Assembly: GCF_003933245.1 (NCBI RefSeq)
Contig: NZ_QUSX01000001.1
Coordinates: 930,001 to 994,000, forward strand
DNA from: Maribacter algicola
Lineage (GTDB): Bacteria; Bacteroidota; Bacteroidia; Flavobacteriales; Flavobacteriaceae
DNA length: 64,000 bases
Direction: 5' to 3'
This document shows positions 1 through 64,000 of the stretch, in pieces (within the stretch, counting starts at the first letter, position 1; the number at the start of each line of letters is the position of its first letter). A program made the translations under genes and the position numbers. The notes below the pieces were generated by a model. The model saw nothing but the letters and a program-made list of their open reading frames with translations. It searched no databases and was not told where the DNA came from.

Positions 1-100
1 TTGGTACGTTGCCCAATGCAGGGCATCCCGTGTTTCAGTAATTTCTAATTTCCATTGCCTGTTGAGTTTTTAAGACGAATGCCCACAAAATCAATGGGCA

Positions 101-601
101 CTAGAGCTCGTCAGTCTCCATTAATTCTGCCGGTAGGGTATTGTTTACCGTGACATTAAATTGATCCCTTAAGGCATTGTAGGCGGTAATGAGTTCCTTG
201 ATGGAGACTTCCGGGTTCAAGCGATATTCCAAATCGCCCTTTGTCTTCAAAATATAGGTTTTAACGACCTTCTGTCTCCCCTTTATTTGCGGAATATTGA
301 ACTCGGCAGGATATTCACTATTTTCCAACGCCTTTTGCTTTTCCACTAAATCCTCAATGACCAATACCAGGTCTTCCCTAGTATCTATGGTATAGATGCG
401 TTCAAAACCTTGATGAAACATACTGTAGTCCTTCCACCCGTCAAGAATAGCTTTGGCCTTGGCGTTCACTGATATGACTTTTGGCAATTCGTTGGCCATG
501 GCCCCAAAACTGGATTCCTCCACGATGGCCGTCTCTTGCACCCCCTCTTTACAGGAGACCAAAATCAACAGCAATACAAGAAAATACCCGAATTTTTGCA
601 T
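101..601 (-). CDS. Small putative lipoprotein, function unknown
   Basis: A 166-residue protein. It opens with a short basic n-region, a Leu/Val-rich stretch and the lipobox-like LVSC, with Lys after the Cys, so it is probably a periplasm-facing lipoprotein. I chose the ATG at 601; a start five codons further up would put non-signal residues before the signal peptide. The mature part is charged, with no cofactor motif I recognise, and has the alpha-helical character of small flavobacterial periplasmic proteins. It is divergent from the threonine dehydrogenase gene, with 65 bp between starts. A 6-bp inverted repeat (TGCCCA/TGGGCA, 80-100) lies just after its stop but lacks a clear T tract. Confidence 0.7.
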   Translation of the reverse strand: MQKFGYFLVLLLILVSCKEGVQETAIVEESSFGAMANELPKVISVNAKAKAILDGWKDYSMFHQGFERIYTIDTREDLVLVIEDLVEKQKALENSEYPAEFNIPQIKGRQKVVKTYILKTKGDLEYRLNPEVSIKELITAYNALRDQFNVTVNNTLPAELMETDEL

Positions 602-666
602 AGATCGAAGGTACACATTTTAAGAAAAGGTATCTTTACCCATTAGGTCATTTAACTTCATTTTTA

Positions 667-1608
667 ATGGAAAAATACATTTTGATTATTGGTGCCTGCG
701 GACAGATCGGAACGGAACTCACACTCACTTTGCGGGAACGCTATGGGGATGACCGTGTCATTGCCAGTGACATCCGCGAGGGTAGCGATAGTTTGATGCA
801 CTCTGGACCTTTTGAGATCCTGGACGCCACCAACTATGATGCCCTGGAAGAGGTGGTAGCCTACTATGACATCAGCGAGGTCTATTTAATGGCCGCCATG
901 CTAAGTGCCACGGCCGAAAAATTCCCCATGCGCGCCTGGAACCTCAACATGAACTCCCTTTTCAACGTGTTGAACCTGGCCAAGGAAAAGAAGATCAACA
1001 AGGTCTTTTGGCCGTCCAGTATCGCCGTATTCGGGCCCACAACGCCCAAGGACCATACACCACAACATACCATCATGGAACCCAGTACCGTCTATGGTAT
1101 CAGTAAACAGTCCGGGGAACGGTGGTGCGAATATTATTTTAAGAAGTTCAATGTGGATGTGCGCAGTCTACGTTATCCAGGACTCATCAGCTGGAAGACC
1201 ATGCCCGGTGGCGGTACCACTGACTATGCCGTGGAAATCTATCACAAGGCCTTAAGCCAAGGGTGTTATTCCTGTTTCTTAAAGCAGGATACCATGCTTC
1301 CCATGATGTTCATGGACGATGCCATTAGGGCAACCTTGGAATTGATGGAAGCAGATGCTGAAAACATTAAAGTACGCTCTGCCTATAACTTGGCCGCCAT
1401 GAGTTTTGACCCAGAGGAAATGGCCCGAAGCATTCAAAAGCATCTTCCTGATTTTAACATTGACTATGAACCTGATTTTAGACAGCTCATTGCCGATTCT
1501 TGGCCCAAAAGTATAGACGATTCCCACGCCCAAAATGATTGGAACTGGAAGCCGGAATTTGATTTGGACCGCACTACGGAAACCATGCTGGAGAATTTAA
1601 AATCCTAG
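667..1608 (+). CDS. tdh: L-threonine 3-dehydrogenase, SDR (epimerase-like) type
   Basis: NAD-dependent oxidation of L-threonine to 2-amino-3-ketobutyrate in the cytoplasm, the first step of threonine breakdown to glycine and acetyl-CoA. This is the short extended-SDR form known from Flavobacterium, not the zinc MDR form of E. coli. Visible features are the Rossmann glycine motif GACGQIG (residues 9-15), the WPSSIAVFGPTTP segment, the catalytic Tyr143-x3-Lys147 (YGISK), and the family-typical RYPGLISWK and GGGTTDYAVEIYHKAL stretches. The length of 313 residues is usual. The ATG follows an A/T-rich leader with no strong Shine-Dalgarno, normal for Bacteroidota. It converges with the araC gene, with 3 bp between stops. 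The next enzyme, 2-amino-3-ketobutyrate CoA ligase, is not in the window. Confidence 0.92.
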   Translation: MEKYILIIGACGQIGTELTLTLRERYGDDRVIASDIREGSDSLMHSGPFEILDATNYDALEEVVAYYDISEVYLMAAMLSATAEKFPMRAWNLNMNSLFNVLNLAKEKKINKVFWPSSIAVFGPTTPKDHTPQHTIMEPSTVYGISKQSGERWCEYYFKKFNVDVRSLRYPGLISWKTMPGGGTTDYAVEIYHKALSQGCYSCFLKQDTMLPMMFMDDAIRATLELMEADAENIKVRSAYNLAAMSFDPEEMARSIQKHLPDFNIDYEPDFRQLIADSWPKSIDDSHAQNDWNWKPEFDLDRTTETMLENLKS

Positions 1609-1611
1609 AGG

Positions 1612-2532
1612 TTAATTAAAGGATTTCCGAAACTCCCTAGGTGAAAAGCTGGTTTTGGTCTTAAAGAGTTTGCTAAAAGACTGCGGGTGCTCAAAACCCA
1701 GTTCATAGGCAATTTCACTTACTGATAATGTTGTCGTAGAAAGTTTTAGTTTGGCCCGTTCCACCAATTTTTCATGAATATGCTGTTGGGCATTCAATCC
1801 TGTCAAATGCTTTAATGTACTGCTAAGATAGTTAGGAGATACATGTAATGCCTCGGCTACAAAGTTCACGGTAGGCAAACCTTTCACTTGAGCTTTCCTC
1901 TCAAAAAAATCCTTTACCACCTCTTCAAAACGGGAAAGAATTTCATGGTTCTGCTGTTTCCGAGTGATAAACTGTCTTTCATAAAATCGTTGGGCATAAT
2001 TGAGTAGCAGCTGAATCTGGGAAATAATAATATCCTGACTAAACCGATCCATATTGGCCTGATATTCCTGTTTGATATTTCTAAAAATCTCCGCCACGAC
2101 TTTTTCCTCCTTCTCGGAAAGGAAGAGGGCTTCGGTCAAAGAATAATCAAAAAATTCATAGTTTTTAATGGTATTGGCCAACGGCGTATTCCAAAGGAAA
2201 TCCGGATGGATCAGCAATATCCATCCAGAAGGTTCCTTGTTTTTATCCTTTTCTACATAGTTGATGTTGAGAATCTGATTGGGAGCAAAAAAAGACATCA
2301 ATCCTTCATCAAAATCATACTCCTGTTGCCCATACCTATATTTTCCGGGTACATCTTTTTTCAGCGCGATGGAATAATAGCCCTGTAACCAACTTACATG
2401 GTGGTTTTCAGGGGTGTGGATAATAGAACTATAATCTACCACGCTAATCAATGGATGTTCCGGTTTTGGTAACTGACGAATTTTATGAAACTCGCTAATG
2501 GAATCGATACGATGTACAGGCTTGTTCTCCAT
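1612..2532 (-). CDS. AraC family transcriptional regulator
   Basis: Cytoplasmic DNA-binding regulator of 306 residues. The N-terminal ~190 residues form a cupin-like sensor region. The C-terminal ~100 residues form the double helix-turn-helix of the AraC/XylS family, including VAEALHVSPNYLSSTLK for the first HTH and SVSEIAYELGFEHPQSFSK with FSPREFRKS at the end for the second. It lies 8 bp downstream of an SDR gene on the same strand, so the two are probably one transcript and the SDR is the likely target, a very common pairing in Bacteroidota. The inducer cannot be read from sequence. Confidence 0.9.
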   Translation of the reverse strand: MENKPVHRIDSISEFHKIRQLPKPEHPLISVVDYSSIIHTPENHHVSWLQGYYSIALKKDVPGKYRYGQQEYDFDEGLMSFFAPNQILNINYVEKDKNKEPSGWILLIHPDFLWNTPLANTIKNYEFFDYSLTEALFLSEKEEKVVAEIFRNIKQEYQANMDRFSQDIIISQIQLLLNYAQRFYERQFITRKQQNHEILSRFEEVVKDFFERKAQVKGLPTVNFVAEALHVSPNYLSSTLKHLTGLNAQQHIHEKLVERAKLKLSTTTLSVSEIAYELGFEHPQSFSKLFKTKTSFSPREFRKSFN

Positions 2533-2540
2533 TGCTTCAA

Positions 2541-3302
2541 TTATAGCATGGTTCCACCAGAGGCTTCAATGCGTTGTCCATTGATCCATCGAGCATCCTC
2601 CGTACATAAAAAAGCGACCAATCCTCCAATATCTTCCGGTTCCCCTACTCTTCCCAATGCCGTAACACTGGACACCATTTTTCGTTTTTGTTCGTTGGTC
2701 TTGTTCTCACCGTTCCCAAAATCTGTAGCTACCGCACCCGGTGCCACAACGTTGGCCCTGATTTTTCTATCGCCCAATTCCTTGGCAAGGTAACGGGTAA
2801 AGACCTCCACACCACCCTTCATGGACGCGTAGGCCGAGGATTTGGGAAAGGTGAATCGAGCCAATCCAGAAGAAATATTAATAATACCTCCACCATCGTT
2901 CAAGTATTTTAGGGCTTTTTGGGTCAGGAAGTACACCCCTTTTAAATGAATGTTCATCATCTCGTCAAAAACTTCCTCGGTGGTTTCCAAAAATGGTTTG
3001 TAAATGCCCGTTCCGGCATTGTTGATGAGAAAGTCGAAGTGGCTGCTCCCCATAGTTTCTTTAAGTCCCTCTTCCAATTGGCCATAAAAGGCATCAAAAG
3101 TGGAAATATCGCTTGTGTCCAATTGCAGGGCAAAAGATTTTATCCCATATTTTATAACCTGTGCTACGACGTTCTCCGCAGCATCCCTATTGGTATGATA
3201 GGTTATCACCACGTCCAAACCTTTTTTAGCTATCTGCAAGGCCATATCCTTACCCAGTCCCCTACTTCCTCCTGTAATTACTGCAATTTTATTCGTACCC
3301 AT
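2541..3302 (-). CDS. SDR family NAD(P)-dependent oxidoreductase
   Basis: Classical short-chain dehydrogenase of 253 residues. It has the cofactor motif TGGSRGLG (residues 10-17), the NNAG motif, catalytic Ser in INISS and the YxxxK pair in YASMK, and ends with the usual GGTML. Arg/Asn following the second strand (YHTNRD) makes NADP(H) plausible but does not prove it. Substrate unknown. First gene of a probable SDR-araC transcript, consistent with a quinone, aldehyde or xenobiotic reductase under dedicated control; that role is inference. Confidence 0.88.
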   Translation of the reverse strand: MGTNKIAVITGGSRGLGKDMALQIAKKGLDVVITYHTNRDAAENVVAQVIKYGIKSFALQLDTSDISTFDAFYGQLEEGLKETMGSSHFDFLINNAGTGIYKPFLETTEEVFDEMMNIHLKGVYFLTQKALKYLNDGGGIINISSGLARFTFPKSSAYASMKGGVEVFTRYLAKELGDRKIRANVVAPGAVATDFGNGENKTNEQKRKMVSSVTALGRVGEPEDIGGLVAFLCTEDARWINGQRIEASGGTML

Positions 3303-3510
3303 AATGTCATTGTTTTTGTTTTAACAAAGTTCGGCAGGTTTCTCCCGTAAAACGTATCCAAATCCATGGATAATGAAGCCAAATCCGTTTCTTCATCTTA
3401 ATCACCTCTAAAGATAAACCCTTTGTTCTTTCAGAGCTAGTAGTCAAATACCGACTTGGAAATGGGGATGCTCTGAAAAATATCCGATCACATCCTTAAT
3501 TTCCTATTTA

Positions 3511-4368
3511 TTATTTTTTGTGTCCTGGTTCCCAAATTAGTCTTAGGAAAGAGCTTAATCGTTCATTTTCCCGACTTACAGGAATTCCACCAACGATACC
3601 GATCATAAGATTATCGGCAATACCCAATCTCATCTGAGGTCGTATAGTCATATCAAAATCACTTCGGCCCATGGTTTTATTAAACTCCACTCCAATAAAA
3701 TTTCGGGTACCCGTTATCATATAATGAAAACTGGTATTGATGTCGTACGTGGTGTGAAACTTTTGGGTTTCAAAATTTTGCGCTATCATGGGACCTGTAT
3801 AGATAAGGGAATGAATATTGGTTCCCCATCGCTTTGCAATAACCAAAAAAGGGTTATAGACATTTCCGGAAATAAAGGGCGCCCCAAAATTTCTAAAGTT
3901 GGACAGTTCAAATTCATTGATGTATCCCAAAGCCATAGAAGTGGCCATAGGTTCGCTCACAAAAAAAGACCATTGCGCAGCTATTTTGATACTGTTTAAT
4001 TTGTTGGAAGGCAACGAATCCCTTTGAGTGCCGTTTAGGGGCGAATAAAAAGTGAAAGGTAGTTCAACTTCCAAACCTAACCTATCCATGGGGGCCCATT
4101 CGTACTCGATCAATGCCTCATAGGAATCGAACCTTAAATTATCTGTAAGTCCAAATCCCAAGTTCCATTCCTTTTCGCCTTTTCTGGCGCCCAAATCACG
4201 GATAAGGTCAATATAAAGCGGTTCCGCATGCAACACCTTGCCGGGTTCCTTTAGGCCTTCTACTTGATGAATATATATGCTGTCTTTTTCGATATTTGAA
4301 ATTTGGGCCATGCCGGTGGCCGAAAGTGCCCATACGCAGATGAACACTACTAACTTTCGTGTTTGCAT
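3511..4368 (-). CDS. Secreted, probably outer-membrane beta-barrel protein, unknown function
   Basis: 285 residues with a clear signal peptide (MQTRKLVVFICVWALSATG, cleavage near AQ). The mature part starts with a helical segment containing HAEPLYIDLIRDLGARKGEK. It then alternates short aromatic/hydrophobic strands (YEALIEYEWA, LGLEVELPFTFYS, AAQWSFFVS, FIGVEFNK) and ends in LRLIWEP, the pattern of a small outer-membrane barrel. I recognise it as a conserved flavobacterial protein without an assigned role. It sits downstream of a 128-residue membrane-anchored protein on the same strand; the two probably go together. Confidence 0.75.
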   Translation of the reverse strand: MQTRKLVVFICVWALSATGMAQISNIEKDSIYIHQVEGLKEPGKVLHAEPLYIDLIRDLGARKGEKEWNLGFGLTDNLRFDSYEALIEYEWAPMDRLGLEVELPFTFYSPLNGTQRDSLPSNKLNSIKIAAQWSFFVSEPMATSMALGYINEFELSNFRNFGAPFISGNVYNPFLVIAKRWGTNIHSLIYTGPMIAQNFETQKFHTTYDINTSFHYMITGTRNFIGVEFNKTMGRSDFDMTIRPQMRLGIADNLMIGIVGGIPVSRENERLSSFLRLIWEPGHKK

Positions 4369-4443
4369 TTTTAATTTGTTAAAGCATTAGAAATTAATCC
4401 CATATCGCCATGGCGCAGGGAAAACGATGTGCTAGAAAACAAA

Positions 4444-4830
4444 TTAAACTTTGGGCGGAGGGGTAATTAATTGACCAAACCCATGGGGTAAGTGTATTTG
4501 ATAATCGGGAAAGGCTCGTAAAGAGGTATCAAGATTCGAAGTATCCAAACCAAAATCAGAAACGATCGCTGATATAAGATTTATTTTTACTTTAGAAGGG
4601 CTATTATGCTCCTCCGTATCCGGATCGTCAAATTCCTCAAAAGCTTCCTCAAAACCCAATAACTGCTCAACGACTATTTCAACGATACTTTCCTGATCGT
4701 TAAAAGTAAGATTTTCAGGAATATACTCTGGTTTGGGATCTATGGTATCTACACTAATATTCAAAAGGTACAATCCCATGAAACCCCAAAGGAACCTAAC
4801 ATAAACGCTATTTCGTATTTTACCGAACAC
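4444..4830 (-). CDS. Small membrane-anchored protein, unknown function
   Basis: 128 residues from a GTG start at 4830. An N-terminal hydrophobic helix (VRFLWGFMGLYLLNISVD) is followed by a short acidic soluble part rich in Glu/Asp around residues 60-75, and a Pro-rich end (ITPPPKV). No catalytic motif is seen. It lies 75 bp upstream of the secreted barrel-like protein on the same strand, so a shared envelope function is likely but unproven. An ATG inside the hydrophobic helix would be too late, which supports the GTG start. Confidence 0.6.
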   Translation of the reverse strand: MFGKIRNSVYVRFLWGFMGLYLLNISVDTIDPKPEYIPENLTFNDQESIVEIVVEQLLGFEEAFEEFDDPDTEEHNSPSKVKINLISAIVSDFGLDTSNLDTSLRAFPDYQIHLPHGFGQLITPPPKV

Positions 4831-4893
4831 GGGTCAAAATTAGTCTCCCTGTTAGATTTACCAAATGTTTAACCCATTTTTAACGTCGCGGAT

Positions 4894-5775
4894 TTATTCC
4901 AAATCATCCGGTTCTATATGAATAAGGACATGTTCCAGATTGGGTATGACCCACTTGAGATGGTCCTGTAGTCGATGGGCAATTTCATGGCCCTCCCGCA
5001 CAGAAATATCGGCCTTTACCATCGCATGGAGATCAATATGGTACTTCATACCGGCCTTACGGATGTAACACTTTTCCGTTCCTTCAATACCTTCAACCTT
5101 CAGGGACTCGACTTTGATTTTTTCCAAAATATCATCATATCTGTGTTCGTCCATGATCTCGCCAAGGGCAGGCCTAAATATCAGATAACTATTATATAGT
5201 ATAAAGCCCGAAGCCAATAGGGCCGCCCAATCGTCCGCGGTTTCGTAGCCCTTGCCAAAAATCAGGGCAATGGAAATACCCACAAAGGCCATAACGGAGG
5301 TAATGGCATCGCTTCTATGGTGCCAGGCATCCGCCTTTAACGAGGAACTATGTGTTTGTTTGCTCTTTTTGAGTACTACCCTATAGGACACTTCCTTCCA
5401 GAGAATAATGATACCCAGTACGATCAAGGTCCAAGGCTTGGGGACCTTGTGGGGCGTGCGAATGTTCTCGATACTCTCATAGGCGATGACCGTGGCCGAG
5501 GTCACCAAAAAAGCGACGACCAAAAAGGTAACCAAAGGTTCAATTTTCCCATGACCGTAGGGGTGGTTATCATCCGCGGGCCTTTTGGCATAAGTAAGGC
5601 CGAACAACACCAACAGGGAAGAAAAAATATCCGTGGTGGACTCAATGGCATCCGCAATGAGGGCATAGGAGTTTCCAAAAAATCCTGCCAATCCCTTTAC
5701 CAAGGCCAAGGCAGTATTTCCTATGATGCTGAAATACGTGGTGCGAATAGCGCTTTGTTCGTTGGTCATATCCAT
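4894..5775 (-). CDS. Cation diffusion facilitator (CDF) family metal efflux transporter
   Basis: Inner-membrane proton-coupled exporter of Zn2+ or a related divalent cation. Six helices are expected. Helix 2 carries the metal-site pattern in YALIADAIESTTDIFSSLL (Asp plus Asp four residues on), and helix 5 carries HHRSDAITS. The loop NHPYGHGKIEPL is a CDF family hallmark. A C-terminal cytosolic domain with histidines (YHIDLHAMV, LEHVLIHIEP) matches the dimerisation domain. I chose the ATG at 5775 (MDMTNEQSA); the longer frame uses a GTG and adds residues absent from typical members. ATG 5769 is equally possible. It appears to be a single-gene unit. Confidence 0.88.
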   Translation of the reverse strand: MDMTNEQSAIRTTYFSIIGNTALALVKGLAGFFGNSYALIADAIESTTDIFSSLLVLFGLTYAKRPADDNHPYGHGKIEPLVTFLVVAFLVTSATVIAYESIENIRTPHKVPKPWTLIVLGIIILWKEVSYRVVLKKSKQTHSSSLKADAWHHRSDAITSVMAFVGISIALIFGKGYETADDWAALLASGFILYNSYLIFRPALGEIMDEHRYDDILEKIKVESLKVEGIEGTEKCYIRKAGMKYHIDLHAMVKADISVREGHEIAHRLQDHLKWVIPNLEHVLIHIEPDDLE

Positions 5776-5860
5776 TAAGAAGCTTCCAAAAGAGTGGTAC
5801 AAAAATACCACCTTCCAAGCGTTCAGAAAGCCTAATTCCACGATAGTTTTTGTACCGACT

Positions 5861-6913
5861 TTACTTTAGATACCTGTCCTCAAATGCGCCCACCTTTTGT
5901 TTGAGATAATTTGGCGCATCCAAGCGGATTCCCAAAAAGAGATGGTAGAACACCCTGGTATCATGATTGACCACTGTGGTGTTTTCCTGTTTGTATTGGG
6001 TTCCCGATAATGTTCCATACAGGCCGGAATAGAATCGGTCTCCGTTATAGCCTATACCTACCCTTCCATCCCATCGGAACAATACATTATTCTGATCGCT
6101 GACATTCTCCCCGGTGTTGAGACGGGTCGTAAGTTTGGTGTGCAGATACCCCACATGGGCCTGTGCACCCAATGAGAGATAATATTTTTCCTTGGCCACA
6201 AAGGTATAGGCATATCCCGGACCGACGCTCGTTTCCCAGTTGTTGGACTTCTGCGTACCGGAAGTCCCAGAGGTATCGTCCACAATATAATATCGTAAAT
6301 TGAAGGTAGGCATAAAACTACCGGCACTCTTTAATTGCCGCTCCGTTTGTGAGGTTAGGCTTCTAATGGAAAACCTGGAATTGTTGTAATATCCTGCCGA
6401 AAGGGAAAAACCCTTGTATCTAAGATCCGGGAACTGAATAAAGGAGTCTCCGGGATCTAGGGTGGTAAAATCCGCTGTATTGTCCAAATAATATCCCTTT
6501 ACCCTATCATAAGAGACCTCAAAAAAACTGTGTTTAAAAATAAGGGTAGTACCCAAGCTAAAGCTTTTGGTCTCCCCTTTTCTATTTTCGTCCCCGTTGC
6601 CCGGAATAAAATCCGGGGCCAAGGAAAAACCGACAGATATGAACCTATAATTTAAATTGTACCGTAGGTTGGTCGCCGCGTTGGGGTGGATGACCAAGCG
6701 TTGATTGGGCGTACGTACCTCGAATACCTCATAGGCGTTGTTCAGGGAAAGGTCCATGGCGACCTTATCGTCCATTTTTTGAATAAAGCCGTCCTCCACA
6801 ATCGTATTGGCATCCAGCTCTTGGGCATATACTGGAAGTAGCACAAAAATGGCACATATAAGGAACGGAATCAGTTTATGGATTGGCATGAAAAAAAAGG
6901 GCTTCGTTGTCAT
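5861..6913 (-). CDS. DUF4421 family outer-membrane-like protein
   Basis: 350 residues with a signal peptide. The alternative ATG at 6889 gives a more normal leader (MPIHKLIPFLICAIFVLLPV, cleavage near AYA/Q). The mature chain is a run of amphipathic strands with aromatic girdles (LNYRFISVGFSLAPDF, LIFKHSFFEVSYDRVKGYY, VGIGYNGDRFYSGLYG) that fits the DUF4421 barrel-like family of Bacteroidetes. Function unknown. It is 85 bp downstream of the CDF gene and on the same strand with a different character, so linkage is weak. Confidence 0.75.
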   Translation of the reverse strand: MTTKPFFFMPIHKLIPFLICAIFVLLPVYAQELDANTIVEDGFIQKMDDKVAMDLSLNNAYEVFEVRTPNQRLVIHPNAATNLRYNLNYRFISVGFSLAPDFIPGNGDENRKGETKSFSLGTTLIFKHSFFEVSYDRVKGYYLDNTADFTTLDPGDSFIQFPDLRYKGFSLSAGYYNNSRFSIRSLTSQTERQLKSAGSFMPTFNLRYYIVDDTSGTSGTQKSNNWETSVGPGYAYTFVAKEKYYLSLGAQAHVGYLHTKLTTRLNTGENVSDQNNVLFRWDGRVGIGYNGDRFYSGLYGTLSGTQYKQENTTVVNHDTRVFYHLFLGIRLDAPNYLKQKVGAFEDRYLK

Positions 6914-6976
6914 ATCCCAAAGGTTGGATGGTCACTTAAAGATACGAATGCAGATGGTTTTTTAATCGATACCTTC

Positions 6977-7429
6977 TTATAAACCATAGGCCTTTTTGGC
7001 ACTAGCAATCTGTTCCTCCTCGGTAGTATCTGGGTACAACAGGTATCTTGGAGCGATGATGGGTTTCACCCTTTCAACGGTTATCCTCGTGATGGTCGAA
7101 AAAGGAAATTTCCCTTCGGTCATTTTAGTCAGTATCCCTTCCATTGATTGGAAATCGGGATGGGATTTCTGTATGATTTCCGCCTTCCCTATCACCTGAA
7201 AGCCCTTTTGCACCAAAATATCCAGAAAGCTGATGCATACCTGCGGATTCTGTTGAATGTTTTTTACCGTTTGCGGCGATGCGATATTCGCCACAATGAT
7301 ACCATCCTCCCCGTATTGTGCAAAAATTTCCTTTGGGGAAACGTTGGGCAGGTTACCCTTGGATGCCGTGGCCAACCAGCACAAGACGCTTTTGGACATA
7401 CACGCTTTAAGTTCTTCGGATAGTTTCAT
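6977..7429 (-). CDS. Pyridoxamine 5'-phosphate oxidase family (FMN-binding split barrel) protein
   Basis: 150-residue cytoplasmic protein with the split-barrel pattern: LCWLATASKGNLPNVSPKEIFAQYGEDGIIVANIASPQT, where NVSP and the following Lys resemble FMN-contact positions of small PPOX-like proteins, then VCISFLDILVQKGFQVIGKAEII. It is smaller than true PdxH and probably binds FMN or F420-like flavins as a reductase of unknown substrate. Monocistronic by spacing (63 bp to the next gene, over 120 bp upstream). Confidence 0.78.
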   Translation of the reverse strand: MKLSEELKACMSKSVLCWLATASKGNLPNVSPKEIFAQYGEDGIIVANIASPQTVKNIQQNPQVCISFLDILVQKGFQVIGKAEIIQKSHPDFQSMEGILTKMTEGKFPFSTITRITVERVKPIIAPRYLLYPDTTEEEQIASAKKAYGL

Positions 7430-7558
7430 GTTGAAAATTGACTATTGGCAATCCAATTTACATTTAAAACAATTAAAAATCCCTTCAAAATAAATTTGGG
7501 TTTAAGGTTTCCCAAGATCCTGAAGCAAAACATAGCTGGGCGGTCAGTGTCATCCGCG

Positions 7559-8437
7559 TCACTTTAATTCCAATAGCTCGAACAAATCCTTTCCCGCTAT
7601 GGTTTCCCCATTGAAATAGAAATAGCGCCAGCCGCCCTCCGGAGTATCGTTGTCCACCTCCAAACGCTCCGTTGGGGTCACAATCTTAAAACGCCTTCTT
7701 TCCGTATTGATGTAGGGAATTTGCAGACTATCCAGTAGGTCCATCATCTGGGCACTGTACCACATAAGGTCGTCCATGGCGGTAAAATAATCCTCTTCAC
7801 CCCATTTGGATTCCATGGCCTCCAACTGAAGGGAATCTGGGGAGACCCCCACCACGCTTCGTTCATTCAGCTTTATTTCGTACAGCACCTCCTGTGGCCA
7901 TAATGTCTTGAACACTTCACAGACCACGAGCATATCCTCGGTGAATTTTTGACCACTTTCTTCCAAGGTGTTTTGAAAAAATGCACGGTGTGCCTTCTTC
8001 CATTGGGCCAGCGCGTCTACTTCAGTACCCATATCTATAGCAGCATACGCAGCCGAAATCTGATTGAAAGGCACTGTATCCACCTGTACGGTCACAATGA
8101 TGGCCTGTGCTGTCCCGTCAAAATTGGTGATGATGTGTTTAGTACCTACCGTAGGCAAATCCGCACCCGCCTCTTCGTACCAGGCATATAGCCCTGTGGA
8201 TGCCGTCTTTTTGCCCTCCACTACCAGTTCCGCCAAGCGATCCGCATCCTTTTGGTTGTTGTGAAAAAACCAAGATTCTGGTATTTCTTCATTTTTAAAT
8301 CCTGGATTTGCTTGGATAAAATCCTCCCACATTTTGTAGACTGATGGGTCAATTTCAGTTTCCGTAGGCACCTCGGTTTTGGGTGCGGGTTTGCAGCTAG
8401 CCAAAATGAATAGTAAGATAAAAGGGAGGTTTTTCAT
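7559..8437 (-). CDS. ASCH-domain lipoprotein
   Basis: 292 residues. The signal (MKNLPFILLFILASC) has lipobox LASC followed by Lys-Pro, so the protein is predicted to be lipid-anchored. Residues ~35-175 form an ASCH domain: FFHNNQKDADRLAELVVEGKKTAST at its start, then the GTKHIITNFDGTAQAIIVTVQVDTVPFNQIS strand pair, and EDMLVVCEVFKTLWP at its end. ASCH proteins are normally cytosolic and are linked to RNA binding or amide hydrolysis. The C-terminal ~100 residues (from about VLYEIKLNERSVVGV) are a separate unrecognised part. No partner gene is evident; a repeat-rich accessory segment begins just upstream. Confidence 0.8.
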   Translation of the reverse strand: MKNLPFILLFILASCKPAPKTEVPTETEIDPSVYKMWEDFIQANPGFKNEEIPESWFFHNNQKDADRLAELVVEGKKTASTGLYAWYEEAGADLPTVGTKHIITNFDGTAQAIIVTVQVDTVPFNQISAAYAAIDMGTEVDALAQWKKAHRAFFQNTLEESGQKFTEDMLVVCEVFKTLWPQEVLYEIKLNERSVVGVSPDSLQLEAMESKWGEEDYFTAMDDLMWYSAQMMDLLDSLQIPYINTERRRFKIVTPTERLEVDNDTPEGGWRYFYFNGETIAGKDLFELLELK

Positions 8438-8469
8438 TTGTTTATTGTCGAAGGTTTCGTATAACAGTC

Positions 8470-8582
8470 AGTTACAGGGTTTATATGCGTTAATTTTCGG
8501 TTTGGCACTGACGTTAGCAATTCCGAGTGGACTCGGACGCAGTCGAATCCGCCGTAATTGCGATTATATATTTTTGCCAGTA
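8470..8582. repeat. Long imperfect palindrome (attC-like) beside an AT-rich orphan gene
   Basis: About 110 bp that can fold on itself. The outer arms read TTTATATGCGTTAATTTTCGG and, on the other strand, ATATAATCGCAATTACGGCGG. The centre is a perfect CCGAGT-gg-ACTCGG hairpin. It lies immediately 3' of the orphan gene 8590-9357 and ends in ATTTTTGCCAGTA (8570-8582), which is repeated inverted, with one difference, at 9367-9379 upstream of that gene. Gene plus downstream folded palindrome is the architecture of an integron-type gene cassette, but no integrase is seen here. Confidence 0.55.
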
Positions 8583-8589
8583 GTGTTTT

Positions 8590-9357
8590 TTATTTTATCT
8601 CATATAGATTATTATTAAAATCTTCGAGCACAAAAACCTTGTCAAATTCTGATTTTACACTATATTTTATGTTTCGGTCAATCAGATATGAACTGTCTCC
8701 ATTGCTTCCAATAACAATAAGTAACCACTGTTTTTCAGTACTGTTTTCTTTGTATTTTGAAATTAGTTTCTCTTTTTTCGAAACTGCCTTAATTAATATT
8801 TCATTAGTTAAATCCTTTTGCCACCAAGCTCCTAAACTTTCAGAAATATTAATTCCGGAATGAGGCATTTTCCATATTCTTTCAATAAGTGGATTTTCCT
8901 CTAAAATATCAGTTAGAACATATTTTTTTACTACTCGAACAACGGTAGCTATTAATTCTTCCTTTTCGGAAAGTTTAAAATTAACGTATGGCAGGAGGTA
9001 GCAGTTTGCAAGGAAATTAGGTAAGCTATTATCTTTTTTCAATTCTAATTCCGCTAAGTCAAATATGTTTTTAAAAAAACCTTCTCTTTCCTTTGATTTA
9101 TTGTCGACAAGAATTTGATGTTCAAGTCCTACTAATTCAGTCCCATTGGTCAAGATAAAATCGGGTTTTTCAGTAACCTTTGATATTTCAAAATCATTTT
9201 CAAAGAACATTAAGAATTTCCCAACGTGACAAATTTCAAGAATCTTTTGTTGGTTTTTTCTTCTTTCGGTAAGCAAAGGTTCCAAATGTGAGTCAATCAG
9301 TTTTCTTAATGACTTTTTGTTTTCAAAAACTGATTTATTGTTTTCAATTATTCTCAT
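8590..9357 (-). CDS. Orphan protein of unknown function, cassette-like AT-rich gene
   Basis: 255 residues, Lys/Glu/Ile/Asn-rich and visibly more AT-rich than its neighbours. No signal peptide or membrane segment. I do not recognise the family. Residues ~62-80 (KPDFILTNGTELVGLEHQI) resemble the D...ExH/K core strand pair of PD-(D/E)xK nuclease-fold proteins, but the position expected to be Lys is not clear, so this is only a hint. The gene is bracketed by inverted 13-mers (8570-8582 and 9367-9379) and followed by a long palindrome, suggesting acquisition as a single-gene cassette. The ATG at 9357 is the only sensible start. Confidence 0.7.
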   Translation of the reverse strand: MRIIENNKSVFENKKSLRKLIDSHLEPLLTERRKNQQKILEICHVGKFLMFFENDFEISKVTEKPDFILTNGTELVGLEHQILVDNKSKEREGFFKNIFDLAELELKKDNSLPNFLANCYLLPYVNFKLSEKEELIATVVRVVKKYVLTDILEENPLIERIWKMPHSGINISESLGAWWQKDLTNEILIKAVSKKEKLISKYKENSTEKQWLLIVIGSNGDSSYLIDRNIKYSVKSEFDKVFVLEDFNNNLYEIK

Positions 9358-9366
9358 TTCTCACAT

Positions 9367-9379
9367 TACTGGCAACAAT
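9367..9379. repeat. Inverted terminal repeat on the 5' side of the orphan cassette gene
   Basis: TACTGGCAACAAT here is the inverse (12 of 13 positions) of ATTTTTGCCAGTA at 8570-8582; the pair encloses only the orphan gene. It continues into TGTATATAG, which resembles the outer end of the palindrome at 8470-8582 (TATATGCG). Confidence 0.5.
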
Positions 9380-9608
9380 TGTATATAGTAACAAGTTACT
9401 ATGATTCTACTTTAGGGGAAGTAGTTTAAAAATCCTACAAATAATTGGTTGGTGCAAATAAAGTTTTGGATTAATAGGTCTCGACTTAAGTTTATCTTGA
9501 GCGCCGTCGAAAGACTCGACCGGACAATTGAATATGCGATGTCATGCTGAGCCTGTCGAAGCATTCAACACGCCCATGCTAAAACCGATTATTATACATT
9601 TAGATTCC

Positions 9609-9751
9609 AAAAAGCTCCCCTCCCTGACCAGGGAGGGGTGTTCCGCGACAGCGGAACGGGGAGGGTTGGAATTATGGTACTACTTCTCTCCACTTGCCGT
9701 GAAAATGAAAGGTTTGTTCTCCGATACTTTTTCCATCGCCGAAAAAGTATC
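9609..9751. repeat. Composite palindromic repeat, copy 1
   Basis: Three palindromes in a row. (a) CCCCTCCCT-gacc-AGGGAGGGG. (b) GTTCCGC-gaca-GCGGAAC, followed by GGGGAGGGTTGG. (c) About 60 bp later, a perfect 11-bp stem GATACTTTTTC (9723-9733) / GAAAAAGTATC (9741-9751) with loop CATCGCC. The same modules in the same order recur at 9959-10061, so this is a dispersed REP-like element and not coding. A frame that stays open across it is chance. Upstream, at about 9540-9562, lies a separate short repeat-like sequence (TCATGCTGAGCCTGTCGAAG) of a type common in bacterial intergenic DNA. Confidence 0.7.
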
Positions 9752-9958
9752 CAAAAAGGCTAGGCTGATTTTAGGATACTTGAAATCCAAGAAGTCCTTG
9801 GCCCGCATCGCCCAGGCCGTTTCCGATTGCATCGGAATACTTTATGGGCGATTTCCTATTGCCCCGACACCAAGGCCTCCCGGATTTACTACGGATCCCA
9901 AAATAGGCCGCTTTATTTCCTAACATAAATTTGTGTTACATGGCACTCTTTAACATCC

Positions 9959-10061
9959 AAAAAAGCTCCCCTCCCTGAGTAGGGAGGGGTGTTTCGCGAT
10001 AGCGGAACGGGGTGGGTCGAGGTTTTCTTTCCGATACTTTTTCAATCGCTGAAAAGGTATT
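9959..10061. repeat. Composite palindromic repeat, copy 2
   Basis: Second copy of the element at 9609-9751. It has AAAAAGCTCCCCTCCCTGA, AGGGAGGGGTGTTTCGCGAT and AGCGGAACGGGG, then GATACTTTTTC-aatcgct-GAAAAGGTAT at 10033-10060. The spacer between the two modules is shorter than in copy 1, and some stem bases differ in ways that leave G-T pairs (TTTCGC against GCGGAA). Confidence 0.7.
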
Positions 10062-10104
10062 TAATATCAAAAAGTAAATTAACCCTTTCCGCTATCAACC
10101 AAAA

Positions 10105-10127
10105 AAAGCCCTTTGAAAAAGGGCTTT
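10105..10127 (-). terminator. Rho-independent terminator of the small ORF at 10164-10340
   Basis: AAAGCCCTTT (10105-10114) pairs with AAAGGGCTTT (10118-10127) around a 3-nt loop. Read on the minus strand the stem is followed by an unbroken T run (T7), the classic form. It lies about 37 bp past the stop of the 58-residue minus-strand ORF, which supports that ORF being transcribed. Confidence 0.75.
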
Positions 10128-10163
10128 GAGTATGTTCTAGTTTGGTTCGCTTAGAGCTTAGGG

Positions 10164-10340
10164 CTATCTGGATGCCTTAAAACTATATTGATGTTGCCCT
10201 TTAAAGGTATTCTGTGTTTCCTGATATCCAAAGATATGATAGACGTCTTTTCCCAATTCCTTTGCGGATCGGACAACGGGTCTTTGAAAAAATAAGTGCT
10301 TACTATCGGTGTGCTGGGTGGGTCTTTGAAAAGATTTCAT
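10164..10340 (-). CDS. Small 58-residue protein, function unknown
   Basis: ATG at 10340, TAG at 10164-10166. The product begins MKSFQRPTQHTDSKHLFFQR and ends QHQYSFKASR. It is basic and His/Gln/Phe-rich, with FQRP occurring twice (residues 4-7 and 18-21), so the N-terminal half may be a short internal duplication. No signal peptide or transmembrane stretch. A strong terminator follows 37 bp downstream and an A/T-rich leader precedes it, giving the look of an independent small gene. I recognise no family. Coding use is ordinary for the neighbourhood (CTT, TTT, AAA, GAT rich). Confidence 0.55.
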   Translation of the reverse strand: MKSFQRPTQHTDSKHLFFQRPVVRSAKELGKDVYHIFGYQETQNTFKGQHQYSFKASR

Positions 10341-10742
10341 AATACTGTATGTATTTAGTTAATGATAATTTTTCGATTTTTTTAGGTTCAAACCTCCCGC
10401 AGGGCGCACCTTTAAAATCACCAGAGTGCCGGTCCTTAACTACATAACTATCATTTTGTTATATCTAAATGTATTAAAAAATTCATCCGGTAGGCTTGTT
10501 TTGAATGGGCATAAAGCAAGAATTATGACAACCCCAATTGTGGTGCCGTCATTTTATCAAGTATTGATTTTTGGTGATGGTTTTTTGCTAACCATATTTG
10601 GTTGTCAACGGGAATGGACATACAATAAAATCGACACCCTGTACATATTGCAGGGTCACGAACAAAACAAACTAATTCCAAAGAAGACGTAGCTGTTTCA
10701 TTAAAAAAACATTAGTTCATCTTAGCCTTCTGAACATCCCTA
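10341..10742. other. Intergenic region without a convincing gene
   Basis: About 400 bp between the small ORF and the amidohydrolase stop. The first ~50 bp should hold the promoter of the 58-residue ORF (minus strand; very A/T-rich). A plus-strand frame of 88 codons (10426-10692) has no family look, no upstream signal and poor composition, and is not called. I see no RNA gene or repeat. Confidence 0.5.
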
Positions 10743-12200
10743 TTATTTACGTTCCTTGTCCAACCGTTTCTTAGTTTGTTTGGCCTCATTCAATAGCGAA
10801 TCTAAATCCGTTCTATTAAAATACTGCCCATCATTGATAACGGCATAAATATCCCGCGTGCCACGAATGTCCAGCAACGGATTACTGTTCAAAATTACCA
10901 TATCCGCCTGTTTGTTGGCTTCAATTGTCCCCATCGTATTTAATTGCCCCATTAATTCGGCTCCATTTATTGTTGCACTTTGCAAAATTTCTAAAGAGGT
11001 TAACCCTGCTTTTTGAAACAGCTCCAACTCTTGGTGTAGCGACAATGCAGGGTAGACAAATGTATTTAAGGCCGCAGCATCACTACCCGCCAGTATTTTT
11101 ATTCCAGCTTTTTGAATGTAGGGTAGTTGTTTGGCTATGAGTTCATAGCGTTTTTTACGATCCATTTTCTGCTCTGGGGTGTCATTTGCCATTCTATCAA
11201 TCCTCCATTGATAATTTGCAGTAAAACGATCTGTTAGAAATTCTAAAAAGTCATCCTCAGAATGGTCGTCCTCCTCCAAATATGCAAGTTGTTTTCCCCC
11301 TATCAAAGTAGGTGTTATGGCAATATTAGTTTTACTTAATTTTTGGTAGGCAAGCATGGCGGTATCTTGGTTAAAAGCTGTACTGTAATATGCATTGGCT
11401 TGGTTCCTTGAAATATCCCCAGAATTCAGCCGCTCTACAATACCCTTTTCATCACTACCTAACCGTAATAAATAACTCGCATGTTCTATACTTGTAAAAC
11501 CCGCATCCACAACTTCTTGAATCGTCAAATCAATGGGGATATGGCCGGAAACCTTAAAACCTCGCTTTCTGGCCTCTTGTACACTTTTTAGAAATAATGG
11601 CCCCGCCAGTGTATTTTCAGTTATTTTTACCAAATCGACATTGTAGGCTTCAAGTTTGTCAAGCATTTTACTCAGATCATCCTCATTAGCTATTTCCAAA
11701 TCCCCTTTCCAAATGGAGTTTATACCTTCAAGTTTTCTGCCAGCGGTAAATATTTGGGGTCCCAATAATTTATCCTCTTTTATATCCTCTCTCCAAGCCA
11801 ATACCTGTTCTCCAAGATCGCTTGCCATATCCCTTACTGTAGTAATACCATAGGCTACAAAAACGGGAAGTAGTGCGAGGTTGTCGTCAACAAGGTCTTG
11901 ACCTTCAATATGAACATGCATATCCCAAAGTCCCGGAATAATAAATTTGCCTTCAACATTAATCTGATTATTAAGATTTATCATGGATTTCAAAGTGTTA
12001 TAATCTCCCACCCTTTTTATTATTCCGCTATCTATAAGTATTGCCTTATCTTTTAAAACATTACCGTTCACAACATCTATTATAGTAGCATTATATACCA
12101 AAATAGCCTTGGTAGAGAAATCATGGTTCTTTTCTCTTGTTTCCTTGCAGGATATTAATCCCAAAAAAATTATAAATCCAAATAAAATAATTCTTCCCAT
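10743..12200 (-). CDS. Amidohydrolase family lipoprotein (imidazolonepropionase-like)
   Basis: 485 residues. The signal (MGRIILFGFIIFLGLISC) has lipobox LISC, so it is predicted to be anchored in the periplasm or on the outer membrane. The catalytic TIM barrel has the binuclear-metal ligands of the superfamily: HVH after the first strand (LWDMHVHIEG), Lys in VDLVKITEN, His in KVSGHIP, His in FTSIEHASY and Asp in LAGSDAA. The C-terminal strand set NKQADMVILNSNPLLDI is typical of imidazolonepropionase-like members. Substrate unknown; exported relatives act on peptides or cyclic amides. Monocistronic by spacing. Confidence 0.88.
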   Translation of the reverse strand: MGRIILFGFIIFLGLISCKETREKNHDFSTKAILVYNATIIDVVNGNVLKDKAILIDSGIIKRVGDYNTLKSMINLNNQINVEGKFIIPGLWDMHVHIEGQDLVDDNLALLPVFVAYGITTVRDMASDLGEQVLAWREDIKEDKLLGPQIFTAGRKLEGINSIWKGDLEIANEDDLSKMLDKLEAYNVDLVKITENTLAGPLFLKSVQEARKRGFKVSGHIPIDLTIQEVVDAGFTSIEHASYLLRLGSDEKGIVERLNSGDISRNQANAYYSTAFNQDTAMLAYQKLSKTNIAITPTLIGGKQLAYLEEDDHSEDDFLEFLTDRFTANYQWRIDRMANDTPEQKMDRKKRYELIAKQLPYIQKAGIKILAGSDAAALNTFVYPALSLHQELELFQKAGLTSLEILQSATINGAELMGQLNTMGTIEANKQADMVILNSNPLLDIRGTRDIYAVINDGQYFNRTDLDSLLNEAKQTKKRLDKERK

Positions 12201-12489
12201 ATAAAATTCCTTTTACCCAATAACTAAAAGTAACTATTACTAGCCCATATGGCAGCGCTGATTTCTTTCACTTTATAATTACATTGCCCATTTTAATCCT
12301 AATTGCTATAGGAATGAAGCACAGTGGTTGAGCTTCTACTTACTGTGGAGTGACATACTACTAAATCCCTGGCCGCAGACTAAACATACTAAATAAGTGT
12401 GGATTTTACTTGGAAAAATCCAACAGTAATGCATTATAGGCATGCAACATAAGAATAGCGCAAGAAAATTAGATTGGATGGCAACTATT

Positions 12490-13845
12490 TTAGACCGCCA
12501 AATCATCCTTTATAACCTCCATGGAGCTGTTCGATTTTCGTTCCAACAAGGCAAACCCAAAGGTGAGTACACCAACCCGACCAATGAACATCAAGATAAT
12601 GACCAAACCCTTTCCCCAGTCCGAAAGGCCAGCCGTAATCCCAGTACTTAGCCCAACGGTACCCAAGGAAGATGCGACTTCAAAGAGGATTTGCCTCAGT
12701 TCGAACGTTTCGGTAAAGGTGAGAAGAAAAGTGAAAAGAAAAATGATACTGGTATACAGAATAAAGGTGGACGTAGCCACATAAAGCCGTTCAAAGGGGA
12801 TGATCCTATTGAAAAATGTTATCTGACGTTGCCCAAACAGCCTACTTTTAAGCACGGATATCATCGCGGTCAAGGTCGTAATCTTCATACCGCCCGCCGT
12901 TCCCGAAGGTGATGCACCTATGTACATTAAAAATATGACCAACAATAAGATGGGAAGACTTAGGCCGTCCGTAGAAATGGTATTGAAGCCCACGGTGGTC
13001 ATGGCGGTCATAGTCTGAAAAAAGGATTCCGTCAGTTTGGACCCTGATGCTTGAACACTAGGTTCCGCGACATAAATCAGCAGGGTCCCCAACCCTAATA
13101 GCAATACAAAACCATAGGTTATAATCTTGGTGGTAAAGGAAATCTTTTTGGAACGCCCGGAAATACGATACCACAAATCCGTAATCACGATAAACCCCAA
13201 AGAACCCGCAATGGCCAGTACCGAAATAATGGTATTTATAAACACGCTATCACTATAGCCTTCAAAACTATCGTTGAACAAGCCAAAACCGGCCGTACAA
13301 AAGGTCGAAACGCTGTGAAAAATGGAAAACCAAACCGCTTTTAGGGGTTCCATTCCGGATTGCCTGAAGGCTATGAAAAAGCCAACGGCCCCCAGCACTT
13401 CCATGACCGTGGTAAAGACTACGACACTCTTGATAAAATCCCTGATTTTTATGGTATTGGGCATGGTAAATTCCGCCCCAAGAATTTTGTTATGCCAGGC
13501 CGATATGTTCCTCGTAGTGAACAATAGATAGTATGTGGTCAAGGTCATGTAACCAACTCCTCCAATCTGGAACAGGACCATAATTATGAATTGCCCAAAA
13601 AAATTGTAAGAATCATAAACACTTACCGTCACAAGACCCGTAGTGGAAATTGCCGATGTAGAAATGAACAGATTATCAAGCAGGCCTACATTTGTTTTAT
13701 GAAATATTGGCAAGGACAACAGTCCAAAACCAATAATTGTGTACAGAAAAAAACCCCACACCAAATTCATTTGGGGGGATTTGCTAACCTGGAATTTCTT
13801 ATACCATCGAACAAGCCTGTCGATACGGTTATTACGCTTTTTCAT
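12490..13845 (-). CDS. TrkH/KtrB family potassium uptake membrane subunit
   Basis: 451 residues with four M1-P-M2 repeats expected. Each pore loop carries the conserved filter glycine: STTGLVTV, TAGFGLFNDSF, TVGFNTISTDGL and TVGLSTGIT. The loop TAGGMKITT in the middle is also conserved. Length and a short N-terminus place it nearer KtrB than E. coli TrkH. It imports K+ across the inner membrane, normally with a cytosolic RCK subunit (KtrA/TrkA). No such gene is next to it in this window, so the partner must be elsewhere. The next gene upstream is a RimK fusion in the same orientation, 55 bp away. Confidence 0.9.
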   Translation of the reverse strand: MKKRNNRIDRLVRWYKKFQVSKSPQMNLVWGFFLYTIIGFGLLSLPIFHKTNVGLLDNLFISTSAISTTGLVTVSVYDSYNFFGQFIIMVLFQIGGVGYMTLTTYYLLFTTRNISAWHNKILGAEFTMPNTIKIRDFIKSVVVFTTVMEVLGAVGFFIAFRQSGMEPLKAVWFSIFHSVSTFCTAGFGLFNDSFEGYSDSVFINTIISVLAIAGSLGFIVITDLWYRISGRSKKISFTTKIITYGFVLLLGLGTLLIYVAEPSVQASGSKLTESFFQTMTAMTTVGFNTISTDGLSLPILLLVIFLMYIGASPSGTAGGMKITTLTAMISVLKSRLFGQRQITFFNRIIPFERLYVATSTFILYTSIIFLFTFLLTFTETFELRQILFEVASSLGTVGLSTGITAGLSDWGKGLVIILMFIGRVGVLTFGFALLERKSNSSMEVIKDDLAV

Positions 13846-13900
13846 GCCGCATACTTACAAACATCAAAAATAGTGGCCCAAACCCAATGAAAGGTGCCTT

Positions 13901-15268
13901 TTAACTAAACTTAAGTTTCCTTTCAATGTCCTTGATCATCTCGTTGGCAATGTCCTTTCCGGTAGCGTTTTCAATGCCTTCCAGACCTGGGGACGAATTT
14001 ACCTCCAACAATAAAGGTCCCTTATTGGAACGGATGATGTCCACACCGGCGACGGCCAGATTCAGGGCTTTGGTAGCCTTTAGGGCCAATTTCTTCTCCT
14101 CTTGGGTTATCTTGATCATGGACGCCTTGCCACCCTGGTGGATATTGGCCCTGAACTCGCCCTTTTCCGCTTGGCGCTGCATACTGGCCACAACCTTGCC
14201 ATTGACCACAAAACAACGAATATCCTGTCCGTTCGCCTCCTTGATGAACTCCTGCACCAATATATTGGTATTTACGCTTTTAAATGCGTTGATTACACTT
14301 TCCGCAGCCTTGTTCGTCTCGGCCAACACCACGCCCTTACCTTGGGTACTCTCCAACAATTTAATGATCAAGGGCGCACCGTTCACCATTTTGATCAAGT
14401 CCTTGGTATCCATGGGCGATTTGGCAAATCCCGTAATGGGAATGTGGATATCGTTCTTGGAGAACAACTGCGAAGCAAAAAGCTTATCGCGCGATTGGGT
14501 GATGGACTCCGCAGAATTCTGGCAGTACACCCCCAAATTGTTGAACTGCCGGATTACCGCACAGCCGTAAAAAGTCACCGCAGGTTTTATTCGCGGAATT
14601 ACGGCATCAAAATCCCTTAGTATATTCCCCCCACGATACCGAATCTCGGGAGAATGGGCGTCCAACTTCATATAGGCCTGTTCCACGTTCAAAAACACGA
14701 TCTCATGCCCACGGGCCTCGGCCGCTTCCATCAAGCGTTTGTTACTGTACAGGTTTGGGTTGCTTGCCAACAGACCAATTTTCAATCCCGTTTTTTCCTT
14801 GTAATAGGGCTTGTACTTTTCCGTAATCTCATCCTCGCTAAACTCCTGTATCTGATAATTTACCGCAGGGTTCACAATATAACGGTCCGTCAATGCCTCC
14901 CTACCCAACAGCATACGGAATTCCATAGTGTCCCTGTTCGCCAGCGTAAGTTCAATGTCAAAGGTGTTTTCGCCCAAGGTAACTGGGGTACGTACTACCA
15001 AACGCTCTTCTGAAATACCACTGGAGCTTTTTACCATACGCCTATCAATCAAACGCGCCTCACAGTTTAAGGCAATACTACGGTTTTCCTGCAAGGGGTT
15101 CACCTCGAACTTTACCCATTCCTGGGCCCCTTTGTTCACAATTTTCAAGTTGGTCGCCTGTATGGAGGAAGTCTTGGCTCCGGAATCTACCCTAGCTTTG
15201 ATGGCCGGAACGCCCAATTCCTTAAACACACACCATTCCTCGCTACCTATAATCTTTAAATCTTCCAA
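13901..15268 (-). CDS. Retropepsin-like (RimB/DUF785-type) domain fused to a RimK-type ATP-grasp ligase
   Basis: 455 residues in two parts. Residues ~1-145 match the RimB-like/ATP-dependent zinc protease family with a retropepsin-like fold: [15 protein letters not shown] puts the key Asp at 28 and the DSGAKTS loop in place, and [10 protein letters not shown] is the second conserved strand. Residues ~165-455 form an ATP-grasp domain of the RimK type: [26 protein letters not shown] (phosphate-binding loop), [24 protein letters not shown] and the Mg-binding [14 protein letters not shown]. RimK enzymes add amino acids, usually Glu, to carboxyl groups using ATP. The start is TTG (15268); an in-frame TGA lies seven codons upstream. 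It is 2 bp after the GNAT-nitrilase gene, so the two are co-transcribed. Confidence 0.88.
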
Positions 15269-15270
15269 TG

Positions 15271-16797
15271 TTATTTTTTTCTTAGTTCAAAAATATCCTT
15301 ACGGCGGTCCCTAAGATTGCGTACCGCCCCAAATTGATTCAGTTCCCGCAACAAACTTATGTCCACATTGGCAATGAGGATCATCTCCGTATTGGGAGTC
15401 GCCTCTGCCTTGATTCCGTTCGTGGGAAAGGAAAAATCACACGGGGTGAAAACCATACTCTGTGCAAACTGTATGTCCATATTCTGCACATTGGGCAAGT
15501 TTCCCACACTACCGGCAATGGCAACGTAACATTCGTTTTCTATGGCCCTGGCCTGTGCGCAGTTTCGCACGCGGGAATAACCGTTCTGTGTATCCGTCAA
15601 GAAGGGTACAAAAAGGATGTCCACTCCTTCCTCTGCCAACAGCCGTGGAAGCTCAGGAAACTCCACATCATAACAAATCAGTACCCCAATCTTTCCACAA
15701 TCGGTATCAAAGGCCTGTAACTTGGACCCTCCCTGCATGCCCCAAACCTTGGCTTCGTCCGGGGTTACGTGCAATTTTTCATAACGCTCCAAAGAACCGT
15801 CCCTTCTACATAAATACCCCACATTATAAAGTTTGCCATCGATTACCTCTGGCATGCTTCCAGTTATAATATTAATATTATAGGAGATGGAAAATTCTGA
15901 AAACTTTTGTACCAATACATCGGTATGCTTGGCCAGTTCCCTAATGGCGTCCGGTGTGCTCATGTGGTTGTTCCCCGCCATCAAGGGTGCATTAAAAAAC
16001 TCTGGGAACAGGGCAAAATCCGACCGATAACCGGATACGGCATCGATAAAATATTCCGCCTGCTGCAACAACTCGTTGATATCCTTATACGGGCGCATCT
16101 GCCATTGGATCAGACCCAACCGAACGATAGTCTTAACCGTAGTGGCCACACCAGTGGGTTTTTGGTAATAAATGTTGTCCCATTCCATAAGAATGGCGAA
16201 ATCATTGGATTCACTGTCCCCTTCCAAATAGCCTTTCATTACCTTGGATGGATGAAAATCGTTACTGATCTGAAAATTAAGTACGGGATCTTGGATTTCC
16301 TTTCGCTTAACCAAGTCGATATACTGTTTAGGCGAAAGTTCATTGGCATATTTGTGGTAGTTGGGCATACGACCGCCAAAAACAATGCTTTTTAGATTTA
16401 GCTTTTCGCACAACTCCTTTCTATAATCATATAATCTTCTGCCCAATCGCAGACCTCTATACTCCGGAGCAATGAAAACATCGATACCGTACAATACATC
16501 ACCTTTTTCATCATGGGTATTAAAGGTATAGTTGCCCGTAACCATTTTATAGGTGTGTTCATTATCAAATTTTGAGAAATCAACTATGATAGATAGGGCA
16601 CATCCGGCCAACTTACCGTTGATCTTAATGACCACCTGTCCTTCTGGAAACTTGTTTATTAGGTTGTCTATCTGCTCTAGGCTCCAAACGGCATTTTGCA
16701 TACTGGTATAAGAGGAAACCATTGCTTCCTTTAATTCCTTATAGTCCGAAAGACTTATGTACTCCAGTTCAATATTTTCAATTTCTTCTATATTCAT
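15271..16797 (-). CDS. Bifunctional GNAT acyltransferase / carbon-nitrogen hydrolase (nitrilase family)
   Basis: 508 residues. Residues ~10-215 are a GNAT domain with acetyl-CoA loop [18 protein letters not shown]. Residues ~225-505 are a nitrilase-superfamily domain with the full triad: Glu266 (LFPEFF), Lys341 ([11 protein letters not shown]) and Cys375 ([11 protein letters not shown]). Nitrilase-family amidases hydrolyse C-N bonds of amides such as N-carbamoylputrescine or peptide-like conjugates, while GNAT domains acylate amines. Directly upstream of the RimK fusion and just downstream of the agmatine-forming genes; a job on an amide or acyl derivative of a polyamine is a reasonable inference. 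A terminator separates it from the gene set upstream, so it likely has its own promoter in the ~50 bp between. Confidence 0.88.
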
Positions 16798-16846
16798 ATT
16801 AATAAAAGGGATATCTGTTAATGATAGGGATTTTTGTATAAAAAAG

Positions 16847-16877
16847 TTGGGTTTAGGTCAAATGGACCTAAACCCAA
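16847..16877 (-). terminator. Strong rho-independent terminator ending the speA cluster transcript
   Basis: A perfect 13-bp stem, TTGGGTTTAGGTC (16847-16859) with GACCTAAACCCAA (16865-16877), loop AAATG. On the minus strand it is followed by CTTTTTTATAC. It lies between the stop of the 108-residue acidic protein (16924) and the start of the GNAT-nitrilase gene (16797), so it splits the region into two transcription units. Confidence 0.85.
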
Positions 16878-16923
16878 TATTAGTTATGTTATTAATTTAC
16901 TTTCCAGTACAGACGATTTAAGG

Positions 16924-17250
16924 CTAATCCTCTTCATCATCCCCATCTACCATATCCTTTGGATCTGGTTCCATGATTGCATCTGGATCATCGTCAGCAA
17001 AATCCTCGTAGTCGTCCTCATCGTAGTTTTCCATGGTATACTCCAACTTGGCACTGATCTTTACCAAGTATTTGGTATCCTCCGTTAGGACCTCCACTGC
17101 CTCAATACGTTCTCCTTGGGCGTTTTTAAAGGATATGATGTTACGATCATCGTACCCATCTGGATAGCGCTCCACTAAAAGCTTCAAAACTTCGGGGGTC
17201 AACTTCTTAAAGTCTACAATGACTTTTTTTAAATGTGCGTTCTTGTCCAT
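16924..17250 (-). CDS. Small acidic protein of the arginine decarboxylase cluster, unknown function
   Basis: 108 residues. Residues 1-75 look folded (VIVDFKKLTPEVLKLLVERYPDGY, then IISFKNAQGERIEAVEV and TKYLVKISAKL). The last ~35 residues are almost all Asp/Glu (YDEDDYEDFADDDPDA, then DGDDEED). No known domain comes to mind. It is 6 bp after the deoxyhypusine-synthase-like gene and immediately before the terminator, so it is the last gene of the speA transcript. Cytosolic. An acidic tail of this sort could bind polyamines or basic proteins; this is inference only. Confidence 0.75.
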   Translation of the reverse strand: MDKNAHLKKVIVDFKKLTPEVLKLLVERYPDGYDDRNIISFKNAQGERIEAVEVLTEDTKYLVKISAKLEYTMENYDEDDYEDFADDDPDAIMEPDPKDMVDGDDEED

Positions 17251-17256
17251 AAATAA

Positions 17257-18237
17257 TTAATAGTCCAAAAGATAAGCAAAAATTAAAGGTGCAACAATGG
17301 TCGCATCACTTTCTATAATAAATTTTGGGGTGTCTATATCCAACTTGCCCCAGGTAATCTTTTCATTAGGTACGGCACCCGAGTAGGAACCATAACTTGT
17401 CGTGCTATCGCTGATTTGGCAGAAATAGCTCCAAAAAGGCGTATCCGTGCGTTCCATATCCTGATACAGCATGGGAACCACACAAATGGGGAAATCTCCG
17501 GCAATGCCTCCACCAATTTGAAAAAATCCTATACCGTTTTCTGAATTATCGGTATACCAATCTGCCAAAAAGGTCATATACTCAATACCCGATTTCATGG
17601 TGCTGGCCTTCAACTCCCCTTTTAGCACATACGATGCAAATATATTACCCATGGTACTGTCTTCCCAACCAGGGCATATAATTGGCAAATTTTTCTCAGC
17701 AGCGGCATACATCCAAGAGTCCTTCAAATCTATTTCATAATACTCTTCCAATACTCCTGAAAGCAACATTTTGTACATAAACTCATGTGGCAAGTAGCGC
17801 TCTCCCTTATCATCGGCATCCTTCCAAATCTTAAAAATATGCTTTTGCAATCTACGGAAGGCTTCCTCCTCTGGAATACAGGTGTCCGTAACCCGGTTTA
17901 AGCCCTTTTCCAATAAATCCCATTCCTGTTGTGGCGTAAGGTCACGGTAGTTGGGCACCCGCTTGTAGTGCGAATGGGCCACCAAGTTCATAATATCCTC
18001 TTCCAAGTTGGCACCGGTACAGGAAATGATCTGCACCTTGTCCTGACGGATCATCTCCGCGAAAATTTTGCCCAATTCCGCAGTACTCATAGCACCTGCC
18101 AAGGAGACCAACATCTTGGCCCCATTGTTAAGCTGCTCCTCATACCCTTTGGCGGCATCCACCAAAGCAGCGGCATTGAAGTGTAAATAATATTTTTCAA
18201 TAAAATTGGAGATAGCTCCCTTATTCTTCGTCATCAT
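17257..18237 (-). CDS. Deoxyhypusine synthase-like protein lacking the canonical catalytic lysine
   Basis: 326 residues of the deoxyhypusine/homospermidine synthase fold. Recognisable stretches are the NAD-site part ISCTGANLEEDIMN, CPGWEDSTMGNIFASY, GFFQIGGGIAGDFP and the C-terminal VPNEKITWGKL then ESDATIVAPLIFAYL. In eukaryotic and archaeal enzymes the GGG is followed by a segment with the Schiff-base Lys (GGGxxKHH). Here that position is Gly247 (GGGIAGDF), so the standard aminobutyl-enzyme intermediate cannot form there. Bacteria lack eIF5A, so the substrate must be different; linkage to agmatine genes suggests an agmatine- or putrescine-derived product. The start overlaps the agmatinase stop by 17 bp (ATG at 18237, or 18234). 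Confidence 0.87.
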   Translation of the reverse strand: MMTKNKGAISNFIEKYYLHFNAAALVDAAKGYEEQLNNGAKMLVSLAGAMSTAELGKIFAEMIRQDKVQIISCTGANLEEDIMNLVAHSHYKRVPNYRDLTPQQEWDLLEKGLNRVTDTCIPEEEAFRRLQKHIFKIWKDADDKGERYLPHEFMYKMLLSGVLEEYYEIDLKDSWMYAAAEKNLPIICPGWEDSTMGNIFASYVLKGELKASTMKSGIEYMTFLADWYTDNSENGIGFFQIGGGIAGDFPICVVPMLYQDMERTDTPFWSYFCQISDSTTSYGSYSGAVPNEKITWGKLDIDTPKFIIESDATIVAPLIFAYLLDY

Positions 18238-19159
18238 TAAATTTTAAACTGTTGTTCGATTTATAGTCCACATCATAGGTATTATCATATTCCTCATCAG
18301 CGTCCTGTCCCATAAACTTATAACTCAACATCTTATAATACAACTTTGCGGCCACAAAATCAGAGGATTTAGCAGATGGATTGGGGCAAAGCTCCACCAA
18401 ATCAAAGCCTACCACATTTTTTTCCTCAAAAACCCGCTTTAAGAATTCCAAGGTCTCGTACCATAAAAGTCCCCCTGGTTCCGGCGTTCCGGTAGATGGC
18501 ATGATCGAAGGATCTAGCGCATCCAGGTCAAAAGTAATGAAAACATTATCGGTCATTGCCTCGATGACCTTGTCCATCCAATACTCATCTACCACCATCT
18601 CATGGGCAAAAAAAGTCTTGTCCTCATCGATCAAAGTCTTTTCTATGGCATCCATGGAACGGATTCCTACCTGTACCAAATTGGTGGTTTGACTGGCCTC
18701 GTGAACAGCGCAGGCATGATTAAACTTTGTACCGGCATAGGATTCCCTCAAATCTGCATGTGCATCTATATGCAAAACCGTGAGGTCATCAAAACACTCG
18801 TTAAATGCGCGGATCGTACCTATGGAAATGGAATGCTCCCCACCTACCAAGGTCACGAATTTATTTCGTTTTATATAGTCCTTGGTAACTTTATGGACTT
18901 CGTTCACCATGGCCTCCGGAGAGGTATGCCCCTCAATGGCATCGGCCAAATAAATACCTTGCTCGTACACCTCGGTATCTGTCTCAATATCATAGCGCTC
19001 CATATTCTCGGAGGCTTCCAAAAAGGCCTTGGGTCCGTTCACCGTTCCCTTGCCCCAAGTCGTAGTGCCTTCATAAGGCACCGGAATCAAAATAACCTTT
19101 GCGGTTTCCAATTGTGCGAATTTGTCAGGTATACCTGCATAATTCTTTGATGTACTCAT
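18221..19159 (-). CDS. speB: Agmatinase-like ureohydrolase (arginase/agmatinase family)
   Basis: 312 residues with the dimanganese-site motifs of the ureohydrolase superfamily in order: GGEHSIS, HIDAHADLRESYAG (His-Asp-His-Asp), and ITFDLDALDPSIMPSTGTPEPGG. The last belongs to the agmatinase side of the family and not to vertebrate arginase. Predicted reaction: agmatine plus water to putrescine plus urea, in the cytoplasm. Its neighbours are arginine decarboxylase (22 bp upstream) and the deoxyhypusine-synthase-like gene (overlapping downstream), so the three are co-transcribed. The acidic C-terminus (KFNDDEE) lies in the overlap. Confidence 0.88.
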   Translation of the reverse strand: MSTSKNYAGIPDKFAQLETAKVILIPVPYEGTTTWGKGTVNGPKAFLEASENMERYDIETDTEVYEQGIYLADAIEGHTSPEAMVNEVHKVTKDYIKRNKFVTLVGGEHSISIGTIRAFNECFDDLTVLHIDAHADLRESYAGTKFNHACAVHEASQTTNLVQVGIRSMDAIEKTLIDEDKTFFAHEMVVDEYWMDKVIEAMTDNVFITFDLDALDPSIMPSTGTPEPGGLLWYETLEFLKRVFEEKNVVGFDLVELCPNPSAKSSDFVAAKLYYKMLSYKFMGQDADEEYDNTYDVDYKSNNSLKFNDDEE

Positions 19160-19180
19160 CTGATTTAAAATTAGAACAAA

Positions 19181-20632
19181 TTAATTTGAAAGCTGTTTTT
19201 CAACCTTTGTTGATTTTTTCTTTTTCCCTTTTTGATAGTCCCCATACCCTAAAATTTCCAAAAGATCCTCAGCGGTCTGTTGTGGACTATATAAGGTGGT
19301 TATCAATTCCCCATTTTCATCCTTATTGATCAGAACATGTTTGGGCTGGGGAATCAAGCAGTGCTGTAAGCCGCCAAAACCACCAATGGTCTCTTGATAG
19401 GCACCAGTATTAAAGAAACCTATATATAAAGGTTTATCCCTTTTATATTTTGGTAGATAGATGGCGTTCATGTTCTGCTCACTATTGTAATAGTCGTCAC
19501 TATCACAGGTAAGCCCTCCCAAAAGTACCCTCTCGTACTCATCGTTCCACCGGTTAATGGGCAACATGATAAAACGCTTGTTAATTGCCCACGTATCGGG
19601 CAAGGTAGTGATGAAGGAAGAATCGATCATATTCCATTTCTCACGGTCGTTCTGTTGCTTTTGATAGAGGATCTCATAAATGGCACCGCCACTTTCGCCC
19701 ACGGTAAAACTCCCAAATTCCGTAAAAATATTAGGAACTGGCACCTCAGCCTCGGCACATGCTATGTTGATCTGGTTCAATATCTCATCTACCATATACT
19801 GGTAATCGTATTCAAAGGCCAAGGAATTCTTTATTGGGAAACCGCCACCAATGTTCAAACTGTCTAGGGACGGACAGATTTTTTTGAGCCGCACGTATAC
19901 TTTGAGACATTTCACTAATTCGTTCCAATAATAGGCATTGTCCCTAATACCCGTATTGATGAAAAAGTGCAACATCTTTAGTTCTACCTTGTCATTGTCC
20001 TTGATCTGATTTTCGTAGAATGGCACTATATTTTTATAGCCGATACCCAATCTGGATGTATAAAATTCAAATTTTGGCTCTTCTTCCGATGCAATACGAA
20101 TACCTACCTTAAACGTATCCTTAATACTATCAGACAACAGTTCTATTTCTTCATAGTTATCAATAATTGGAATACAATTGTCATGGCCGTTATTTATCAA
20201 CCGTGCTATATTATCGATATACTGTTCACGTTTAAAACCGTTACAGATAACGTAGGCATCGTCCTTTAGCTTCCCATCCTTTTTCAATTGCTCCACAATG
20301 TTGATGTCAAAGGCCGAGGATGTTTCAATATGGATATCGTTTTTTAACGCTTCGTGCAATACGTGCTGAAAATGCGAACTTTTGGTGCAATAACAGTAGT
20401 GGTACTTGCCCTTATAATCGTTCTTTTTAATAGCATTTGCGAACCAGTTCTTGGCACGCGCAATATTCTCCGATATCTTAGGTAGATATGTGAATTTCAA
20501 GGGACTTCCATATTCCTCAACCAAATCGTTTAAAGGGATATTATGGAATTTCAAGTGGTCTCCGTCCAAGGTAAACTCCTCCTGGGGAAAAAAATAGGTC
20601 TGATCTATTAGATCAATATATTTAGTATTCAT
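19181..20632 (-). CDS. speA: Arginine decarboxylase, PLP-dependent (Bacteroidota short form)
   Basis: 483 residues of the fold-III (alanine racemase-like) PLP decarboxylases. PLP Lys84 lies in YHYCYCTKSSHF. The glycine-rich phosphate site is LNIGGGFP, and CDSDD, close to the C-terminus, is the substrate-site Cys-Asp region (GGLTCDSDDYY). It is shorter than the ~650-residue E. coli SpeA because it lacks the inserted domains. Predicted reaction: L-arginine to agmatine plus CO2. First gene of the cluster, with a 470-bp leader region upstream containing a 7-bp palindrome. The next gene consumes agmatine. Confidence 0.88.
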   Translation of the reverse strand: MNTKYIDLIDQTYFFPQEEFTLDGDHLKFHNIPLNDLVEEYGSPLKFTYLPKISENIARAKNWFANAIKKNDYKGKYHYCYCTKSSHFQHVLHEALKNDIHIETSSAFDINIVEQLKKDGKLKDDAYVICNGFKREQYIDNIARLINNGHDNCIPIIDNYEEIELLSDSIKDTFKVGIRIASEEEPKFEFYTSRLGIGYKNIVPFYENQIKDNDKVELKMLHFFINTGIRDNAYYWNELVKCLKVYVRLKKICPSLDSLNIGGGFPIKNSLAFEYDYQYMVDEILNQINIACAEAEVPVPNIFTEFGSFTVGESGGAIYEILYQKQQNDREKWNMIDSSFITTLPDTWAINKRFIMLPINRWNDEYERVLLGGLTCDSDDYYNSEQNMNAIYLPKYKRDKPLYIGFFNTGAYQETIGGFGGLQHCLIPQPKHVLINKDENGELITTLYSPQQTAEDLLEILGYGDYQKGKKKKSTKVEKQLSN

Positions 20633-21106
20633 GTAAGAAATTATATTTGATGTTTGAAAATACGTTTTAATATTTAATTAAATGTGCTCTTTTCATGTTA
20701 AGAAAACATGATGTATTTTCAAATCAAATAAGAATTTGTTTTTGGGTAGTAGGTATAAAAAAGTAGATGTGCTGACTCTGCACGATCGAGGGATTACTTT
20801 CGGAAGTTAGCTTTAAAATTCGGCTGCTTATCTTATAAGCCATTTTTGGGTTTGACTTCCTAATTCCCAAAAACCCGAACATAGAAACAAATTGCATTAT
20901 GTTCAGCTAAAGGCCTAGGCCTTGCATTGAGTTAGCCTCATATTTTAGGGCACAAATGAAAACAAAAAAAATGAAAAAACAACCGTTTTCAAACAAAATA
21001 CGTTCAAGGACCCAAAAAAGTTCAAAAGAGTCCATTTTTAAGAACTGTTAAATATACAAACTATTTATATTCAGTATCTTAATACCCATTACTAATCAAT
21101 AAACCT
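20633..21106. promoter_or_regulatory. Divergent leader region between speA and a secreted protein gene, with a palindrome
   Basis: 474 bp, strongly A/T-rich. The clearest signal is TCATGTT-aagaa-AACATGA (20693-20711), 61 bp upstream of the speA start, a candidate operator. A second inverted element, GGCTGCTTATCTTATAAGCC, lies near 20822-20841, and AAGGCCTAGGCCTT (near 20909-20922) is a perfect 14-bp palindrome. No gene over 40 codons is credible; a 31-codon Lys-rich frame at 20956-21051 is noted but not called. No identifiable riboswitch. Confidence 0.35.
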
Positions 21107-21823
21107 ATGAAGATAATACAACGTAAAATGGTACAAATACAATACTTTGCAGTATTTATCTTGCTGATATCCGTAGCAAATGCACAAATTGCCCCTGGAG
21201 TCTACCTTTCAGACAGAGAAAACAACCAACATGAGCTCAAAATCGACAAGGATTACCTAATACTATCCGTTTACAAAATTGATCCCGCCGAGTTCGTCAA
21301 GACAGTAGGTGGATTTTATAATATTGACGGTGAAATGCTTAAAGTGCAACTTGAATTTAATTCCGATTTTGAAGAGGACGGTGTAAAACAACTCGAAATT
21401 CCCATTTCCGCGCATGGAAACAATATCACCTTACAAATGGATGATACCTTTACCTTTGAAAAAACGGATACTTTAGAACAAGACTTGGACGGTCAATGGT
21501 TATTTGCTACCCGGGGTCCGGACACGGGCCAAGATCGTAGAGGCGAAGAAAACCCTAGAAAAACCTTGAAATTCTTGATGGACGGCCGTTTTCAATGGAT
21601 TGCCTTCCAAACGGAAACCATGGCGTTTTCGGGAACGGGAGGCGGTAGTTTTACCTCTAAGGACGGTGTTTATATAGAAAATATTGAGTTTTTCTCCCGA
21701 GACAATGATCGTGTAGGGGCCAGTCTTGAGTTCAATTACGAACTAAAAGGCAGTGATTGGCACCATACGGGCCAAAATAGCAGGGGCGAACCCATGTACG
21801 AAATATGGTCCAAAAGAAATTGA
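21107..21823 (+). CDS. Secreted protein, unknown function
   Basis: 238 residues with a signal peptide (hydrophobic YFAVFILLISVANAQ, cleavage after ANA). The start could be the ATG at 21107 or the one at 21128 (MVQIQYFA). The mature part is strand-rich and includes PGVYLSDRENNQHELKI, a second half starting at DLDGQWLFATRGPD, and KTLKFLMDGRFQWIAF, a pattern like two lipocalin-type or DUF-type beta sandwiches. Conserved in flavobacteria as membrane or secreted protein without a role. Monocistronic; it sits just before tRNA-Arg. Confidence 0.72.
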   Translation: MKIIQRKMVQIQYFAVFILLISVANAQIAPGVYLSDRENNQHELKIDKDYLILSVYKIDPAEFVKTVGGFYNIDGEMLKVQLEFNSDFEEDGVKQLEIPISAHGNNITLQMDDTFTFEKTDTLEQDLDGQWLFATRGPDTGQDRRGEENPRKTLKFLMDGRFQWIAFQTETMAFSGTGGGSFTSKDGVYIENIEFFSRDNDRVGASLEFNYELKGSDWHHTGQNSRGEPMYEIWSKRN

Positions 21824-21877
21824 TCTAGTTCCTTTTGCATAAAATTGACAAAAAGTTCTATTTTTGCCAGCCTATTT

Positions 21878-21949
21878 GGCCTCGTAGTTCAATGGATAGA
21901 ATAGAAGTTTCCTAAACTTTAGATGCAAGTTCGATTCTTGCCGAGGCTA
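21878..21949 (+). tRNA. tRNA-Arg (anticodon CCT)
   Basis: 72 nt with a full cloverleaf. The acceptor stem is GGCCTCG with CGAGGCT (one G-T). The anticodon stem is GAAGT/ACTTT around loop TTCCTAA, giving anticodon CCT, which reads the AGG codon. The T arm is GCAAG-TTCGATT-CTTGC. CCA is not encoded, as is common in Bacteroidota. Confidence 0.93.
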
Positions 21950-21995
21950 CAAATAAATGCATATGGATGTACCGAAGGTGTTACAACCGAAAATT

Positions 21996-22025
21996 AAAAA
22001 AGGACAGCTTGCTGGTCCTTTTTTT
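21996..22025. terminator. Rho-independent terminator after tRNA-Arg
   Basis: AAAAAAGGAC (21996-22005) pairs with GTCCTTTTTT (22015-22024), with an inner AGC/GCT pair around a small loop and one bulged G. The long T run makes it a good terminator on the plus strand for the tRNA transcript. The remaining ~150 bp to the next gene, downstream of which it lies, hold nothing I recognise. Confidence 0.75.
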
Positions 22026-22180
22026 GTTAAGGTTTGTAATGCGATAGCTATCTATATGCATTTTCAGCATGAGACACAAAAGAACAACGTAGTTATCTCT
22101 TGCCAAGGCTACTTTGAATAAAAGGGAAGACCCATAGATTTGTCCCTTTAATTTTGTTGTTATCCATTGAATGATAGGTT

Positions 22181-22987
22181 TTATTTTTTAGCCCCACTAT
22201 TCTTCAGCTGACTATCCATACTATCCTCTGCGAACTTTCCCTGAACACTCCATCCGCCATCCACATAAAATAATTGGCCCGTTACATAACTAGATTCATC
22301 CGAAGCTAAAAATAGGGCGGGGCCAATCATTTCTTCAGGTTCGCCAGTTCTTTTCATAGGCACAACTCGACCCCAATTTTCCTTATATTCAGGATCCTCG
22401 TTCAAGTTTCGTTCTGTGTTTATTGGACCCGGTCCAAAAGTGTTCACCCTAATATTGTACGGCGCCAGTTCAACCGCCATTTGTTTGCTCATGGCCTCAA
22501 TACCCCCTTTACTTGTAGAATAGCAAATAAGGTTTTTCACACTCAATACCGAACATATGGAGGATATATTGATAATACTGCCACCCTTATTATTTTTTTT
22601 CATCAATTTCGCCGCCTCAATGGCGCAGAACAAGGTGCCTTTAACATTCAGATTGATGACCTTATCAAATAAAACTTCCTCGGTATCAAAGAAATCGCTC
22701 CAACCCGTTATACCGGCATTGTTGACCAACACATCCAGTTTTCCATATTTTTCTTCTATAAAGGAGAACATCTTTCGAATATTCTCCACCTTGGACACAT
22801 CCGTTTGATAGAAATCCGCGCTACCTCCCTTTTTTTTGATGTCTTCAACCACTTTCTTGGCATACTCGGCATTAGGCAAATCGTTAATGATTACCTTAGC
22901 ACCCTCGGCAGCAAACCCTTCCGCTATTTCCTTCCCGATACCTTTACCGGCACCCGTTACCAATGCAATCTTGTTTTTAAGTCTCAT
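22181..22987 (-). CDS. SDR family oxidoreductase, possible sugar or sugar-acid dehydrogenase
   Basis: 268 residues. Motifs are VTGAGKGIGKEIA (cofactor), Asp at INDLPNA (end of strand 2, favouring NAD), VLVNNAGITG, catalytic Ser in INISS, and Tyr-x3-Lys in CYSTSKGG, then GYVDGGWS-like YVDGGWS near the end. It resembles the glucose/gluconate and fuconate-type dehydrogenases of sugar oxidation pathways. It is next to an SMP-30 lactonase and an MFS permease, which supports a role in oxidising a sugar or lactone. Exact substrate unknown. Confidence 0.85.
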   Translation of the reverse strand: MRLKNKIALVTGAGKGIGKEIAEGFAAEGAKVIINDLPNAEYAKKVVEDIKKKGGSADFYQTDVSKVENIRKMFSFIEEKYGKLDVLVNNAGITGWSDFFDTEEVLFDKVINLNVKGTLFCAIEAAKLMKKNNKGGSIINISSICSVLSVKNLICYSTSKGGIEAMSKQMAVELAPYNIRVNTFGPGPINTERNLNEDPEYKENWGRVVPMKRTGEPEEMIGPALFLASDESSYVTGQLFYVDGGWSVQGKFAEDSMDSQLKNSGAKK

Positions 22988-23027
22988 CTTTTAACTATTC
23001 AATTTAATAAAGCAGCCTATTGAATAC

Positions 23028-23231
23028 TTACATCGCACAAATGGACACGTCCCTTTCAGCCTTGTTTCCCTTAAGTTTTTCAAGATATTTTGTCAAAATA
23101 TCTACATAGGGACTATGCGACATTTTCGAACTTACCAATCGTGTCAGTGGACCATGGGTTTGCCCATTAACTTCTATATCCTTAATTCCATGCTTTTTAA
23201 GTTCTGAATTAAGTTCTTTGAAAATACTCAT
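23028..23231 (-). CDS. Small protein of unknown function in the lactonase module
   Basis: 67 residues, basic N-terminal half (FKELNSELKKHGIKDIEV), no membrane segment or signal. I do not recognise it. Same strand as its neighbours, 15 bp after the SMP-30 gene and about 40 bp before the SDR gene, so it is probably translated within that transcript. It could also be a decayed remnant of a larger enzyme. Confidence 0.45.
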   Translation of the reverse strand: MSIFKELNSELKKHGIKDIEVNGQTHGPLTRLVSSKMSHSPYVDILTKYLEKLKGNKAERDVSICAM

Positions 23232-23246
23232 AAACTGTAACAGCTA

Positions 23247-24119
23247 CTAAAATTTATATAAAAATCCAGGGACACCTTGGTACCCACTATTTCGTATCAC
23301 AAATAGTGAACCCGCCAAAGGCTGGTTTTTTAGTTCTTCCTCTGTCAAATCTACTTTTGCAGAGGTTACGTACAAATCCCTTAAATCCTTTCCTCCAAAG
23401 GTACAAGAGGTGATTTTTGCCGCGGGAAGTTTAATTCTAAACAATAAAGTCCCGGTTTCTGGATTCCAACGAGTCACTTGCCAACCGCCCCAATGGGCGA
23501 TCCAGAGCATACCTTCGGAATCGATGGTCATACCATCAGGAAACCCTTCCTTTACGTCTATAGAAATGACCACCCTACCCTTTGAAATTGTACCATTTTC
23601 TATGGCGTAATCATAGGCCATCACCGATCTAGTGGGCGTATCGATAAAATATAATATTGTATGATCTGCATTCCAAGCCATTCCATTGGAAATGGTCGTA
23701 TTTCCTATTTTCTTACTACTTCGACCATTCTCGAACATATATACGGAGCCTGCTCCAGTAGCTTCGGAAAGGGCCATGCTGCCCACCCAAAATCTACCCG
23801 CTGGATCGCACTTACCATCGTTGAATCTATTTCCCGCTACATCCTTTTCCGGATGGTCCGCATAGGTTATCGCTCCAGATTCCCTGTTCAAAAAACCGAT
23901 GCCTTCCGTAGTGGCCAGAACAAAATTTTGGTCCCTACATATTGCAGCACATCCCACCATTTTTTTGGTCAAATACCGTTTGTATTCATCGGTATATACA
24001 GCATATTCATGAATATGACCATTCAAAATATCCACCCAACAAATGGCCTTCTTTTGGCCATCCCAGAAAGGACCTTCACCTAATTCGCTTTTGTGAGGAT
24101 GCACTGTTGTTATCTCCAT
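23247..24119 (-). CDS. SMP-30/gluconolactonase/LRE family lactonase
   Basis: 290-residue six-bladed beta-propeller. The metal ligands are visible: Glu in ELGEGPFWD (residue ~15), Asn in ISNGMAWN and Asp in FPDGMTID. NRFNDGKCDPAGRFWVGSM is the most conserved blade of the family. Such enzymes hydrolyse sugar lactones to the acid with a divalent metal, and the protein has no signal peptide, so it acts in the cytoplasm. Neighbours (SDR, RidA-like lipoprotein, MFS) suggest a sugar to lactone to acid route. Confidence 0.9.
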   Translation of the reverse strand: MEITTVHPHKSELGEGPFWDGQKKAICWVDILNGHIHEYAVYTDEYKRYLTKKMVGCAAICRDQNFVLATTEGIGFLNRESGAITYADHPEKDVAGNRFNDGKCDPAGRFWVGSMALSEATGAGSVYMFENGRSSKKIGNTTISNGMAWNADHTILYFIDTPTRSVMAYDYAIENGTISKGRVVISIDVKEGFPDGMTIDSEGMLWIAHWGGWQVTRWNPETGTLLFRIKLPAAKITSCTFGGKDLRDLYVTSAKVDLTEEELKNQPLAGSLFVIRNSGYQGVPGFLYKF

Positions 24120-24146
24120 TGGATCAATAGCATATATTGAAGTACA

Positions 24147-24707
24147 TTACTCATATATCTCGACAACCATTTCTACCTCCACCGACATATTACCAGGTAA
24201 GGAACCCATTCCTACGGCCGCCCTTGAATGTTTTCCCTTTTCACCAAAAACCTCGACCATAAGATCTGAATAGCCATTGATAACCTTGGATTGTTCAGTA
24301 AATTCCGGAACTGCATTCACCATACCCTTTACATTTACAATACGCTTAACCTTACGTAAATCACCAAGCTCTTCCTTTAGCACGGACAACTGATTGATGG
24401 CCGCCTCCCTAGCTGCATTGTAGCCTTCTTCCACCGTTAAATCCAAACCCAACTTCCCTACGACGTTCTCTCCATTTGACTGTCGAGGACCTTTTCCGGC
24501 AAGAAAAAGCAAATTTCCAGTTCGTACTGCATGTACATAGTTGGCTACGGGCTTTCCTATGGACCTTAATTCAATGCCTAATCGATTTAAATTCGCTTCC
24601 GGATCGTAATTCTCATCCAAAGGAAGTTTTTCAATTTCATTTTTGGGCATTTCATTTTTACAGCCCACTACTAAACACATAAAAATGATAGGCAAAATTT
24701 GTTTCAT
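24147..24707 (-). CDS. Lipoprotein with a RidA (YjgF/UK114) domain
   Basis: 186 residues. The signal is MKQILPIIFMCLVVGC (lipobox VVGC), followed by ~40 linker residues and then a complete RidA domain: RTGNLLFLAGKGPR, EGYNAAREAAINQLSVLKEELGDLRKVKRIVNVKGMV, and SRAAVGMGSLPGNMSVEVEMVVEI. Arg162 in SRAAV is at the place of the catalytic Arg of enamine deaminases. RidA proteins are normally cytosolic and remove reactive imines; an exported, lipid-anchored form must act on a periplasmic compound. It lies 27 bp upstream of the lactonase gene on the same strand and divergently from the MFS gene. Confidence 0.85.
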   Translation of the reverse strand: MKQILPIIFMCLVVGCKNEMPKNEIEKLPLDENYDPEANLNRLGIELRSIGKPVANYVHAVRTGNLLFLAGKGPRQSNGENVVGKLGLDLTVEEGYNAAREAAINQLSVLKEELGDLRKVKRIVNVKGMVNAVPEFTEQSKVINGYSDLMVEVFGEKGKHSRAAVGMGSLPGNMSVEVEMVVEIYE

Positions 24708-24941
24708 ATACTTGAATCTAAATTATGGATTGTGTTCCAAGGTACTCTATACGTATGTAGTTTACAAATAAGAGATTGGGCTGTTTTATTACATTTGAAA
24801 ATTCACTTACCCTCTAAAGAATCTTCATTATCCTATATTAAAACACACCTAAACTATGATTTTCATAAAAAACAAGAGAAATTATCGCATTTTTATTAGC
24901 TTAGCGTACTAACCAAAAATCAATTAATAAAACCAACAAAT

Positions 24942-26183
24942 ATGACGAGTTCAACAGCAACTTCAAACGTGAATGCTAACAGATTGTTCTATGCAAGTTG
25001 TTTCGCATTGATTACTACAGCCTTTTCCTTTAGTATTAGAGCTGGTATTTTGCCTCAATTAGGAGAGGAATTAAGTCTTTCTGCAGAACAATTGGGATTT
25101 ATTAACTCCATGTGGTTTTTGGGATTCCCAATTTCCATGGTCATTGGAGGGTTGATTTACCATAAGGTAGGTGGTAAGGCCATTATGAATTTTGCTTTTT
25201 TTGCACACGCCGTAGGAATTATTCTCACTATATATTCAGGAAGTTATATTGGACTCCTTATTTCAACCTTATTGATAGGACTTGGTAACGGATGTACGGA
25301 AGCCGCTTGTAACCCAATGATCGCGGATGCTTATCAAGGAACTAGAATGAGTACCATGATGAACAGGTTCCACATGTGGTTCCCTGGAGGAATTGTAATT
25401 GGTAGTTTGATTTCAAAATTTATGACGGACGCTGGGTTGAGTTGGGAAACCCAAATTTGGGTCATCGTAATTCCTACACTCATCTACGGGTATTTATTTT
25501 TAGGGCAGTCATGGCCAAAGGCAAAAGTAGAAGAAGGTGCCACTTTGAGTGGCAATCTGAAAGCTATGATTTCTCCTTTATTCATTTTTATGATCATCTG
25601 TATGGCACTTACCGCCGCCTCAGAATTCATTCCACAACAATGGTCGAGCATTATTCTAGCGAAGAGTGGAGCACAGCCTATGCTTATCTTGGCCCTTGTG
25701 ACCGGTATTATGGCCGTGGCCAGATACTTTGGAGGTGATATGGTGAAAAAATTCGACCAAACGGGCGTACTATTGGGGTCTGCCGTATTGGCTACGATAG
25801 GCGTGTATCTCTTCAGTACGCAAACGGGAGCCATGGCTTATGTAGCCGCTATCTTTTTTGCTTTGGGCGTCGCTTATTTTTGGCCGAATATGATTGGTTT
25901 TGTGGCAGATAAAATACCAAAGAGTGGTGCCTTGGGTATGTCCATCATTGGTGCAGTGGGGATGTTTTCCCAAACAATCTTCCAACCTATTACAGGTATG
26001 TGGATAGATTCCGACCTAGAAAAAGTAGCCGCTACAGGACTAACAGGTGATGAATTGGAACTCGTGGCCGGACAGGAAACCATGCGTACAATAACCATTT
26101 TCCCTGCCTTGGCCGTTGTAATGTTCGTTATCCTGTATTTTTGGATGAAGAATAAGAATTCTGGGAAAGTAGCTACTGCTTAA
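24942..26183 (+). CDS. MFS transporter, probable sugar or sugar-acid permease
   Basis: 413 residues with about 12 hydrophobic helices, no signal peptide, and short loops with the MFS pattern, for example GGLIYHKVGGKAIM after helix 2 and PMIADAYQGTRMSTMMNRFHMW in the middle of the first half. Inner membrane. Its gene faces away from the RidA-like/SMP-30/SDR genes across a 230-bp region that should hold both promoters, so it is the likely entry route for their substrate. A terminator follows. Confidence 0.85.
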   Translation: MTSSTATSNVNANRLFYASCFALITTAFSFSIRAGILPQLGEELSLSAEQLGFINSMWFLGFPISMVIGGLIYHKVGGKAIMNFAFFAHAVGIILTIYSGSYIGLLISTLLIGLGNGCTEAACNPMIADAYQGTRMSTMMNRFHMWFPGGIVIGSLISKFMTDAGLSWETQIWVIVIPTLIYGYLFLGQSWPKAKVEEGATLSGNLKAMISPLFIFMIICMALTAASEFIPQQWSSIILAKSGAQPMLILALVTGIMAVARYFGGDMVKKFDQTGVLLGSAVLATIGVYLFSTQTGAMAYVAAIFFALGVAYFWPNMIGFVADKIPKSGALGMSIIGAVGMFSQTIFQPITGMWIDSDLEKVAATGLTGDELELVAGQETMRTITIFPALAVVMFVILYFWMKNKNSGKVATA

Positions 26184-26201
26184 TACTTTATTGAAAACAG
26201 T

Positions 26202-26231
26202 AAAAAGGGACCATAGTTATGGTCCCTTTTT
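26202..26231. terminator. Bidirectional terminator between the MFS and mutase genes
   Basis: Perfect 13-bp stem AAAAAGGGACCAT (26202-26214) / ATGGTCCCTTTTT (26219-26231), loop AGTT, with T runs on both strands. It serves the MFS gene on the plus strand and, 4 bp past its stop, the mutase operon on the minus strand. Confidence 0.9.
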
Positions 26232-26234
26232 TTA

Positions 26235-28388
26235 TTATATATTCTTCAGTAAAATTTCCAGTATTTCGATTGCGGCCTCGCTAATTTTAGTTCCAGGCCC
26301 ATAAATGGCGGTAACTCCTTTTTCCTTTAGGAATGCATAGTCCTGTTTGGGAATGACACCTCCCACCACGACAAGTATGTCACCTCTATTATATGCCTTA
26401 AGTTCCTCAATAACGGCCGGCACCAGGGTTTTATGTCCCGCTGTCAAGGATGAGATCCCTAAAACATGAACATCATTCTCCACCGCCTGTTTGGCAACTT
26501 CCTTTGGTGTTTGGAAAAGGGGACCTATATCCACGTCAAAACCAATATCGGCATAGGCCGTAGCCACCACCTTAGCCCCGCGATCGTGTCCGTCCTGCCC
26601 CATTTTGGCTACCATAATCCGAGGGCGTCGCCCTTCTTGCTCCGCCAATTCATCTGCCATGCGGACGGCCTTTTTAAAACTATCGTCTTGTTTGATTTCT
26701 TTGGAATACACGCCCGAAATGGTATTATTGGTTGCGGTATGCCTACCATAAGCTACCTCAAGTGCCTGACTGATTTCGCCCAAGGTAGCCCTTGACCTTG
26801 CCGCTTCTACCGCTAAAGCTAGTAAATTATCGCGCTTTTTGTTTTTTTCAAGGGAATCTATTGCAGCATTAGTGATACGATTCAATATCTGACGTACTTG
26901 TTCTTCATTACGTTGTGCCTTCAATGTAGTCAACCGATCTATTTGCTGGATTCGTACCTTTTCATTGTCAACCTCCAAAATACTCAGGTTATCCTCCTGT
27001 TTCAGACGATATTTGTTGACCCCTACGAGAACATCTTTGCCACTATCCAAGCGGGCCTGTTTTTTGGCCGCTGCCTCCTCGATCCTTATTTTGGGAATTC
27101 CGGCCTCAATCGCTTTGGTCATTCCGCCAAGTTCCTCCACTTCCTCAATAAGCTTCCAAGCCTTATGTGCCAATTCATCGGTCAAAGATTCTAGGTAATA
27201 ACTGCCTGCCCAAGGATCAACGGTCTTGGTAATTTTGGTTTCTTCCTGCAGAAATAATTGGGTTTCCCGTGCAATTCTTGCCGAAAAATCGGTAGGCAAT
27301 GCTATCGCTTCATCCAAGGCATTGGTATGTAGACTTTGCGTTCCTCCAAACACCGCGGCCATGGCCTCTATGGTGGTCCTGGCTACATTATTGAAAGGAT
27401 CCTGTTCCGTTAAACTCCACCCACTGGTTTGACAATGGGTTCTCAACATTAAGGACTTTACATTTTGTGGACTGAACTTCTTTACCAATTTGGCCCAAAG
27501 TATTCTTCCGGCCCGTAACTTGGCTATTTCCATGAAATGGTTCATTCCAATACCCCAAAAGAAGGAGAGCCTTGGTGCAAAATCATCTATATTGAGACCT
27601 GCCTCCAAACCTGTCCTAATATACTCCAAACCGTCTGCCAAGGTATAGGCCAATTCCATATGGGCCGGGGCACCCGCTTCGTGCATGTGATATCCGGAAA
27701 TACTGATGCTGTTGAATTTGGGCATGTTTTGACTGGTATATTCGAATATATCAGCTACCAAACGCATGGATGGCCCTGGTGGATAGATATAGGTGTTGCG
27801 AACCATAAATTCCTTCAGGATATCGTTTTGGATGGTTCCCGTCAATTGCTCCTTGGAAATACCTTGCTCCTCGGCAGCCACAATGTAAAAGGCCATAACA
27901 GGAATTACGGCACCGTTCATGGTCATGGAAACCGACATTTTATCCAACGGAATTCCATCGAACAAGACCTTCATATCCTCCACGGAATCAATGGCAACTC
28001 CGGCCTTGCCTACGTCACCTACCACTCTTTCATGGTCACTATCATAACCTCTATGGGTAGGAAGATCAAAGGCTACTGATAAGCCCTTTTGCCCTCCTTC
28101 CAAATTTCTTCTGTAAAATGCGTTGCTCTCCTCCGCCGTTGAAAAACCGGCATACTGCCTGATGGTCCATGGTTTTTGAACATACATCGTTGCATAGGGA
28201 CCTCGTAAAAAAGGAGGTAATCCGGCAGGGAAGTCCAAGTGTTCCAATAGGTCCAGATCGCTTTCCGAATACGTTCGCTTCAACGGTATTCCCTCTGCAG
28301 TCTCAAATTCATCAAGCGGTTCTTTTGAGGAGTCATTATTGATTCTTCTTAGTTTAAGACTGATATGCTGTACGTCCCTTCTACTCAT
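26235..28388 (-). CDS. scpA: Methylmalonyl-CoA mutase large subunit
   Basis: 717 residues. The N-terminal TIM barrel covers residues ~1-560 with the substrate-site segment [25 protein letters not shown] and the [14 protein letters not shown] stretch. The C-terminal adenosylcobalamin domain has DGHDRGAKV near residue 600, where His is the lower cobalt ligand (DxHxxG), then GISSLTAGH and VVGGVIP. It interconverts (R)-methylmalonyl-CoA and succinyl-CoA. It overlaps the small-subunit gene by 8 bp, so the two are translationally coupled. The epimerase and the MeaB-type chaperone are not in the window. Confidence 0.95.
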
Positions 28389-29766
28389 CCTTCAACCTTT
28401 TTTGTTCCATGGCTTCCGCCAACCGCGATTCGATAATAGGTTCAATCAAGGTTTTCCTGGGCGCAGTCTTTACAAAGGGATACAGTTCCAAATGAGTCTT
28501 CATCGCATCGGAACCGGTTACAAATTTATTGGTGCCCACAAGCACTTCGTTTCTTTGGTTAAATTGCTCCTGTTGTCTGTTAGCGGCTTCCCTGATATTT
28601 TGCTGAACTGCTCCTGTTTTTAACTGCCTTAGGAATCCTCCTTCCTTTTCAACGGATTTAAATAAAATCAATGCCTTTTCGGCCAATTGGCGGGTGAGGG
28701 ACTCCATATAATAGGCCCCATCGGCTGCATTTTTCACCTTATCGAAATAAGCTTCCTCCTTTAAGATCAATAACTGGTTTAAGGCGATACGGCTAGAAAA
28801 AGCATTGTCCTTATGGTATATTTTATCGTAAGCGTGATTGAAAACTACCTGTGCACCACCAAGAATTGCGCTCATGCATTCTGAAGTGGTTCTAACCATA
28901 TTCATATTGTAATCGTACAGGGTTTTGTTCCTTCGAGAAGGTTCGGCGACTATGTGGCAATCCGCCTTGATATCATAATCGTCCATCAAAGTAGCCCAAA
29001 GTAGCCGTAATGCCCTCAATTTGGCTATCTCAAAGAAATAGTTACCCCCAATGGCCACTTTAAAATCGATTTTTTCCAAGTTTTTTAAAAGGCCCTTGTT
29101 ATTCAAATGCTGAACATATTCATGGACATGGGCAAGACCATATCCAAGTTGTTGCACAATATCCGCCCCGGCATTTTCATACAACGTGGTGTCAACGCTC
29201 AAAAGATTCTTTGCTTCGGTTTTTATAAGTAGCTCCAGAATTTCATGATCTTTTGATAGGTTATGGAACCAATTTCCAGTACGTGCCAAATTCCCTATGA
29301 TATCGATATGTAAATGAACTTTCGATTTTAAATTTCCAACGGACTTGAGCAGTGACTCTACATAGGAAGTCGATAAGTAATTGAACTGAATGGAAACAGG
29401 GATGTTCTCCAAATCAATATTCTTTATAATTTCCTGAAACTGTACCTCTTCATTGGGAATGTTAACATGAAGTACCTCCACACCATTTCCCAATAATGTA
29501 TGGGCTCTTTTGTTGGCAGCCTTAGCATTCCCAGCATATATGGACTGCCCTATTTTCCATGTCTTTTCGGAATCCGTTGAGAGGCAGGGTTCCACCAAGT
29601 CTTCCCTGTGATAAAAGGGTTTTACATGGATTCCCTCCCTGGATTTCCATACCAATTCCTCATTATAGTCGGCTCCCTTTAAGTCATACTGGATTTTCTG
29701 CTTCCAAGCTTTGGCGGAAACGGGAGGAAATTCTTCGAAAAGAGGTGCTACTTTTTTCTTTGACAT
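28381..29766 (-). CDS. mutA: Methylmalonyl-CoA mutase small subunit
   Basis: 461 residues, the catalytically inactive-type partner that shares the barrel ([25 protein letters not shown] and [19 protein letters not shown]) but lacks the DxHxxG cobalamin domain and is therefore short. It pairs with the large subunit to form the alpha-beta heterodimer. I chose ATG at 29766; a GTG lies one codon before it. It comes first in the operon, ~70 bp from the response-regulator stop. Confidence 0.9.
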
Positions 29767-29838
29767 CACTCAAATATCTCAATAGGTGCTTACTCAAAGA
29801 TACAATAAGAAAAAAGGTTTGTCGACAGCAAATATCTA

Positions 29839-30600
29839 TTAGGAGTTGACCCAGTTTTTAAAGGCAGTGGCCTTTGCCTTGCTCACTACCACCTTTTCCT
29901 CACAAGAAGGTGTAAGGGTTACAATAAGCTTACCGTTAAAATAGTACTTGATGCTCTCCAAAGCATCCTTTTTTACAATAAACTGCCTATTGATCCTATA
30001 AAACTTGGAAGGATCCAATTCTTCTTCAATTTCTTCCAATTTGTTATCCATGACATAGGATTGATTATCCAAGGTAATTCCTTTGACAATACCCGTGTCA
30101 ATTCTAAAATAGGCTATGTTATCCGTTTTTAATGGAATGAGCTGATCGCGATGGCTCACCAAAAATGTCTCCCTATAATTCTTCGCCCCTCCTCTTATTA
30201 GTCCCAATAGGCTATTTATCTGTTGTTTGTCTATACCCGTATCCAGGGTTCGGCTTTTGAATTTTTTGATTGCCTCTAAAAGCTCCTCTTCATCGATAGG
30301 TTTCAATAAATAGTCTATACTGTTGACCTTAAAGGCCTTTAATGCGTATTGATCATATGCCGTGGTAAAAATAATGGGCGTAGTAACCTCGACTTTTTCA
30401 AAAATTTCAAAGGAAAGTCCGTCCGCCAGATGGATGTCCATAAAAATAAGGGATGCCTTGTAGGGTCTGGATAAAAAATCCGCCGCATCGGTCACGGATT
30501 CCAAGACCTTTTCCACTTCAATGGTTTCATCCATGCTTTGAAGCAGATAGGCCAAGTTTTCGCTTGCCGCCAATTCGTCCTCTACTATGATTACCTTCAC
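29839..30600 (-). CDS. LytTR-family response regulator
   Basis: 253 residues. The receiver domain (residues 1-120) has the acidic pair VEDE, phospho-acceptor Asp in LIFMDIHLAD (~residue 54), Thr in PIIFTTAYDQ and Lys in YLLKPID. Residues ~145-250 are a LytTR DNA-binding domain with the family signature FYRINRQFIVKKDALESI. Start is GTG at 30600 because an in-frame TGA lies shortly upstream. It is 39 bp downstream of its sensor kinase and clearly its partner. Confidence 0.9.
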   Translation of the reverse strand: MKVIIVEDELAASENLAYLLQSMDETIEVEKVLESVTDAADFLSRPYKASLIFMDIHLADGLSFEIFEKVEVTTPIIFTTAYDQYALKAFKVNSIDYLLKPIDEEELLEAIKKFKSRTLDTGIDKQQINSLLGLIRGGAKNYRETFLVSHRDQLIPLKTDNIAYFRIDTGIVKGITLDNQSYVMDNKLEEIEEELDPSKFYRINRQFIVKKDALESIKYYFNGKLIVTLTPSCEEKVVVSKAKATAFKNWVNS

Positions 30601-30639
30601 TCGTTTAAATTTTTGATTCTCTTCCTTTAGGTTTCATGA

Positions 30640-31680
30640 CTATTTTGACAAGGGTAATTCTACACTAAATATATCATTATCCTCTCTAATGATCAATTCC
30701 TGTTTTAGAAGCAGGCCAAATCGTTTTTTCAAATTTATCAATCCGTTCTTTGTTCCATCCGCCAAATTCGTCCTAGGCCTGATAACGTTCTCTACAAAAA
30801 TAGACCCATTCCTTTGAACGATGTCCACTTTGAGCGGGTGCGAAGCGGATATCTCATTGTGCTTTACCGCATTCTCTACCAACAGTTGAAGGGCCATGGG
30901 CGGCAATTTTTCATCCAGATACGCCTCGTTGATCTCTATATTCAGTTTAAACCGATCCCTATACCGCGTTTCAATGAGATAGGCATAACTTTCCAAATAT
31001 TTCAATTCTTCCCTGACGGTCACCAAGTTGGAGTCCCCGCTTTGAAGAATATATCGGTACATATGGGAAAGTTTGTTCACAAACTGTGTTGCCGGTTTAT
31101 TGTCCCTGATCAATGAGGTAAGCGAGTTTAGGGAATTGAACAGAAAATGGGGATCTATCTGATTTTTTAAAGCGGCCAACTCGCTCTGCAAATTCTGCTG
31201 TTTAAGCCGTTCGTTCTCCAATTTGCTTTCCTGTTGGTCTGTTTGCAAGCGCAATACCCTCGCAATAAAGAAAAGGACCACCATCAATACCGTATAATTG
31301 AAATTACTGAAACCCCTGGCCCTATCATCCATTTCCTGACCGGTAATAAAAGGAAACAAATAATTGAAGAGGTTTAGAAACAGTATTAGAATGAGGATGT
31401 TAACGAGTATCGATAACATGACCCCAAGTCTGGGGGATTCCTTAAAATATAAGTATACGGTATTCGTATTGAACTGCAGCATGATCCAGGAGAAAACCAC
31501 AAAAAACACATATCTTCCTAAAAAGTCTATCAACAGGTCCCTGGAAAGTTCCAGGTTGCCATCGGATAACATATTATAGATATAAATAGACCTTGGTAGG
31601 GATATCAACAAGGCCAAAAGCAAAGAGATCTTCAGAATCTGACCTATTTTAACCGGCTTTAGCATGATACTATATTGCAT
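30640..31680 (-). CDS. LytS-type sensor histidine kinase
   Basis: 346 residues. Four hydrophobic helices lie in residues ~13-140, then a coiled segment, and then the His_kinase domain with the phosphorylation motif DPHFLFNSLNSLTSLI and the ATPase-like part PPMALQLLVENAVKHN (N-box). Inner-membrane sensor of the class with multiple helices and no periplasmic domain. Signal unknown. It pairs with the LytTR regulator downstream. Confidence 0.9.
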   Translation of the reverse strand: MQYSIMLKPVKIGQILKISLLLALLISLPRSIYIYNMLSDGNLELSRDLLIDFLGRYVFFVVFSWIMLQFNTNTVYLYFKESPRLGVMLSILVNILILILFLNLFNYLFPFITGQEMDDRARGFSNFNYTVLMVVLFFIARVLRLQTDQQESKLENERLKQQNLQSELAALKNQIDPHFLFNSLNSLTSLIRDNKPATQFVNKLSHMYRYILQSGDSNLVTVREELKYLESYAYLIETRYRDRFKLNIEINEAYLDEKLPPMALQLLVENAVKHNEISASHPLKVDIVQRNGSIFVENVIRPRTNLADGTKNGLINLKKRFGLLLKQELIIREDNDIFSVELPLSK

Positions 31681-31805
31681 GAATCGTAAGGTTTCAAATG
31701 TACATTAATTTTGGTTGGTTGGGCACAAAGAGGTTATTCATGGAGGATAGGCCCCCAATTTAATGAAGGCCTATTAAAAGGAGCTAACTAACAACAATCA
31801 ACCAC

Positions 31806-32177
31806 CTATTTCGCATATGCGTCAAAATTTTCCGGAAGATATTTGGATACGTCAAAACCTAAATCCACTTCTTCCTCGGCTTCTAGAACAACAATATCCT
31901 TTACATCCAATTCCATTCCTTCATAGGCATTAAAACCTAATGGCAGGTATTGCGAAGTATCAAAGCCTAAATCCAACTCTTCCTCGTTCTTCAAGACAAC
32001 AATCTCGCTGGCATCCAAATTGGCGGACTCCATGGCAATTTGCAAACCTTCTGCAAAGGGATTGTATTTGGCCTTATGCGGATCGTGATTTGTATCCACA
32101 CAATTAGGATTGGCTTTCGCCGAAATCAATAAAACTCCCAAAATTGCCATTCCTAGTAAAACACTTAATTTATTCAT
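31806..32177 (-). CDS. Secreted protein with two 36-residue repeats
   Basis: 123 residues from ATG 32177; a longer frame exists upstream but its extra 62 residues are not protein-like and lie in front of a proper signal peptide (MNKLSVLLGMAILGVLLISA, cleavage near KAN). The rest contains two near-identical units with a 36-residue period: residues 54-85 and 90-121. Their common core is IVVL, EEE, DLGFD, SYLP and FAY (for example EEVDLGFDVSKYLP in the second). Short secreted proteins with such DLGFD-YLP units occur in flavobacteria, always of unknown role. It lies between the kinase gene and the aldehyde dehydrogenase on the minus strand. Confidence 0.75.
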   Translation of the reverse strand: MNKLSVLLGMAILGVLLISAKANPNCVDTNHDPHKAKYNPFAEGLQIAMESANLDASEIVVLKNEEELDLGFDTSQYLPLGFNAYEGMELDVKDIVVLEAEEEVDLGFDVSKYLPENFDAYAK

Positions 32178-32384
32178 GATATTTATTTTTAATGATAAAA
32201 TTTTTTTTGAATCATTTACAGGACAAATGTAGGGCTGAAGTATTGCCCATTTTGAAATAGTAAAGTGAAGTGACTGAAAATCAACTTGAACCTGCTTCGT
32301 TTTAAAATAAAGTAAAAAGGAATACTCGAATTCAAGTAAACAATGGCACTTGAATTTAGTCAAATGAGAAGTCTCTAAAAGATA

Positions 32385-32410
32385 TTACGGGCAGTATTTA
32401 CTGCCCGTAA
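32385..32410. terminator. Hairpin downstream of the hexuronate operon
   Basis: TTACGGGCAGT (32385-32395) pairs perfectly with ACTGCCCGTAA (32400-32410), loop ATTT. On the minus strand, it lies 55 bp past the stop of the aldehyde dehydrogenase gene and is followed by TATCTTTTAGAG, a weak T tract. Likely the end of the uxaC-kdgK-kdgA-uxaB-uxaA-ALDH transcript. Confidence 0.6.
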
Positions 32411-32465
32411 CATTATTTGGAATATGATTTATTAAAAAATCAAAGGTCAATGCAATGCATAAGAC

Positions 32466-34013
32466 CTAAATGGATTTTTGGGAAAATTCTCCATCGACCA
32501 ATCTCCAGATATGTAAAGGGTTGTCGTTTTTAAGTTCAACGGGAAGCAGACTTTCTGGATAATCCTGATAGCAAACTGGCCTAACGAACCTTTTAATTGC
32601 ATTGGTTCCTACGGATGTAGAACTTGGAGCCGTTGTAGCTGGAAATGGCCCGCCATGCACCATGGAATGGCAAACCTCCACCCCTGTTGGATAACCGTTT
32701 ACCAGAACTCGGCCCACTTTCTGCTCAAGAATTTCAAACAGCTCGGCATAGTTCTCCAAATCCTCTTCAGTGGCGTGAACGGTAGCCGTTAGGTGACCTT
32801 CCAGTTCACGTGCTGCCTTTAAAAGATCCTCTTTTGTGGCAGCTTCCACTACAATGGAAGAAGGACCAAAATTTTCTTCTGAGAGTTTGCTATTTTTTAG
32901 ATATGTGTCCATTGTCGTCTTAAAGACTTTGGAACTGACGCCAATGCTGTCACTAGGCAATTTTCCCTCACCTATTATTTCCAAATCTTGTGTAGCGGAA
33001 AGCGCATCCAAGCCCTTTTTGTATGCCGATTGAATACCTGCGGTAAGCATGGTGGCGGCCTCCGTAGATTTAATCTGATTGGAAAGGACCTCCAAGAATT
33101 TATTGGACCTCTCCCCTTTTGGATAGAAACTAAGCCCGGGATTGGTACAAAATTGGCCTACACCCATATTGAGGGAATTGGAATAACCTTGCGCCAATTG
33201 TGATGCCCTGTCTTTTAGTGCCCCTGGCAATATGAACATAGGGTTTGTGCTTCCCATTTCAGAAAAGACCGGAATTGGAACTGGCCTGGTATTTGCATAA
33301 TTGAATATCGCCATACCTCCATTATAAGAACCTGTAAAACCTACCGCTTTAATATCCTCATGTTTGACCAGGTTTTCACCAACTTCAATAGAGGTTCCCT
33401 GAACCATAGAGAAAACACCTTCTGGCAAACCAATTTTTGTAATGGCCTTCTGGATGGCTCCGGTAATCAGTTCCGTAGTTCCCGGGTGCGCCGGATGACC
33501 TTTATAGACCACAGGACAACCTGCGGCCAAAGCTGAAGCCGTATCCCCACCGGCGGTTGAAAATGCCAATGGAAAATTACTGGCCCCAAAGACCGCCACT
33601 GGTCCTAGCGGTATCAACATGTGCCGTATGTCCGATTTTGGCAAGGGTTCCCTATTGGGTTGGGCCAAATCTATACGGGCATCTACCCAAGAACCTTCCC
33701 TTACAACACTGGCAAACAAACGTAACTGGTTCATGGTCCTTCCTCGTTCCCCTGTGAGTCGGCCCAAAGGCAATGCGGTTTCCAAATGGCAGCGTTCCAA
33801 TAATGCGTCCCCTAACGCGAGGATTTCATTGGCAATTTCTTCAAGAAATTCCGCCTTCGTCTCATTGTCCAACTTCCTATATACTTGAAAGGCCGTGGCG
33901 GCATTTTTGGCCGCTTGGTCCACATCCTTCCATGTTGAATTTTTGAATTCGCCTTCCAATTTTTGCCCAGTTGCCGGGTTTATGGCCTGATAATATGTCA
34001 TATCGCTACTCAT
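32466..34013 (-). CDS. NADP-type aldehyde dehydrogenase, alpha-ketoglutaric semialdehyde dehydrogenase-like
   Basis: 515 residues. GAVFGASNFPLAFSTAGGD-type N-terminus (VAVFGASNFPLAFS), catalytic Glu in VFSEMGSTNP and catalytic Cys in VGQFCTNPG match the 2,5-dioxovalerate (alpha-ketoglutaric semialdehyde) dehydrogenase subfamily, which oxidises the semialdehyde to 2-oxoglutarate. Cytoplasmic. Last gene of the minus-strand hexuronate set, 93 bp after uxaA. It would fit an oxidative hexuronate/aldarate branch, but no dehydratase making its substrate is visible here, so its partner enzymes are elsewhere or it acts on another aldehyde. Confidence 0.85.
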   Translation of the reverse strand: MSSDMTYYQAINPATGQKLEGEFKNSTWKDVDQAAKNAATAFQVYRKLDNETKAEFLEEIANEILALGDALLERCHLETALPLGRLTGERGRTMNQLRLFASVVREGSWVDARIDLAQPNREPLPKSDIRHMLIPLGPVAVFGASNFPLAFSTAGGDTASALAAGCPVVYKGHPAHPGTTELITGAIQKAITKIGLPEGVFSMVQGTSIEVGENLVKHEDIKAVGFTGSYNGGMAIFNYANTRPVPIPVFSEMGSTNPMFILPGALKDRASQLAQGYSNSLNMGVGQFCTNPGLSFYPKGERSNKFLEVLSNQIKSTEAATMLTAGIQSAYKKGLDALSATQDLEIIGEGKLPSDSIGVSSKVFKTTMDTYLKNSKLSEENFGPSSIVVEAATKEDLLKAARELEGHLTATVHATEEDLENYAELFEILEQKVGRVLVNGYPTGVEVCHSMVHGGPFPATTAPSSTSVGTNAIKRFVRPVCYQDYPESLLPVELKNDNPLHIWRLVDGEFSQKSI

Positions 34014-34106
34014 TAGATATACTTTTTCCTTAAATTTTGTAAACTACCCCTAAAATTAAGGATTGTAATAGAGCTTATCGCGGTATTCCCGCAAGATTTT
34101 GCAAAT

Positions 34107-35723
34107 TTATAAGGAGATACCACGTTTCCATGGAATAAAATCATCCTGACCCAAAATATCTGCCTTGGCGTTCACCTCACCGCTGGCCACCTGAATGACG
34201 TATTCCAAAATTTCCTCTCCCATTTCTTCAATGGATTTCTCTGCCCGTATAACGGCCCCCGTGTCTATGTCGATGATATCGGGCATTTTCTTTGCCAAAT
34301 CCGTATTGGAGGACACCTTGATTACCGGAGCAATCGGGTTGCCCGTAGGTGTTCCCAAACCTGTTGTAAAAACTACAACATTGGCTCCGGACCCTACCAT
34401 TCCCGTAGTGCTTTCTACATCATTTCCTGGAGTACAAAGTAAATTCAGTCCTGGTCGCACTACATATTCACCATAATCCAACACCCCGTTAATTGGGGAT
34501 GTGCCCCCTTTTTTGGCTGCGCCGGCCGACTTCATTGCATCCGTGATGAGACCGTCCTTGATATTTCCCGGCGAAGGGTTCATATCAAAGCCAGACCCCA
34601 CCCGTTCCGCGGAATTCTCATAGGCCTTCATCAATTGCATAAAACGATCGGCATCCTCGTCATTTACACATCTGTTCACCAGCTCCTGTTCTACCCCGCA
34701 TAACTCAGGAAATTCAGAAAGGATGGGAGAACCTCCCAAAGCGGCCAATAGATCAGAGGCATATCCAAGTGCCGGGTTTGCCGAAATTCCGGAAAATCCA
34801 TCGGAACCCCCACATTCCAGTCCCATTTTCAATTTGGAAAGGGGAGCAGGTTTTCTTTGAATGTTGTTTGCTTCCTTAATTCCTTCAAAAGATTCCTTGA
34901 TGATAATATTCAACATATCCTCTACGGTTCCCAATTGCTGTTGCTCATAGATCAATACGGGTTTCTGTAGATTAGGGTCCAAGGATTTTAAGGCCTCCGT
35001 TAAAAGGTTTATCTGTAAATTTTGACATCCCAGGCTTAAGACCGTAGCTCCCGCCACATTGGGATTTTTGATATACCCTGCCAATAATTTGGCCAAAGTT
35101 TCCGAATCTTGACGAATACCACCGCAACCACCTTGATGCGTTATGAATTTAACCTCTATATTTTCAAAAGTTCGTTCACCCGTCGTAGTATCTGCTTTAT
35201 TGTCACTGAGGTCATTGCCGAGTATAAGCCGCCTTAAAAGTTGTCTTTGATTACTTATTTTTCCAATGGCCAATTCCTTTTCAAAGGTATCCTTTAGTAT
35301 CTCAATATTTCTATTTTCACAGAACACCAAGGGAAAGAACAGCCATACATTTTGGGTGCCCACCTGGCCATCTGGCCTGTGATACCCCAAAAAAGTTCGT
35401 TCCTTCCACTGGGAAATATCGGGAGGGTTCCAAGTATACCTATCCGTTCTTCCTTGTACTTCCGCACTCTGATGCTTTACATTTTCCGTGGTTAAAAGCC
35501 CTCCTTTTTGTATGAAGTGGAGAGCCCTGCCTACTATAACCCCGTACATAAAAACGCTGTCTCCCTCCTTTAAATCCTGGATGGCTATTTTATGTTTTGC
35601 CTTGGTAGGATTTAAGATGGTAATGTCATGGCCTTCAAAATGTATCACCTCGCCTTGGGTTAAGTCCGCCAGGGCTATGCCGACATTGTCCTCTTTATGT
35701 ACTTTGATCATCTGCTGCATCAT
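34107..35723 (-). CDS. uxaA: Altronate dehydratase (UxaA family)
   Basis: 538 residues. An N-terminal SAF-like region (residues ~1-90) precedes the large UxaA core with THQGGCGG, LECGGSDGFSGI and PGNDVESTTGMVGSG, all family signatures. It uses Fe2+ to dehydrate D-altronate to 2-keto-3-deoxygluconate (KDG), the last step before the common KDG branch of galacturonate breakdown. It lies 4 bp after uxaB, so it is co-translated. Start ATG 35723 or 35720. Confidence 0.93.
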   Translation of the reverse strand: MMQQMIKVHKEDNVGIALADLTQGEVIHFEGHDITILNPTKAKHKIAIQDLKEGDSVFMYGVIVGRALHFIQKGGLLTTENVKHQSAEVQGRTDRYTWNPPDISQWKERTFLGYHRPDGQVGTQNVWLFFPLVFCENRNIEILKDTFEKELAIGKISNQRQLLRRLILGNDLSDNKADTTTGERTFENIEVKFITHQGGCGGIRQDSETLAKLLAGYIKNPNVAGATVLSLGCQNLQINLLTEALKSLDPNLQKPVLIYEQQQLGTVEDMLNIIIKESFEGIKEANNIQRKPAPLSKLKMGLECGGSDGFSGISANPALGYASDLLAALGGSPILSEFPELCGVEQELVNRCVNDEDADRFMQLMKAYENSAERVGSGFDMNPSPGNIKDGLITDAMKSAGAAKKGGTSPINGVLDYGEYVVRPGLNLLCTPGNDVESTTGMVGSGANVVVFTTGLGTPTGNPIAPVIKVSSNTDLAKKMPDIIDIDTGAVIRAEKSIEEMGEEILEYVIQVASGEVNAKADILGQDDFIPWKRGISL

Positions 35724-35727
35724 GCTT

Positions 35728-37176
35728 TTATTTATAGCGGTCCATAAATCTCTTGAATCCCTCCTCTACGCCATTTGCTTCCAAATGATTTAAGGCCATT
35801 TCAATGGCTTCGGGAAGGCCGTCCACGTTGTTTAAATTGGTTTCCCAATAGTCAATATTGCCCAATACCTCACGAACCGTGCTCGACAGGTTGGGCAGAT
35901 CCCAGAGCTTTTTAAAATTATCAACAATCGCCTTATCGTCATTCAATGGCAAATCCACTTCCTTCCATTGGCCATGATAAAATCGGATTAAACAAGCAAA
36001 GGCAAAAACCGTTTTTAAGGGTAACCCTTTTTTTAATTGAACATAGCTCAACAAACTAGGGAGGACTCTAACCTTAAACTTGGAGATGGAATTTAACGCG
36101 ATGCTAGATAATTGATGTTTGATAAACGGATTTCGGAAGCGGTCAAAAACATCATTGGCAAAATCCTCCAATTCCCTTTTGTCCATTTCCAACGTAGGAA
36201 TTACTTCCTCGAATATAAGGGAGCGAATAAAGGCACCTGTGAAAGAATCGTCCACCGTATCCTTTACAGTTTCATTACCATAAAGCAATCCCAAAGGCAC
36301 CATCGCCGTATGTGCCCCGTTCAATATCCTTACCTTTCTTGTTCTATACGGTTGCATATCTGGTACAATGTGTACATCCAAATCCGTCTTATGAAATGGT
36401 AGTTTCTCCTTTAAGTTAGCATCGCCCTCTATTACCCATAGGAAAAAGGCTTCGGCACTGACAATCAATCTATCCTTATAATTCAACTGACCATCATATT
36501 CTTCAATATCATCCTTTGGATAGCCCGGCACAATTCTATCTACCAAAGTATTATGAAAAGTACAGGCATTCAGCACCCAGTGTTTAAAGTCCCCAGAAAG
36601 CCCCCATAGGCTTATATATTTTAGGATAATGGTCTTTAAGGTATCTGCGTTGTAATTGATCAACTCGCATGGAATAATAGTAAGCCCTGAATCCTTGCTT
36701 CCCTTAAAATACTGAAATCGCTCATATAGAAATAGTGTCAACTTTCCCGGAAATGAATTGGGAGGCTGCATTTCCTGCGTATCATTTTCATCAAAGCTGA
36801 TTCCGGCCTCCGTGGTATTGGAAATAACAAACTCTAGTTCCTTCTCCCTTGCTAATGACATGAAGGCATTAAACGTTTCGTAGGGGTTGATTCCTTTGAC
36901 AATGTTTTGAACAAGAATCTTTTCCTGAACCTCAGCCCCATCCCTAATACCATTTGTAAACAATGTATACAATCCGTCCTGCTCGTTGAGCAAGGAAACC
37001 ATACCTTTTTCAATAGGTTGCACCACGGCCACACCGGCATTGAAGTCGGCCTTATCGTTTAAAACCTCAAATGCGTAATCCACAAACGCACGCAAAAAAT
37101 TACCCTCCCCAAACTGGACGACTTTTATGGGTAAGTTCTTCAAGCTAATATTAAATTCCCTATTTAGTCTTTGCAT
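35728..37176 (-). CDS. uxaB: Tagaturonate reductase (altronate oxidoreductase)
   Basis: 482 residues of the mannitol dehydrogenase/UxaB family. It has VQFGEGNFLRAFVDYAFE at the N-terminal Rossmann region, ISNTTEAGI, and catalytic-region residues in VRILNGAHTAM (Lys/Asn/His). Reaction: D-tagaturonate plus NADH to D-altronate. Length equals that of E. coli UxaB. Downstream of kdgA with a 173-bp gap (possible internal promoter) and 4 bp upstream of uxaA. Confidence 0.93.
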   Translation of the reverse strand: MQRLNREFNISLKNLPIKVVQFGEGNFLRAFVDYAFEVLNDKADFNAGVAVVQPIEKGMVSLLNEQDGLYTLFTNGIRDGAEVQEKILVQNIVKGINPYETFNAFMSLAREKELEFVISNTTEAGISFDENDTQEMQPPNSFPGKLTLFLYERFQYFKGSKDSGLTIIPCELINYNADTLKTIILKYISLWGLSGDFKHWVLNACTFHNTLVDRIVPGYPKDDIEEYDGQLNYKDRLIVSAEAFFLWVIEGDANLKEKLPFHKTDLDVHIVPDMQPYRTRKVRILNGAHTAMVPLGLLYGNETVKDTVDDSFTGAFIRSLIFEEVIPTLEMDKRELEDFANDVFDRFRNPFIKHQLSSIALNSISKFKVRVLPSLLSYVQLKKGLPLKTVFAFACLIRFYHGQWKEVDLPLNDDKAIVDNFKKLWDLPNLSSTVREVLGNIDYWETNLNNVDGLPEAIEMALNHLEANGVEEGFKRFMDRYK

Positions 37177-37349
37177 AAAATTCTATGGATAGTTTTTTTC
37201 AAGACACTGCGAAAGCCTTATAATAATCTTTTGGTAATTCATTTGGATAAGGACAACAATTCCTTAGTAAAACGCACTATCTAATTTTGGAAATAGAGTG
37301 CCGAATACAATAATTTCATCAAAATAGTAATATATACCTGGAATTCCCT

Positions 37350-38027
37350 CTAAGAATCTGCGATTCTTATGGATTTGATAAGGACCAAAGTATCCTTGAC
37401 CGTTTTAGTAAGTCCATCAAAATCCTTATTTGCCAGGACCTCCTTGCCAATGAGCTGTGAACCCATTCCTACACAGGTCACCCCGGCGTCGAACCAACCT
37501 TTCAGGTTACCCTCATCGGTGCTTACCCCACCTGTGGGCATGATGCTGGTCCAAGGTTGGGGCCCTTTGATTGCCTTTACAAAACCTGGGCCATACGTGG
37601 ACCCAGGAAACAACTTTATAATTTCGCAACCTAATTCCTCCGCCCTATTGATTTCAGTCAATGAACCACAACCTGGAGACCAAAGTACCTTTCTTCTATT
37701 ACAGACAAGGGCGATATCCTCCCGCAGTGAAGGAGTAACTATAAAGTTAGCTCCCATTTGCATGAACATGCTGGCAGCGGCGGCATCTGTAATGGAACCA
37801 ACACCCATGATCATTCCGGGTAGTTCCTTAAGTGCATACTTGTTCAACTCGGAAAAAACCTCAAAGGCAAAGTCCCCCCTGGCGGTAAACTCCATAAGAC
37901 GTGCCCCGCCCTTATAACAGGCCTCCAGTACTTTTTTCCCTAATTCTATATCTGCGTGATAAAACAACGGCACCATGCCTGTTTCCTTCATGACCGCAGC
38001 CACTTCCAATCTTGAATATTTTGCCAT
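37350..38027 (-). CDS. kdgA: KDPG aldolase (2-dehydro-3-deoxyphosphogluconate / 4-hydroxy-2-oxoglutarate aldolase)
   Basis: 225 residues, a class I aldolase of the Eda family. Glu after FTARGDFAF-like ARLMEFTARGD, FIVTPSLRED, WSPGCGSLTE and the Schiff-base Lys in EIIKLFPGSTYGP, then IMPTGGVS, are as in the family. It splits 2-keto-3-deoxy-6-phosphogluconate into pyruvate and glyceraldehyde-3-phosphate. I chose ATG 38027 because the upstream start in the same frame is a GTG two codons earlier. A 9-bp hairpin ends 14 bp before the start. Next gene upstream is kdgK. Confidence 0.92.
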   Translation of the reverse strand: MAKYSRLEVAAVMKETGMVPLFYHADIELGKKVLEACYKGGARLMEFTARGDFAFEVFSELNKYALKELPGMIMGVGSITDAAAASMFMQMGANFIVTPSLREDIALVCNRRKVLWSPGCGSLTEINRAEELGCEIIKLFPGSTYGPGFVKAIKGPQPWTSIMPTGGVSTDEGNLKGWFDAGVTCVGMGSQLIGKEVLANKDFDGLTKTVKDTLVLIKSIRIADS

Positions 38028-38041
38028 AAGCACATCCTAAA

Positions 38042-38060
38042 TCCTTCCCTAAGGGAAGGA
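38042..38060 (-). promoter_or_regulatory. Stable hairpin in the kdgK-kdgA intercistronic gap
   Basis: TCCTTCCCT (38042-38050) / AGGGAAGGA (38052-38060) around one base: nine GC-rich pairs. It is transcribed just upstream of the kdgA start and has no T tract, so it is not an obvious terminator. It may set the relative kdgK/kdgA level by mRNA stability or access to the start. Confidence 0.4.
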
Positions 38061-38140
38061 CTTCCATTTTTTTAACTATTAATACTCGATTTTAAACATA
38101 AATCTTTTGATCTTACTCTTTTGGAGGGGTTTGTGCAGGC

Positions 38141-39181
38141 CTATCTAGCTACCCTACCGGAAGCATCTCCTCCCATGAGCTTTTCGACCTCATCGACCGT
38201 TACCAAGTTGGCATCTCCCTTGATCGTATGTTTTAAGCAGGATGCCGCAACGGCAAAGTCCAATGCGGTCTGGTCATCGCCTTCATACTTCATCAAACCA
38301 TAGATCAGTCCGCCCATGAAGGAATCGCCCCCACCGACTCTATCTACAATATCCGTTATCTGGTACTGTCTGGTCTCGTACATTGTGCTACCGTCCCAAA
38401 GTACCCCTGCCCATGTATTGTGGGAGGCGGATATGGAACCTCTTAAGGTTGTAATGACCTTTTTGGCTTTGGGAAATTTCTTCATCATCTGCTTGCATAC
38501 GGACAGGAAAGCTTCGGCCTTTACGTCTGCCCCATCTTTATGGACATCCAAACCTTCCGGATATATACCAAAATGCTTTTCGGCATCCTCTTCGTTTCCT
38601 AAGATAATATCACAATAGGAAGTAAGTTCCGTCATTATCTTTTCACGGTCGCCCCCATACTGCCACAACTTTGCACGATAATTTAAATCCGTAGAAATAG
38701 TAATTCCTTTTCTATCAGCAGCTTTCACGGCCTCCAGACAAACATCGGCGGCACCTTGGGAAATCGCGGGGGTTATACCCGTCCAATGGAACCATTCTAC
38801 CCCTTCAAAAACATCGTCCCAATCGATCATGCCCTGTTCAATCTCCGCAATTGCGGAATGTGCCCTATCATATATCACCTTACTTCCACGGCTAACCGCC
38901 CCGGTTTCCAAAAAATAGATACCCAAACGGTCCCCACCGTACACAATCTTATTGGTGCCTACCCCTCTTTTTCGCATTTCCATTAACGCACACTCCCCAA
39001 TATCGTTCTTGGGCAAGCGGGTCACAAACTCCACAGGAACGCCATAATTGGCCAAAGAAACGGCTACGTTGGATTCTCCCCCACCATAGACCACCTCGAA
39101 CTCATTGGCCTGTGAGAACCTTAAAAAACCGGGTGGTGACAACCGCAACATAATTTCACCAAAGGTTACTACTTTTTTCAT
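38141..39181 (-). CDS. kdgK: 2-keto-3-deoxygluconate kinase (PfkB family)
   Basis: 346 residues of the ribokinase-like fold. It has the N-terminal GGGESNVAVSLANYGVPV (sugar site) and the C-terminal GGGDSFMGGLIYGLM with the catalytic Asp, the anion hole of PfkB kinases. Reaction: KDG plus ATP to KDPG. Both uronate arms meet at this enzyme. It lies 24 bp after uxaC. Confidence 0.92.
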   Translation of the reverse strand: MKKVVTFGEIMLRLSPPGFLRFSQANEFEVVYGGGESNVAVSLANYGVPVEFVTRLPKNDIGECALMEMRKRGVGTNKIVYGGDRLGIYFLETGAVSRGSKVIYDRAHSAIAEIEQGMIDWDDVFEGVEWFHWTGITPAISQGAADVCLEAVKAADRKGITISTDLNYRAKLWQYGGDREKIMTELTSYCDIILGNEEDAEKHFGIYPEGLDVHKDGADVKAEAFLSVCKQMMKKFPKAKKVITTLRGSISASHNTWAGVLWDGSTMYETRQYQITDIVDRVGGGDSFMGGLIYGLMKYEGDDQTALDFAVAASCLKHTIKGDANLVTVDEVEKLMGGDASGRVAR

Positions 39182-39205
39182 TTTGAATTTAGATTGAAAA
39201 TTGTT

Positions 39206-40603
39206 TTAAATATTAAAATATTCCTTTGCATTATTATAACTTATGTCCTGTACCATTTTGCCCAACCATTTCGTGTCTTTAGGGAGCTCCCCATTGGCAA
39301 TATCCCTTCCAATAAGATTGCACAAAATTCTTCTAAAGTACTCATGACGTGGAAAGGATAGAAAGCTCCTTGAATCCGTCAACATCCCAATAAAGCAACT
39401 TAACAGCCCTATATTGGATAGGGCGTTCATCTGCTTTTCCATACCATCCTTTTGATCAAGGAACCACCACCCGGACCCAAACTGGACCTTTCCTCGGATA
39501 GAACCGTCGTTAAAATTACCGATCATACTCGCCATCATCTCATTATCCCTTGGATTGATATTATAGATGATGGTCTTACATAGCTGGTCATGGGTATCCA
39601 GCTCATTTAAAAACTTGGATAAAGCTTCCGCTTGTTGCCAATCCCCTATAGAATCCCAACCGGTATCAGGTCCCAATTGGGCCAGCATCCTGTTATTATT
39701 GTTTCTTAAAGCCCCTAAATGAAATTGTTGTACCCAACCATACTCATGATATTTCCGCGAAAGAAACATGAGAATAGCACACTTAAAGGAATCCATTTCA
39801 TTATTGCTGATAGTTTTATTATCAAACCTCTTGTTAAGCACAGTGTTCAAATCGTGTTCCTTGAAGAAAGTGAAGTACATATGGGGAAGTCCGTGATCCG
39901 CTATTCTGCAACCATGGGTATGGAAGTATGCTATTCTTTTTTCAAGCGCATCGCACAAGGTGGCAAAGCTGTTAATGGCAACCCCGGAAACTTCCGAAAG
40001 TTCTTCCAAATAATCAACAAAGCCCTCCGCTTCAACGAAAATGGCCTTATCCGGTCTAAACGCCGTGCTTACCTTGGTCTTAAAATTGCTTTGTGCCAAC
40101 GTTTGGTGATGCTTTAGAGTATCGGTAGGGTCCTCAGTGGTACACAAAAATTCAACATTCATTTGAGTTATCAATCCCCTACTGCCAAAGCCTTCACCCT
40201 TTAAATGATCGTTAGCCCGATTATAAATCTGTATAGCGTTATCCGACGATAAAGTTTCCGAAATATTAAAATAGCGTTGCAGTTCCAAATGGGTCCAATG
40301 ATATAGTGGGTTTCGCATGGTATAAGGTACCGTATACGCCCATTTTTCGAATTTCTCCAGATCCTTCGCGTTACCTGTTATAAATTCCTCGGAAACGCCC
40401 AAGGTACGCATGGCCCGCCATTTGTAATGGTCTCCATAGAGCCATGCTTGGGTCAAATTTTCGAATTTAGTATCATGTGCCAGCATTTCTGGTGATAAAT
40501 GATTGTGATAGTCAATAATTGGCATATCACGGGCGTATTCATGGTACAATATTTTGGAGTATTCATTCTCCAATAAAAAGTCGCCATCCATAAAGGACTT
40601 CAT
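39206..40603 (-). CDS. uxaC: Glucuronate isomerase (uronate isomerase)
   Basis: 465 residues of the amidohydrolase-fold UxaC family: IDYHNHLSPE (metal-site HxH), LYHWTHLELQRYF, and TDSRSFLSFPRHEYFRR near the C-terminus. It isomerises D-glucuronate to D-fructuronate and D-galacturonate to D-tagaturonate, so it feeds both arms. First enzyme of the cytoplasmic minus-strand set, with ThuA-like 101 bp upstream; a palindrome at 40660-40677 lies in that gap. Confidence 0.94.
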   Translation of the reverse strand: MKSFMDGDFLLENEYSKILYHEYARDMPIIDYHNHLSPEMLAHDTKFENLTQAWLYGDHYKWRAMRTLGVSEEFITGNAKDLEKFEKWAYTVPYTMRNPLYHWTHLELQRYFNISETLSSDNAIQIYNRANDHLKGEGFGSRGLITQMNVEFLCTTEDPTDTLKHHQTLAQSNFKTKVSTAFRPDKAIFVEAEGFVDYLEELSEVSGVAINSFATLCDALEKRIAYFHTHGCRIADHGLPHMYFTFFKEHDLNTVLNKRFDNKTISNNEMDSFKCAILMFLSRKYHEYGWVQQFHLGALRNNNNRMLAQLGPDTGWDSIGDWQQAEALSKFLNELDTHDQLCKTIIYNINPRDNEMMASMIGNFNDGSIRGKVQFGSGWWFLDQKDGMEKQMNALSNIGLLSCFIGMLTDSRSFLSFPRHEYFRRILCNLIGRDIANGELPKDTKWLGKMVQDISYNNAKEYFNI

Positions 40604-40659
40604 AAGATTCTTCTTTAAAATTGATATTCTTTACTTGACCAAATTATAGATTATGTAGG

Positions 40660-40677
40660 TTTCTAGTACACCAGAAA
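40660..40677. promoter_or_regulatory. Palindrome upstream of uxaC, GntR-like operator candidate
   Basis: TTTCTAGTACACCAGAAA is an imperfect palindrome (arms TTTCT/AGAAA). Its core TAGTACACCA is one base from the TGGTnnACCA symmetry of FadR-subfamily GntR sites such as the ExuR/UxuR operators of enterics. It lies 57 bp upstream of the uxaC start. No GntR regulator is present in the window, so this is a candidate only. Confidence 0.35.
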
Positions 40678-40704
40678 ACCATTTTTTGTTTTAAAAGACC
40701 CCAA

Positions 40705-41634
40705 CTAAGGCTTGCGATTCATAGGGGTATCGTCCACTTTCAAATCTCCAGTTACATATTGGAGGCCGTCCAAGTAAAACTTGAATAGCTCCGGATTTTG
40801 TAAACTTTGCGCATTGTGCGAAGGAGCAGAATAAAAAACCCGTCCCTTACCATACTTTTTTATCCAGGAAACATAATTCTTAACATCTTTTACCTTATGC
40901 TTGATTCCTTCTATCTTATCCACCTCAAAATAAAGTAAGGGTCTAAAATTATAATCAAAGTAGGCATTTTTGAAAAAATAGGGCTCATCAATATGCTTTA
41001 ATCCCTTTCCATTGAAAGCACTCACCAAGGGATGGTCCTTGTCCACTTCCTTAAGATGTATTTCCTGCTGTTTTGGATGATAATCAAAACTCCCTCCGGT
41101 CATTGTACTGAATTCCGGGGAATTGTTCTGTACCACAATAGCACCATGCATAATCACTAGTCCACCTCCTTTTTTCACATATTCCAATAAGTTGGACTCA
41201 TAATGTAGCGCTTTCTCATTGGCCTCTTCATCCGATATGGAAGAATACTTTTTTAACAAGTCATAAAACAAATTTCTTTCAGGACCTGTTGGGTTCGAAT
41301 TGTTCAATATTACAGCATCGTAGTTTTTAAGGCTTTTCTTTTCAAAATGGGTGATGTCAAAACCGATTTGAACTTCAAAGGCTCCTGTTTTACTAGCCAA
41401 AATTTTCCAGACTTCGTTGTTATGGGGTATGGTCCAATGGTCAAAGCCCGTTGCTTTTGAGAACACGAGCACCTTTCTTTTTTTTTGCCCAACGACTGTG
41501 GTTTTTGATGGGGCGTTATCATAAATACTTGCCAACCATTCATCGGTTATGGGCAATGGTTTTAACTCTTGGGCACTAACTGCGCTGTACATTAGGGTAG
41601 CGCAAATAATTAAGGAAGGCAAAACCTTTTTCAT
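40705..41634 (-). CDS. Exported ThuA-domain protein
   Basis: 309 residues with a signal peptide (MKKVLPSLIICATLMYSAVSAQ). The ThuA/glutamine-amidotransferase-like fold is visible: KVLVFSKATGFDHW at the first strand, YDAVILNNSNPTG, GGGLVIMHGAIVV, and FYSAPSHN near the end. ThuA was described with the ThuB dehydrogenase in conversion of trehalose to 3-keto forms, and exported relatives are widespread in Bacteroidota sugar loci. Its gene start overlaps the lacI stop by 4 nt (ATGA), so it is co-transcribed with the regulator. Confidence 0.85.
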   Translation of the reverse strand: MKKVLPSLIICATLMYSAVSAQELKPLPITDEWLASIYDNAPSKTTVVGQKKRKVLVFSKATGFDHWTIPHNNEVWKILASKTGAFEVQIGFDITHFEKKSLKNYDAVILNNSNPTGPERNLFYDLLKKYSSISDEEANEKALHYESNLLEYVKKGGGLVIMHGAIVVQNNSPEFSTMTGGSFDYHPKQQEIHLKEVDKDHPLVSAFNGKGLKHIDEPYFFKNAYFDYNFRPLLYFEVDKIEGIKHKVKDVKNYVSWIKKYGKGRVFYSAPSHNAQSLQNPELFKFYLDGLQYVTGDLKVDDTPMNRKP

Positions 41635-42647
41635 TTTGAAGTGGATGTTCTAATTATTAATTTATGACGAACTAAAATAGTATTCGTAGTCTGTAGGTTT
41701 ATGTTACCATTGAGATGAGCTATAATGCTTTCTCCTGCAAGCGTTCCCATCTTATATCCGGGATATTCTATTGTTGTGAGGTTTGGACTGACTATTTCGC
41801 AAACGGGATCATTATTAAAACCAACTACTTTTATGTCCTCCGGCACCCTGTAACCTTCCCTTTGCAAGGCTATAATGCAGTGTGCCGCAAAACTATCGCT
41901 GGCAACAAATAGTCCATCTATTTTTTTACCTGCCCGCTTAATGTGGCTAATGACTTCTTGAATATGTATGGGGTCAAGGCCAGTTTCTATCAATTGATCG
42001 GCATGAAGCGAAATGCCGTTCATTAAAAGGGCTTGTTTAAAACCTTTGAATCGATCCGCGTACAATGACCGTTTTAGATTGCCGCTAACGTGCAAAAGGT
42101 TTCTACACCCTTGGTCTATAAGGTGCTGCCCCGCATCAAAACCTGCCGCTAAATTATCTATTAAAATGGTGGGGCAGTTGGGAAAGTCAATTACGCGATC
42201 AAAAAACAGCAACGGAATTTTCCGAGAGGTAAAGGCCTCAAAATGTTCATAATTGTTTGACTCGTTGGCCAAGGACACCAACAAAGCATCCACACCACTG
42301 TTCAACAGTGTACTTGCGTTTATTTTTTCCTTCTCTTCAGATTCCTGGGACTGACTTATAATAAGGTTATAGCCCACCTTATTTGCGACTTGCTCGATTC
42401 CCGCAAGTACCGTAGACATAAAATATGAATTCAGTCTTGGTACAATTACCCCTATAGTATTTGATTGTTGCTTGCTCAAATTGGAAGCGAACTTGTTTGT
42501 TCTGTAACCCTTTTCATTTGCCAGGTCCAAAACCTTTTTCTTGGTTTTATCGCTTATGGACGGATGACCATTAAGACTACGGCTAACCGTTGCAGGAGAT
42601 AAACCCAGGAGTTCCGCCAAGTCATAAATGGTTATTTTTTTTGACAT
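41631..42647 (-). CDS. LacI family transcriptional regulator of the hexuronate locus
   Basis: 338 residues. Helix-turn-helix and hinge in residues 1-60: KKITIYDLAELLGLSPATVSRSLNG is the standard LacI head. The periplasmic-binding-protein-like effector domain follows (TIGVIVPRLNSYFMSTVLAGIE). Expected effector: a uronate-derived sugar acid such as KDG or KDPG, by context. It is the first gene of the minus-strand set, with thuA overlapping it, and its putative sites lie in the 261-bp divergent region before susC. Confidence 0.92.
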   Translation of the reverse strand: MSKKITIYDLAELLGLSPATVSRSLNGHPSISDKTKKKVLDLANEKGYRTNKFASNLSKQQSNTIGVIVPRLNSYFMSTVLAGIEQVANKVGYNLIISQSQESEEKEKINASTLLNSGVDALLVSLANESNNYEHFEAFTSRKIPLLFFDRVIDFPNCPTILIDNLAAGFDAGQHLIDQGCRNLLHVSGNLKRSLYADRFKGFKQALLMNGISLHADQLIETGLDPIHIQEVISHIKRAGKKIDGLFVASDSFAAHCIIALQREGYRVPEDIKVVGFNNDPVCEIVSPNLTTIEYPGYKMGTLAGESIIAHLNGNINLQTTNTILVRHKLIIRTSTSK

Positions 42648-42670
42648 AGAAAAAGTTTAGTTGGATAAAA

Positions 42671-42701
42671 TTATGCAACAAAAATAAGGTTTATTGCATA
42701 A
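42671..42701. promoter_or_regulatory. Inverted repeat TTATGCAA/TTGCATAA upstream of lacI
   Basis: Perfect inverted half-sites TTATGCAA (42671-42678) and TTGCATAA (42694-42701) with a 15-bp spacer, 24 bp upstream of the lacI start. The half-site is identical to the left half of the operator at 42801-42817, which suggests the same protein (the LacI regulator) binds both, giving autoregulation. Confidence 0.5.
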
Positions 42702-42772
42702 ATGAACTAATAAAAGGATAAAAATTAGTGTCTATAAGCGTAATATTTATAAATATACTAATACAAATATGT

Positions 42773-42817
42773 TAATTTTGCAATTATTTACGAAATATAT
42801 TATGCAATCGGTTGCTT
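42773..42817 (+). promoter_or_regulatory. susC promoter -7 box with overlapping LacI-type operator
   Basis: TAATTTTG (42773-42780) matches the Bacteroidota -7 consensus TAnnTTTG. About 20 bp downstream, TATGCAATCGGTTGCTT (42801-42817) has the LacI-family form GCAA-n-CG-n-TTGC with central CG. An operator placed just after the start point would block transcription when the repressor binds. The next start codon is susC at 42909. Confidence 0.6.
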
Positions 42818-42908
42818 TTTTCGATATTGATTTCTAGATTTGGCTCCGTTAACATTACGTTCACGTTTTAGAGCATTTAATTTAATCATCAACCTAACAA
42901 CATAGAAT

Positions 42909-45900
42909 ATGGAAAAATCAAGTCATTTGACCATTTTAAAAAGAGCGTGCCTACTGATAGTATTCTGCTATCTGACCTGCACAAACTTTTCAAATGCACA
43001 AAATGGGCCCACGATAACTGGAACCGTTGTGGACAGCCAAAACTCACCCTTGCCAGGAGCTTCGATTGTGGAAAAAGGCACATCCAACGGGGTTTCTGCT
43101 GATTTTGATGGAAACTTTTCAATCGAACTATTAAGTGCCAACGCAACCTTGGTCGTTTCCTTTATCGGGTATGACCCTAAGGAAATCAGTGTTGACGGAA
43201 GATCAAATCTTGTCATTTCCCTCATAGAAAACACTTCCGCGTTGGACGAAGTAGTTGTTGTAGGTTATGGTAGCCAAAAACGTTCCGATGTTACCGGTGC
43301 CGTTGCCAGCGCCAACCTTGAGGCATTCGAGGAAGCCCCCAATACCAATATAGCACAGAGCCTACAGGGTACCGTACCGGGTCTAAATGTGGGCCAAGTA
43401 AACACGGCAGGTGGAACCCCAGAGATTACGATAAGGGGTCAAGTATCCTTAAACGGCAGCCAAAGTGTGCTTATAGTTTTGGATGGTATCCAATACAATG
43501 GATCATTGTCTTCAATTAACCCAAATGACATAGAATCCATAGATGTGTTAAAGGATGTTAGTTCTACCGCAATTTATGGGGCGCAAGCAGCCAATGGTGT
43601 GATTTTAATAACTTCGAAAGGTGGCAAGAGAAACCAAAAACCAAAAGTTTCCATTAGCTCCTCCTATGCAACCCTACAACCGTCCCAAAATATTAGGCCG
43701 CTTAGAAGGGAGGCTTATATCGATCATCTGAACATGCAGTTATATGACTTGCGATTCCTAGCTCCGGACTATCTAACTCCAAATCCCGATTACGTAGGAT
43801 ACTTTGAACCCGGGCAAGGTATCAATGCCAATTTTGAGTTACAGTCAGATACCAATCCTGGACAGTTCAATGACAATGATTATGATTGGTGGGGAGAGGG
43901 TACCCAAACTGGATTTGTAAGGCAAAACGAAATAAGCGTGGCAGGTGCATCAGAATCTACCAGTTATTTGGTTTCCCTTGGTCTTACGGAACAAGAAGGT
44001 ATTATTAGAAATGACGATTTTTCAAGAAGAAGTTTGAGGGTCAATCTGGAAAGTAACATTACAGATGGTTGGAAAATAGGCGTACAATCCTTTGGATCGT
44101 TTGTTAAACAAGATGGTGACGAACCGTTTTTATCACAGTTGGCAGGATTTTCACCGCTGTTGGTTCCTTTTGACGATGAGGGCAAACTAATACCCAATCC
44201 CGCAGGCACTATAGAACCTAATCCTTTTTTGGGCCTAGATACGCAAGACTATGAGCGTCATGATTATTTCTTCGCCAATTTATATACAGAAGTGGACCTT
44301 CCTTTTATAAAAGGTTTGTCTTATCGTCTCAATTTTGGTAACAATTACAGAATAGATAAGTTTTATGGGTCTAGTATTTATGAAGCGGGACAAACAGGGC
44401 TTGCTAGCAAGGATGTACGGTTTTACAGGGATTATACTTTGGACAATCTGTTAAATTACAATAGGATTTTTGGAAAGCATGACGTTTCGGCCACCTTACT
44501 CTACGGAGCCATCGAGCGACAAGAGGAGACCACTGTGGCAACGGCCACCGGTTTTGACCGATTGCTGTTGGGCTACAATGATTTAGCTGTAGGAGCCATA
44601 CCCACGATAGAATCAAGTGCATATACGGAAACATTGAACTATCAAATGCTCAGGGCAAATTACAAATATGACAACAAATATATTTTAACCGGTACCATTA
44701 GACGGGATGGGTTTTCAGGCTTTGCAGCGAATGAAAAGACTGCCTACTTCCCTTCAGGTGCCCTAGGGTGGATTGTATCCAATGAATCTTTTTTAAGGGA
44801 TTCTGAATGGATAAACAACTTGAAATTCAGGGCCAGTTATGGTATTAGTGGAAACCAAACCCCAAGGTTTACCTCTCTTGCACGATTGGGAACCAGGGCC
44901 GCCTATGTTTTTGGTGACGGTTCAGGTCCTGCCTTTGGTCAAGAACTTACGTCTCTGGCCAATCCTAACCTACGATGGGAAAAAACCGCAGGTCTCAACC
45001 TAGGTTTGGACTTCTCACTTTTTACCAATAGGTTGCGAGGAAACTTGGATGTGTATCAAAACACTACGGACGATTTATTATTCTCGGTAAGGATTCCATT
45101 CCTTACAGGCTTTAGCAATATCCAAACAAACGTTGGAAAAATACAAAACACGGGGATGGAAGTTTCGCTCTCTGGCGATATAGTACGAAACGATAGTTTC
45201 ACTTGGACGGCCACCGCAAACTTCTCGACCAATAAAAATGAAATTCTTGAACTAACCGGAGAGGATGCTGATGGGGATGGTGTTGAGGATGATTTAATCC
45301 AAAGTAATCTTTTCATAGGGGAATCCATAAATGCAATATATGATTACGAAGTAGATGGTATTTACCAAGTAGGAGATGATATTCCAGAGGGTTATGCTAT
45401 TGGAAATTACAGGGTGGTAGACCAAAACGGTGACGGAGTTATTACGCAAGCGGATGACCGTAAAATAATAGGGACCAGGGATCCTTCTTATGCAGTGTCT
45501 TTGTTGAACACATTCACCTATAAGAACTTGTCCTTTAGTTTTTTCCTGAATTCAATACAAGGAAATGGAGGCAACTATATCTCACGAAATGACAATGCGC
45601 TCTATAGAAATGCCAATACTTTATATCAAAATGTACTTACCGGCATTGATTACTGGTCACCAGACAATCCAGATGGATTGAACGCCATGGCGCCAAGCAG
45701 ACCCGGAATTTCTGGAACACGCTATGAAAATAGAAGTTTCGTTCGCCTACAGGATATTAATCTTAGATATAACTTCAATAGGGATATTCTTGAAAGGATA
45801 GGTTTAACAGATTTAAGTGTATTTGTTAGTGGAAAGAACCTGTTTACATGGACAGATTGGACCGGGTGGGACCCTGAATTTCAGGATACCTCAGACCCGG

Positions 45901-45986
45901 ACAATAGAATCTTTGGTGTTGGCCTTACTACAAATGGCAGACCTGTATTAAAAGGATACTCACTAGGTATAAACTTATCATTCTAA
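42909..45986 (+). CDS. susC: SusC/RagA family TonB-linked outer-membrane receptor
   Basis: 1025 residues. Signal peptide, then a carboxypeptidase-D-like domain (ITGTVVDSQNSPLPGASIVEKGTSNG), the TonB-box region EVVVVGYGSQKRSDVTGAVAS, a plug with VLIVLDGIQYNGSLSSINPNDIESIDVLKD, and a long barrel ending in the usual hydrophobic F (GINLSF). It imports oligo- or monosaccharide derivatives across the outer membrane with SusD. First gene of the plus-strand set, behind the operator. Confidence 0.95.
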   Translation: MEKSSHLTILKRACLLIVFCYLTCTNFSNAQNGPTITGTVVDSQNSPLPGASIVEKGTSNGVSADFDGNFSIELLSANATLVVSFIGYDPKEISVDGRSNLVISLIENTSALDEVVVVGYGSQKRSDVTGAVASANLEAFEEAPNTNIAQSLQGTVPGLNVGQVNTAGGTPEITIRGQVSLNGSQSVLIVLDGIQYNGSLSSINPNDIESIDVLKDVSSTAIYGAQAANGVILITSKGGKRNQKPKVSISSSYATLQPSQNIRPLRREAYIDHLNMQLYDLRFLAPDYLTPNPDYVGYFEPGQGINANFELQSDTNPGQFNDNDYDWWGEGTQTGFVRQNEISVAGASESTSYLVSLGLTEQEGIIRNDDFSRRSLRVNLESNITDGWKIGVQSFGSFVKQDGDEPFLSQLAGFSPLLVPFDDEGKLIPNPAGTIEPNPFLGLDTQDYERHDYFFANLYTEVDLPFIKGLSYRLNFGNNYRIDKFYGSSIYEAGQTGLASKDVRFYRDYTLDNLLNYNRIFGKHDVSATLLYGAIERQEETTVATATGFDRLLLGYNDLAVGAIPTIESSAYTETLNYQMLRANYKYDNKYILTGTIRRDGFSGFAANEKTAYFPSGALGWIVSNESFLRDSEWINNLKFRASYGISGNQTPRFTSLARLGTRAAYVFGDGSGPAFGQELTSLANPNLRWEKTAGLNLGLDFSLFTNRLRGNLDVYQNTTDDLLFSVRIPFLTGFSNIQTNVGKIQNTGMEVSLSGDIVRNDSFTWTATANFSTNKNEILELTGEDADGDGVEDDLIQSNLFIGESINAIYDYEVDGIYQVGDDIPEGYAIGNYRVVDQNGDGVITQADDRKIIGTRDPSYAVSLLNTFTYKNLSFSFFLNSIQGNGGNYISRNDNALYRNANTLYQNVLTGIDYWSPDNPDGLNAMAPSRPGISGTRYENRSFVRLQDINLRYNFNRDILERIGLTDLSVFVSGKNLFTWTDWTGWDPEFQDTSDPDNRIFGVGLTTNGRPVLKGYSLGINLSF

Positions 45987-45997
45987 TTCAATAAACA

Positions 45998-47671
45998 ATG
46001 AAAAAAATAATAATATTTCTAGCTATAATTCCCTTCATCTGGGGATGTGACGAAGATTTCTTGGAAGAAAGACCAGAAGACTTTTTGAGCTCTACCAACG
46101 CTTTTACGACATACGCCGACTTCACCGCGTCCGTAAACAACTTATACTATTTAGTAAGAAGACAGTTTTATAATAGGGACGAAAATAGACCTTTCGATTT
46201 TGTATATGGTACCGATCTGGTCTTTGACGGGGAACCCGGGGGTACCCAAAGGCATGGGAATATGGTACAAGCCTACGATCCTGCCGGTGACATTGCAACG
46301 ACCCATTGGAATTTGCTCTACAAAACAATTTCCGAGGCAAATACAATAATTGAACGCGCCCCATTATCAGAAATGACAGAAGAAGAAACCATTGATATTG
46401 TGTCACAGGCCAGGTTCTTCAGAGGTTTTGCTTACAATGTTCTCGCAACCTTATATGGAGGCGTACCTATTGTGATAGAAGAAATAAAAGAACCAAAGAT
46501 TGATTTTGTTAGAGCCAGTAAAAATGAAGTCCTACAACAAGTGATAGAGGACTTGTCCTATGCAGCACAGAACTTGCCCTCCATAACCGAAGCACAGGAC
46601 GGCCGCATCAATAATCTGGTAGCCAATCATTATTTGGCGGAGGCCTATCTCTCCATGGGTATGAACAGTGAAGCTATTGCCACTGCCACTGTTGTCATTA
46701 ACGATCCAAATACCGGTTTAATGACATCCCGTTTTGGATCACGCTCCACCGAAGAACCTGGAGATGTTTTTTGGGACCTGTTTAGAAGAGGCAATCAAAA
46801 TCGTGCAAACGGTAATACAGAGGCACTTTGGGTTATTCAATTTGAACTAGATGTACAGGGAGGTGGCATCCAGTCCGGTAGTAGGGGCGGTTCATATGCT
46901 GCTGAAAGACATTTTGCACCCTTGCTACGCTTTGCCCCCTTCAACTCTTGGCCAGTAGGTGATTACACTGGAGGAAGGGGAATTGGATGGGGAATTACCA
47001 CAGAGTTCTACACGAATACGGTTTGGGGCAACGACGCCTCCAATCCAGATTTCGTAAATGACATTAGAAATGCCAACCATAACTTTATACGGATATTCAA
47101 CAGGGATAATTCCTCTGCCTTGGCAATAATAGCAGATGAAATAGGAAGAGATTCGGTTTGGTCCACAGAAACGCAACCAAGGATTAGGGAATTTTATGCG
47201 TATCCAACCAAAGTAACCACACCATATAACCATCCAGAAGGTCTTTTAAGACCTAGTAGCGTACCGTTTGCCCTTACCTCGGCAGCAGGTGCCACCTACA
47301 CAGACCAATATATGTTAAGACTGGCTGAAACTTACTTGTTACGAGCAGAGGCTTATTTGGCAAATAATCAGCCGCAATTGGCGGCAGATGACATTAATGT
47401 GGTACGTAGCAGGGCAAATGCATCTGCCGTGGACCCAGGAGATGTAACGTTGGATTACATTTTGGATGAACGTGTGCGTGAATTGGGTCTAGAAGAAAAG
47501 AGAAGGCTTACTTTAATGAGAACCAATACCATATATGATAGGGTTATGCGTTATAATCCATTTTATGTTGATAACGGCATGCAGGAACATTTTAATCTAT
47601 GGCCGATTCCTGCCAACGAAATAGAGGGTAACCGTGGCGCAGTTCTAGAACAAAACCCTGGTTACAATTAA
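45998..47671 (+). CDS. susD: SusD/RagB family substrate-binding lipoprotein
   Basis: 557 residues. Signal MKKIIIFLAIIPFIWGC (lipobox IWGC) and the family core: FRGFAYNVLATLYGGVPIV, then YLLRAEAYLANNQPQLAADDINVVRSRA and LDERVRELGLEEKRR. Outer-membrane surface lipoprotein that binds the glycan for SusC, 11 bp downstream of it. Substrate by context: a uronate-containing saccharide or uronate glycoside. Confidence 0.94.
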   Translation: MKKIIIFLAIIPFIWGCDEDFLEERPEDFLSSTNAFTTYADFTASVNNLYYLVRRQFYNRDENRPFDFVYGTDLVFDGEPGGTQRHGNMVQAYDPAGDIATTHWNLLYKTISEANTIIERAPLSEMTEEETIDIVSQARFFRGFAYNVLATLYGGVPIVIEEIKEPKIDFVRASKNEVLQQVIEDLSYAAQNLPSITEAQDGRINNLVANHYLAEAYLSMGMNSEAIATATVVINDPNTGLMTSRFGSRSTEEPGDVFWDLFRRGNQNRANGNTEALWVIQFELDVQGGGIQSGSRGGSYAAERHFAPLLRFAPFNSWPVGDYTGGRGIGWGITTEFYTNTVWGNDASNPDFVNDIRNANHNFIRIFNRDNSSALAIIADEIGRDSVWSTETQPRIREFYAYPTKVTTPYNHPEGLLRPSSVPFALTSAAGATYTDQYMLRLAETYLLRAEAYLANNQPQLAADDINVVRSRANASAVDPGDVTLDYILDERVRELGLEEKRRLTLMRTNTIYDRVMRYNPFYVDNGMQEHFNLWPIPANEIEGNRGAVLEQNPGYN

Positions 47672-47805
47672 AAAAGATATTTACCAAAAAGTTAGTTGTT
47701 AGTTTTATTTTTAGTCAATGGAAAGTAGATCCTACTATTTTCTGAGATTAATTGAGTTGTTAGTTTAGTTTGCAATAACTATCGTTGTCCTAATCGAATA
47801 TATTT

Positions 47806-49023
47806 ATGAGGAATTGTCTTTTAATTTTGATTTTGTTGCCATTTCTGGCTTGTACTTCTAAAAAAAAGGAGGTCACTTTCTCAATTGAAAAGGACAGCGG
47901 TAGTTTAATTGATAAACCTATCTCGGTAAGTATTGGCAATTTGGACATTTCACAATATGTTCTATTAAACAATGGGCAATCTGTTCCATTTGATTGGGAC
48001 AAGGATGCAAAAGTTATATGGTTTGTCCGGAGCCCTTCACATTCTAGGGAATATACATTTAGTATGTTTGGTGAGGAAGCTTCAAAAGTAAATAGATTAT
48101 CCGCACAAAAAGACAACGGAACCTTGACCCTATCTATAGGAAAAGAACCCAGAGTAGGTTACAAATATGGAATGCATTATCCTCCAAACGGAGTAGATTC
48201 CATCTTTAAAAAATCTGGTTTTATTCATCCACTAATTACCCCTTCTGGCGATACGCTCACCAGAATAAACCCCCCAGACCATTGGCATCATTATGGTATT
48301 TGGGGACCCTGGACCCATACCAGAATCGATACCGTTAGGGTAGACTTTTGGAATATTGGAGACGGAAACGGCACAGTTCTGCACAAGGAGTTTAAAGATG
48401 AATCAAATGGACAAGTAACTTCAAGTTTTACCGCAGTTCAAGAACACATAGACCTTAAGACAGAAAATAGTCCGCAAATTGCCTTGGAGGAAGAACTTGA
48501 AGTCAAGATTTGGAATCTCAATAACGCACCACGCTATATTATGGATTATACTTCTACCTTTTCAAGTCCCTTGAAAAATGGTATATTATTCGAGGCCTAT
48601 AGATATGGTGGCGGAATTGGAATGCGATTTACGGAACGTTGGAAAAAAGATAACTGTAAGGTGCTGACCTCCGAAGGTAATGACCGACTTACTGCCGACG
48701 GCACAAATGCCAAATGGGCCATAGTAAGTGGTGAGGCAAGTGACGGGAAAGGAACCAACGGCATACTATTTCTAAGCCATTCAGAAAATAGGATGCACCC
48801 AGAACCTATGCGGGTTTGGCCAATCGATGGTAACGGTGGCCGTGGAGACATGTTTTTCGAATTTTGTCCAATTAGACATGAGCCTTGGCAAATTAAACCC
48901 AATGAAGCATATCAATTAAAATATAGAATGGTAATCTTTGAGGGGGAACTTTCCCCGGAAGAGGCCGAAGCTTATTGGAACGACTTCGTTGATCCTACAA
49001 AAATAGAATTAGAGGTAAATTAA
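47806..49023 (+). CDS. DUF6807 ('PmoA' family) lipoprotein
   Basis: 405 residues. Signal MRNCLLILILLPFLAC (lipobox LAC), then a sandwich-rich protein with INPPDHWHHYGIWGPW, RVDFWNIGDG, LFLSHSENRMHPEPMRVWP and FFEFCPIRHEPWQI. These are typical of the family now called DUF6807, often mislabelled methane oxygenase PmoA; it has no relation to methane monooxygenase. The conserved His cluster (HWHHYG) could bind metal or sugar. Periplasmic. It is usually found with Gfo/Idh proteins in Bacteroidota sugar loci, as here (next gene 12 bp away). Confidence 0.85.
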   Translation: MRNCLLILILLPFLACTSKKKEVTFSIEKDSGSLIDKPISVSIGNLDISQYVLLNNGQSVPFDWDKDAKVIWFVRSPSHSREYTFSMFGEEASKVNRLSAQKDNGTLTLSIGKEPRVGYKYGMHYPPNGVDSIFKKSGFIHPLITPSGDTLTRINPPDHWHHYGIWGPWTHTRIDTVRVDFWNIGDGNGTVLHKEFKDESNGQVTSSFTAVQEHIDLKTENSPQIALEEELEVKIWNLNNAPRYIMDYTSTFSSPLKNGILFEAYRYGGGIGMRFTERWKKDNCKVLTSEGNDRLTADGTNAKWAIVSGEASDGKGTNGILFLSHSENRMHPEPMRVWPIDGNGGRGDMFFEFCPIRHEPWQIKPNEAYQLKYRMVIFEGELSPEEAEAYWNDFVDPTKIELEVN

Positions 49024-49035
49024 AATTAACTACCA

Positions 49036-50415
49036 ATGCAAAGAAGAAATTTTATTAAAAAATCATCCTTGAGCGCTGCAGGGGTTGTAGCTTTTCCAAC
49101 GATTGTGCCTTCAACGGTATTTGGGAAAGATGCTCCAAGCAACAAAATCAATATTGGTCAAATAGGCTGTGGGCGTATAGCGCGCGGACATGATATTCCA
49201 GATACTATTAAGTATGAAGATGCGCGTTTTATTGCCGTTTGTGATTTGGACTCCAAACGTCTTGGAGATGCAAAAACATTGGTAGACGATTATTACAGGA
49301 AAAAAACGGGTAAATCCAAGTACATGGATACCAAGACCTATGGCGACTATAGAGAGATGCTTTTGGATAAGGATTTAGATGCCGTAGTAATTAGCACGCC
49401 AGACCATTGGCATTCCCAACCAGCCATGGAAGCTGCCATCGCAGGTAAGGACATCTATCTTCAAAAACCCACCTCTTTAACCGTAAAGGAAGGACAACAG
49501 CTGCAAAAAGCTGTGCTTGAAAACAATGTCATATTGCAAGTGGGCACACAACAAAGAGCGATGCCACAATTTAGAGTCGCAGCAGAATTGGTAAGAAATG
49601 GTAGAATAGGTAAAGTACACACGGTAAAAATTGGCTTGCCTGGAGACCCTGCAGGTCCAGAGGCACCAGAAATGCAAATACCAAGTAATCTTAATTTTGA
49701 TATGTGGTTGGGCTCCACTCCCGAAGTTCCCTACACTGAAATTGGGGTTCATCCGCAAAACGATTATAGTAGACCAGGTTGGTTAAGACATCGAAATTAT
49801 GGAGCTGGCATGATTACTGGCTGGGGACAGCATCATTATGATTCCGCCGCTTGGGGTATGAACACCGAACTTACCGGACCGGTATCGGTTGAAGCATTGG
49901 CAGAATTTCCAAAATCCGGATTATGGAACGTACATGGTGATTTCTTTGTAAAACATGAATATGAGAATGGCATTACCGTTTATACCAGTGGCGGTTATAC
50001 CAATGGAGTTCAATATATAGGAGAGGATGGTTGGATTTTTGTTTCACGGGGAGATTATACAGCTTCCGCTTCAGATCCAGTGGATAAAGAAAAGAGTTCA
50101 AAAGCATTGAATGCCTCAGACCCTAAAATACTGGAGTCCGTCATTGGTCCCAATGAGATACATCTGGAAAAAATAGATGACCAACATGGCAACTGGTTGG
50201 AGTGTATAAAAACCAGAAAACAACCTATATCTCCAATAGAAAAAGGGCATAAGGCCTGTACTATCTGTTTGATCAGTGATATTGCAATGCAATTTTCGCG
50301 CAAACTAAAATGGGATCCGATCAACGAATGGTTCATAGATGATCCAGAGGCAAACGCCATGTTGCAAAGGGCTCAACGCAAACCTTATGGAACAGATTAT
50401 GTAAAAATGGGATAG
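49036..50415 (+). CDS. Exported Gfo/Idh/MocA family oxidoreductase (Tat signal)
   Basis: 459 residues. A twin-arginine start MQRRNFIKKSSLSAAGVVAF indicates export folded, with NAD(P) bound. Rossmann motif IGQIGCGRIARGHDI, catalytic-type Lys in DIYLQKPTSLTVKEG and the GWGQHHYDSAAWGM segment are present. Members of this fold include sugar dehydrogenases and the NAD-dependent glycosidases of GH109. With DUF6807 and ThuA it could make or use a 3-keto sugar intermediate in the periplasm. Confidence 0.88.
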   Translation: MQRRNFIKKSSLSAAGVVAFPTIVPSTVFGKDAPSNKINIGQIGCGRIARGHDIPDTIKYEDARFIAVCDLDSKRLGDAKTLVDDYYRKKTGKSKYMDTKTYGDYREMLLDKDLDAVVISTPDHWHSQPAMEAAIAGKDIYLQKPTSLTVKEGQQLQKAVLENNVILQVGTQQRAMPQFRVAAELVRNGRIGKVHTVKIGLPGDPAGPEAPEMQIPSNLNFDMWLGSTPEVPYTEIGVHPQNDYSRPGWLRHRNYGAGMITGWGQHHYDSAAWGMNTELTGPVSVEALAEFPKSGLWNVHGDFFVKHEYENGITVYTSGGYTNGVQYIGEDGWIFVSRGDYTASASDPVDKEKSSKALNASDPKILESVIGPNEIHLEKIDDQHGNWLECIKTRKQPISPIEKGHKACTICLISDIAMQFSRKLKWDPINEWFIDDPEANAMLQRAQRKPYGTDYVKMG

Positions 50416-50530
50416 CATTCAAAATGGTTTCACCTAGAAGTCCCTTTTATGCTTACCTCCTATTTAATAACCTACTAGGCCCCATTATAAAGGTGGGGAA
50501 GAATTTACATTTACTTTGAAATTAAAGCAC

Positions 50531-51913
50531 ATGAAGAAATTCATACTATTGGCTACTATCCTTTTAATTTTTGGTTTTACGGTTTCATGTGATCAAAAAA
50601 AAAGGGAAGAGAAGGACACAAAAAAACAACTTGTTAAGCTAATGACCCTTGATCCGGGTCATTTTCACGCGGCTTTGGTCCAAAAAACGATGTATCCCCA
50701 AGTTGATTCGACCATTTATGTATTTGCCCCAAATGGTCCAGAAGTCAAGGATTTTCTCAGTAAGATTGAACAGTACAACACTAGAGATGAAAATCCTACC
50801 AACTGGGAGGTAAAAACCTATCTTGGAGAGGATTATCTAACAAAAATGCTTTCAGATAAACCTGGTAATGTAATGGTAGTAGCCGGAAAGAATTCCAAAA
50901 AAATAGACTATATATTGGACGCTGTAAATGCTGGGCTAAACGTTTATGCCGATAAACCTTTGGTTATAACACCAGAAGGCTATGAAAAACTGAAAGAAGC
51001 CTTTGAGGTTGCCCAAAATAAAGGGTTGTTCATTTACGATATCATGACAGAACGCTTTGAATCAACCACCATGATGCAAAAGCAACTTTCACTTTCGCCC
51101 GAAATATTTGGGGAATTGGTGGAAGGAACACTGGAAGACCCTGCCATAAGCAAAGAAAGCGTACATCACTTTTTCAAATATGTTTCCGGAAATCCCTTGG
51201 TGCGACCACCTTGGTTCTTCGACGTATCAGAAGAAGGCGAGGGAATCGTGGATGTCACGACACATTTGGTAGATTTGATACAATGGGAGGCTTTTCCAGA
51301 ACAAATTATCGATACGGCCCAGATACGTATGATATCGGCCCGCAGGTGGCCCACCTTGGTATCGCAGGAAGAATTTACAGCGGTTACCGGATATTCTGTA
51401 TTTCCTGATTATCTGGAAAAGGATGTGGTAAACGATACCTTACAAGTATATTGCAACGGTGAAATGACCTATAAAATCAACGATATCCATGCCAAGGTTT
51501 CCGTCGTATGGAATTATAGGGCCCCAGAAGGTACCGGAGACACCCATTACAGCATTATGCGGGGCACCAAAAGCGATTTGATCATCAAACAAGGGGAAAC
51601 AGAGGGGTACAGGCCCGTTTTGTACATACGGACTCATTCTGGACCAGAAATGGAGGGAAACTTAATCAAGGCCATGGACCAAGAGGTAGCATCCCTATTT
51701 CCGGGCACTACCCTTACCGCCATGGAAGAGGGCCTATGGAAAGTGAACATTCCAGAACAGTTTAAGGTTGGCCACGAGGCCCACTTTGCACAGGTAACGG
51801 AGAACTATCTTAAATACTTGGAGTCTGGGAAAATGCCAACTTGGGAGGTGCCCAATATGATCACTAAATATTATACTACCATAGAAGCATACAAAATGGC
51901 AAAGGCAAATTAA
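50531..51913 (+). CDS. Second exported oxidoreductase-like lipoprotein (Oxidoreduct_C type)
   Basis: 460 residues from ATG 50531; an upstream TTG is less likely. Signal MKKFILLATILLIFGFTVSC (lipobox VSC). It starts with LMTLDPGHFHAALVQ, has the EKP-like motif VYADKPLVITPEGYEKLK, and a long C-terminal part (SMRGTKSDLIIKQGETEGY-like) of the family called putative oxidoreductase C-terminal domain. The classical GxGxxG is not clear, so activity with NAD(P) is uncertain. Its stop overlaps the start of the next gene by one base (TAATG), so it is coupled to uxuB. Confidence 0.82.
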   Translation: MKKFILLATILLIFGFTVSCDQKKREEKDTKKQLVKLMTLDPGHFHAALVQKTMYPQVDSTIYVFAPNGPEVKDFLSKIEQYNTRDENPTNWEVKTYLGEDYLTKMLSDKPGNVMVVAGKNSKKIDYILDAVNAGLNVYADKPLVITPEGYEKLKEAFEVAQNKGLFIYDIMTERFESTTMMQKQLSLSPEIFGELVEGTLEDPAISKESVHHFFKYVSGNPLVRPPWFFDVSEEGEGIVDVTTHLVDLIQWEAFPEQIIDTAQIRMISARRWPTLVSQEEFTAVTGYSVFPDYLEKDVVNDTLQVYCNGEMTYKINDIHAKVSVVWNYRAPEGTGDTHYSIMRGTKSDLIIKQGETEGYRPVLYIRTHSGPEMEGNLIKAMDQEVASLFPGTTLTAMEEGLWKVNIPEQFKVGHEAHFAQVTENYLKYLESGKMPTWEVPNMITKYYTTIEAYKMAKAN

Positions 51914-52731
51914 TGAACGAACAATTCTCTTTATTGAATAGAACGTATGCCCTCTCTGGTGGAACCGGCATACTTGGAGGGTCAATTGCTGAGTACTTGG
52001 TAAATCAAGGGGCCAAAGTCATCCTACTAGGAAGAGCTCTGGAGAAATTGGAATCAAAACAAAAAGTATTGAACCAAATAGCTGCAAACAGTACAACTAT
52101 CTTCAAGGTGGATGTACTAAGTGAAACCGAGCTGTTTAGATTAAAGGAGATTATTTCTACTTCTTATGATACATTGGACGGTTTAATTAACTTGGCCGGA
52201 GGAAACATCCCTGGCGCTACCCTGCGGCCCGATCAGACCATTCATGATATTGCAATGTCAGATACTCAAAAAGTAGTGGACATTAATCTTTTTGGAACCG
52301 TACTGCCTTCTATTGTTTTGAGTGGTATTATGGTAAAACAAGGTAAAGGTTCCATAATAAATATATCATCTATGGCTGCCAAACAAAGTATTTCAAGGGT
52401 ATTGGGCTATTCAATGGCCAAGGCAGGTGTTGATATTTTCACAAAATGGATGGCGCAAGAACTTGCTACAAAACACGGGGATAAAATAAGGGTCAACGCC
52501 ATCGCGCCGGGATTTTTTATAGGTAACCAAAATAGGAAATTGCTGATCAATGAAGATGGGTCCCTTACGGAAAGAGGACAGCTCATTATCAACAACACTC
52601 CTATGAAACGTTTTGGCGATGTAATGGAATTAAATGGCATGGTCCATTACCTTTTAAGCGATGCATCCTCATTCGTAACAGGGAGCATTTTTGATTTGGA
52701 CGGCGGTTTTAACTCATTTTCTGGAGTATAA
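51913..52731 (+). CDS. uxuB: Fructuronate reductase, SDR type (D-mannonate oxidoreductase)
   Basis: 272 residues. SDR motifs SGGTGILGGSIAEYL (cofactor), NLAGGNIPGATLRPD, NISSMAA with Ser, and YSMAKAGVD (Tyr-x3-Lys). The C-terminal APGFFIGNQNRKLLINEDGSLTERGQ and TPMKRFGD are distinctive of the Bacillus YjmF-like SDR fructuronate reductase, so I call it UxuB and not KduD. Reaction: D-fructuronate plus NAD(P)H to D-mannonate. It is translationally coupled to the gene before it and lies 144 bp before uxuA. It supplies the only glucuronate-arm reductase in the window. Confidence 0.85.
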   Translation: MNEQFSLLNRTYALSGGTGILGGSIAEYLVNQGAKVILLGRALEKLESKQKVLNQIAANSTTIFKVDVLSETELFRLKEIISTSYDTLDGLINLAGGNIPGATLRPDQTIHDIAMSDTQKVVDINLFGTVLPSIVLSGIMVKQGKGSIINISSMAAKQSISRVLGYSMAKAGVDIFTKWMAQELATKHGDKIRVNAIAPGFFIGNQNRKLLINEDGSLTERGQLIINNTPMKRFGDVMELNGMVHYLLSDASSFVTGSIFDLDGGFNSFSGV

Positions 52732-52875
52732 AAGATTTGCCGATGAAAGTTCTTGACCAACGACCCTTACAAAAGCATTTCTATTATGGTATCTTGCTTT
52801 TGAAATGACCATAAAACTGTATATTGTATGCTTCGTTTGAAAACACGGGATAACTTATCTTTTTTTAATTAAAGA

Positions 52876-54072
52876 ATGAAAAATCTAAAGAAAACATTTA
52901 GGTGGTTTGGACCCGATTTTGGAGTATCGTTAGCGGATATAAGGCAATTGGGCGTACAAGGAATAGTTGCGGCCTGCCAGGAAGTACCGTTGGGAGAGAT
53001 ATGGCCCAAAGACACCATTGGGGCACTTAAAGCTCAAATAGAAAACCATGGTATGGAATGGTCCGTTGTTGAAAGTGTGAATGTGCATACGGCCATCAAG
53101 TACGGACTCAAGGAAAGGGACCTGTATATATCCAATTATATAGAAACCTTGAAAAATTTGGCGTCCCATGGTATCTATAACGTTTGCTACAATTTTATGC
53201 AGCTCATCGACTGGACCCGCACCGATTTAGATTATATATTGCCAACAGGAGCATCGGCCCTTCGATATAGTCCAATTTCGGCAGCGGCATTTGACCTTTT
53301 TATTTTGGAACGCGAAGGAGCCCAAGAGTCGTACTCCAAAGAGGAATATTTAGAGGCCAAGGCCTATTATGAAACCTTGTCCGATTCCGGAAAAAAGAAC
53401 TTAAAAGCAGCCATTCTGGCTGGTATGCCAGGATCCAGAAAAGAAATAGATTTAACCGAATTTAAAAAGAACCACACCACCGTACTTGGTATAAAAAAGG
53501 AATCACTTCAGGAAAACCTGTCCTATTTTCTAAACGCGGTGATTTCAGAGGCTGAAAAGTTGGGCGTACGCATGGCCATACATCCAGACGACCCTCCATT
53601 TTCCGTTTTTGGGGTCCCCAGAATCGTTTCCAATTATGACGATATTAAGTTTTTGTTGGAATGTTGTCCTTCCCCCAGCAACGGGCTAACTTTTTGTTCA
53701 GGTTCTTTGGGTGCATCGGAAAACAATGACTTGGTGAAGATTATCGAGGATTTTGGGGATAAGATTCATTTTATACATCTTCGCAATGTATCCCGAAACC
53801 AAGATGGCAGTTTTTACGAGGCCGATCATCTAAGTGGTTCCGTACCTATGGAAAAGGTCATGAAGGCCATCGTACAACAGCAACAAAAACGGCACACGGA
53901 ACAAAATGGCGTGGTGGACATACCCATGAGACCAGATCATGGACATGTTTTGCTGGATGACAAAAAACGGCAACAGGAGTTTTACTCAGGTTACTCCCTC
54001 ATTGGTAGGGCCATGGGACTTGCCCAACTTTCCGGGTTGGAAATGGGTGTACGGGAAAGCTTGGTCGTCTAA
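52876..54072 (+). CDS. uxuA: Mannonate dehydratase
   Basis: 398 residues of the TIM-barrel UxuA family: NVCYNFMQLIDWTRTDL, LRYSPISAAAFDLFILEREGA, MAIHPDDPPFSVFG, GLTFCSGSLGA, HFIHLRNVSR and RPDHGH give the metal and substrate positions. Reaction: D-mannonate to KDG plus water, Fe2+/Mn2+ dependent. Length equals E. coli UxuA. Completes the glucuronate arm. Confidence 0.95.
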   Translation: MKNLKKTFRWFGPDFGVSLADIRQLGVQGIVAACQEVPLGEIWPKDTIGALKAQIENHGMEWSVVESVNVHTAIKYGLKERDLYISNYIETLKNLASHGIYNVCYNFMQLIDWTRTDLDYILPTGASALRYSPISAAAFDLFILEREGAQESYSKEEYLEAKAYYETLSDSGKKNLKAAILAGMPGSRKEIDLTEFKKNHTTVLGIKKESLQENLSYFLNAVISEAEKLGVRMAIHPDDPPFSVFGVPRIVSNYDDIKFLLECCPSPSNGLTFCSGSLGASENNDLVKIIEDFGDKIHFIHLRNVSRNQDGSFYEADHLSGSVPMEKVMKAIVQQQQKRHTEQNGVVDIPMRPDHGHVLLDDKKRQQEFYSGYSLIGRAMGLAQLSGLEMGVRESLVV

Positions 54073-54083
54073 AAAACTTAATA

Positions 54084-55088
54084 TTGATTCGTAAAATTCA
54101 CAATATCGCCTTGAAAGGAATACGCACAAAAATTTTGTGGGTATGTACTTTGCTTTTGTTGCAATCCTGTGCTCTGGAAAATAACACCAAGGTGCTTTAT
54201 TTTGCCCATTCCCTTCCTGTTACACATCCCGTACACAGGGCCATTATGGACATGAAAGAATCCTTGGCGCAAAAATCAGGTGGGCATCTACAAATAAAGG
54301 TCTTTCCAGATGGACAACTTGGAACAGAGCGTGAAGTTTTGGAGCTCTTACAAATTGGGAGTATTTCCATGACAAAGGTAAGCGCAGCTTCCCTTTCCAA
54401 CTTCGCCCCGGACTATCAGTTAACCAGTATTCCCTATTTATTTAGAGACAGCGAACATCTGTTCAAGGTACTGGAAGGTGAAATTGGGAAGGAACTATTA
54501 ATGAGCAGTTCGGAATTTTTACTACGTGGCCTATGTTTCTATGATGCCGGGTCCCGAAGCTTTTATGCAAAGAACCAACAAATAGAAAGCCCAGCGGATT
54601 TAGAGGGGATGAAAATCAGGACCATGAACGACCAAATGTCCGTTGATATGGTAAACACCCTTGGCGGTTCCGCAACCCCCATGGCCTATGGCGAACTCTA
54701 TACCGCCCTACAGCAAAACGTGGTTGATGGAGCGGAAAACAACATTCCATCCTTTGTTACCAGCAACCATTACGAGGTCTGTAAATTCTATTCGTTCGAT
54801 GAGCATACCATGGTTCCGGATGTGGTAGTAATAGGTACGCGTTTTTGGGACACCTTGGATAACAAGGAAAAAGTTTGGCTACAGGAAGCAGCCAATGAAA
54901 GTGTGGAAAATCAAAAAAAATATTGGAAGGAAACAGTAGCAGAAAATATGAAGGTCCTAAAAGAGGCCAATGTTGAATTCCTGTATCCGGACAAATCAGA
55001 ATTTTCAAAAATTGCCGCCCCGATTATGGAGAAAATGATGGAAGACGAAAAGATGAAAGCTCTAATCGAAAAAATACGGTCAGAATAA
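54084..55088 (+). CDS. dctP: TRAP transporter substrate-binding protein (DctP family), lipoprotein
   Basis: 334 residues. No ATG precedes the signal sequence; TTG at 54084 (or TTG 54111) is the start. Signal: KGIRTKILWVCTLLLLQSC, lipobox LQSC. Mature part: HPVHRAIMDMKESLAQKSGGHL, VFPDGQLGTEREVLELLQIG, RGLCFYDAGSRSFYAKN, MKIRTMNDQMSVDMVNTLGG (conserved Arg contacting the carboxylate) and QQNVVDGAENN. It binds an organic acid, by context glucuronate or galacturonate, in the periplasm and is lipid-anchored, which is less usual for DctP. It overlaps dctQ by 1 base. Confidence 0.92.
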   Translation: MIRKIHNIALKGIRTKILWVCTLLLLQSCALENNTKVLYFAHSLPVTHPVHRAIMDMKESLAQKSGGHLQIKVFPDGQLGTEREVLELLQIGSISMTKVSAASLSNFAPDYQLTSIPYLFRDSEHLFKVLEGEIGKELLMSSSEFLLRGLCFYDAGSRSFYAKNQQIESPADLEGMKIRTMNDQMSVDMVNTLGGSATPMAYGELYTALQQNVVDGAENNIPSFVTSNHYEVCKFYSFDEHTMVPDVVVIGTRFWDTLDNKEKVWLQEAANESVENQKKYWKETVAENMKVLKEANVEFLYPDKSEFSKIAAPIMEKMMEDEKMKALIEKIRSE

Positions 55089-55561
55089 TGCATAAATTAT
55101 ATACTCTGCTCAACAAAATAATCGAGGCCCTTTTGGTGATCATTTTCGGTTTACTCGTCATAGACGTAGTTTGGCAAGTGGTATCCCGTTATGTCGTAGG
55201 CCAATCAAGTTCCTTTACGGAGGAATTCGCACGCTTTTCATTGATTTGGCTCACAGTACTTGGAGCTGCCTATATCAACGGGCAGCAAGAAGGTCACCTT
55301 TCCATGGATTTTTTACTATTAAAATTGCCGGAGACCAAACGAAAAAGTAGACAAAAAGTAATCCAAATAGCAATGGCCATTTTTGCATTGGTGGTTATGG
55401 TCATTGGCGGTGGCAATTTGGTCTATACCACGCTTCGATTGGGCCAAACCTCCTCTGCCCTGCATCTACCACTGGGTTACGTATATAGTATTGTGCCCTT
55501 ATGTGGTCTTATTATTATGTTCTTTTCATGGTACAACGTTAAACAACTAAATAGTAAGTAA
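55088..55561 (+). CDS. dctQ: TRAP transporter small permease (DctQ)
   Basis: 157 residues with four hydrophobic helices and the DctQ signature EEFARFSLIWLTVLGAAY followed by GHLSMDF. Inner-membrane subunit bridging DctM and the binding protein. TAATG overlap with dctP; the dctM start follows directly. Confidence 0.92.
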   Translation: MHKLYTLLNKIIEALLVIIFGLLVIDVVWQVVSRYVVGQSSSFTEEFARFSLIWLTVLGAAYINGQQEGHLSMDFLLLKLPETKRKSRQKVIQIAMAIFALVVMVIGGGNLVYTTLRLGQTSSALHLPLGYVYSIVPLCGLIIMFFSWYNVKQLNSK

Positions 55562-56872
55562 ATGAGTATAGAGCTTATAAGTGTTTTGGTCCTTTTTTTA
55601 AGTTTTGCCATTTTATTGCTCTACGGGGTACCCGTAGCCTACTCCATAGGAATTTCCACTACTCTGGTACTTGTTATCAATATGGCCTTTAACCCTTCTG
55701 TAACCACGGTGGCCCAGCGTATGACCACCGGTATCGATAATTTCGCCCTGCTCGCTATCCCATTTTTCATTCTGGCTGGTGAACTCATGAACCGTGGAGG
55801 GGTGGCCAATAGGCTTATTGCTTTGGCCAAATCCCTAATAGGCAGTCTTCCTGGAGGACTGGCATATGTAAACATCATTTCCGCCATGTTGTTCGGGGCC
55901 ATTTCAGGGTCGGCCATAGCTGCGGCCTCGGCCATTGGTAGTACCCTAACGGACAAAATGGAAAAAGAAGGATATCCCAGGCAATTTAGTGCTGCCGTAA
56001 ACATTAGTTCATCCACTACGGGCCTATTGATACCTCCCAGTAACGTACTCATCATTTTTGCCTTGGCAAGTGGGGGAACGGCCTCCGTGGCCGCCCTTTT
56101 TGTGGCAGGTTATATTCCTGGTATTTTGGTGGGCCTTGCACTTATGGTCATGGTCTTTTTTTATGCTAAAAAGAAGAAGTTACCCAAGGCCGATAGGGTT
56201 GGCTTTAAACAACTTTTTATTGATTTTAAGGAAGCCTTTCTCAGCCTTACGCTTTTGGTTATTGTGGTTGGAGGAATCGTTGCCGGTATTTTTACAGCGA
56301 CTGAGGCTGCGGCAATTGCCGTTGTTTATGCCGCTTTTTTAGGTTTCCTCAACAAGGAACTGCATATTAGGGATTTTAGGGGCATTTTGTTGAAAAGTGC
56401 CAAAACTACGGCCATCGTCATGTTCTTGATTGCCACTTCCATGGCCATGTCCTGGGTATTTTCCTTTGAGGGCATACCCCAATTGCTTACAGGAATCATG
56501 GTCGATTCCGTAAGTAACCCCATATTGATTTTCTTGCTCATCAACTTAATACTACTTATTGTAGGAACTTTTATGGATATGACCCCAGCGGTTCTCATTT
56601 TTACCCCTATTTTCCTTCCCGTTGCCATAGCACTAGGGATGCATCCCGTTCAGTTCGGTATGGTAATCGTATTGAATTTGTGTATTGGCGTTTGTACCCC
56701 TCCGGTGGGTACTTTACTTTTTGTGGGCAGTGGCGTGGCCCAAGTGCCTGTTGGCAAGGTTATTAAACCCCTATTACCCCTTTTATTGGCCATGGTTTTT
56801 GTACTATTTTTAATTACGTATTTTTCAGGAATATCATTGTGGTTACCCCAATTTTTTGGGTTGATAGATTAG
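55562..56872 (+). CDS. dctM: TRAP transporter large permease (DctM)
   Basis: 436 residues, about 12 helices: AIPFFILAGELMNRGG, AMLFGAISGSAIAAASAIGS, PSNVLIIFALASGGTASVAALFVAGYIPG, FTATEAAAIAVVYA and PVGTLLFVGSGVA are the DctM signatures. Na+-driven import of a uronate, with DctP and DctQ. It follows dctQ with no gap. Confidence 0.94.
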   Translation: MSIELISVLVLFLSFAILLLYGVPVAYSIGISTTLVLVINMAFNPSVTTVAQRMTTGIDNFALLAIPFFILAGELMNRGGVANRLIALAKSLIGSLPGGLAYVNIISAMLFGAISGSAIAAASAIGSTLTDKMEKEGYPRQFSAAVNISSSTTGLLIPPSNVLIIFALASGGTASVAALFVAGYIPGILVGLALMVMVFFYAKKKKLPKADRVGFKQLFIDFKEAFLSLTLLVIVVGGIVAGIFTATEAAAIAVVYAAFLGFLNKELHIRDFRGILLKSAKTTAIVMFLIATSMAMSWVFSFEGIPQLLTGIMVDSVSNPILIFLLINLILLIVGTFMDMTPAVLIFTPIFLPVAIALGMHPVQFGMVIVLNLCIGVCTPPVGTLLFVGSGVAQVPVGKVIKPLLPLLLAMVFVLFLITYFSGISLWLPQFFGLID

Positions 56873-56885
56873 AAATGATACTACA

Positions 56886-59153
56886 ATGATTTCCCCAAAC
56901 AATTTTTTATTCATGAAGTTTGTATTTGTTCCCATAACTATTGCCTTTGTTTTTCTTTGCTCTTGTAAACCTTCTTATGAAGAAACCGAAATACCTTTGG
57001 ATACCTATACCTTGGAAGAAGGTTTTACTTTAAAGGTCTTGGCATCGGAACCACTCCTCAAGGCTCCCGTGGCCATGGATTTTGACGATAAGGGCAGAAT
57101 GTGGGTAGCACAGATGCCCGGTTACATGAACGATATGCAGGGCTCCGCCGAAAACGATCCCGTGGGAAGTATTCGTATTATCGAAGATTTAGATCATGAC
57201 GGTATTGCAGACCATGCAAAAATTTTCTTGGACAGCCTGGTCATGCCTAGGGCATTGGCCCATGTCTATGGCGGTTTGCTCTATGCGGAACCTCCTTATT
57301 TATGGTTCGTGGAAATCAAAGACGACAAACCCGCGAATCCAGTCTTGGTGGACTCTCTTTATGCCGTAGAAGGTAACCCGGAGCATCAGCCCAATGGACT
57401 ACTTCTTAATGTGGACAATTGGATCTATAATGCCAAGTCCAATTTTAGATATCGGAGAAAAAACGGTGTATGGGAAAAGGAACCAACAACCTTTAGGGGG
57501 CAGTGGGGAATTTCAAAGGATAATTTTGGACGACTCTATTATAATGACAATTCAAGAATTTTACTAGGTGACTACGTTCTTCCCAATTCTTTGATAAGCA
57601 ATAAATATTCTGTGCCCAGTTCCAGCGTAGACAATCTTATTACCAGTGACCAACGCGTATATCCCCTTCATGCAACTTCAGTCAATAGAGGATATGCCAA
57701 GGGCGTATTGAATCAGGATAGCATATTGATCAATGCCACAGCAGCCTGCAGTCCACTTGTGTATAGAGGGGGTACTTTCAGTGATTCGTACGACCAAAAT
57801 GTTTTTGTTTGCTTGCCCGAAGGTAACTTGATAAAAAGAACAATCTTGAATTTCCAGGGCGATTCCATCACGGCAAGGCACGCGTGGAAGGATAAGGAGT
57901 TTTTGGCATCGACGGATGAAGGTTTTCGGCCAGTGTCCATCAAAAACGCCCCTGATGGCAGCATATATATTGTGGATATGCATAGGGGAATGATAGGCCA
58001 TCATGCCTACCTCAGTCCTTATTTGAAGAAAAAAACCAGCAAAACTAGGTTGGATACTATAACGGATTTTGGTAGAATCCTAAGGGTAAAGCGAGAAGGT
58101 ACCCCTAATCTTCCGCTTCCAGATTTTAAAACAACGAATGGCAAGGAACTTATTTCTTTGCTTTCCAGCGATATTGGATGGATTCGAGATAGGGCACAAC
58201 ACCATCTTATCCATAGGAAAACAGATGAACTCATTAGTGAAGTTAAGAACTACCTATTAAACAGTGCACATAGTTGGGGACCATTACATGCTTTGTATGT
58301 TCTTGAAGATTGGAACGAGCTTTCTTTTGAATTTCTAACCGAGGTAATAAAGAAAGGGCATCAAAATAGTATGGCCCATGCCTTGGTTCTAAGCAAGATG
58401 TATGTATCTGAAGAAAATAAGGATTTAGCTAAAGATATCTTGGATTACGTACTTGAAAAGGACGACATTACCTTGGATATTTATTTAAGCAGTATTCTAG
58501 GCGATTGGATCAAGTTGGATTCCACCAAATTTACAGAATCACTTTTGACCGTTTTAAATAGACATCCGGAAAATCCAATCGTTCTGGAAGCATTGGTCAG
58601 TGGTTTGGATGGTATAGAAAGTGGGTTTATTGATAATCTGGACCTTGGGGAAAAAGAATTCTTTGCCTTTAAAGAAAGTATCCAAAACGCTATAGCCAAT
58701 GAGAATAACAACAAATTAAACCCCATATTTTCAGTAAAATCCTTAAATGAGGACAATAGAACAAGCGGTGCAAAGCTATTTTCCCAAATCTGTGCTTCTT
58801 GCCATGGAATAAATGGTCAGGGAATAGAAGGCTTGGCCCCGCCCTTGATCAATTCTGAACACGTTGATAGAACGGAGCGCTTGGCACTTATTATGCTTCA
58901 TGGACTTGAGGGGCCCATTCATGTGAACGGGCAGGAATACGATTTAAATTTGGCCATGCCCGGACTCATAAGAAATGAGGAAATAAGCGATAAGGACATT
59001 GCAGATTTAATAGCCTATGTTACCAACGCATTTTCACCAACTCCCAGGACACTTAAGGAGAAGCGTATTAATGAGCTGAGAAATATAAAATCCTCCTCTG
59101 GTACGGAGTTCACTGAGGACGAATTGTTACAATTTGATGTGGAGAAAAAGTAG
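56886..59153 (+). CDS. PVC-type haem-binding lipoprotein: beta-propeller plus C-terminal cytochrome c domain
   Basis: 755 residues (ATG 56913 is an alternative start and gives a tighter signal, MKFVFVPITIAFVFLCSC). Residues ~30-400 form a membrane-bound-dehydrogenase-type propeller (FTLKVLASEPLLKAPVAMDFDDKGRMWVA, and the DMHRGMIGHHAYLSPYL stretch). A helical region follows. The C-terminus is a cytochrome c with haem motif C636-A-S-C639-H640 and a likely axial Met in LAMPGLIRNEE. Electrons released by oxidising a sugar would pass to the haem. It is the last gene of the plus-strand set, 13 bp after dctM, which links it to uronate or glycoside oxidation. Confidence 0.85.
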   Translation: MISPNNFLFMKFVFVPITIAFVFLCSCKPSYEETEIPLDTYTLEEGFTLKVLASEPLLKAPVAMDFDDKGRMWVAQMPGYMNDMQGSAENDPVGSIRIIEDLDHDGIADHAKIFLDSLVMPRALAHVYGGLLYAEPPYLWFVEIKDDKPANPVLVDSLYAVEGNPEHQPNGLLLNVDNWIYNAKSNFRYRRKNGVWEKEPTTFRGQWGISKDNFGRLYYNDNSRILLGDYVLPNSLISNKYSVPSSSVDNLITSDQRVYPLHATSVNRGYAKGVLNQDSILINATAACSPLVYRGGTFSDSYDQNVFVCLPEGNLIKRTILNFQGDSITARHAWKDKEFLASTDEGFRPVSIKNAPDGSIYIVDMHRGMIGHHAYLSPYLKKKTSKTRLDTITDFGRILRVKREGTPNLPLPDFKTTNGKELISLLSSDIGWIRDRAQHHLIHRKTDELISEVKNYLLNSAHSWGPLHALYVLEDWNELSFEFLTEVIKKGHQNSMAHALVLSKMYVSEENKDLAKDILDYVLEKDDITLDIYLSSILGDWIKLDSTKFTESLLTVLNRHPENPIVLEALVSGLDGIESGFIDNLDLGEKEFFAFKESIQNAIANENNNKLNPIFSVKSLNEDNRTSGAKLFSQICASCHGINGQGIEGLAPPLINSEHVDRTERLALIMLHGLEGPIHVNGQEYDLNLAMPGLIRNEEISDKDIADLIAYVTNAFSPTPRTLKEKRINELRNIKSSSGTEFTEDELLQFDVEKK

Positions 59154-59287
59154 CCGTATCAAAATCAATAATATTTTATAAAAAATTACCTGGGCTTTTT
59201 CTGGTACTTCGTAGACCAAGATAGACTATTGGGTATATTCCTAGATTATAATAGGTTCGATTCTAATACGATAAAAATAATAGGGGA

Positions 59288-61795
59288 TTAAAAATTCAGT
59301 CGTACCATAACGTTCAAAGTGGTACCCAATGCAAAGCGCGTAATTTGGTTTGGGGAATTGTCTAGCCCTAGCCTATAATAGTCGTTTATGGCGTTTTCCT
59401 TGTTCAACACGTTCCATAAGGATGCACCAATTTTTGAATTAAGACCATGGATAAGTTTAATCTTGTAGATGGCGGACATATCTATTCGCAAATAATCCGG
59501 TAATCTGGTATTATTGGCATCATCAAAATTTATATCACCATCAACCACTTCATTGTTTAAAACGGGCACGGAGGTAGGTTTGCCGGTTCTATAGTTTATA
59601 CCGGCCGAAAAATCCAAAAAATCATTTGAATAGGTGGTGCCAAAAGTTACGGAGTGGGTATTGTCAAAGTTGCTGGGAAACCTGCTCTCTTCCAAGTTTT
59701 CAAAGTTGTAGTTGTTGACCATGTAGGAGTAACTGAGCCAACTACTAAAGTTGGAAACCTGTTTTCTTATGAGCATATCCAAACCAAGGACATCATAACT
59801 GCCCTGCTCCTTTCGGAATTCATACTTTGTGGTAAAACTTTGGCTCTGGGTGGTAATACCCTCCACTTCCTTCACATATCCCGTAGCATCTACCAGCCAA
59901 CCCGCTTTTGCAAATTGAAGTCCCAAAGAGCCCTGTTTGCTCCTTAAAATGGGTATACTGTCATTATCCGTCAATTGCCACCTTCTTCGTTCCACGCCTA
60001 GGAAATCGTTTTGAAAATTTACGATTTGGGAAACATTTTGGTGCTTCAATTCACCCAAAGCCTCCAAATGGAAATTGTTACCCAATTTCTTCCTTAAACT
60101 AATTCTGGGCTCAACCAAGAATTCATCAAATTTCCCATTATAGTTTAAACGGACTCCAGGGTTAAAGGTGAATCCCCCGTTGTTGTTACGATAACGACCC
60201 TGAAGAAAAACGGCATGTTCCAGAAGCACTTCAGAATCCCTTCTTAAAAACCTGGGGATATCAATATCGTTTTCATTAATAACTTCCGATTCTATTGCCT
60301 GGTAGCCCATGGTGCCCATAAAATTGTTCCATCTATAGGCCCCTTTTAGTCGTATACCTGTTTCCGATACCGTATTTACTTGTAAAAACCGTTGCCCCTG
60401 TAGCACATCTGAATTTATCCCTTGAAGTTTGTAATCTGTATTATAGGCATCTATGGTTGTTGAAAATGTATCGTTCCAAGTTCGCTCGTATCCCAAACCT
60501 ACCGCAACGCTGTTCTGTACCAGGCCACTGCCCCTTGTGACCGACTCCTGGTTCACGGAGGAGGTTTCATCAAAATCGAGGTTATTTCCAAAAACGATAA
60601 AATTGAGTCTAATACGGTCCTTTTCCGTTGGATGGTACAACCATCGTATCGAAGTATCGTAAAAATTAAATTCCTGATTGGAGTTTACCACGTTCTCCTC
60701 GTTATCCTCTATTTCCGTTTGTTGGATGACCCGATTGAAATACGTATCGTAAATCGATGTATTAAAAACATCGTTCAACGATCGTCTTGCCGCCAATTGT
60801 AAAGAAGACCTTTCTCCTACAGGAATATCCGCAAAAACATCGGCACTTATAAAATTCAATCCTAGACTTCCTTTAAATTGCTCCTGTAAATGCGAATCCG
60901 TGGTCATGTGGATACTCCCCGAAACACCATCGGTATACGAGGCGTCCGTACCATTCGTGACCACTTTTACCTCTTTTGTAATCTGTGGGTTGAAACTGGA
61001 TATAAGACCAAAAAAATGGCCGGATTGGTACATCTTGATGCCGTCCCAAAGAATCAGGTTTTGGTCGTGCGACCCTCCCCTAATATTTATATTGGATACC
61101 GTTTCATCCACACTTACCACGCCGGGCAGCGATTGCACGGCCTGTAGGACATCGGTTTCTATCAAACCGGGCAAAGCGGTAAAACTTGAAAAATTTATGG
61201 CGGTACTTCCATCTCCCTTTCTATCTATTCCCCGTACGAGGTACCCCTCCAGGACTACAGGATCTATTTGGGTGATTTCCTCGTTCATCTCAATGATCGG
61301 GCACGTACCCGTCGCAAAAGTTTCGGCCTTGGGCGTTAAGGTAACAAACCCCAAAAACCGAATCTCCACGATTTCATCAGGAGCACTTACGGTGATTTGA
61401 AAAGAACCATCGGCCTTACTTACCACACGCTCCGTGCTTGTCATAATGGTCGCTCCTTCCAGTGGTTCCCGGTAAAGCACATCCCTTAGATAACCACATA
61501 TCGTGTACGGTTTTGTTATGGTATATATGGAACTGCCCACCCGTGCAAACCGTAACCCCGTTTGTAATTGATAGGCCTGGAGATGTTTCCCCAAGGATGA
61601 GTTTGGGGACAATCTTTCCACAAATACGTTATCTAAAATATCGCTTTCGTAATTAAACTGCACCTGATACCTTTCCGATAAAGTCTCGAGGACTTCCTTG
61701 AGCAACTCTTTTTCTTGGTTCCCTTGTCCGTAGCTGGAGAAAGTTCCCAAAAAGAAAACGACGAGGGCAATATATGAAAGGCTATCTTTCCGCAT
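59288..61795 (-). CDS. TonB-dependent receptor with N-terminal STN signalling domain
   Basis: 835 residues. Signal peptide, then the STN-like domain (LKEVLETLSERYQVQFNYES), a CarboxypepD-like insert (TICGYLRDVLYREPLEGATI), a plug (NINIRGGSHDQNLILWDGIKMY) and a barrel ending MVRLNF. The STN domain contacts FecR in the periplasm to relay substrate binding. It starts 3 bp after the fecR stop. Substrate unknown, probably an iron complex or glycan. Its partner lipoprotein may be the divergent gene at 63405. Confidence 0.88.
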   Translation of the reverse strand: MRKDSLSYIALVVFFLGTFSSYGQGNQEKELLKEVLETLSERYQVQFNYESDILDNVFVERLSPNSSLGKHLQAYQLQTGLRFARVGSSIYTITKPYTICGYLRDVLYREPLEGATIMTSTERVVSKADGSFQITVSAPDEIVEIRFLGFVTLTPKAETFATGTCPIIEMNEEITQIDPVVLEGYLVRGIDRKGDGSTAINFSSFTALPGLIETDVLQAVQSLPGVVSVDETVSNINIRGGSHDQNLILWDGIKMYQSGHFFGLISSFNPQITKEVKVVTNGTDASYTDGVSGSIHMTTDSHLQEQFKGSLGLNFISADVFADIPVGERSSLQLAARRSLNDVFNTSIYDTYFNRVIQQTEIEDNEENVVNSNQEFNFYDTSIRWLYHPTEKDRIRLNFIVFGNNLDFDETSSVNQESVTRGSGLVQNSVAVGLGYERTWNDTFSTTIDAYNTDYKLQGINSDVLQGQRFLQVNTVSETGIRLKGAYRWNNFMGTMGYQAIESEVINENDIDIPRFLRRDSEVLLEHAVFLQGRYRNNNGGFTFNPGVRLNYNGKFDEFLVEPRISLRKKLGNNFHLEALGELKHQNVSQIVNFQNDFLGVERRRWQLTDNDSIPILRSKQGSLGLQFAKAGWLVDATGYVKEVEGITTQSQSFTTKYEFRKEQGSYDVLGLDMLIRKQVSNFSSWLSYSYMVNNYNFENLEESRFPSNFDNTHSVTFGTTYSNDFLDFSAGINYRTGKPTSVPVLNNEVVDGDINFDDANNTRLPDYLRIDMSAIYKIKLIHGLNSKIGASLWNVLNKENAINDYYRLGLDNSPNQITRFALGTTLNVMVRLNF

Positions 61796-61797
61796 TC

Positions 61798-62691
61798 CTA
61801 ATTAAGACCAAATTCTCGCCCGATCGATCTCTCATAGGTCAAATTCAGTGTTTTGGTGACGGCCTTTAACGCATTTTCCAAATTGTCCAACTCAAAGGCT
61901 CCCGTAAACTCCTTATCACTAACTATGGCCTCCGTTTCTATGCGTATATTGTAGTGGTCCTCAAGCGCTTTAAACACGATTTTGAAAGATGCATTTTCAA
62001 AAACCTTCATATTTTTAAGCCACTCCGGCTCTACAACGGAGACGGTGAAGGCTTCGACATTTCCATTGATTATCCTATAGGCATTTCCGGCAGGAAGCTC
62101 AATTTTATCAGTGCCATATAGTACCTGAACAAGACCTTCGTAACAAATGACACTAAACACTTCGTCAGATACCTGTACATTGAATTGGGTACCCATTACC
62201 CTAACAATCCCTTGCGCGGTTTGCACATCGAACTTTTTGCCTTTGGCCACCTTAAAAAAGGCCTCCCCGCTTAATGTTACGGTACGCTCATTGTCCCAAG
62301 TGTTTTCATTGAAACCGAGTTCTGATAGCTCGTTCAATGTTACCATGGAACTATCGGGCAACTCGATCAGTTCCTTCTGTGCCAATTGGGTCTCTATCAA
62401 ATTTTCTCCACTTTTAGTGTAAAAAACATAGAGCCCTAACCCCAAAACAAACACGGCGGCAATCCTCAACAGCCAATCTGAAACTCTTGTGGCGCTTGAT
62501 TTCCTAGCGACTAATTTTTGCTCCAATACCTGGAAACTGGGCAATTCAGAAGGATTTTGTCCCTTAAACCGCCTGCCTTCCATCTTGATTTCCTTGTAGA
62601 AAGCACTTTCCTCCAAAGCGTCGAAGGCCTTGGACTCTTCGGGGGTCAACTGATCGTCCAACCATTTTTTTATGAGGTATTCCTTTTCCAT
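61798..62691 (-). CDS. FecR family anti-sigma factor / sigma regulator
   Basis: 297 residues. N-terminal cytosolic part (KKWLDDQLTPEESKAFDALEES) that holds the sigma factor, one transmembrane helix (LLRIAAVFVLGLGLYVFY, near residues 80-97) and a periplasmic FecR domain (GEAFFKVAKGKKFDVQTAQGIVRVMGTQFNV) followed by a DUF4974-like C-terminal part (FKIVFKALEDHYNIRIE). It lies 52 bp downstream of the sigma gene, and a promoter-like motif sits in that gap. Confidence 0.9.
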   Translation of the reverse strand: MEKEYLIKKWLDDQLTPEESKAFDALEESAFYKEIKMEGRRFKGQNPSELPSFQVLEQKLVARKSSATRVSDWLLRIAAVFVLGLGLYVFYTKSGENLIETQLAQKELIELPDSSMVTLNELSELGFNENTWDNERTVTLSGEAFFKVAKGKKFDVQTAQGIVRVMGTQFNVQVSDEVFSVICYEGLVQVLYGTDKIELPAGNAYRIINGNVEAFTVSVVEPEWLKNMKVFENASFKIVFKALEDHYNIRIETEAIVSDKEFTGAFELDNLENALKAVTKTLNLTYERSIGREFGLN

Positions 62692-62709
62692 TCGATATAT
62701 CTATATACA

Positions 62710-62740
62710 ACTAAAACAACTTACACATAAAATGTCCCAT
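62710..62740 (-). promoter_or_regulatory. Bipartite motif upstream of fecR (ECF promoter candidate)
   Basis: On the minus strand, ATGGGACATT (62731-62740), 11 bp, then TTGTTTTAGT (62710-62719). The same two blocks with the same 11-bp spacing occur at 63325-63355 ahead of the divergent lipoprotein gene. The motif lies between sigma and fecR and is probably a promoter element. Confidence 0.5.
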
Positions 62741-62743
62741 AAA

Positions 62744-63268
62744 TTATTTTAACCGAAACTCTTCCAGATGCTCCTTGAGAATATCAAAGGCGGCATAAAT
62801 GCGATGTCCCACCACTTTTCTGGTCACTCCTATGGAATCCGCGATCTCTTGATGGGTCTTCCCTTCTATTTGGTTCAGTACGAATGCCTCCCGTTGTTCC
62901 GGCTTTAAACTGGAAAGCACCTTTTCATAGCGTTCCATAAACTGTTCCTTGCGCATTAAAAACTCGGGCGTTTCATTTGTATAGTCCTTAGGAGATACCT
63001 TCTTATAGTTAAGTACGACTTTTTGATGCTTGATCTCGTTGAGCATCATATTATTGGATACCGTGTATAAAAAGGATTTTGCGGTCTGCACCGTTACCTT
63101 GGAGCAATTCTCCCACATCTTTATGAAAGCTTCCTGAACCTTATCGCCCGGGTTTAGGTTTGCCCCGTATTTATAGTAAAGGATGTCGTTCAGTCCGGGA
63201 GCATACTTTTCATACAAACTGGAAAACAGTGTTTTATCGCAAACATTGGAATGTAATTCTTTGGTCAA
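62744..63268 (-). CDS. ECF (FecI-like) RNA polymerase sigma factor
   Basis: 174 residues. Region 2 (LNDILYYKYGANLNPGDKVQEAFIKMWENCSK and SFLYTVSNNMMLNEIKHQKV) and region 4 helix-turn-helix (QREAFVLNQIEGKTHQEIADSIGVTRKVVGHRIYAAFDIL). The start is a TTG at 63268 because an in-frame TGA lies just upstream and the nearby ATG is out of frame. Cytoplasmic; held at the membrane by FecR until the receptor is occupied. It heads the sigma-fecR-receptor set. Confidence 0.9.
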   Translation of the reverse strand: MTKELHSNVCDKTLFSSLYEKYAPGLNDILYYKYGANLNPGDKVQEAFIKMWENCSKVTVQTAKSFLYTVSNNMMLNEIKHQKVVLNYKKVSPKDYTNETPEFLMRKEQFMERYEKVLSSLKPEQREAFVLNQIEGKTHQEIADSIGVTRKVVGHRIYAAFDILKEHLEEFRLK

Positions 63269-63324
63269 TGGTCATGGTTATTTTGTAGCGATTAAAGATA
63301 GAGAAAAAAAAATTTCACTTTTTT

Positions 63325-63355
63325 ATGGGACATTGGCAAAGATGTTTGTTTTAGT
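63325..63355 (+). promoter_or_regulatory. Bipartite motif upstream of the divergent lipoprotein (ECF promoter candidate)
   Basis: ATGGGACATT (63325-63334), 11 bp, TTGTTTTAGT (63346-63355), the twin of 62710-62740. A further ATGGGACAT occurs at 63361-63369. It lies ~50 bp upstream of the lipoprotein ATG, a sensible promoter distance. Confidence 0.5.
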
Positions 63356-63404
63356 ATTAAATGGGACATGATATCCTTTTTATACGATTAAAAACAGCAT
63401 TGTA

Positions 63405-64000
63405 ATGAAAACCCGAAATCTAATCTCCTTAATTACCCTTTTAGGACTTTTAACCTTCAGTTCGTGCAGGACCGAAGATGATTTGTCCATAGACCCTCCT
63501 TCTCAAGAGTTCATTGGATCAAATACCAATATTGCAGATTTGCTTAACAGCACTTCCCTTAATGATGGATCTTCTGATAATATTATAGACAATGCAAGCT
63601 GTTTTAGTCTGGTATTGCCGGTAACCGTAAGCGCCAATGGACAGCAAGTAGTCGTTTCAAGCCAAAGTGATTTCCAGACCATCGAAAACATATTTGATAG
63701 TAGTCTTGATGATACCGATGTTCTAGAAATCCAATATCCAATTAGCTTAATGGCATCCAATTTTGAGACCACAGTGGTGAACTCCCTATCTGAGCTTCTT
63801 TCCTTGACTTCAGTATGTCCAGAAGAAAACGCCATTGACGATGATATAGAATGTATCGATTTTGTGTATCCCATAAGAGCTTCGGCCTTTAACGAGAACA
63901 GTGAACTCGTTGAGACCTTTAATTTTGACAATGACAAGGATCTATTTGACTTCATCAAGGATATTGACGAATACTCCGCGGCAACCCTTCTATTTCCTAT
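63405..64000 (+). CDS. Lipoprotein with tandem Cys-containing domains, partial (runs off the right edge)
   Basis: ATG at 63405; open to the end of the window with at least 198 residues. Signal MKTRNLISLITLLGLLTFSSC (lipobox SSC, lipidated Cys21). After a linker come two similar units: one starting around CFSLVLPVTVSANGQQVVV with a following FQTIENIFD, and one around CIDFVYPIRASAFNENSEL with FDFIKDID, suggesting a tandem ~80-residue domain. I do not recognise the family. It is divergent from the ECF sigma gene, with a motif shared with fecR, so it probably belongs to that regulon as a surface partner of the TonB receptor. Confidence 0.75.
   Translation, partial: MKTRNLISLITLLGLLTFSSCRTEDDLSIDPPSQEFIGSNTNIADLLNSTSLNDGSSDNIIDNASCFSLVLPVTVSANGQQVVVSSQSDFQTIENIFDSSLDDTDVLEIQYPISLMASNFETTVVNSLSELLSLTSVCPEENAIDDDIECIDFVYPIRASAFNENSELVETFNFDNDKDLFDFIKDIDEYSAATLLFP

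What the first reader, a model, noticed from the sequence alone, without database searches (positions are those of the whole stretch)
40705..59153. Hexuronate locus with no visible hydrolase or lyase but a set of exported redox-type proteins
The window encodes SusC/SusD, both uronate arms to KDG, KdgK/KdgA and a TRAP importer, yet I see no glycoside hydrolase or polysaccharide lyase. In their place are an exported ThuA-like protein, a DUF6807 lipoprotein, a Tat-exported Gfo/Idh protein, a second oxidoreductase-like lipoprotein and a haem-binding propeller/cytochrome lipoprotein. From established knowledge, Gfo/Idh members include NAD-dependent glycosidases and ThuA/ThuB act with 3-keto sugars. 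My inference is that glycosidic bonds of a uronate glycoside are cut by oxidation, elimination and re-addition in the periplasm, with electrons passed to the haem protein.
Basis: partly seen in the sequence, partly recalled or inferred. Interest (0 to 1): 0.7.

Follow-up and report, generated by a model that had tools for sequence, protein, structure and literature searches.

The report
Exported redox module in uronate locus
A bacterium related to marine Maribacter keeps its genes for eating the sugar acid glucuronate next to a conserved set of exported proteins that probably prepare the sugar outside the cytoplasm by oxidation-type chemistry, and one of them (DUF6807) is an uncharacterised protein with a sugar-enzyme fold.

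Summary
Window 34107-59153 carries a complete hexuronate pathway, SusC/SusD and a TRAP importer; none of 50 window proteins scanned with Pfam is a GH or PL. The exported set is a real module: in 53 relatives with full flanks, DUF6807 travels with the Tat Gfo/Idh in 53, the PF16490 lipoprotein in 52 and ThuA in 45; sdr, uxuA or uxaC lie nearby in 32. A LacI-type operator sits at one conserved place. DUF6807 is predicted to be a supersandwich like mutarotases and domains of PL26 and other sugar enzymes, so a hidden sugar enzyme is plausible. The haem protein looks like a PQQ sugar dehydrogenase with cytochrome c. It is coupled but not obligatory: six of 26 genomes searched carry DUF6807 fused to it in one ORF, eight of 26 have no such protein. 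A published relative was reported to split lactose beside a DUF6807 gene. Periplasmic 3-keto-glycoside chemistry is already known, and PDB names a glucuronide-3-dehydrogenase. New is the DUF6807 variant tied to uronate catabolism and to quinohaem-type oxidation. Substrate, carbon oxidised and bond cleavage remain inferred.

The parts
34107..35723 (-). uxaA, altronate dehydratase
   Evidence: PF20629/PF04295
35728..37176 (-). uxaB-type, mannitol dehydrogenase family, altronate oxidoreductase by context
   Evidence: PF01232/PF08125
37350..38033 (-). kdgA, KDPG aldolase
   Evidence: NCBIfam PRK07114, 374 bits over cut-off 275
38141..39181 (-). kdgK by context, PfkB sugar kinase
   Evidence: PF00294
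39206..40603 (-). uxaC, glucuronate/galacturonate isomerase
   Evidence: PF02614 E 1.4e-207
40705..41634 (-). exported ThuA-like protein, overlaps lacI by 4 bases
   Evidence: PF06283 E 7.8e-31; minus-strand upstream in 48 of 59 loci with 9 kb upstream
41631..42647 (-). LacI-family regulator
   Evidence: PF00356/PF13377
42804..42815 (.). LacI-type operator GCAATCGGTTGC in the divergent promoter region
   Evidence: only match in window, 0.01 expected; GCAANCGNTTGC within 600 bases upstream of lacI in 33 of 42 loci; the other two exact genome matches lie inside ORFs
42909..45986 (+). SusC-like TonB-dependent transporter
   Evidence: PF13715/PF07715
45998..47671 (+). SusD-like protein
   Evidence: PF07980/PF14322
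47806..49023 (+). DUF6807 lipoprotein, predicted supersandwich fold
   Evidence: PF14100; model pLDDT 85.7; fold matches
49036..50415 (+). Tat-type exported Gfo/Idh oxidoreductase
   Evidence: PF01408/PF19051; RR motif invariant in 19 aligned
50516..51913 (+). PF16490 Gfo/Idh-like lipoprotein (likely start near 50531)
   Evidence: PF16490 E 1.8e-130; PDB 4oo3 E 6.9e-165
51913..52731 (+). SDR, D-mannonate oxidoreductase
   Evidence: NCBIfam PRK08277 302 bits over cut-off 281
52876..54072 (+). uxuA, mannonate dehydratase, the only PF03786 match in the genome
   Evidence: TIGR00695 over cut-off; single match in G000
54084..56872 (+). TRAP transporter dctP, dctQ, dctM
   Evidence: PF03480, PF04290, PF06808
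56886..59153 (+). DUF7133 propeller with helical repeats and cytochrome c, lipoprotein
   Evidence: PF23500, PF00034; TIGR02604 over cut-off; AA12/sGDH fold matches on a weak model

Best explanation
This is one LacI-controlled hexuronate locus made of two divergent transcription units: lacI-thuA-uxaC-kdgK-kdgA-uxaB-uxaA, and susCD-DUF6807-gfo-PF16490-sdr-uxuA-TRAP-haem protein. A conserved exported module (DUF6807 plus a Tat-type Gfo/Idh, usually with the PF16490 lipoprotein and ThuA, often with the haem propeller) works in the periplasm on a glucuronate-containing compound brought in by SusC/SusD. Most likely the sugar is oxidised first, by the Gfo/Idh carried out with bound NAD or by the quinohaem-type propeller, probably at a ring hydroxyl such as C3. 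DUF6807 then does the non-redox step on the oxidised sugar (elimination, hydration or hydrolysis). The Gfo/Idh can reduce the product again, or electrons leave through the cytochrome c. The freed uronate enters by the TRAP porter and goes through UxaC, mannonate oxidoreductase and UxuA to KDG. Shown: gene content, operator motif, conservation, export signals, predicted folds, domain fusion. Inferred: substrate, carbon oxidised, bond cleavage, role of DUF6807, cofactors and direction of redox.
For: 53 loci with full flanks, hits anywhere in the locus: Tat Gfo/Idh 53, PF16490 52, thuA 45, lacI 38, sdr 32, susC 31, uxuA 30, haem protein 27, TRAP 24, uxaC 19 (genes far from DUF6807 can be cut off by the 10 kb flanks). 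DUF6807-gfo-sdr-uxuA is contiguous also in L069 and L070, records titled Cyclobacteriaceae and Flammeovirgaceae. The operator is conserved at one place. Six of 26 genomes hold one ORF of 1269-1303 aa with PF14100 followed by PF23500, with CxxCH near the C-terminus, two of them beside a Gfo/Idh gene. The Gfo/Idh keeps GxGxxA and a Lys at the usual catalytic place in the 19 aligned; nearest NCBIfam model is BT_2158 glycoside 3-dehydrogenase, nearest PDB chains 8tdf and 8tdh. DUF6807 has a sugar-enzyme fold with invariant DHxHH, Glu and Arg residues. PF06439 (3-keto-disaccharide hydrolase) was found beside the module in L042, with same-cluster genes in L030 and L043; G000 has a GMC/TIM-barrel/PF06439/Gfo-Idh cluster.
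Against: The Gfo/Idh scores 132 bits against a cut-off of 750 for BT_2158 and matches 8tdi only over residues 87-195. No PF06439 gene lies in the window, and PF01261 showed up only as a weak sub-cut-off match inside UxuA. 21 of 53 full-flank loci have no sdr, uxuA or uxaC nearby. Genome-level co-occurrence with UxuA is weak: 4 of 4 against 24 of 144 (p 0.001), without the window's own genome 3 of 3 (p 0.006), but inside its own family 4 of 4 against 9 of 17 (p 0.12). Divergent DUF6807 copies (L088, L092, L093) stand without the module. L077 has the module behind GH genes, and one fusion (L098) is beside a GH127 gene. Supersandwich domains are often non-catalytic in large GHs (recalled). No activity is known for DUF6807 in the held library. 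PF16490 is unexplained.
Confidence: 0.45

Rival explanations
1. The module acts on a uronate or aldonate already set free (anomer or epimer change, oxidation-reduction, perhaps removal of an O-substituent such as 4-O-methyl), and does not cut glycosidic bonds; ordinary hydrolases elsewhere do that.
Against: The window itself shows no GH. SusC in 31 of 53 full-flank loci suggests a larger substrate. PF06439 neighbours point to glycosides.
Confidence: 0.27
2. DUF6807 is itself a hidden polysaccharide lyase or glycoside hydrolase of a new family and the oxidoreductases are accessory.
Against: Identity 8 to 12%. PL26 also uses a helical domain, absent here (recalled). No PDB sequence match with single sequence or profile. 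In all 53 full-flank loci a Gfo/Idh is present, though divergent copies stand alone.
Confidence: 0.14
3. The haem propeller protein is the bond-cleaving enzyme.
For: Lac161_ORF7 (TIGR02604 plus HEAT plus cytochrome c), the same architecture, was reported to split lactose and lies in a putative operon with a PF14100 protein (passages of PMC5342196). Fusion with DUF6807.
Against: No PF23500 at all in 8 of 26 module genomes searched; propeller fold matches are PQQ sugar dehydrogenases (weak model). The published assay used E. coli BL21(DE3)pLysS induced with IPTG, where LacZ carry-over is possible (my inference).
Confidence: 0.07
4. A plain hexuronate locus next to unrelated exported genes.
For: 21 of 53 full-flank loci keep the module without uronate genes nearby; the UxuA association is not significant inside the family.
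Against: Contiguity in different families and the shared operator.
Confidence: 0.06

Closest known systems
Periplasmic 3-keto-glycoside pathway of Bacteroides (BT2157, BT2158)
   Same: Periplasmic glycoside 3-dehydrogenase and a non-redox partner (PMC11300592, PMC9007349 passages); NCBIfam places BT_2158 nearest to the window's Gfo/Idh
   Different: Far below the BT_2158 cut-off; DUF6807 in place of DUF1080; joined to uronate catabolism and TRAP
Glucuronide-3-dehydrogenase P2B11 (PDB 8tdi) and the alternative glycan breakdown pathway (Nasseri 2024, seen only as a reference in PMC12291463)
   Same: Gfo/Idh superfamily, glucuronide substrate by name
   Different: Short weak match (E 1.3e-7, residues 87-195)
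Lac161 cosmid operon (Verrucomicrobia, PMC5342196 passages)
   Same: Haem propeller of the same architecture and a PF14100 protein in one putative operon; sugar cleavage reported
   Different: Lactose, no uronate genes mentioned in the passages; sequences not compared here
Ashwell hexuronate pathway (UxaC, UxaB, UxaA, UxuA, KdgK, KdgA)
   Same: All steps present in window
   Different: SDR-type mannonate oxidoreductase; joined to an exported module
PL26 lyase, mutarotase and related supersandwich domains
   Same: Predicted fold of DUF6807
   Different: 8 to 12% identity; catalytic residues not mapped
AA12 / soluble PQQ sugar dehydrogenases
   Same: Predicted propeller fold of 56886-59153, plus an electron-carrier domain
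   Different: Low-confidence model; PQQ binding untested
ThuAB 3-keto-disaccharide operons (PMC4765114 passages)
   Same: ThuA family plus an oxidoreductase
   Different: This ThuA carries an export signal; no ThuB orthologue test made

Membership tests
BT_2158 glycoside 3-dehydrogenase (NF058561) | Score over curated cut-off 750 bits | tested here: not met
   132.2 bits, residues 2-277 only
BT_2158 glycoside 3-dehydrogenase (NF058561) | Exported Gfo/Idh with nucleotide motif | tested here: met
   RR motif and GxGxxA in the 19 aligned
BT_2158 glycoside 3-dehydrogenase (NF058561) | DUF1080 hydrolase partner at the locus | tested here: not met
   None among 50 window proteins; none of 18 genome places falls in the window
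BT_2158 glycoside 3-dehydrogenase (NF058561) | Oxidation of glycosides at C3 | not testable with these tools
   needs assay
Glucuronide-3-dehydrogenase P2B11 | Close full-length sequence kinship | tested here: not met
   8tdi matched at E 1.3e-7 over residues 87-195 only
Ashwell hexuronate pathway | UxaC, UxaB, UxaA, mannonate oxidoreductase, UxuA, KdgK, KdgA | tested here: met
   families; UxaB and KdgK named by family plus context
DUF6807 (PF14100) | Score over Pfam gathering cut-off | tested here: met
   219.8 against 27 bits
PL26 / GH174 / mutarotase fold group | Supersandwich fold | tested here: met
PL26 / GH174 / mutarotase fold group | Family catalytic residues | not tested
AA12 / PQQ sugar dehydrogenase | Propeller of the sGDH type | tested here: inconclusive
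AA12 / PQQ sugar dehydrogenase | PQQ and calcium binding | not testable with these tools
   needs protein
PVC-type haem-binding CxxCH protein (TIGR02604) | Score over cut-off and CxxCH | tested here: met
   168.3 against 122.2 bits; CxxCH invariant in the 15 aligned

The most novel reading that the evidence does not exclude
DUF6807 is a new family of periplasmic sugar enzyme (eliminase, hydratase or hydrolase of oxidised uronosides, or the enzyme that frees substituted glucuronate) that works hand in hand with a sugar oxidase, either a pre-loaded Tat-exported Gfo/Idh or a quinohaem propeller to which it is even fused in nature, giving many Bacteroidota a hydrolase-free entry of glucuronate glycosides into the hexuronate pathway.
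Probability: 0.33. Interest if true: 0.77.

Novelty: new variant of a known kind. Interest (0 to 1): 0.53.

Why it matters
It gives an uncharacterised family (DUF6807, called PmoA or methane oxygenase in two of the papers seen) a predicted carbohydrate-enzyme fold, fixed partners, natural fusions with a haem dehydrogenase-like protein, a regulator site and a metabolic destination, so its function becomes directly testable. If it proves to cleave glucuronosides, uronate turnover in these Bacteroidota would be undercounted by searches for classical hydrolases and lyases.

Tried and rejected
The check showed that 17 of those 27 hits lie at the very edge of the fetched stretch, so the count is cut short. 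Of the 26 loci without it, 5 have PF23500 on the same contig 17 to 22 kb from the module (G148, G150, G154, G160, G181; 62% identical to the window's protein in the two opened), 8 have none in the genome and 3 only weak short matches (some of these are incomplete genomes). The rejection is withdrawn; haem is treated as common and coupled, not obligatory. A PF07995 propeller cluster occurs in 10 loci, none with the haem protein in view; an NHL-type cluster occurs in 7, one of which (L021) also has the haem protein.

Trans regulon search for a hidden GH or PL under the same operator: the other two exact matches in the genome lie inside ORFs, and the reversed control pattern also gave two. Degenerate operators were not sought.

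GH88 in the genome: one match, below cut-off. Other GH and PL families were not searched genome-wide, so a hydrolase elsewhere is not excluded.

Mapping invariant DUF6807 residues on the fold failed for want of coordinates. ThuA gave only a weak PDB match. One search used a wrong Pfam number and tells nothing. Literature on 4-O-methylglucuronate (listing) and searches (listings) gave nothing decisive. That no function of DUF6807 or DUF7133 is in print rests in the held library only, apart from the Lac161_ORF7 report.

Rows dropped: the tool kept 80 of 92 relatives; 75 of 80 had a complete DUF6807 frame, 65 remained after thinning, and 52 of these plus the window went into A1. A2 used the 14 thinned from 16 long haem ORFs, A3 18 of 20 and A4 17 of 39 thinned sequences, each plus the window. 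One search was given 33 of the 80 loci, searches were given 26. Searches scanned 20 of 59 groups of large unlabelled ORFs. Cluster counts (PF07995, NHL, DUF1501, PF01208, PF06439, sulfatase, tandem DUF6807) rest on one or two members scanned with Pfam and blastp clustering for the rest.
Full report
What is there. Two divergent units leave a 261-base region: lacI-thuA-uxaC-kdgK-kdgA-uxaB-uxaA on the minus strand and susC-susD-DUF6807-gfo-PF16490-sdr-uxuA-dctPQM-DUF7133cyt on the plus strand. Gaps within the units run from minus 4 to 173 bases. Five proteins carry export signals, read directly: ThuA, DUF6807, Gfo/Idh, PF16490 protein and haem protein. Pfam scans of 50 window proteins gave no glycoside hydrolase or polysaccharide lyase.

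Who carries it. The scan of named genomes gave 92 relatives of DUF6807, of which 80 loci were kept: mainly Flavobacteriaceae (Maribacter, Zobellia, Arenibacter), with records titled Cyclobacteriaceae, Flammeovirgaceae, Prolixibacteraceae and unplaced Bacteroidota. The nearest is Maribacter sp. 4G9 with the same gene order. DUF6807 is not common in the order: 4 of 148 genomes.

The module. In the 53 loci with at least 9 kb on both sides the counts, from tblastn hits at E 1e-15 anywhere in the locus, are: Gfo/Idh 53, PF16490 52, thuA 45, lacI 38, sdr 32, susC 31, uxuA 30, haem protein 27, TRAP 24, uxaC 19; any of sdr, uxuA or uxaC 32. Immediately downstream of DUF6807 the Gfo/Idh is within 3 kb in 72 of 74 loci with room. 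In distant loci L069 and L070 the order is DUF6807-gfo-sdr-uxuA without PF16490 next to it. Thus DUF6807 plus Gfo/Idh is the core, and mannonate oxidoreductase plus UxuA a common metabolic partner.

Uronate link and its limits. UxuA occurs in 28 of 148 genomes of the order, and all 4 DUF6807 genomes are among them (one-sided Fisher p 0.001). Leaving out the window's own genome gives 3 of 3 against 24 of 144, p 0.006; inside the own family it is 4 of 4 against 9 of 17, p 0.12. One of the four (G095) has only a divergent DUF6807 copy without the module. So the local contiguity is the stronger evidence. Of 33 genomes chosen from the 80 loci, 32 have UxuA. The window's UxuA is the only one in its genome. 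21 of 53 full-flank loci have no uronate gene of the three in view.

Regulation. GCAAYCGRTTGC, a LacI-type palindrome, occurs once in the window, between the divergent units (0.01 expected). GCAANCGNTTGC lies within 600 bases upstream of lacI in 33 of 42 loci with a minus-strand lacI; L039 and L050, where thuA stands between, have it in front of the plus-strand genes, and L057 has it in front of DUF6807; three further sites (L006, L016, L025) lie elsewhere. In the own genome the other two sites lie inside ORFs. So one local regulator very probably controls both units; its ligand is unknown.

Fusion with the haem propeller. Searching the 26 module genomes whose haem protein was not in view, 6 (G148, G150, G154, G160, G176, G185) hold one ORF of 1269 to 1303 aa with PF14100 at about residues 60-330 and PF23500 at about 320-730, a HEAT match in 5 and a cytochrome c match in 5 of 6, and CxxCH near the C-terminus in all 6. 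These DUF6807 parts are of the divergent kind: 23 to 26% identical to the window's in 5, no blastp match at 1e-6 in L101. Two fusions stand beside a Gfo/Idh gene and L098 beside a GH127 gene. Together with the Lac161 operon this is good evidence that DUF6807 and the haem propeller act on the same sugar.

The oxidoreductases. The Gfo/Idh keeps the twin arginines, GxGxxA and a QKP motif where EKP is usual (the EKP rule is recalled) in the 19 aligned. Its nearest curated family is BT_2158 at 132 bits against 750. In PDB it is nearest 8tdf and 8tdh, and more weakly 8tdi, named glucuronide-3-dehydrogenase. The PF16490 lipoprotein resembles 4oo3 and has an invariant DKP motif but PGHFHA in place of the glycine motif, so NAD binding is doubtful and a non-redox role is possible.

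Setting in the genome. The same genome has 18 places matching PF06439 (3-keto-disaccharide hydrolase), none in the window, and one stretch (L089) with two PF06439 genes, two PF01261 TIM barrels, a GMC oxidoreductase and a Gfo/Idh. In L042 a PF06439 gene, a cupredoxin-type protein and the haem protein stand beside thuA; L030 and L043 have the same clusters. In L077 the module follows GH9, GH43, GH95 and GH67N genes on one strand; the distance to DUF6807 is 16 or 142 bases by the start chosen. This favours a role after or beside hydrolysis in that organism.

Judgement. The module is well supported, its uronate link fairly. Redox-assisted handling of a glucuronate compound is the best reading, at 0.45; cleavage of the glycosidic bond by it is plausible and unproven. 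As a kind of chemistry it is known (BT2157/BT2158 in PMC9007349 and PMC11300592 passages; [quoted passage not shown] Nasseri 2024 seen only as a reference in PMC12291463). What is new is the DUF6807-centred variant.

Noticed in passing
G000:C1:207726-208520 (L088): A second, divergent DUF6807 gene in the same genome without the module around it.
   Followed up: partly
L098, L099, L100, L101, L102, L103: Natural fusions of DUF6807, DUF7133 propeller and a C-terminal CxxCH in one ORF of about 1300 aa; in L098-L101 a second DUF7133-cytochrome gene of about 836 aa is next to it.
   Followed up: partly
L089 (G000:C1:1052000-1070000): Cluster of two DUF1080, two PF01261, GMC oxidoreductase and Gfo/Idh genes, like the described 3-keto-glycoside sets.
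   Followed up: partly
L105 (G181:C48:132000-149000): A second lacI-thuA-susC-susD set in a Zobellia genome, its haem protein 62% identical to the window's.
   Followed up: partly
L007, L008, L009, L013, L014, L021, L026, L044, L050, L060: DUF1501-type gene near the module in 10 loci, with planctomycete-type PSCyt1/PSCyt2/PSD1 proteins found in L008 and L060.
   Followed up: no
L066, L071, L072, L073, L074, L076, L080: A PF01208-type (uroporphyrinogen decarboxylase or methyltransferase) gene close to DUF6807 in 7 loci, perhaps a demethylation link.
   Followed up: no
L052-L054, L056, L058-L063: Ten loci of marine MAG or single-cell type carry a PF07995-type propeller gene and no haem propeller in view; a sulfatase cluster covers L005, L052, L054, L058, L059.
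   Followed up: partly
window 17257-20632: Deoxyhypusine synthase-like, arginase-family and ornithine/arginine decarboxylase genes in a row.
   Followed up: no
window 59288-63268: ECF sigma factor, FecR and TonB-dependent receptor trio directly after the locus, opposite strand.
   Followed up: no
window 22181-24119: SDR and SMP-30/gluconolactonase genes, possibly another sugar oxidation unit.
   Followed up: no
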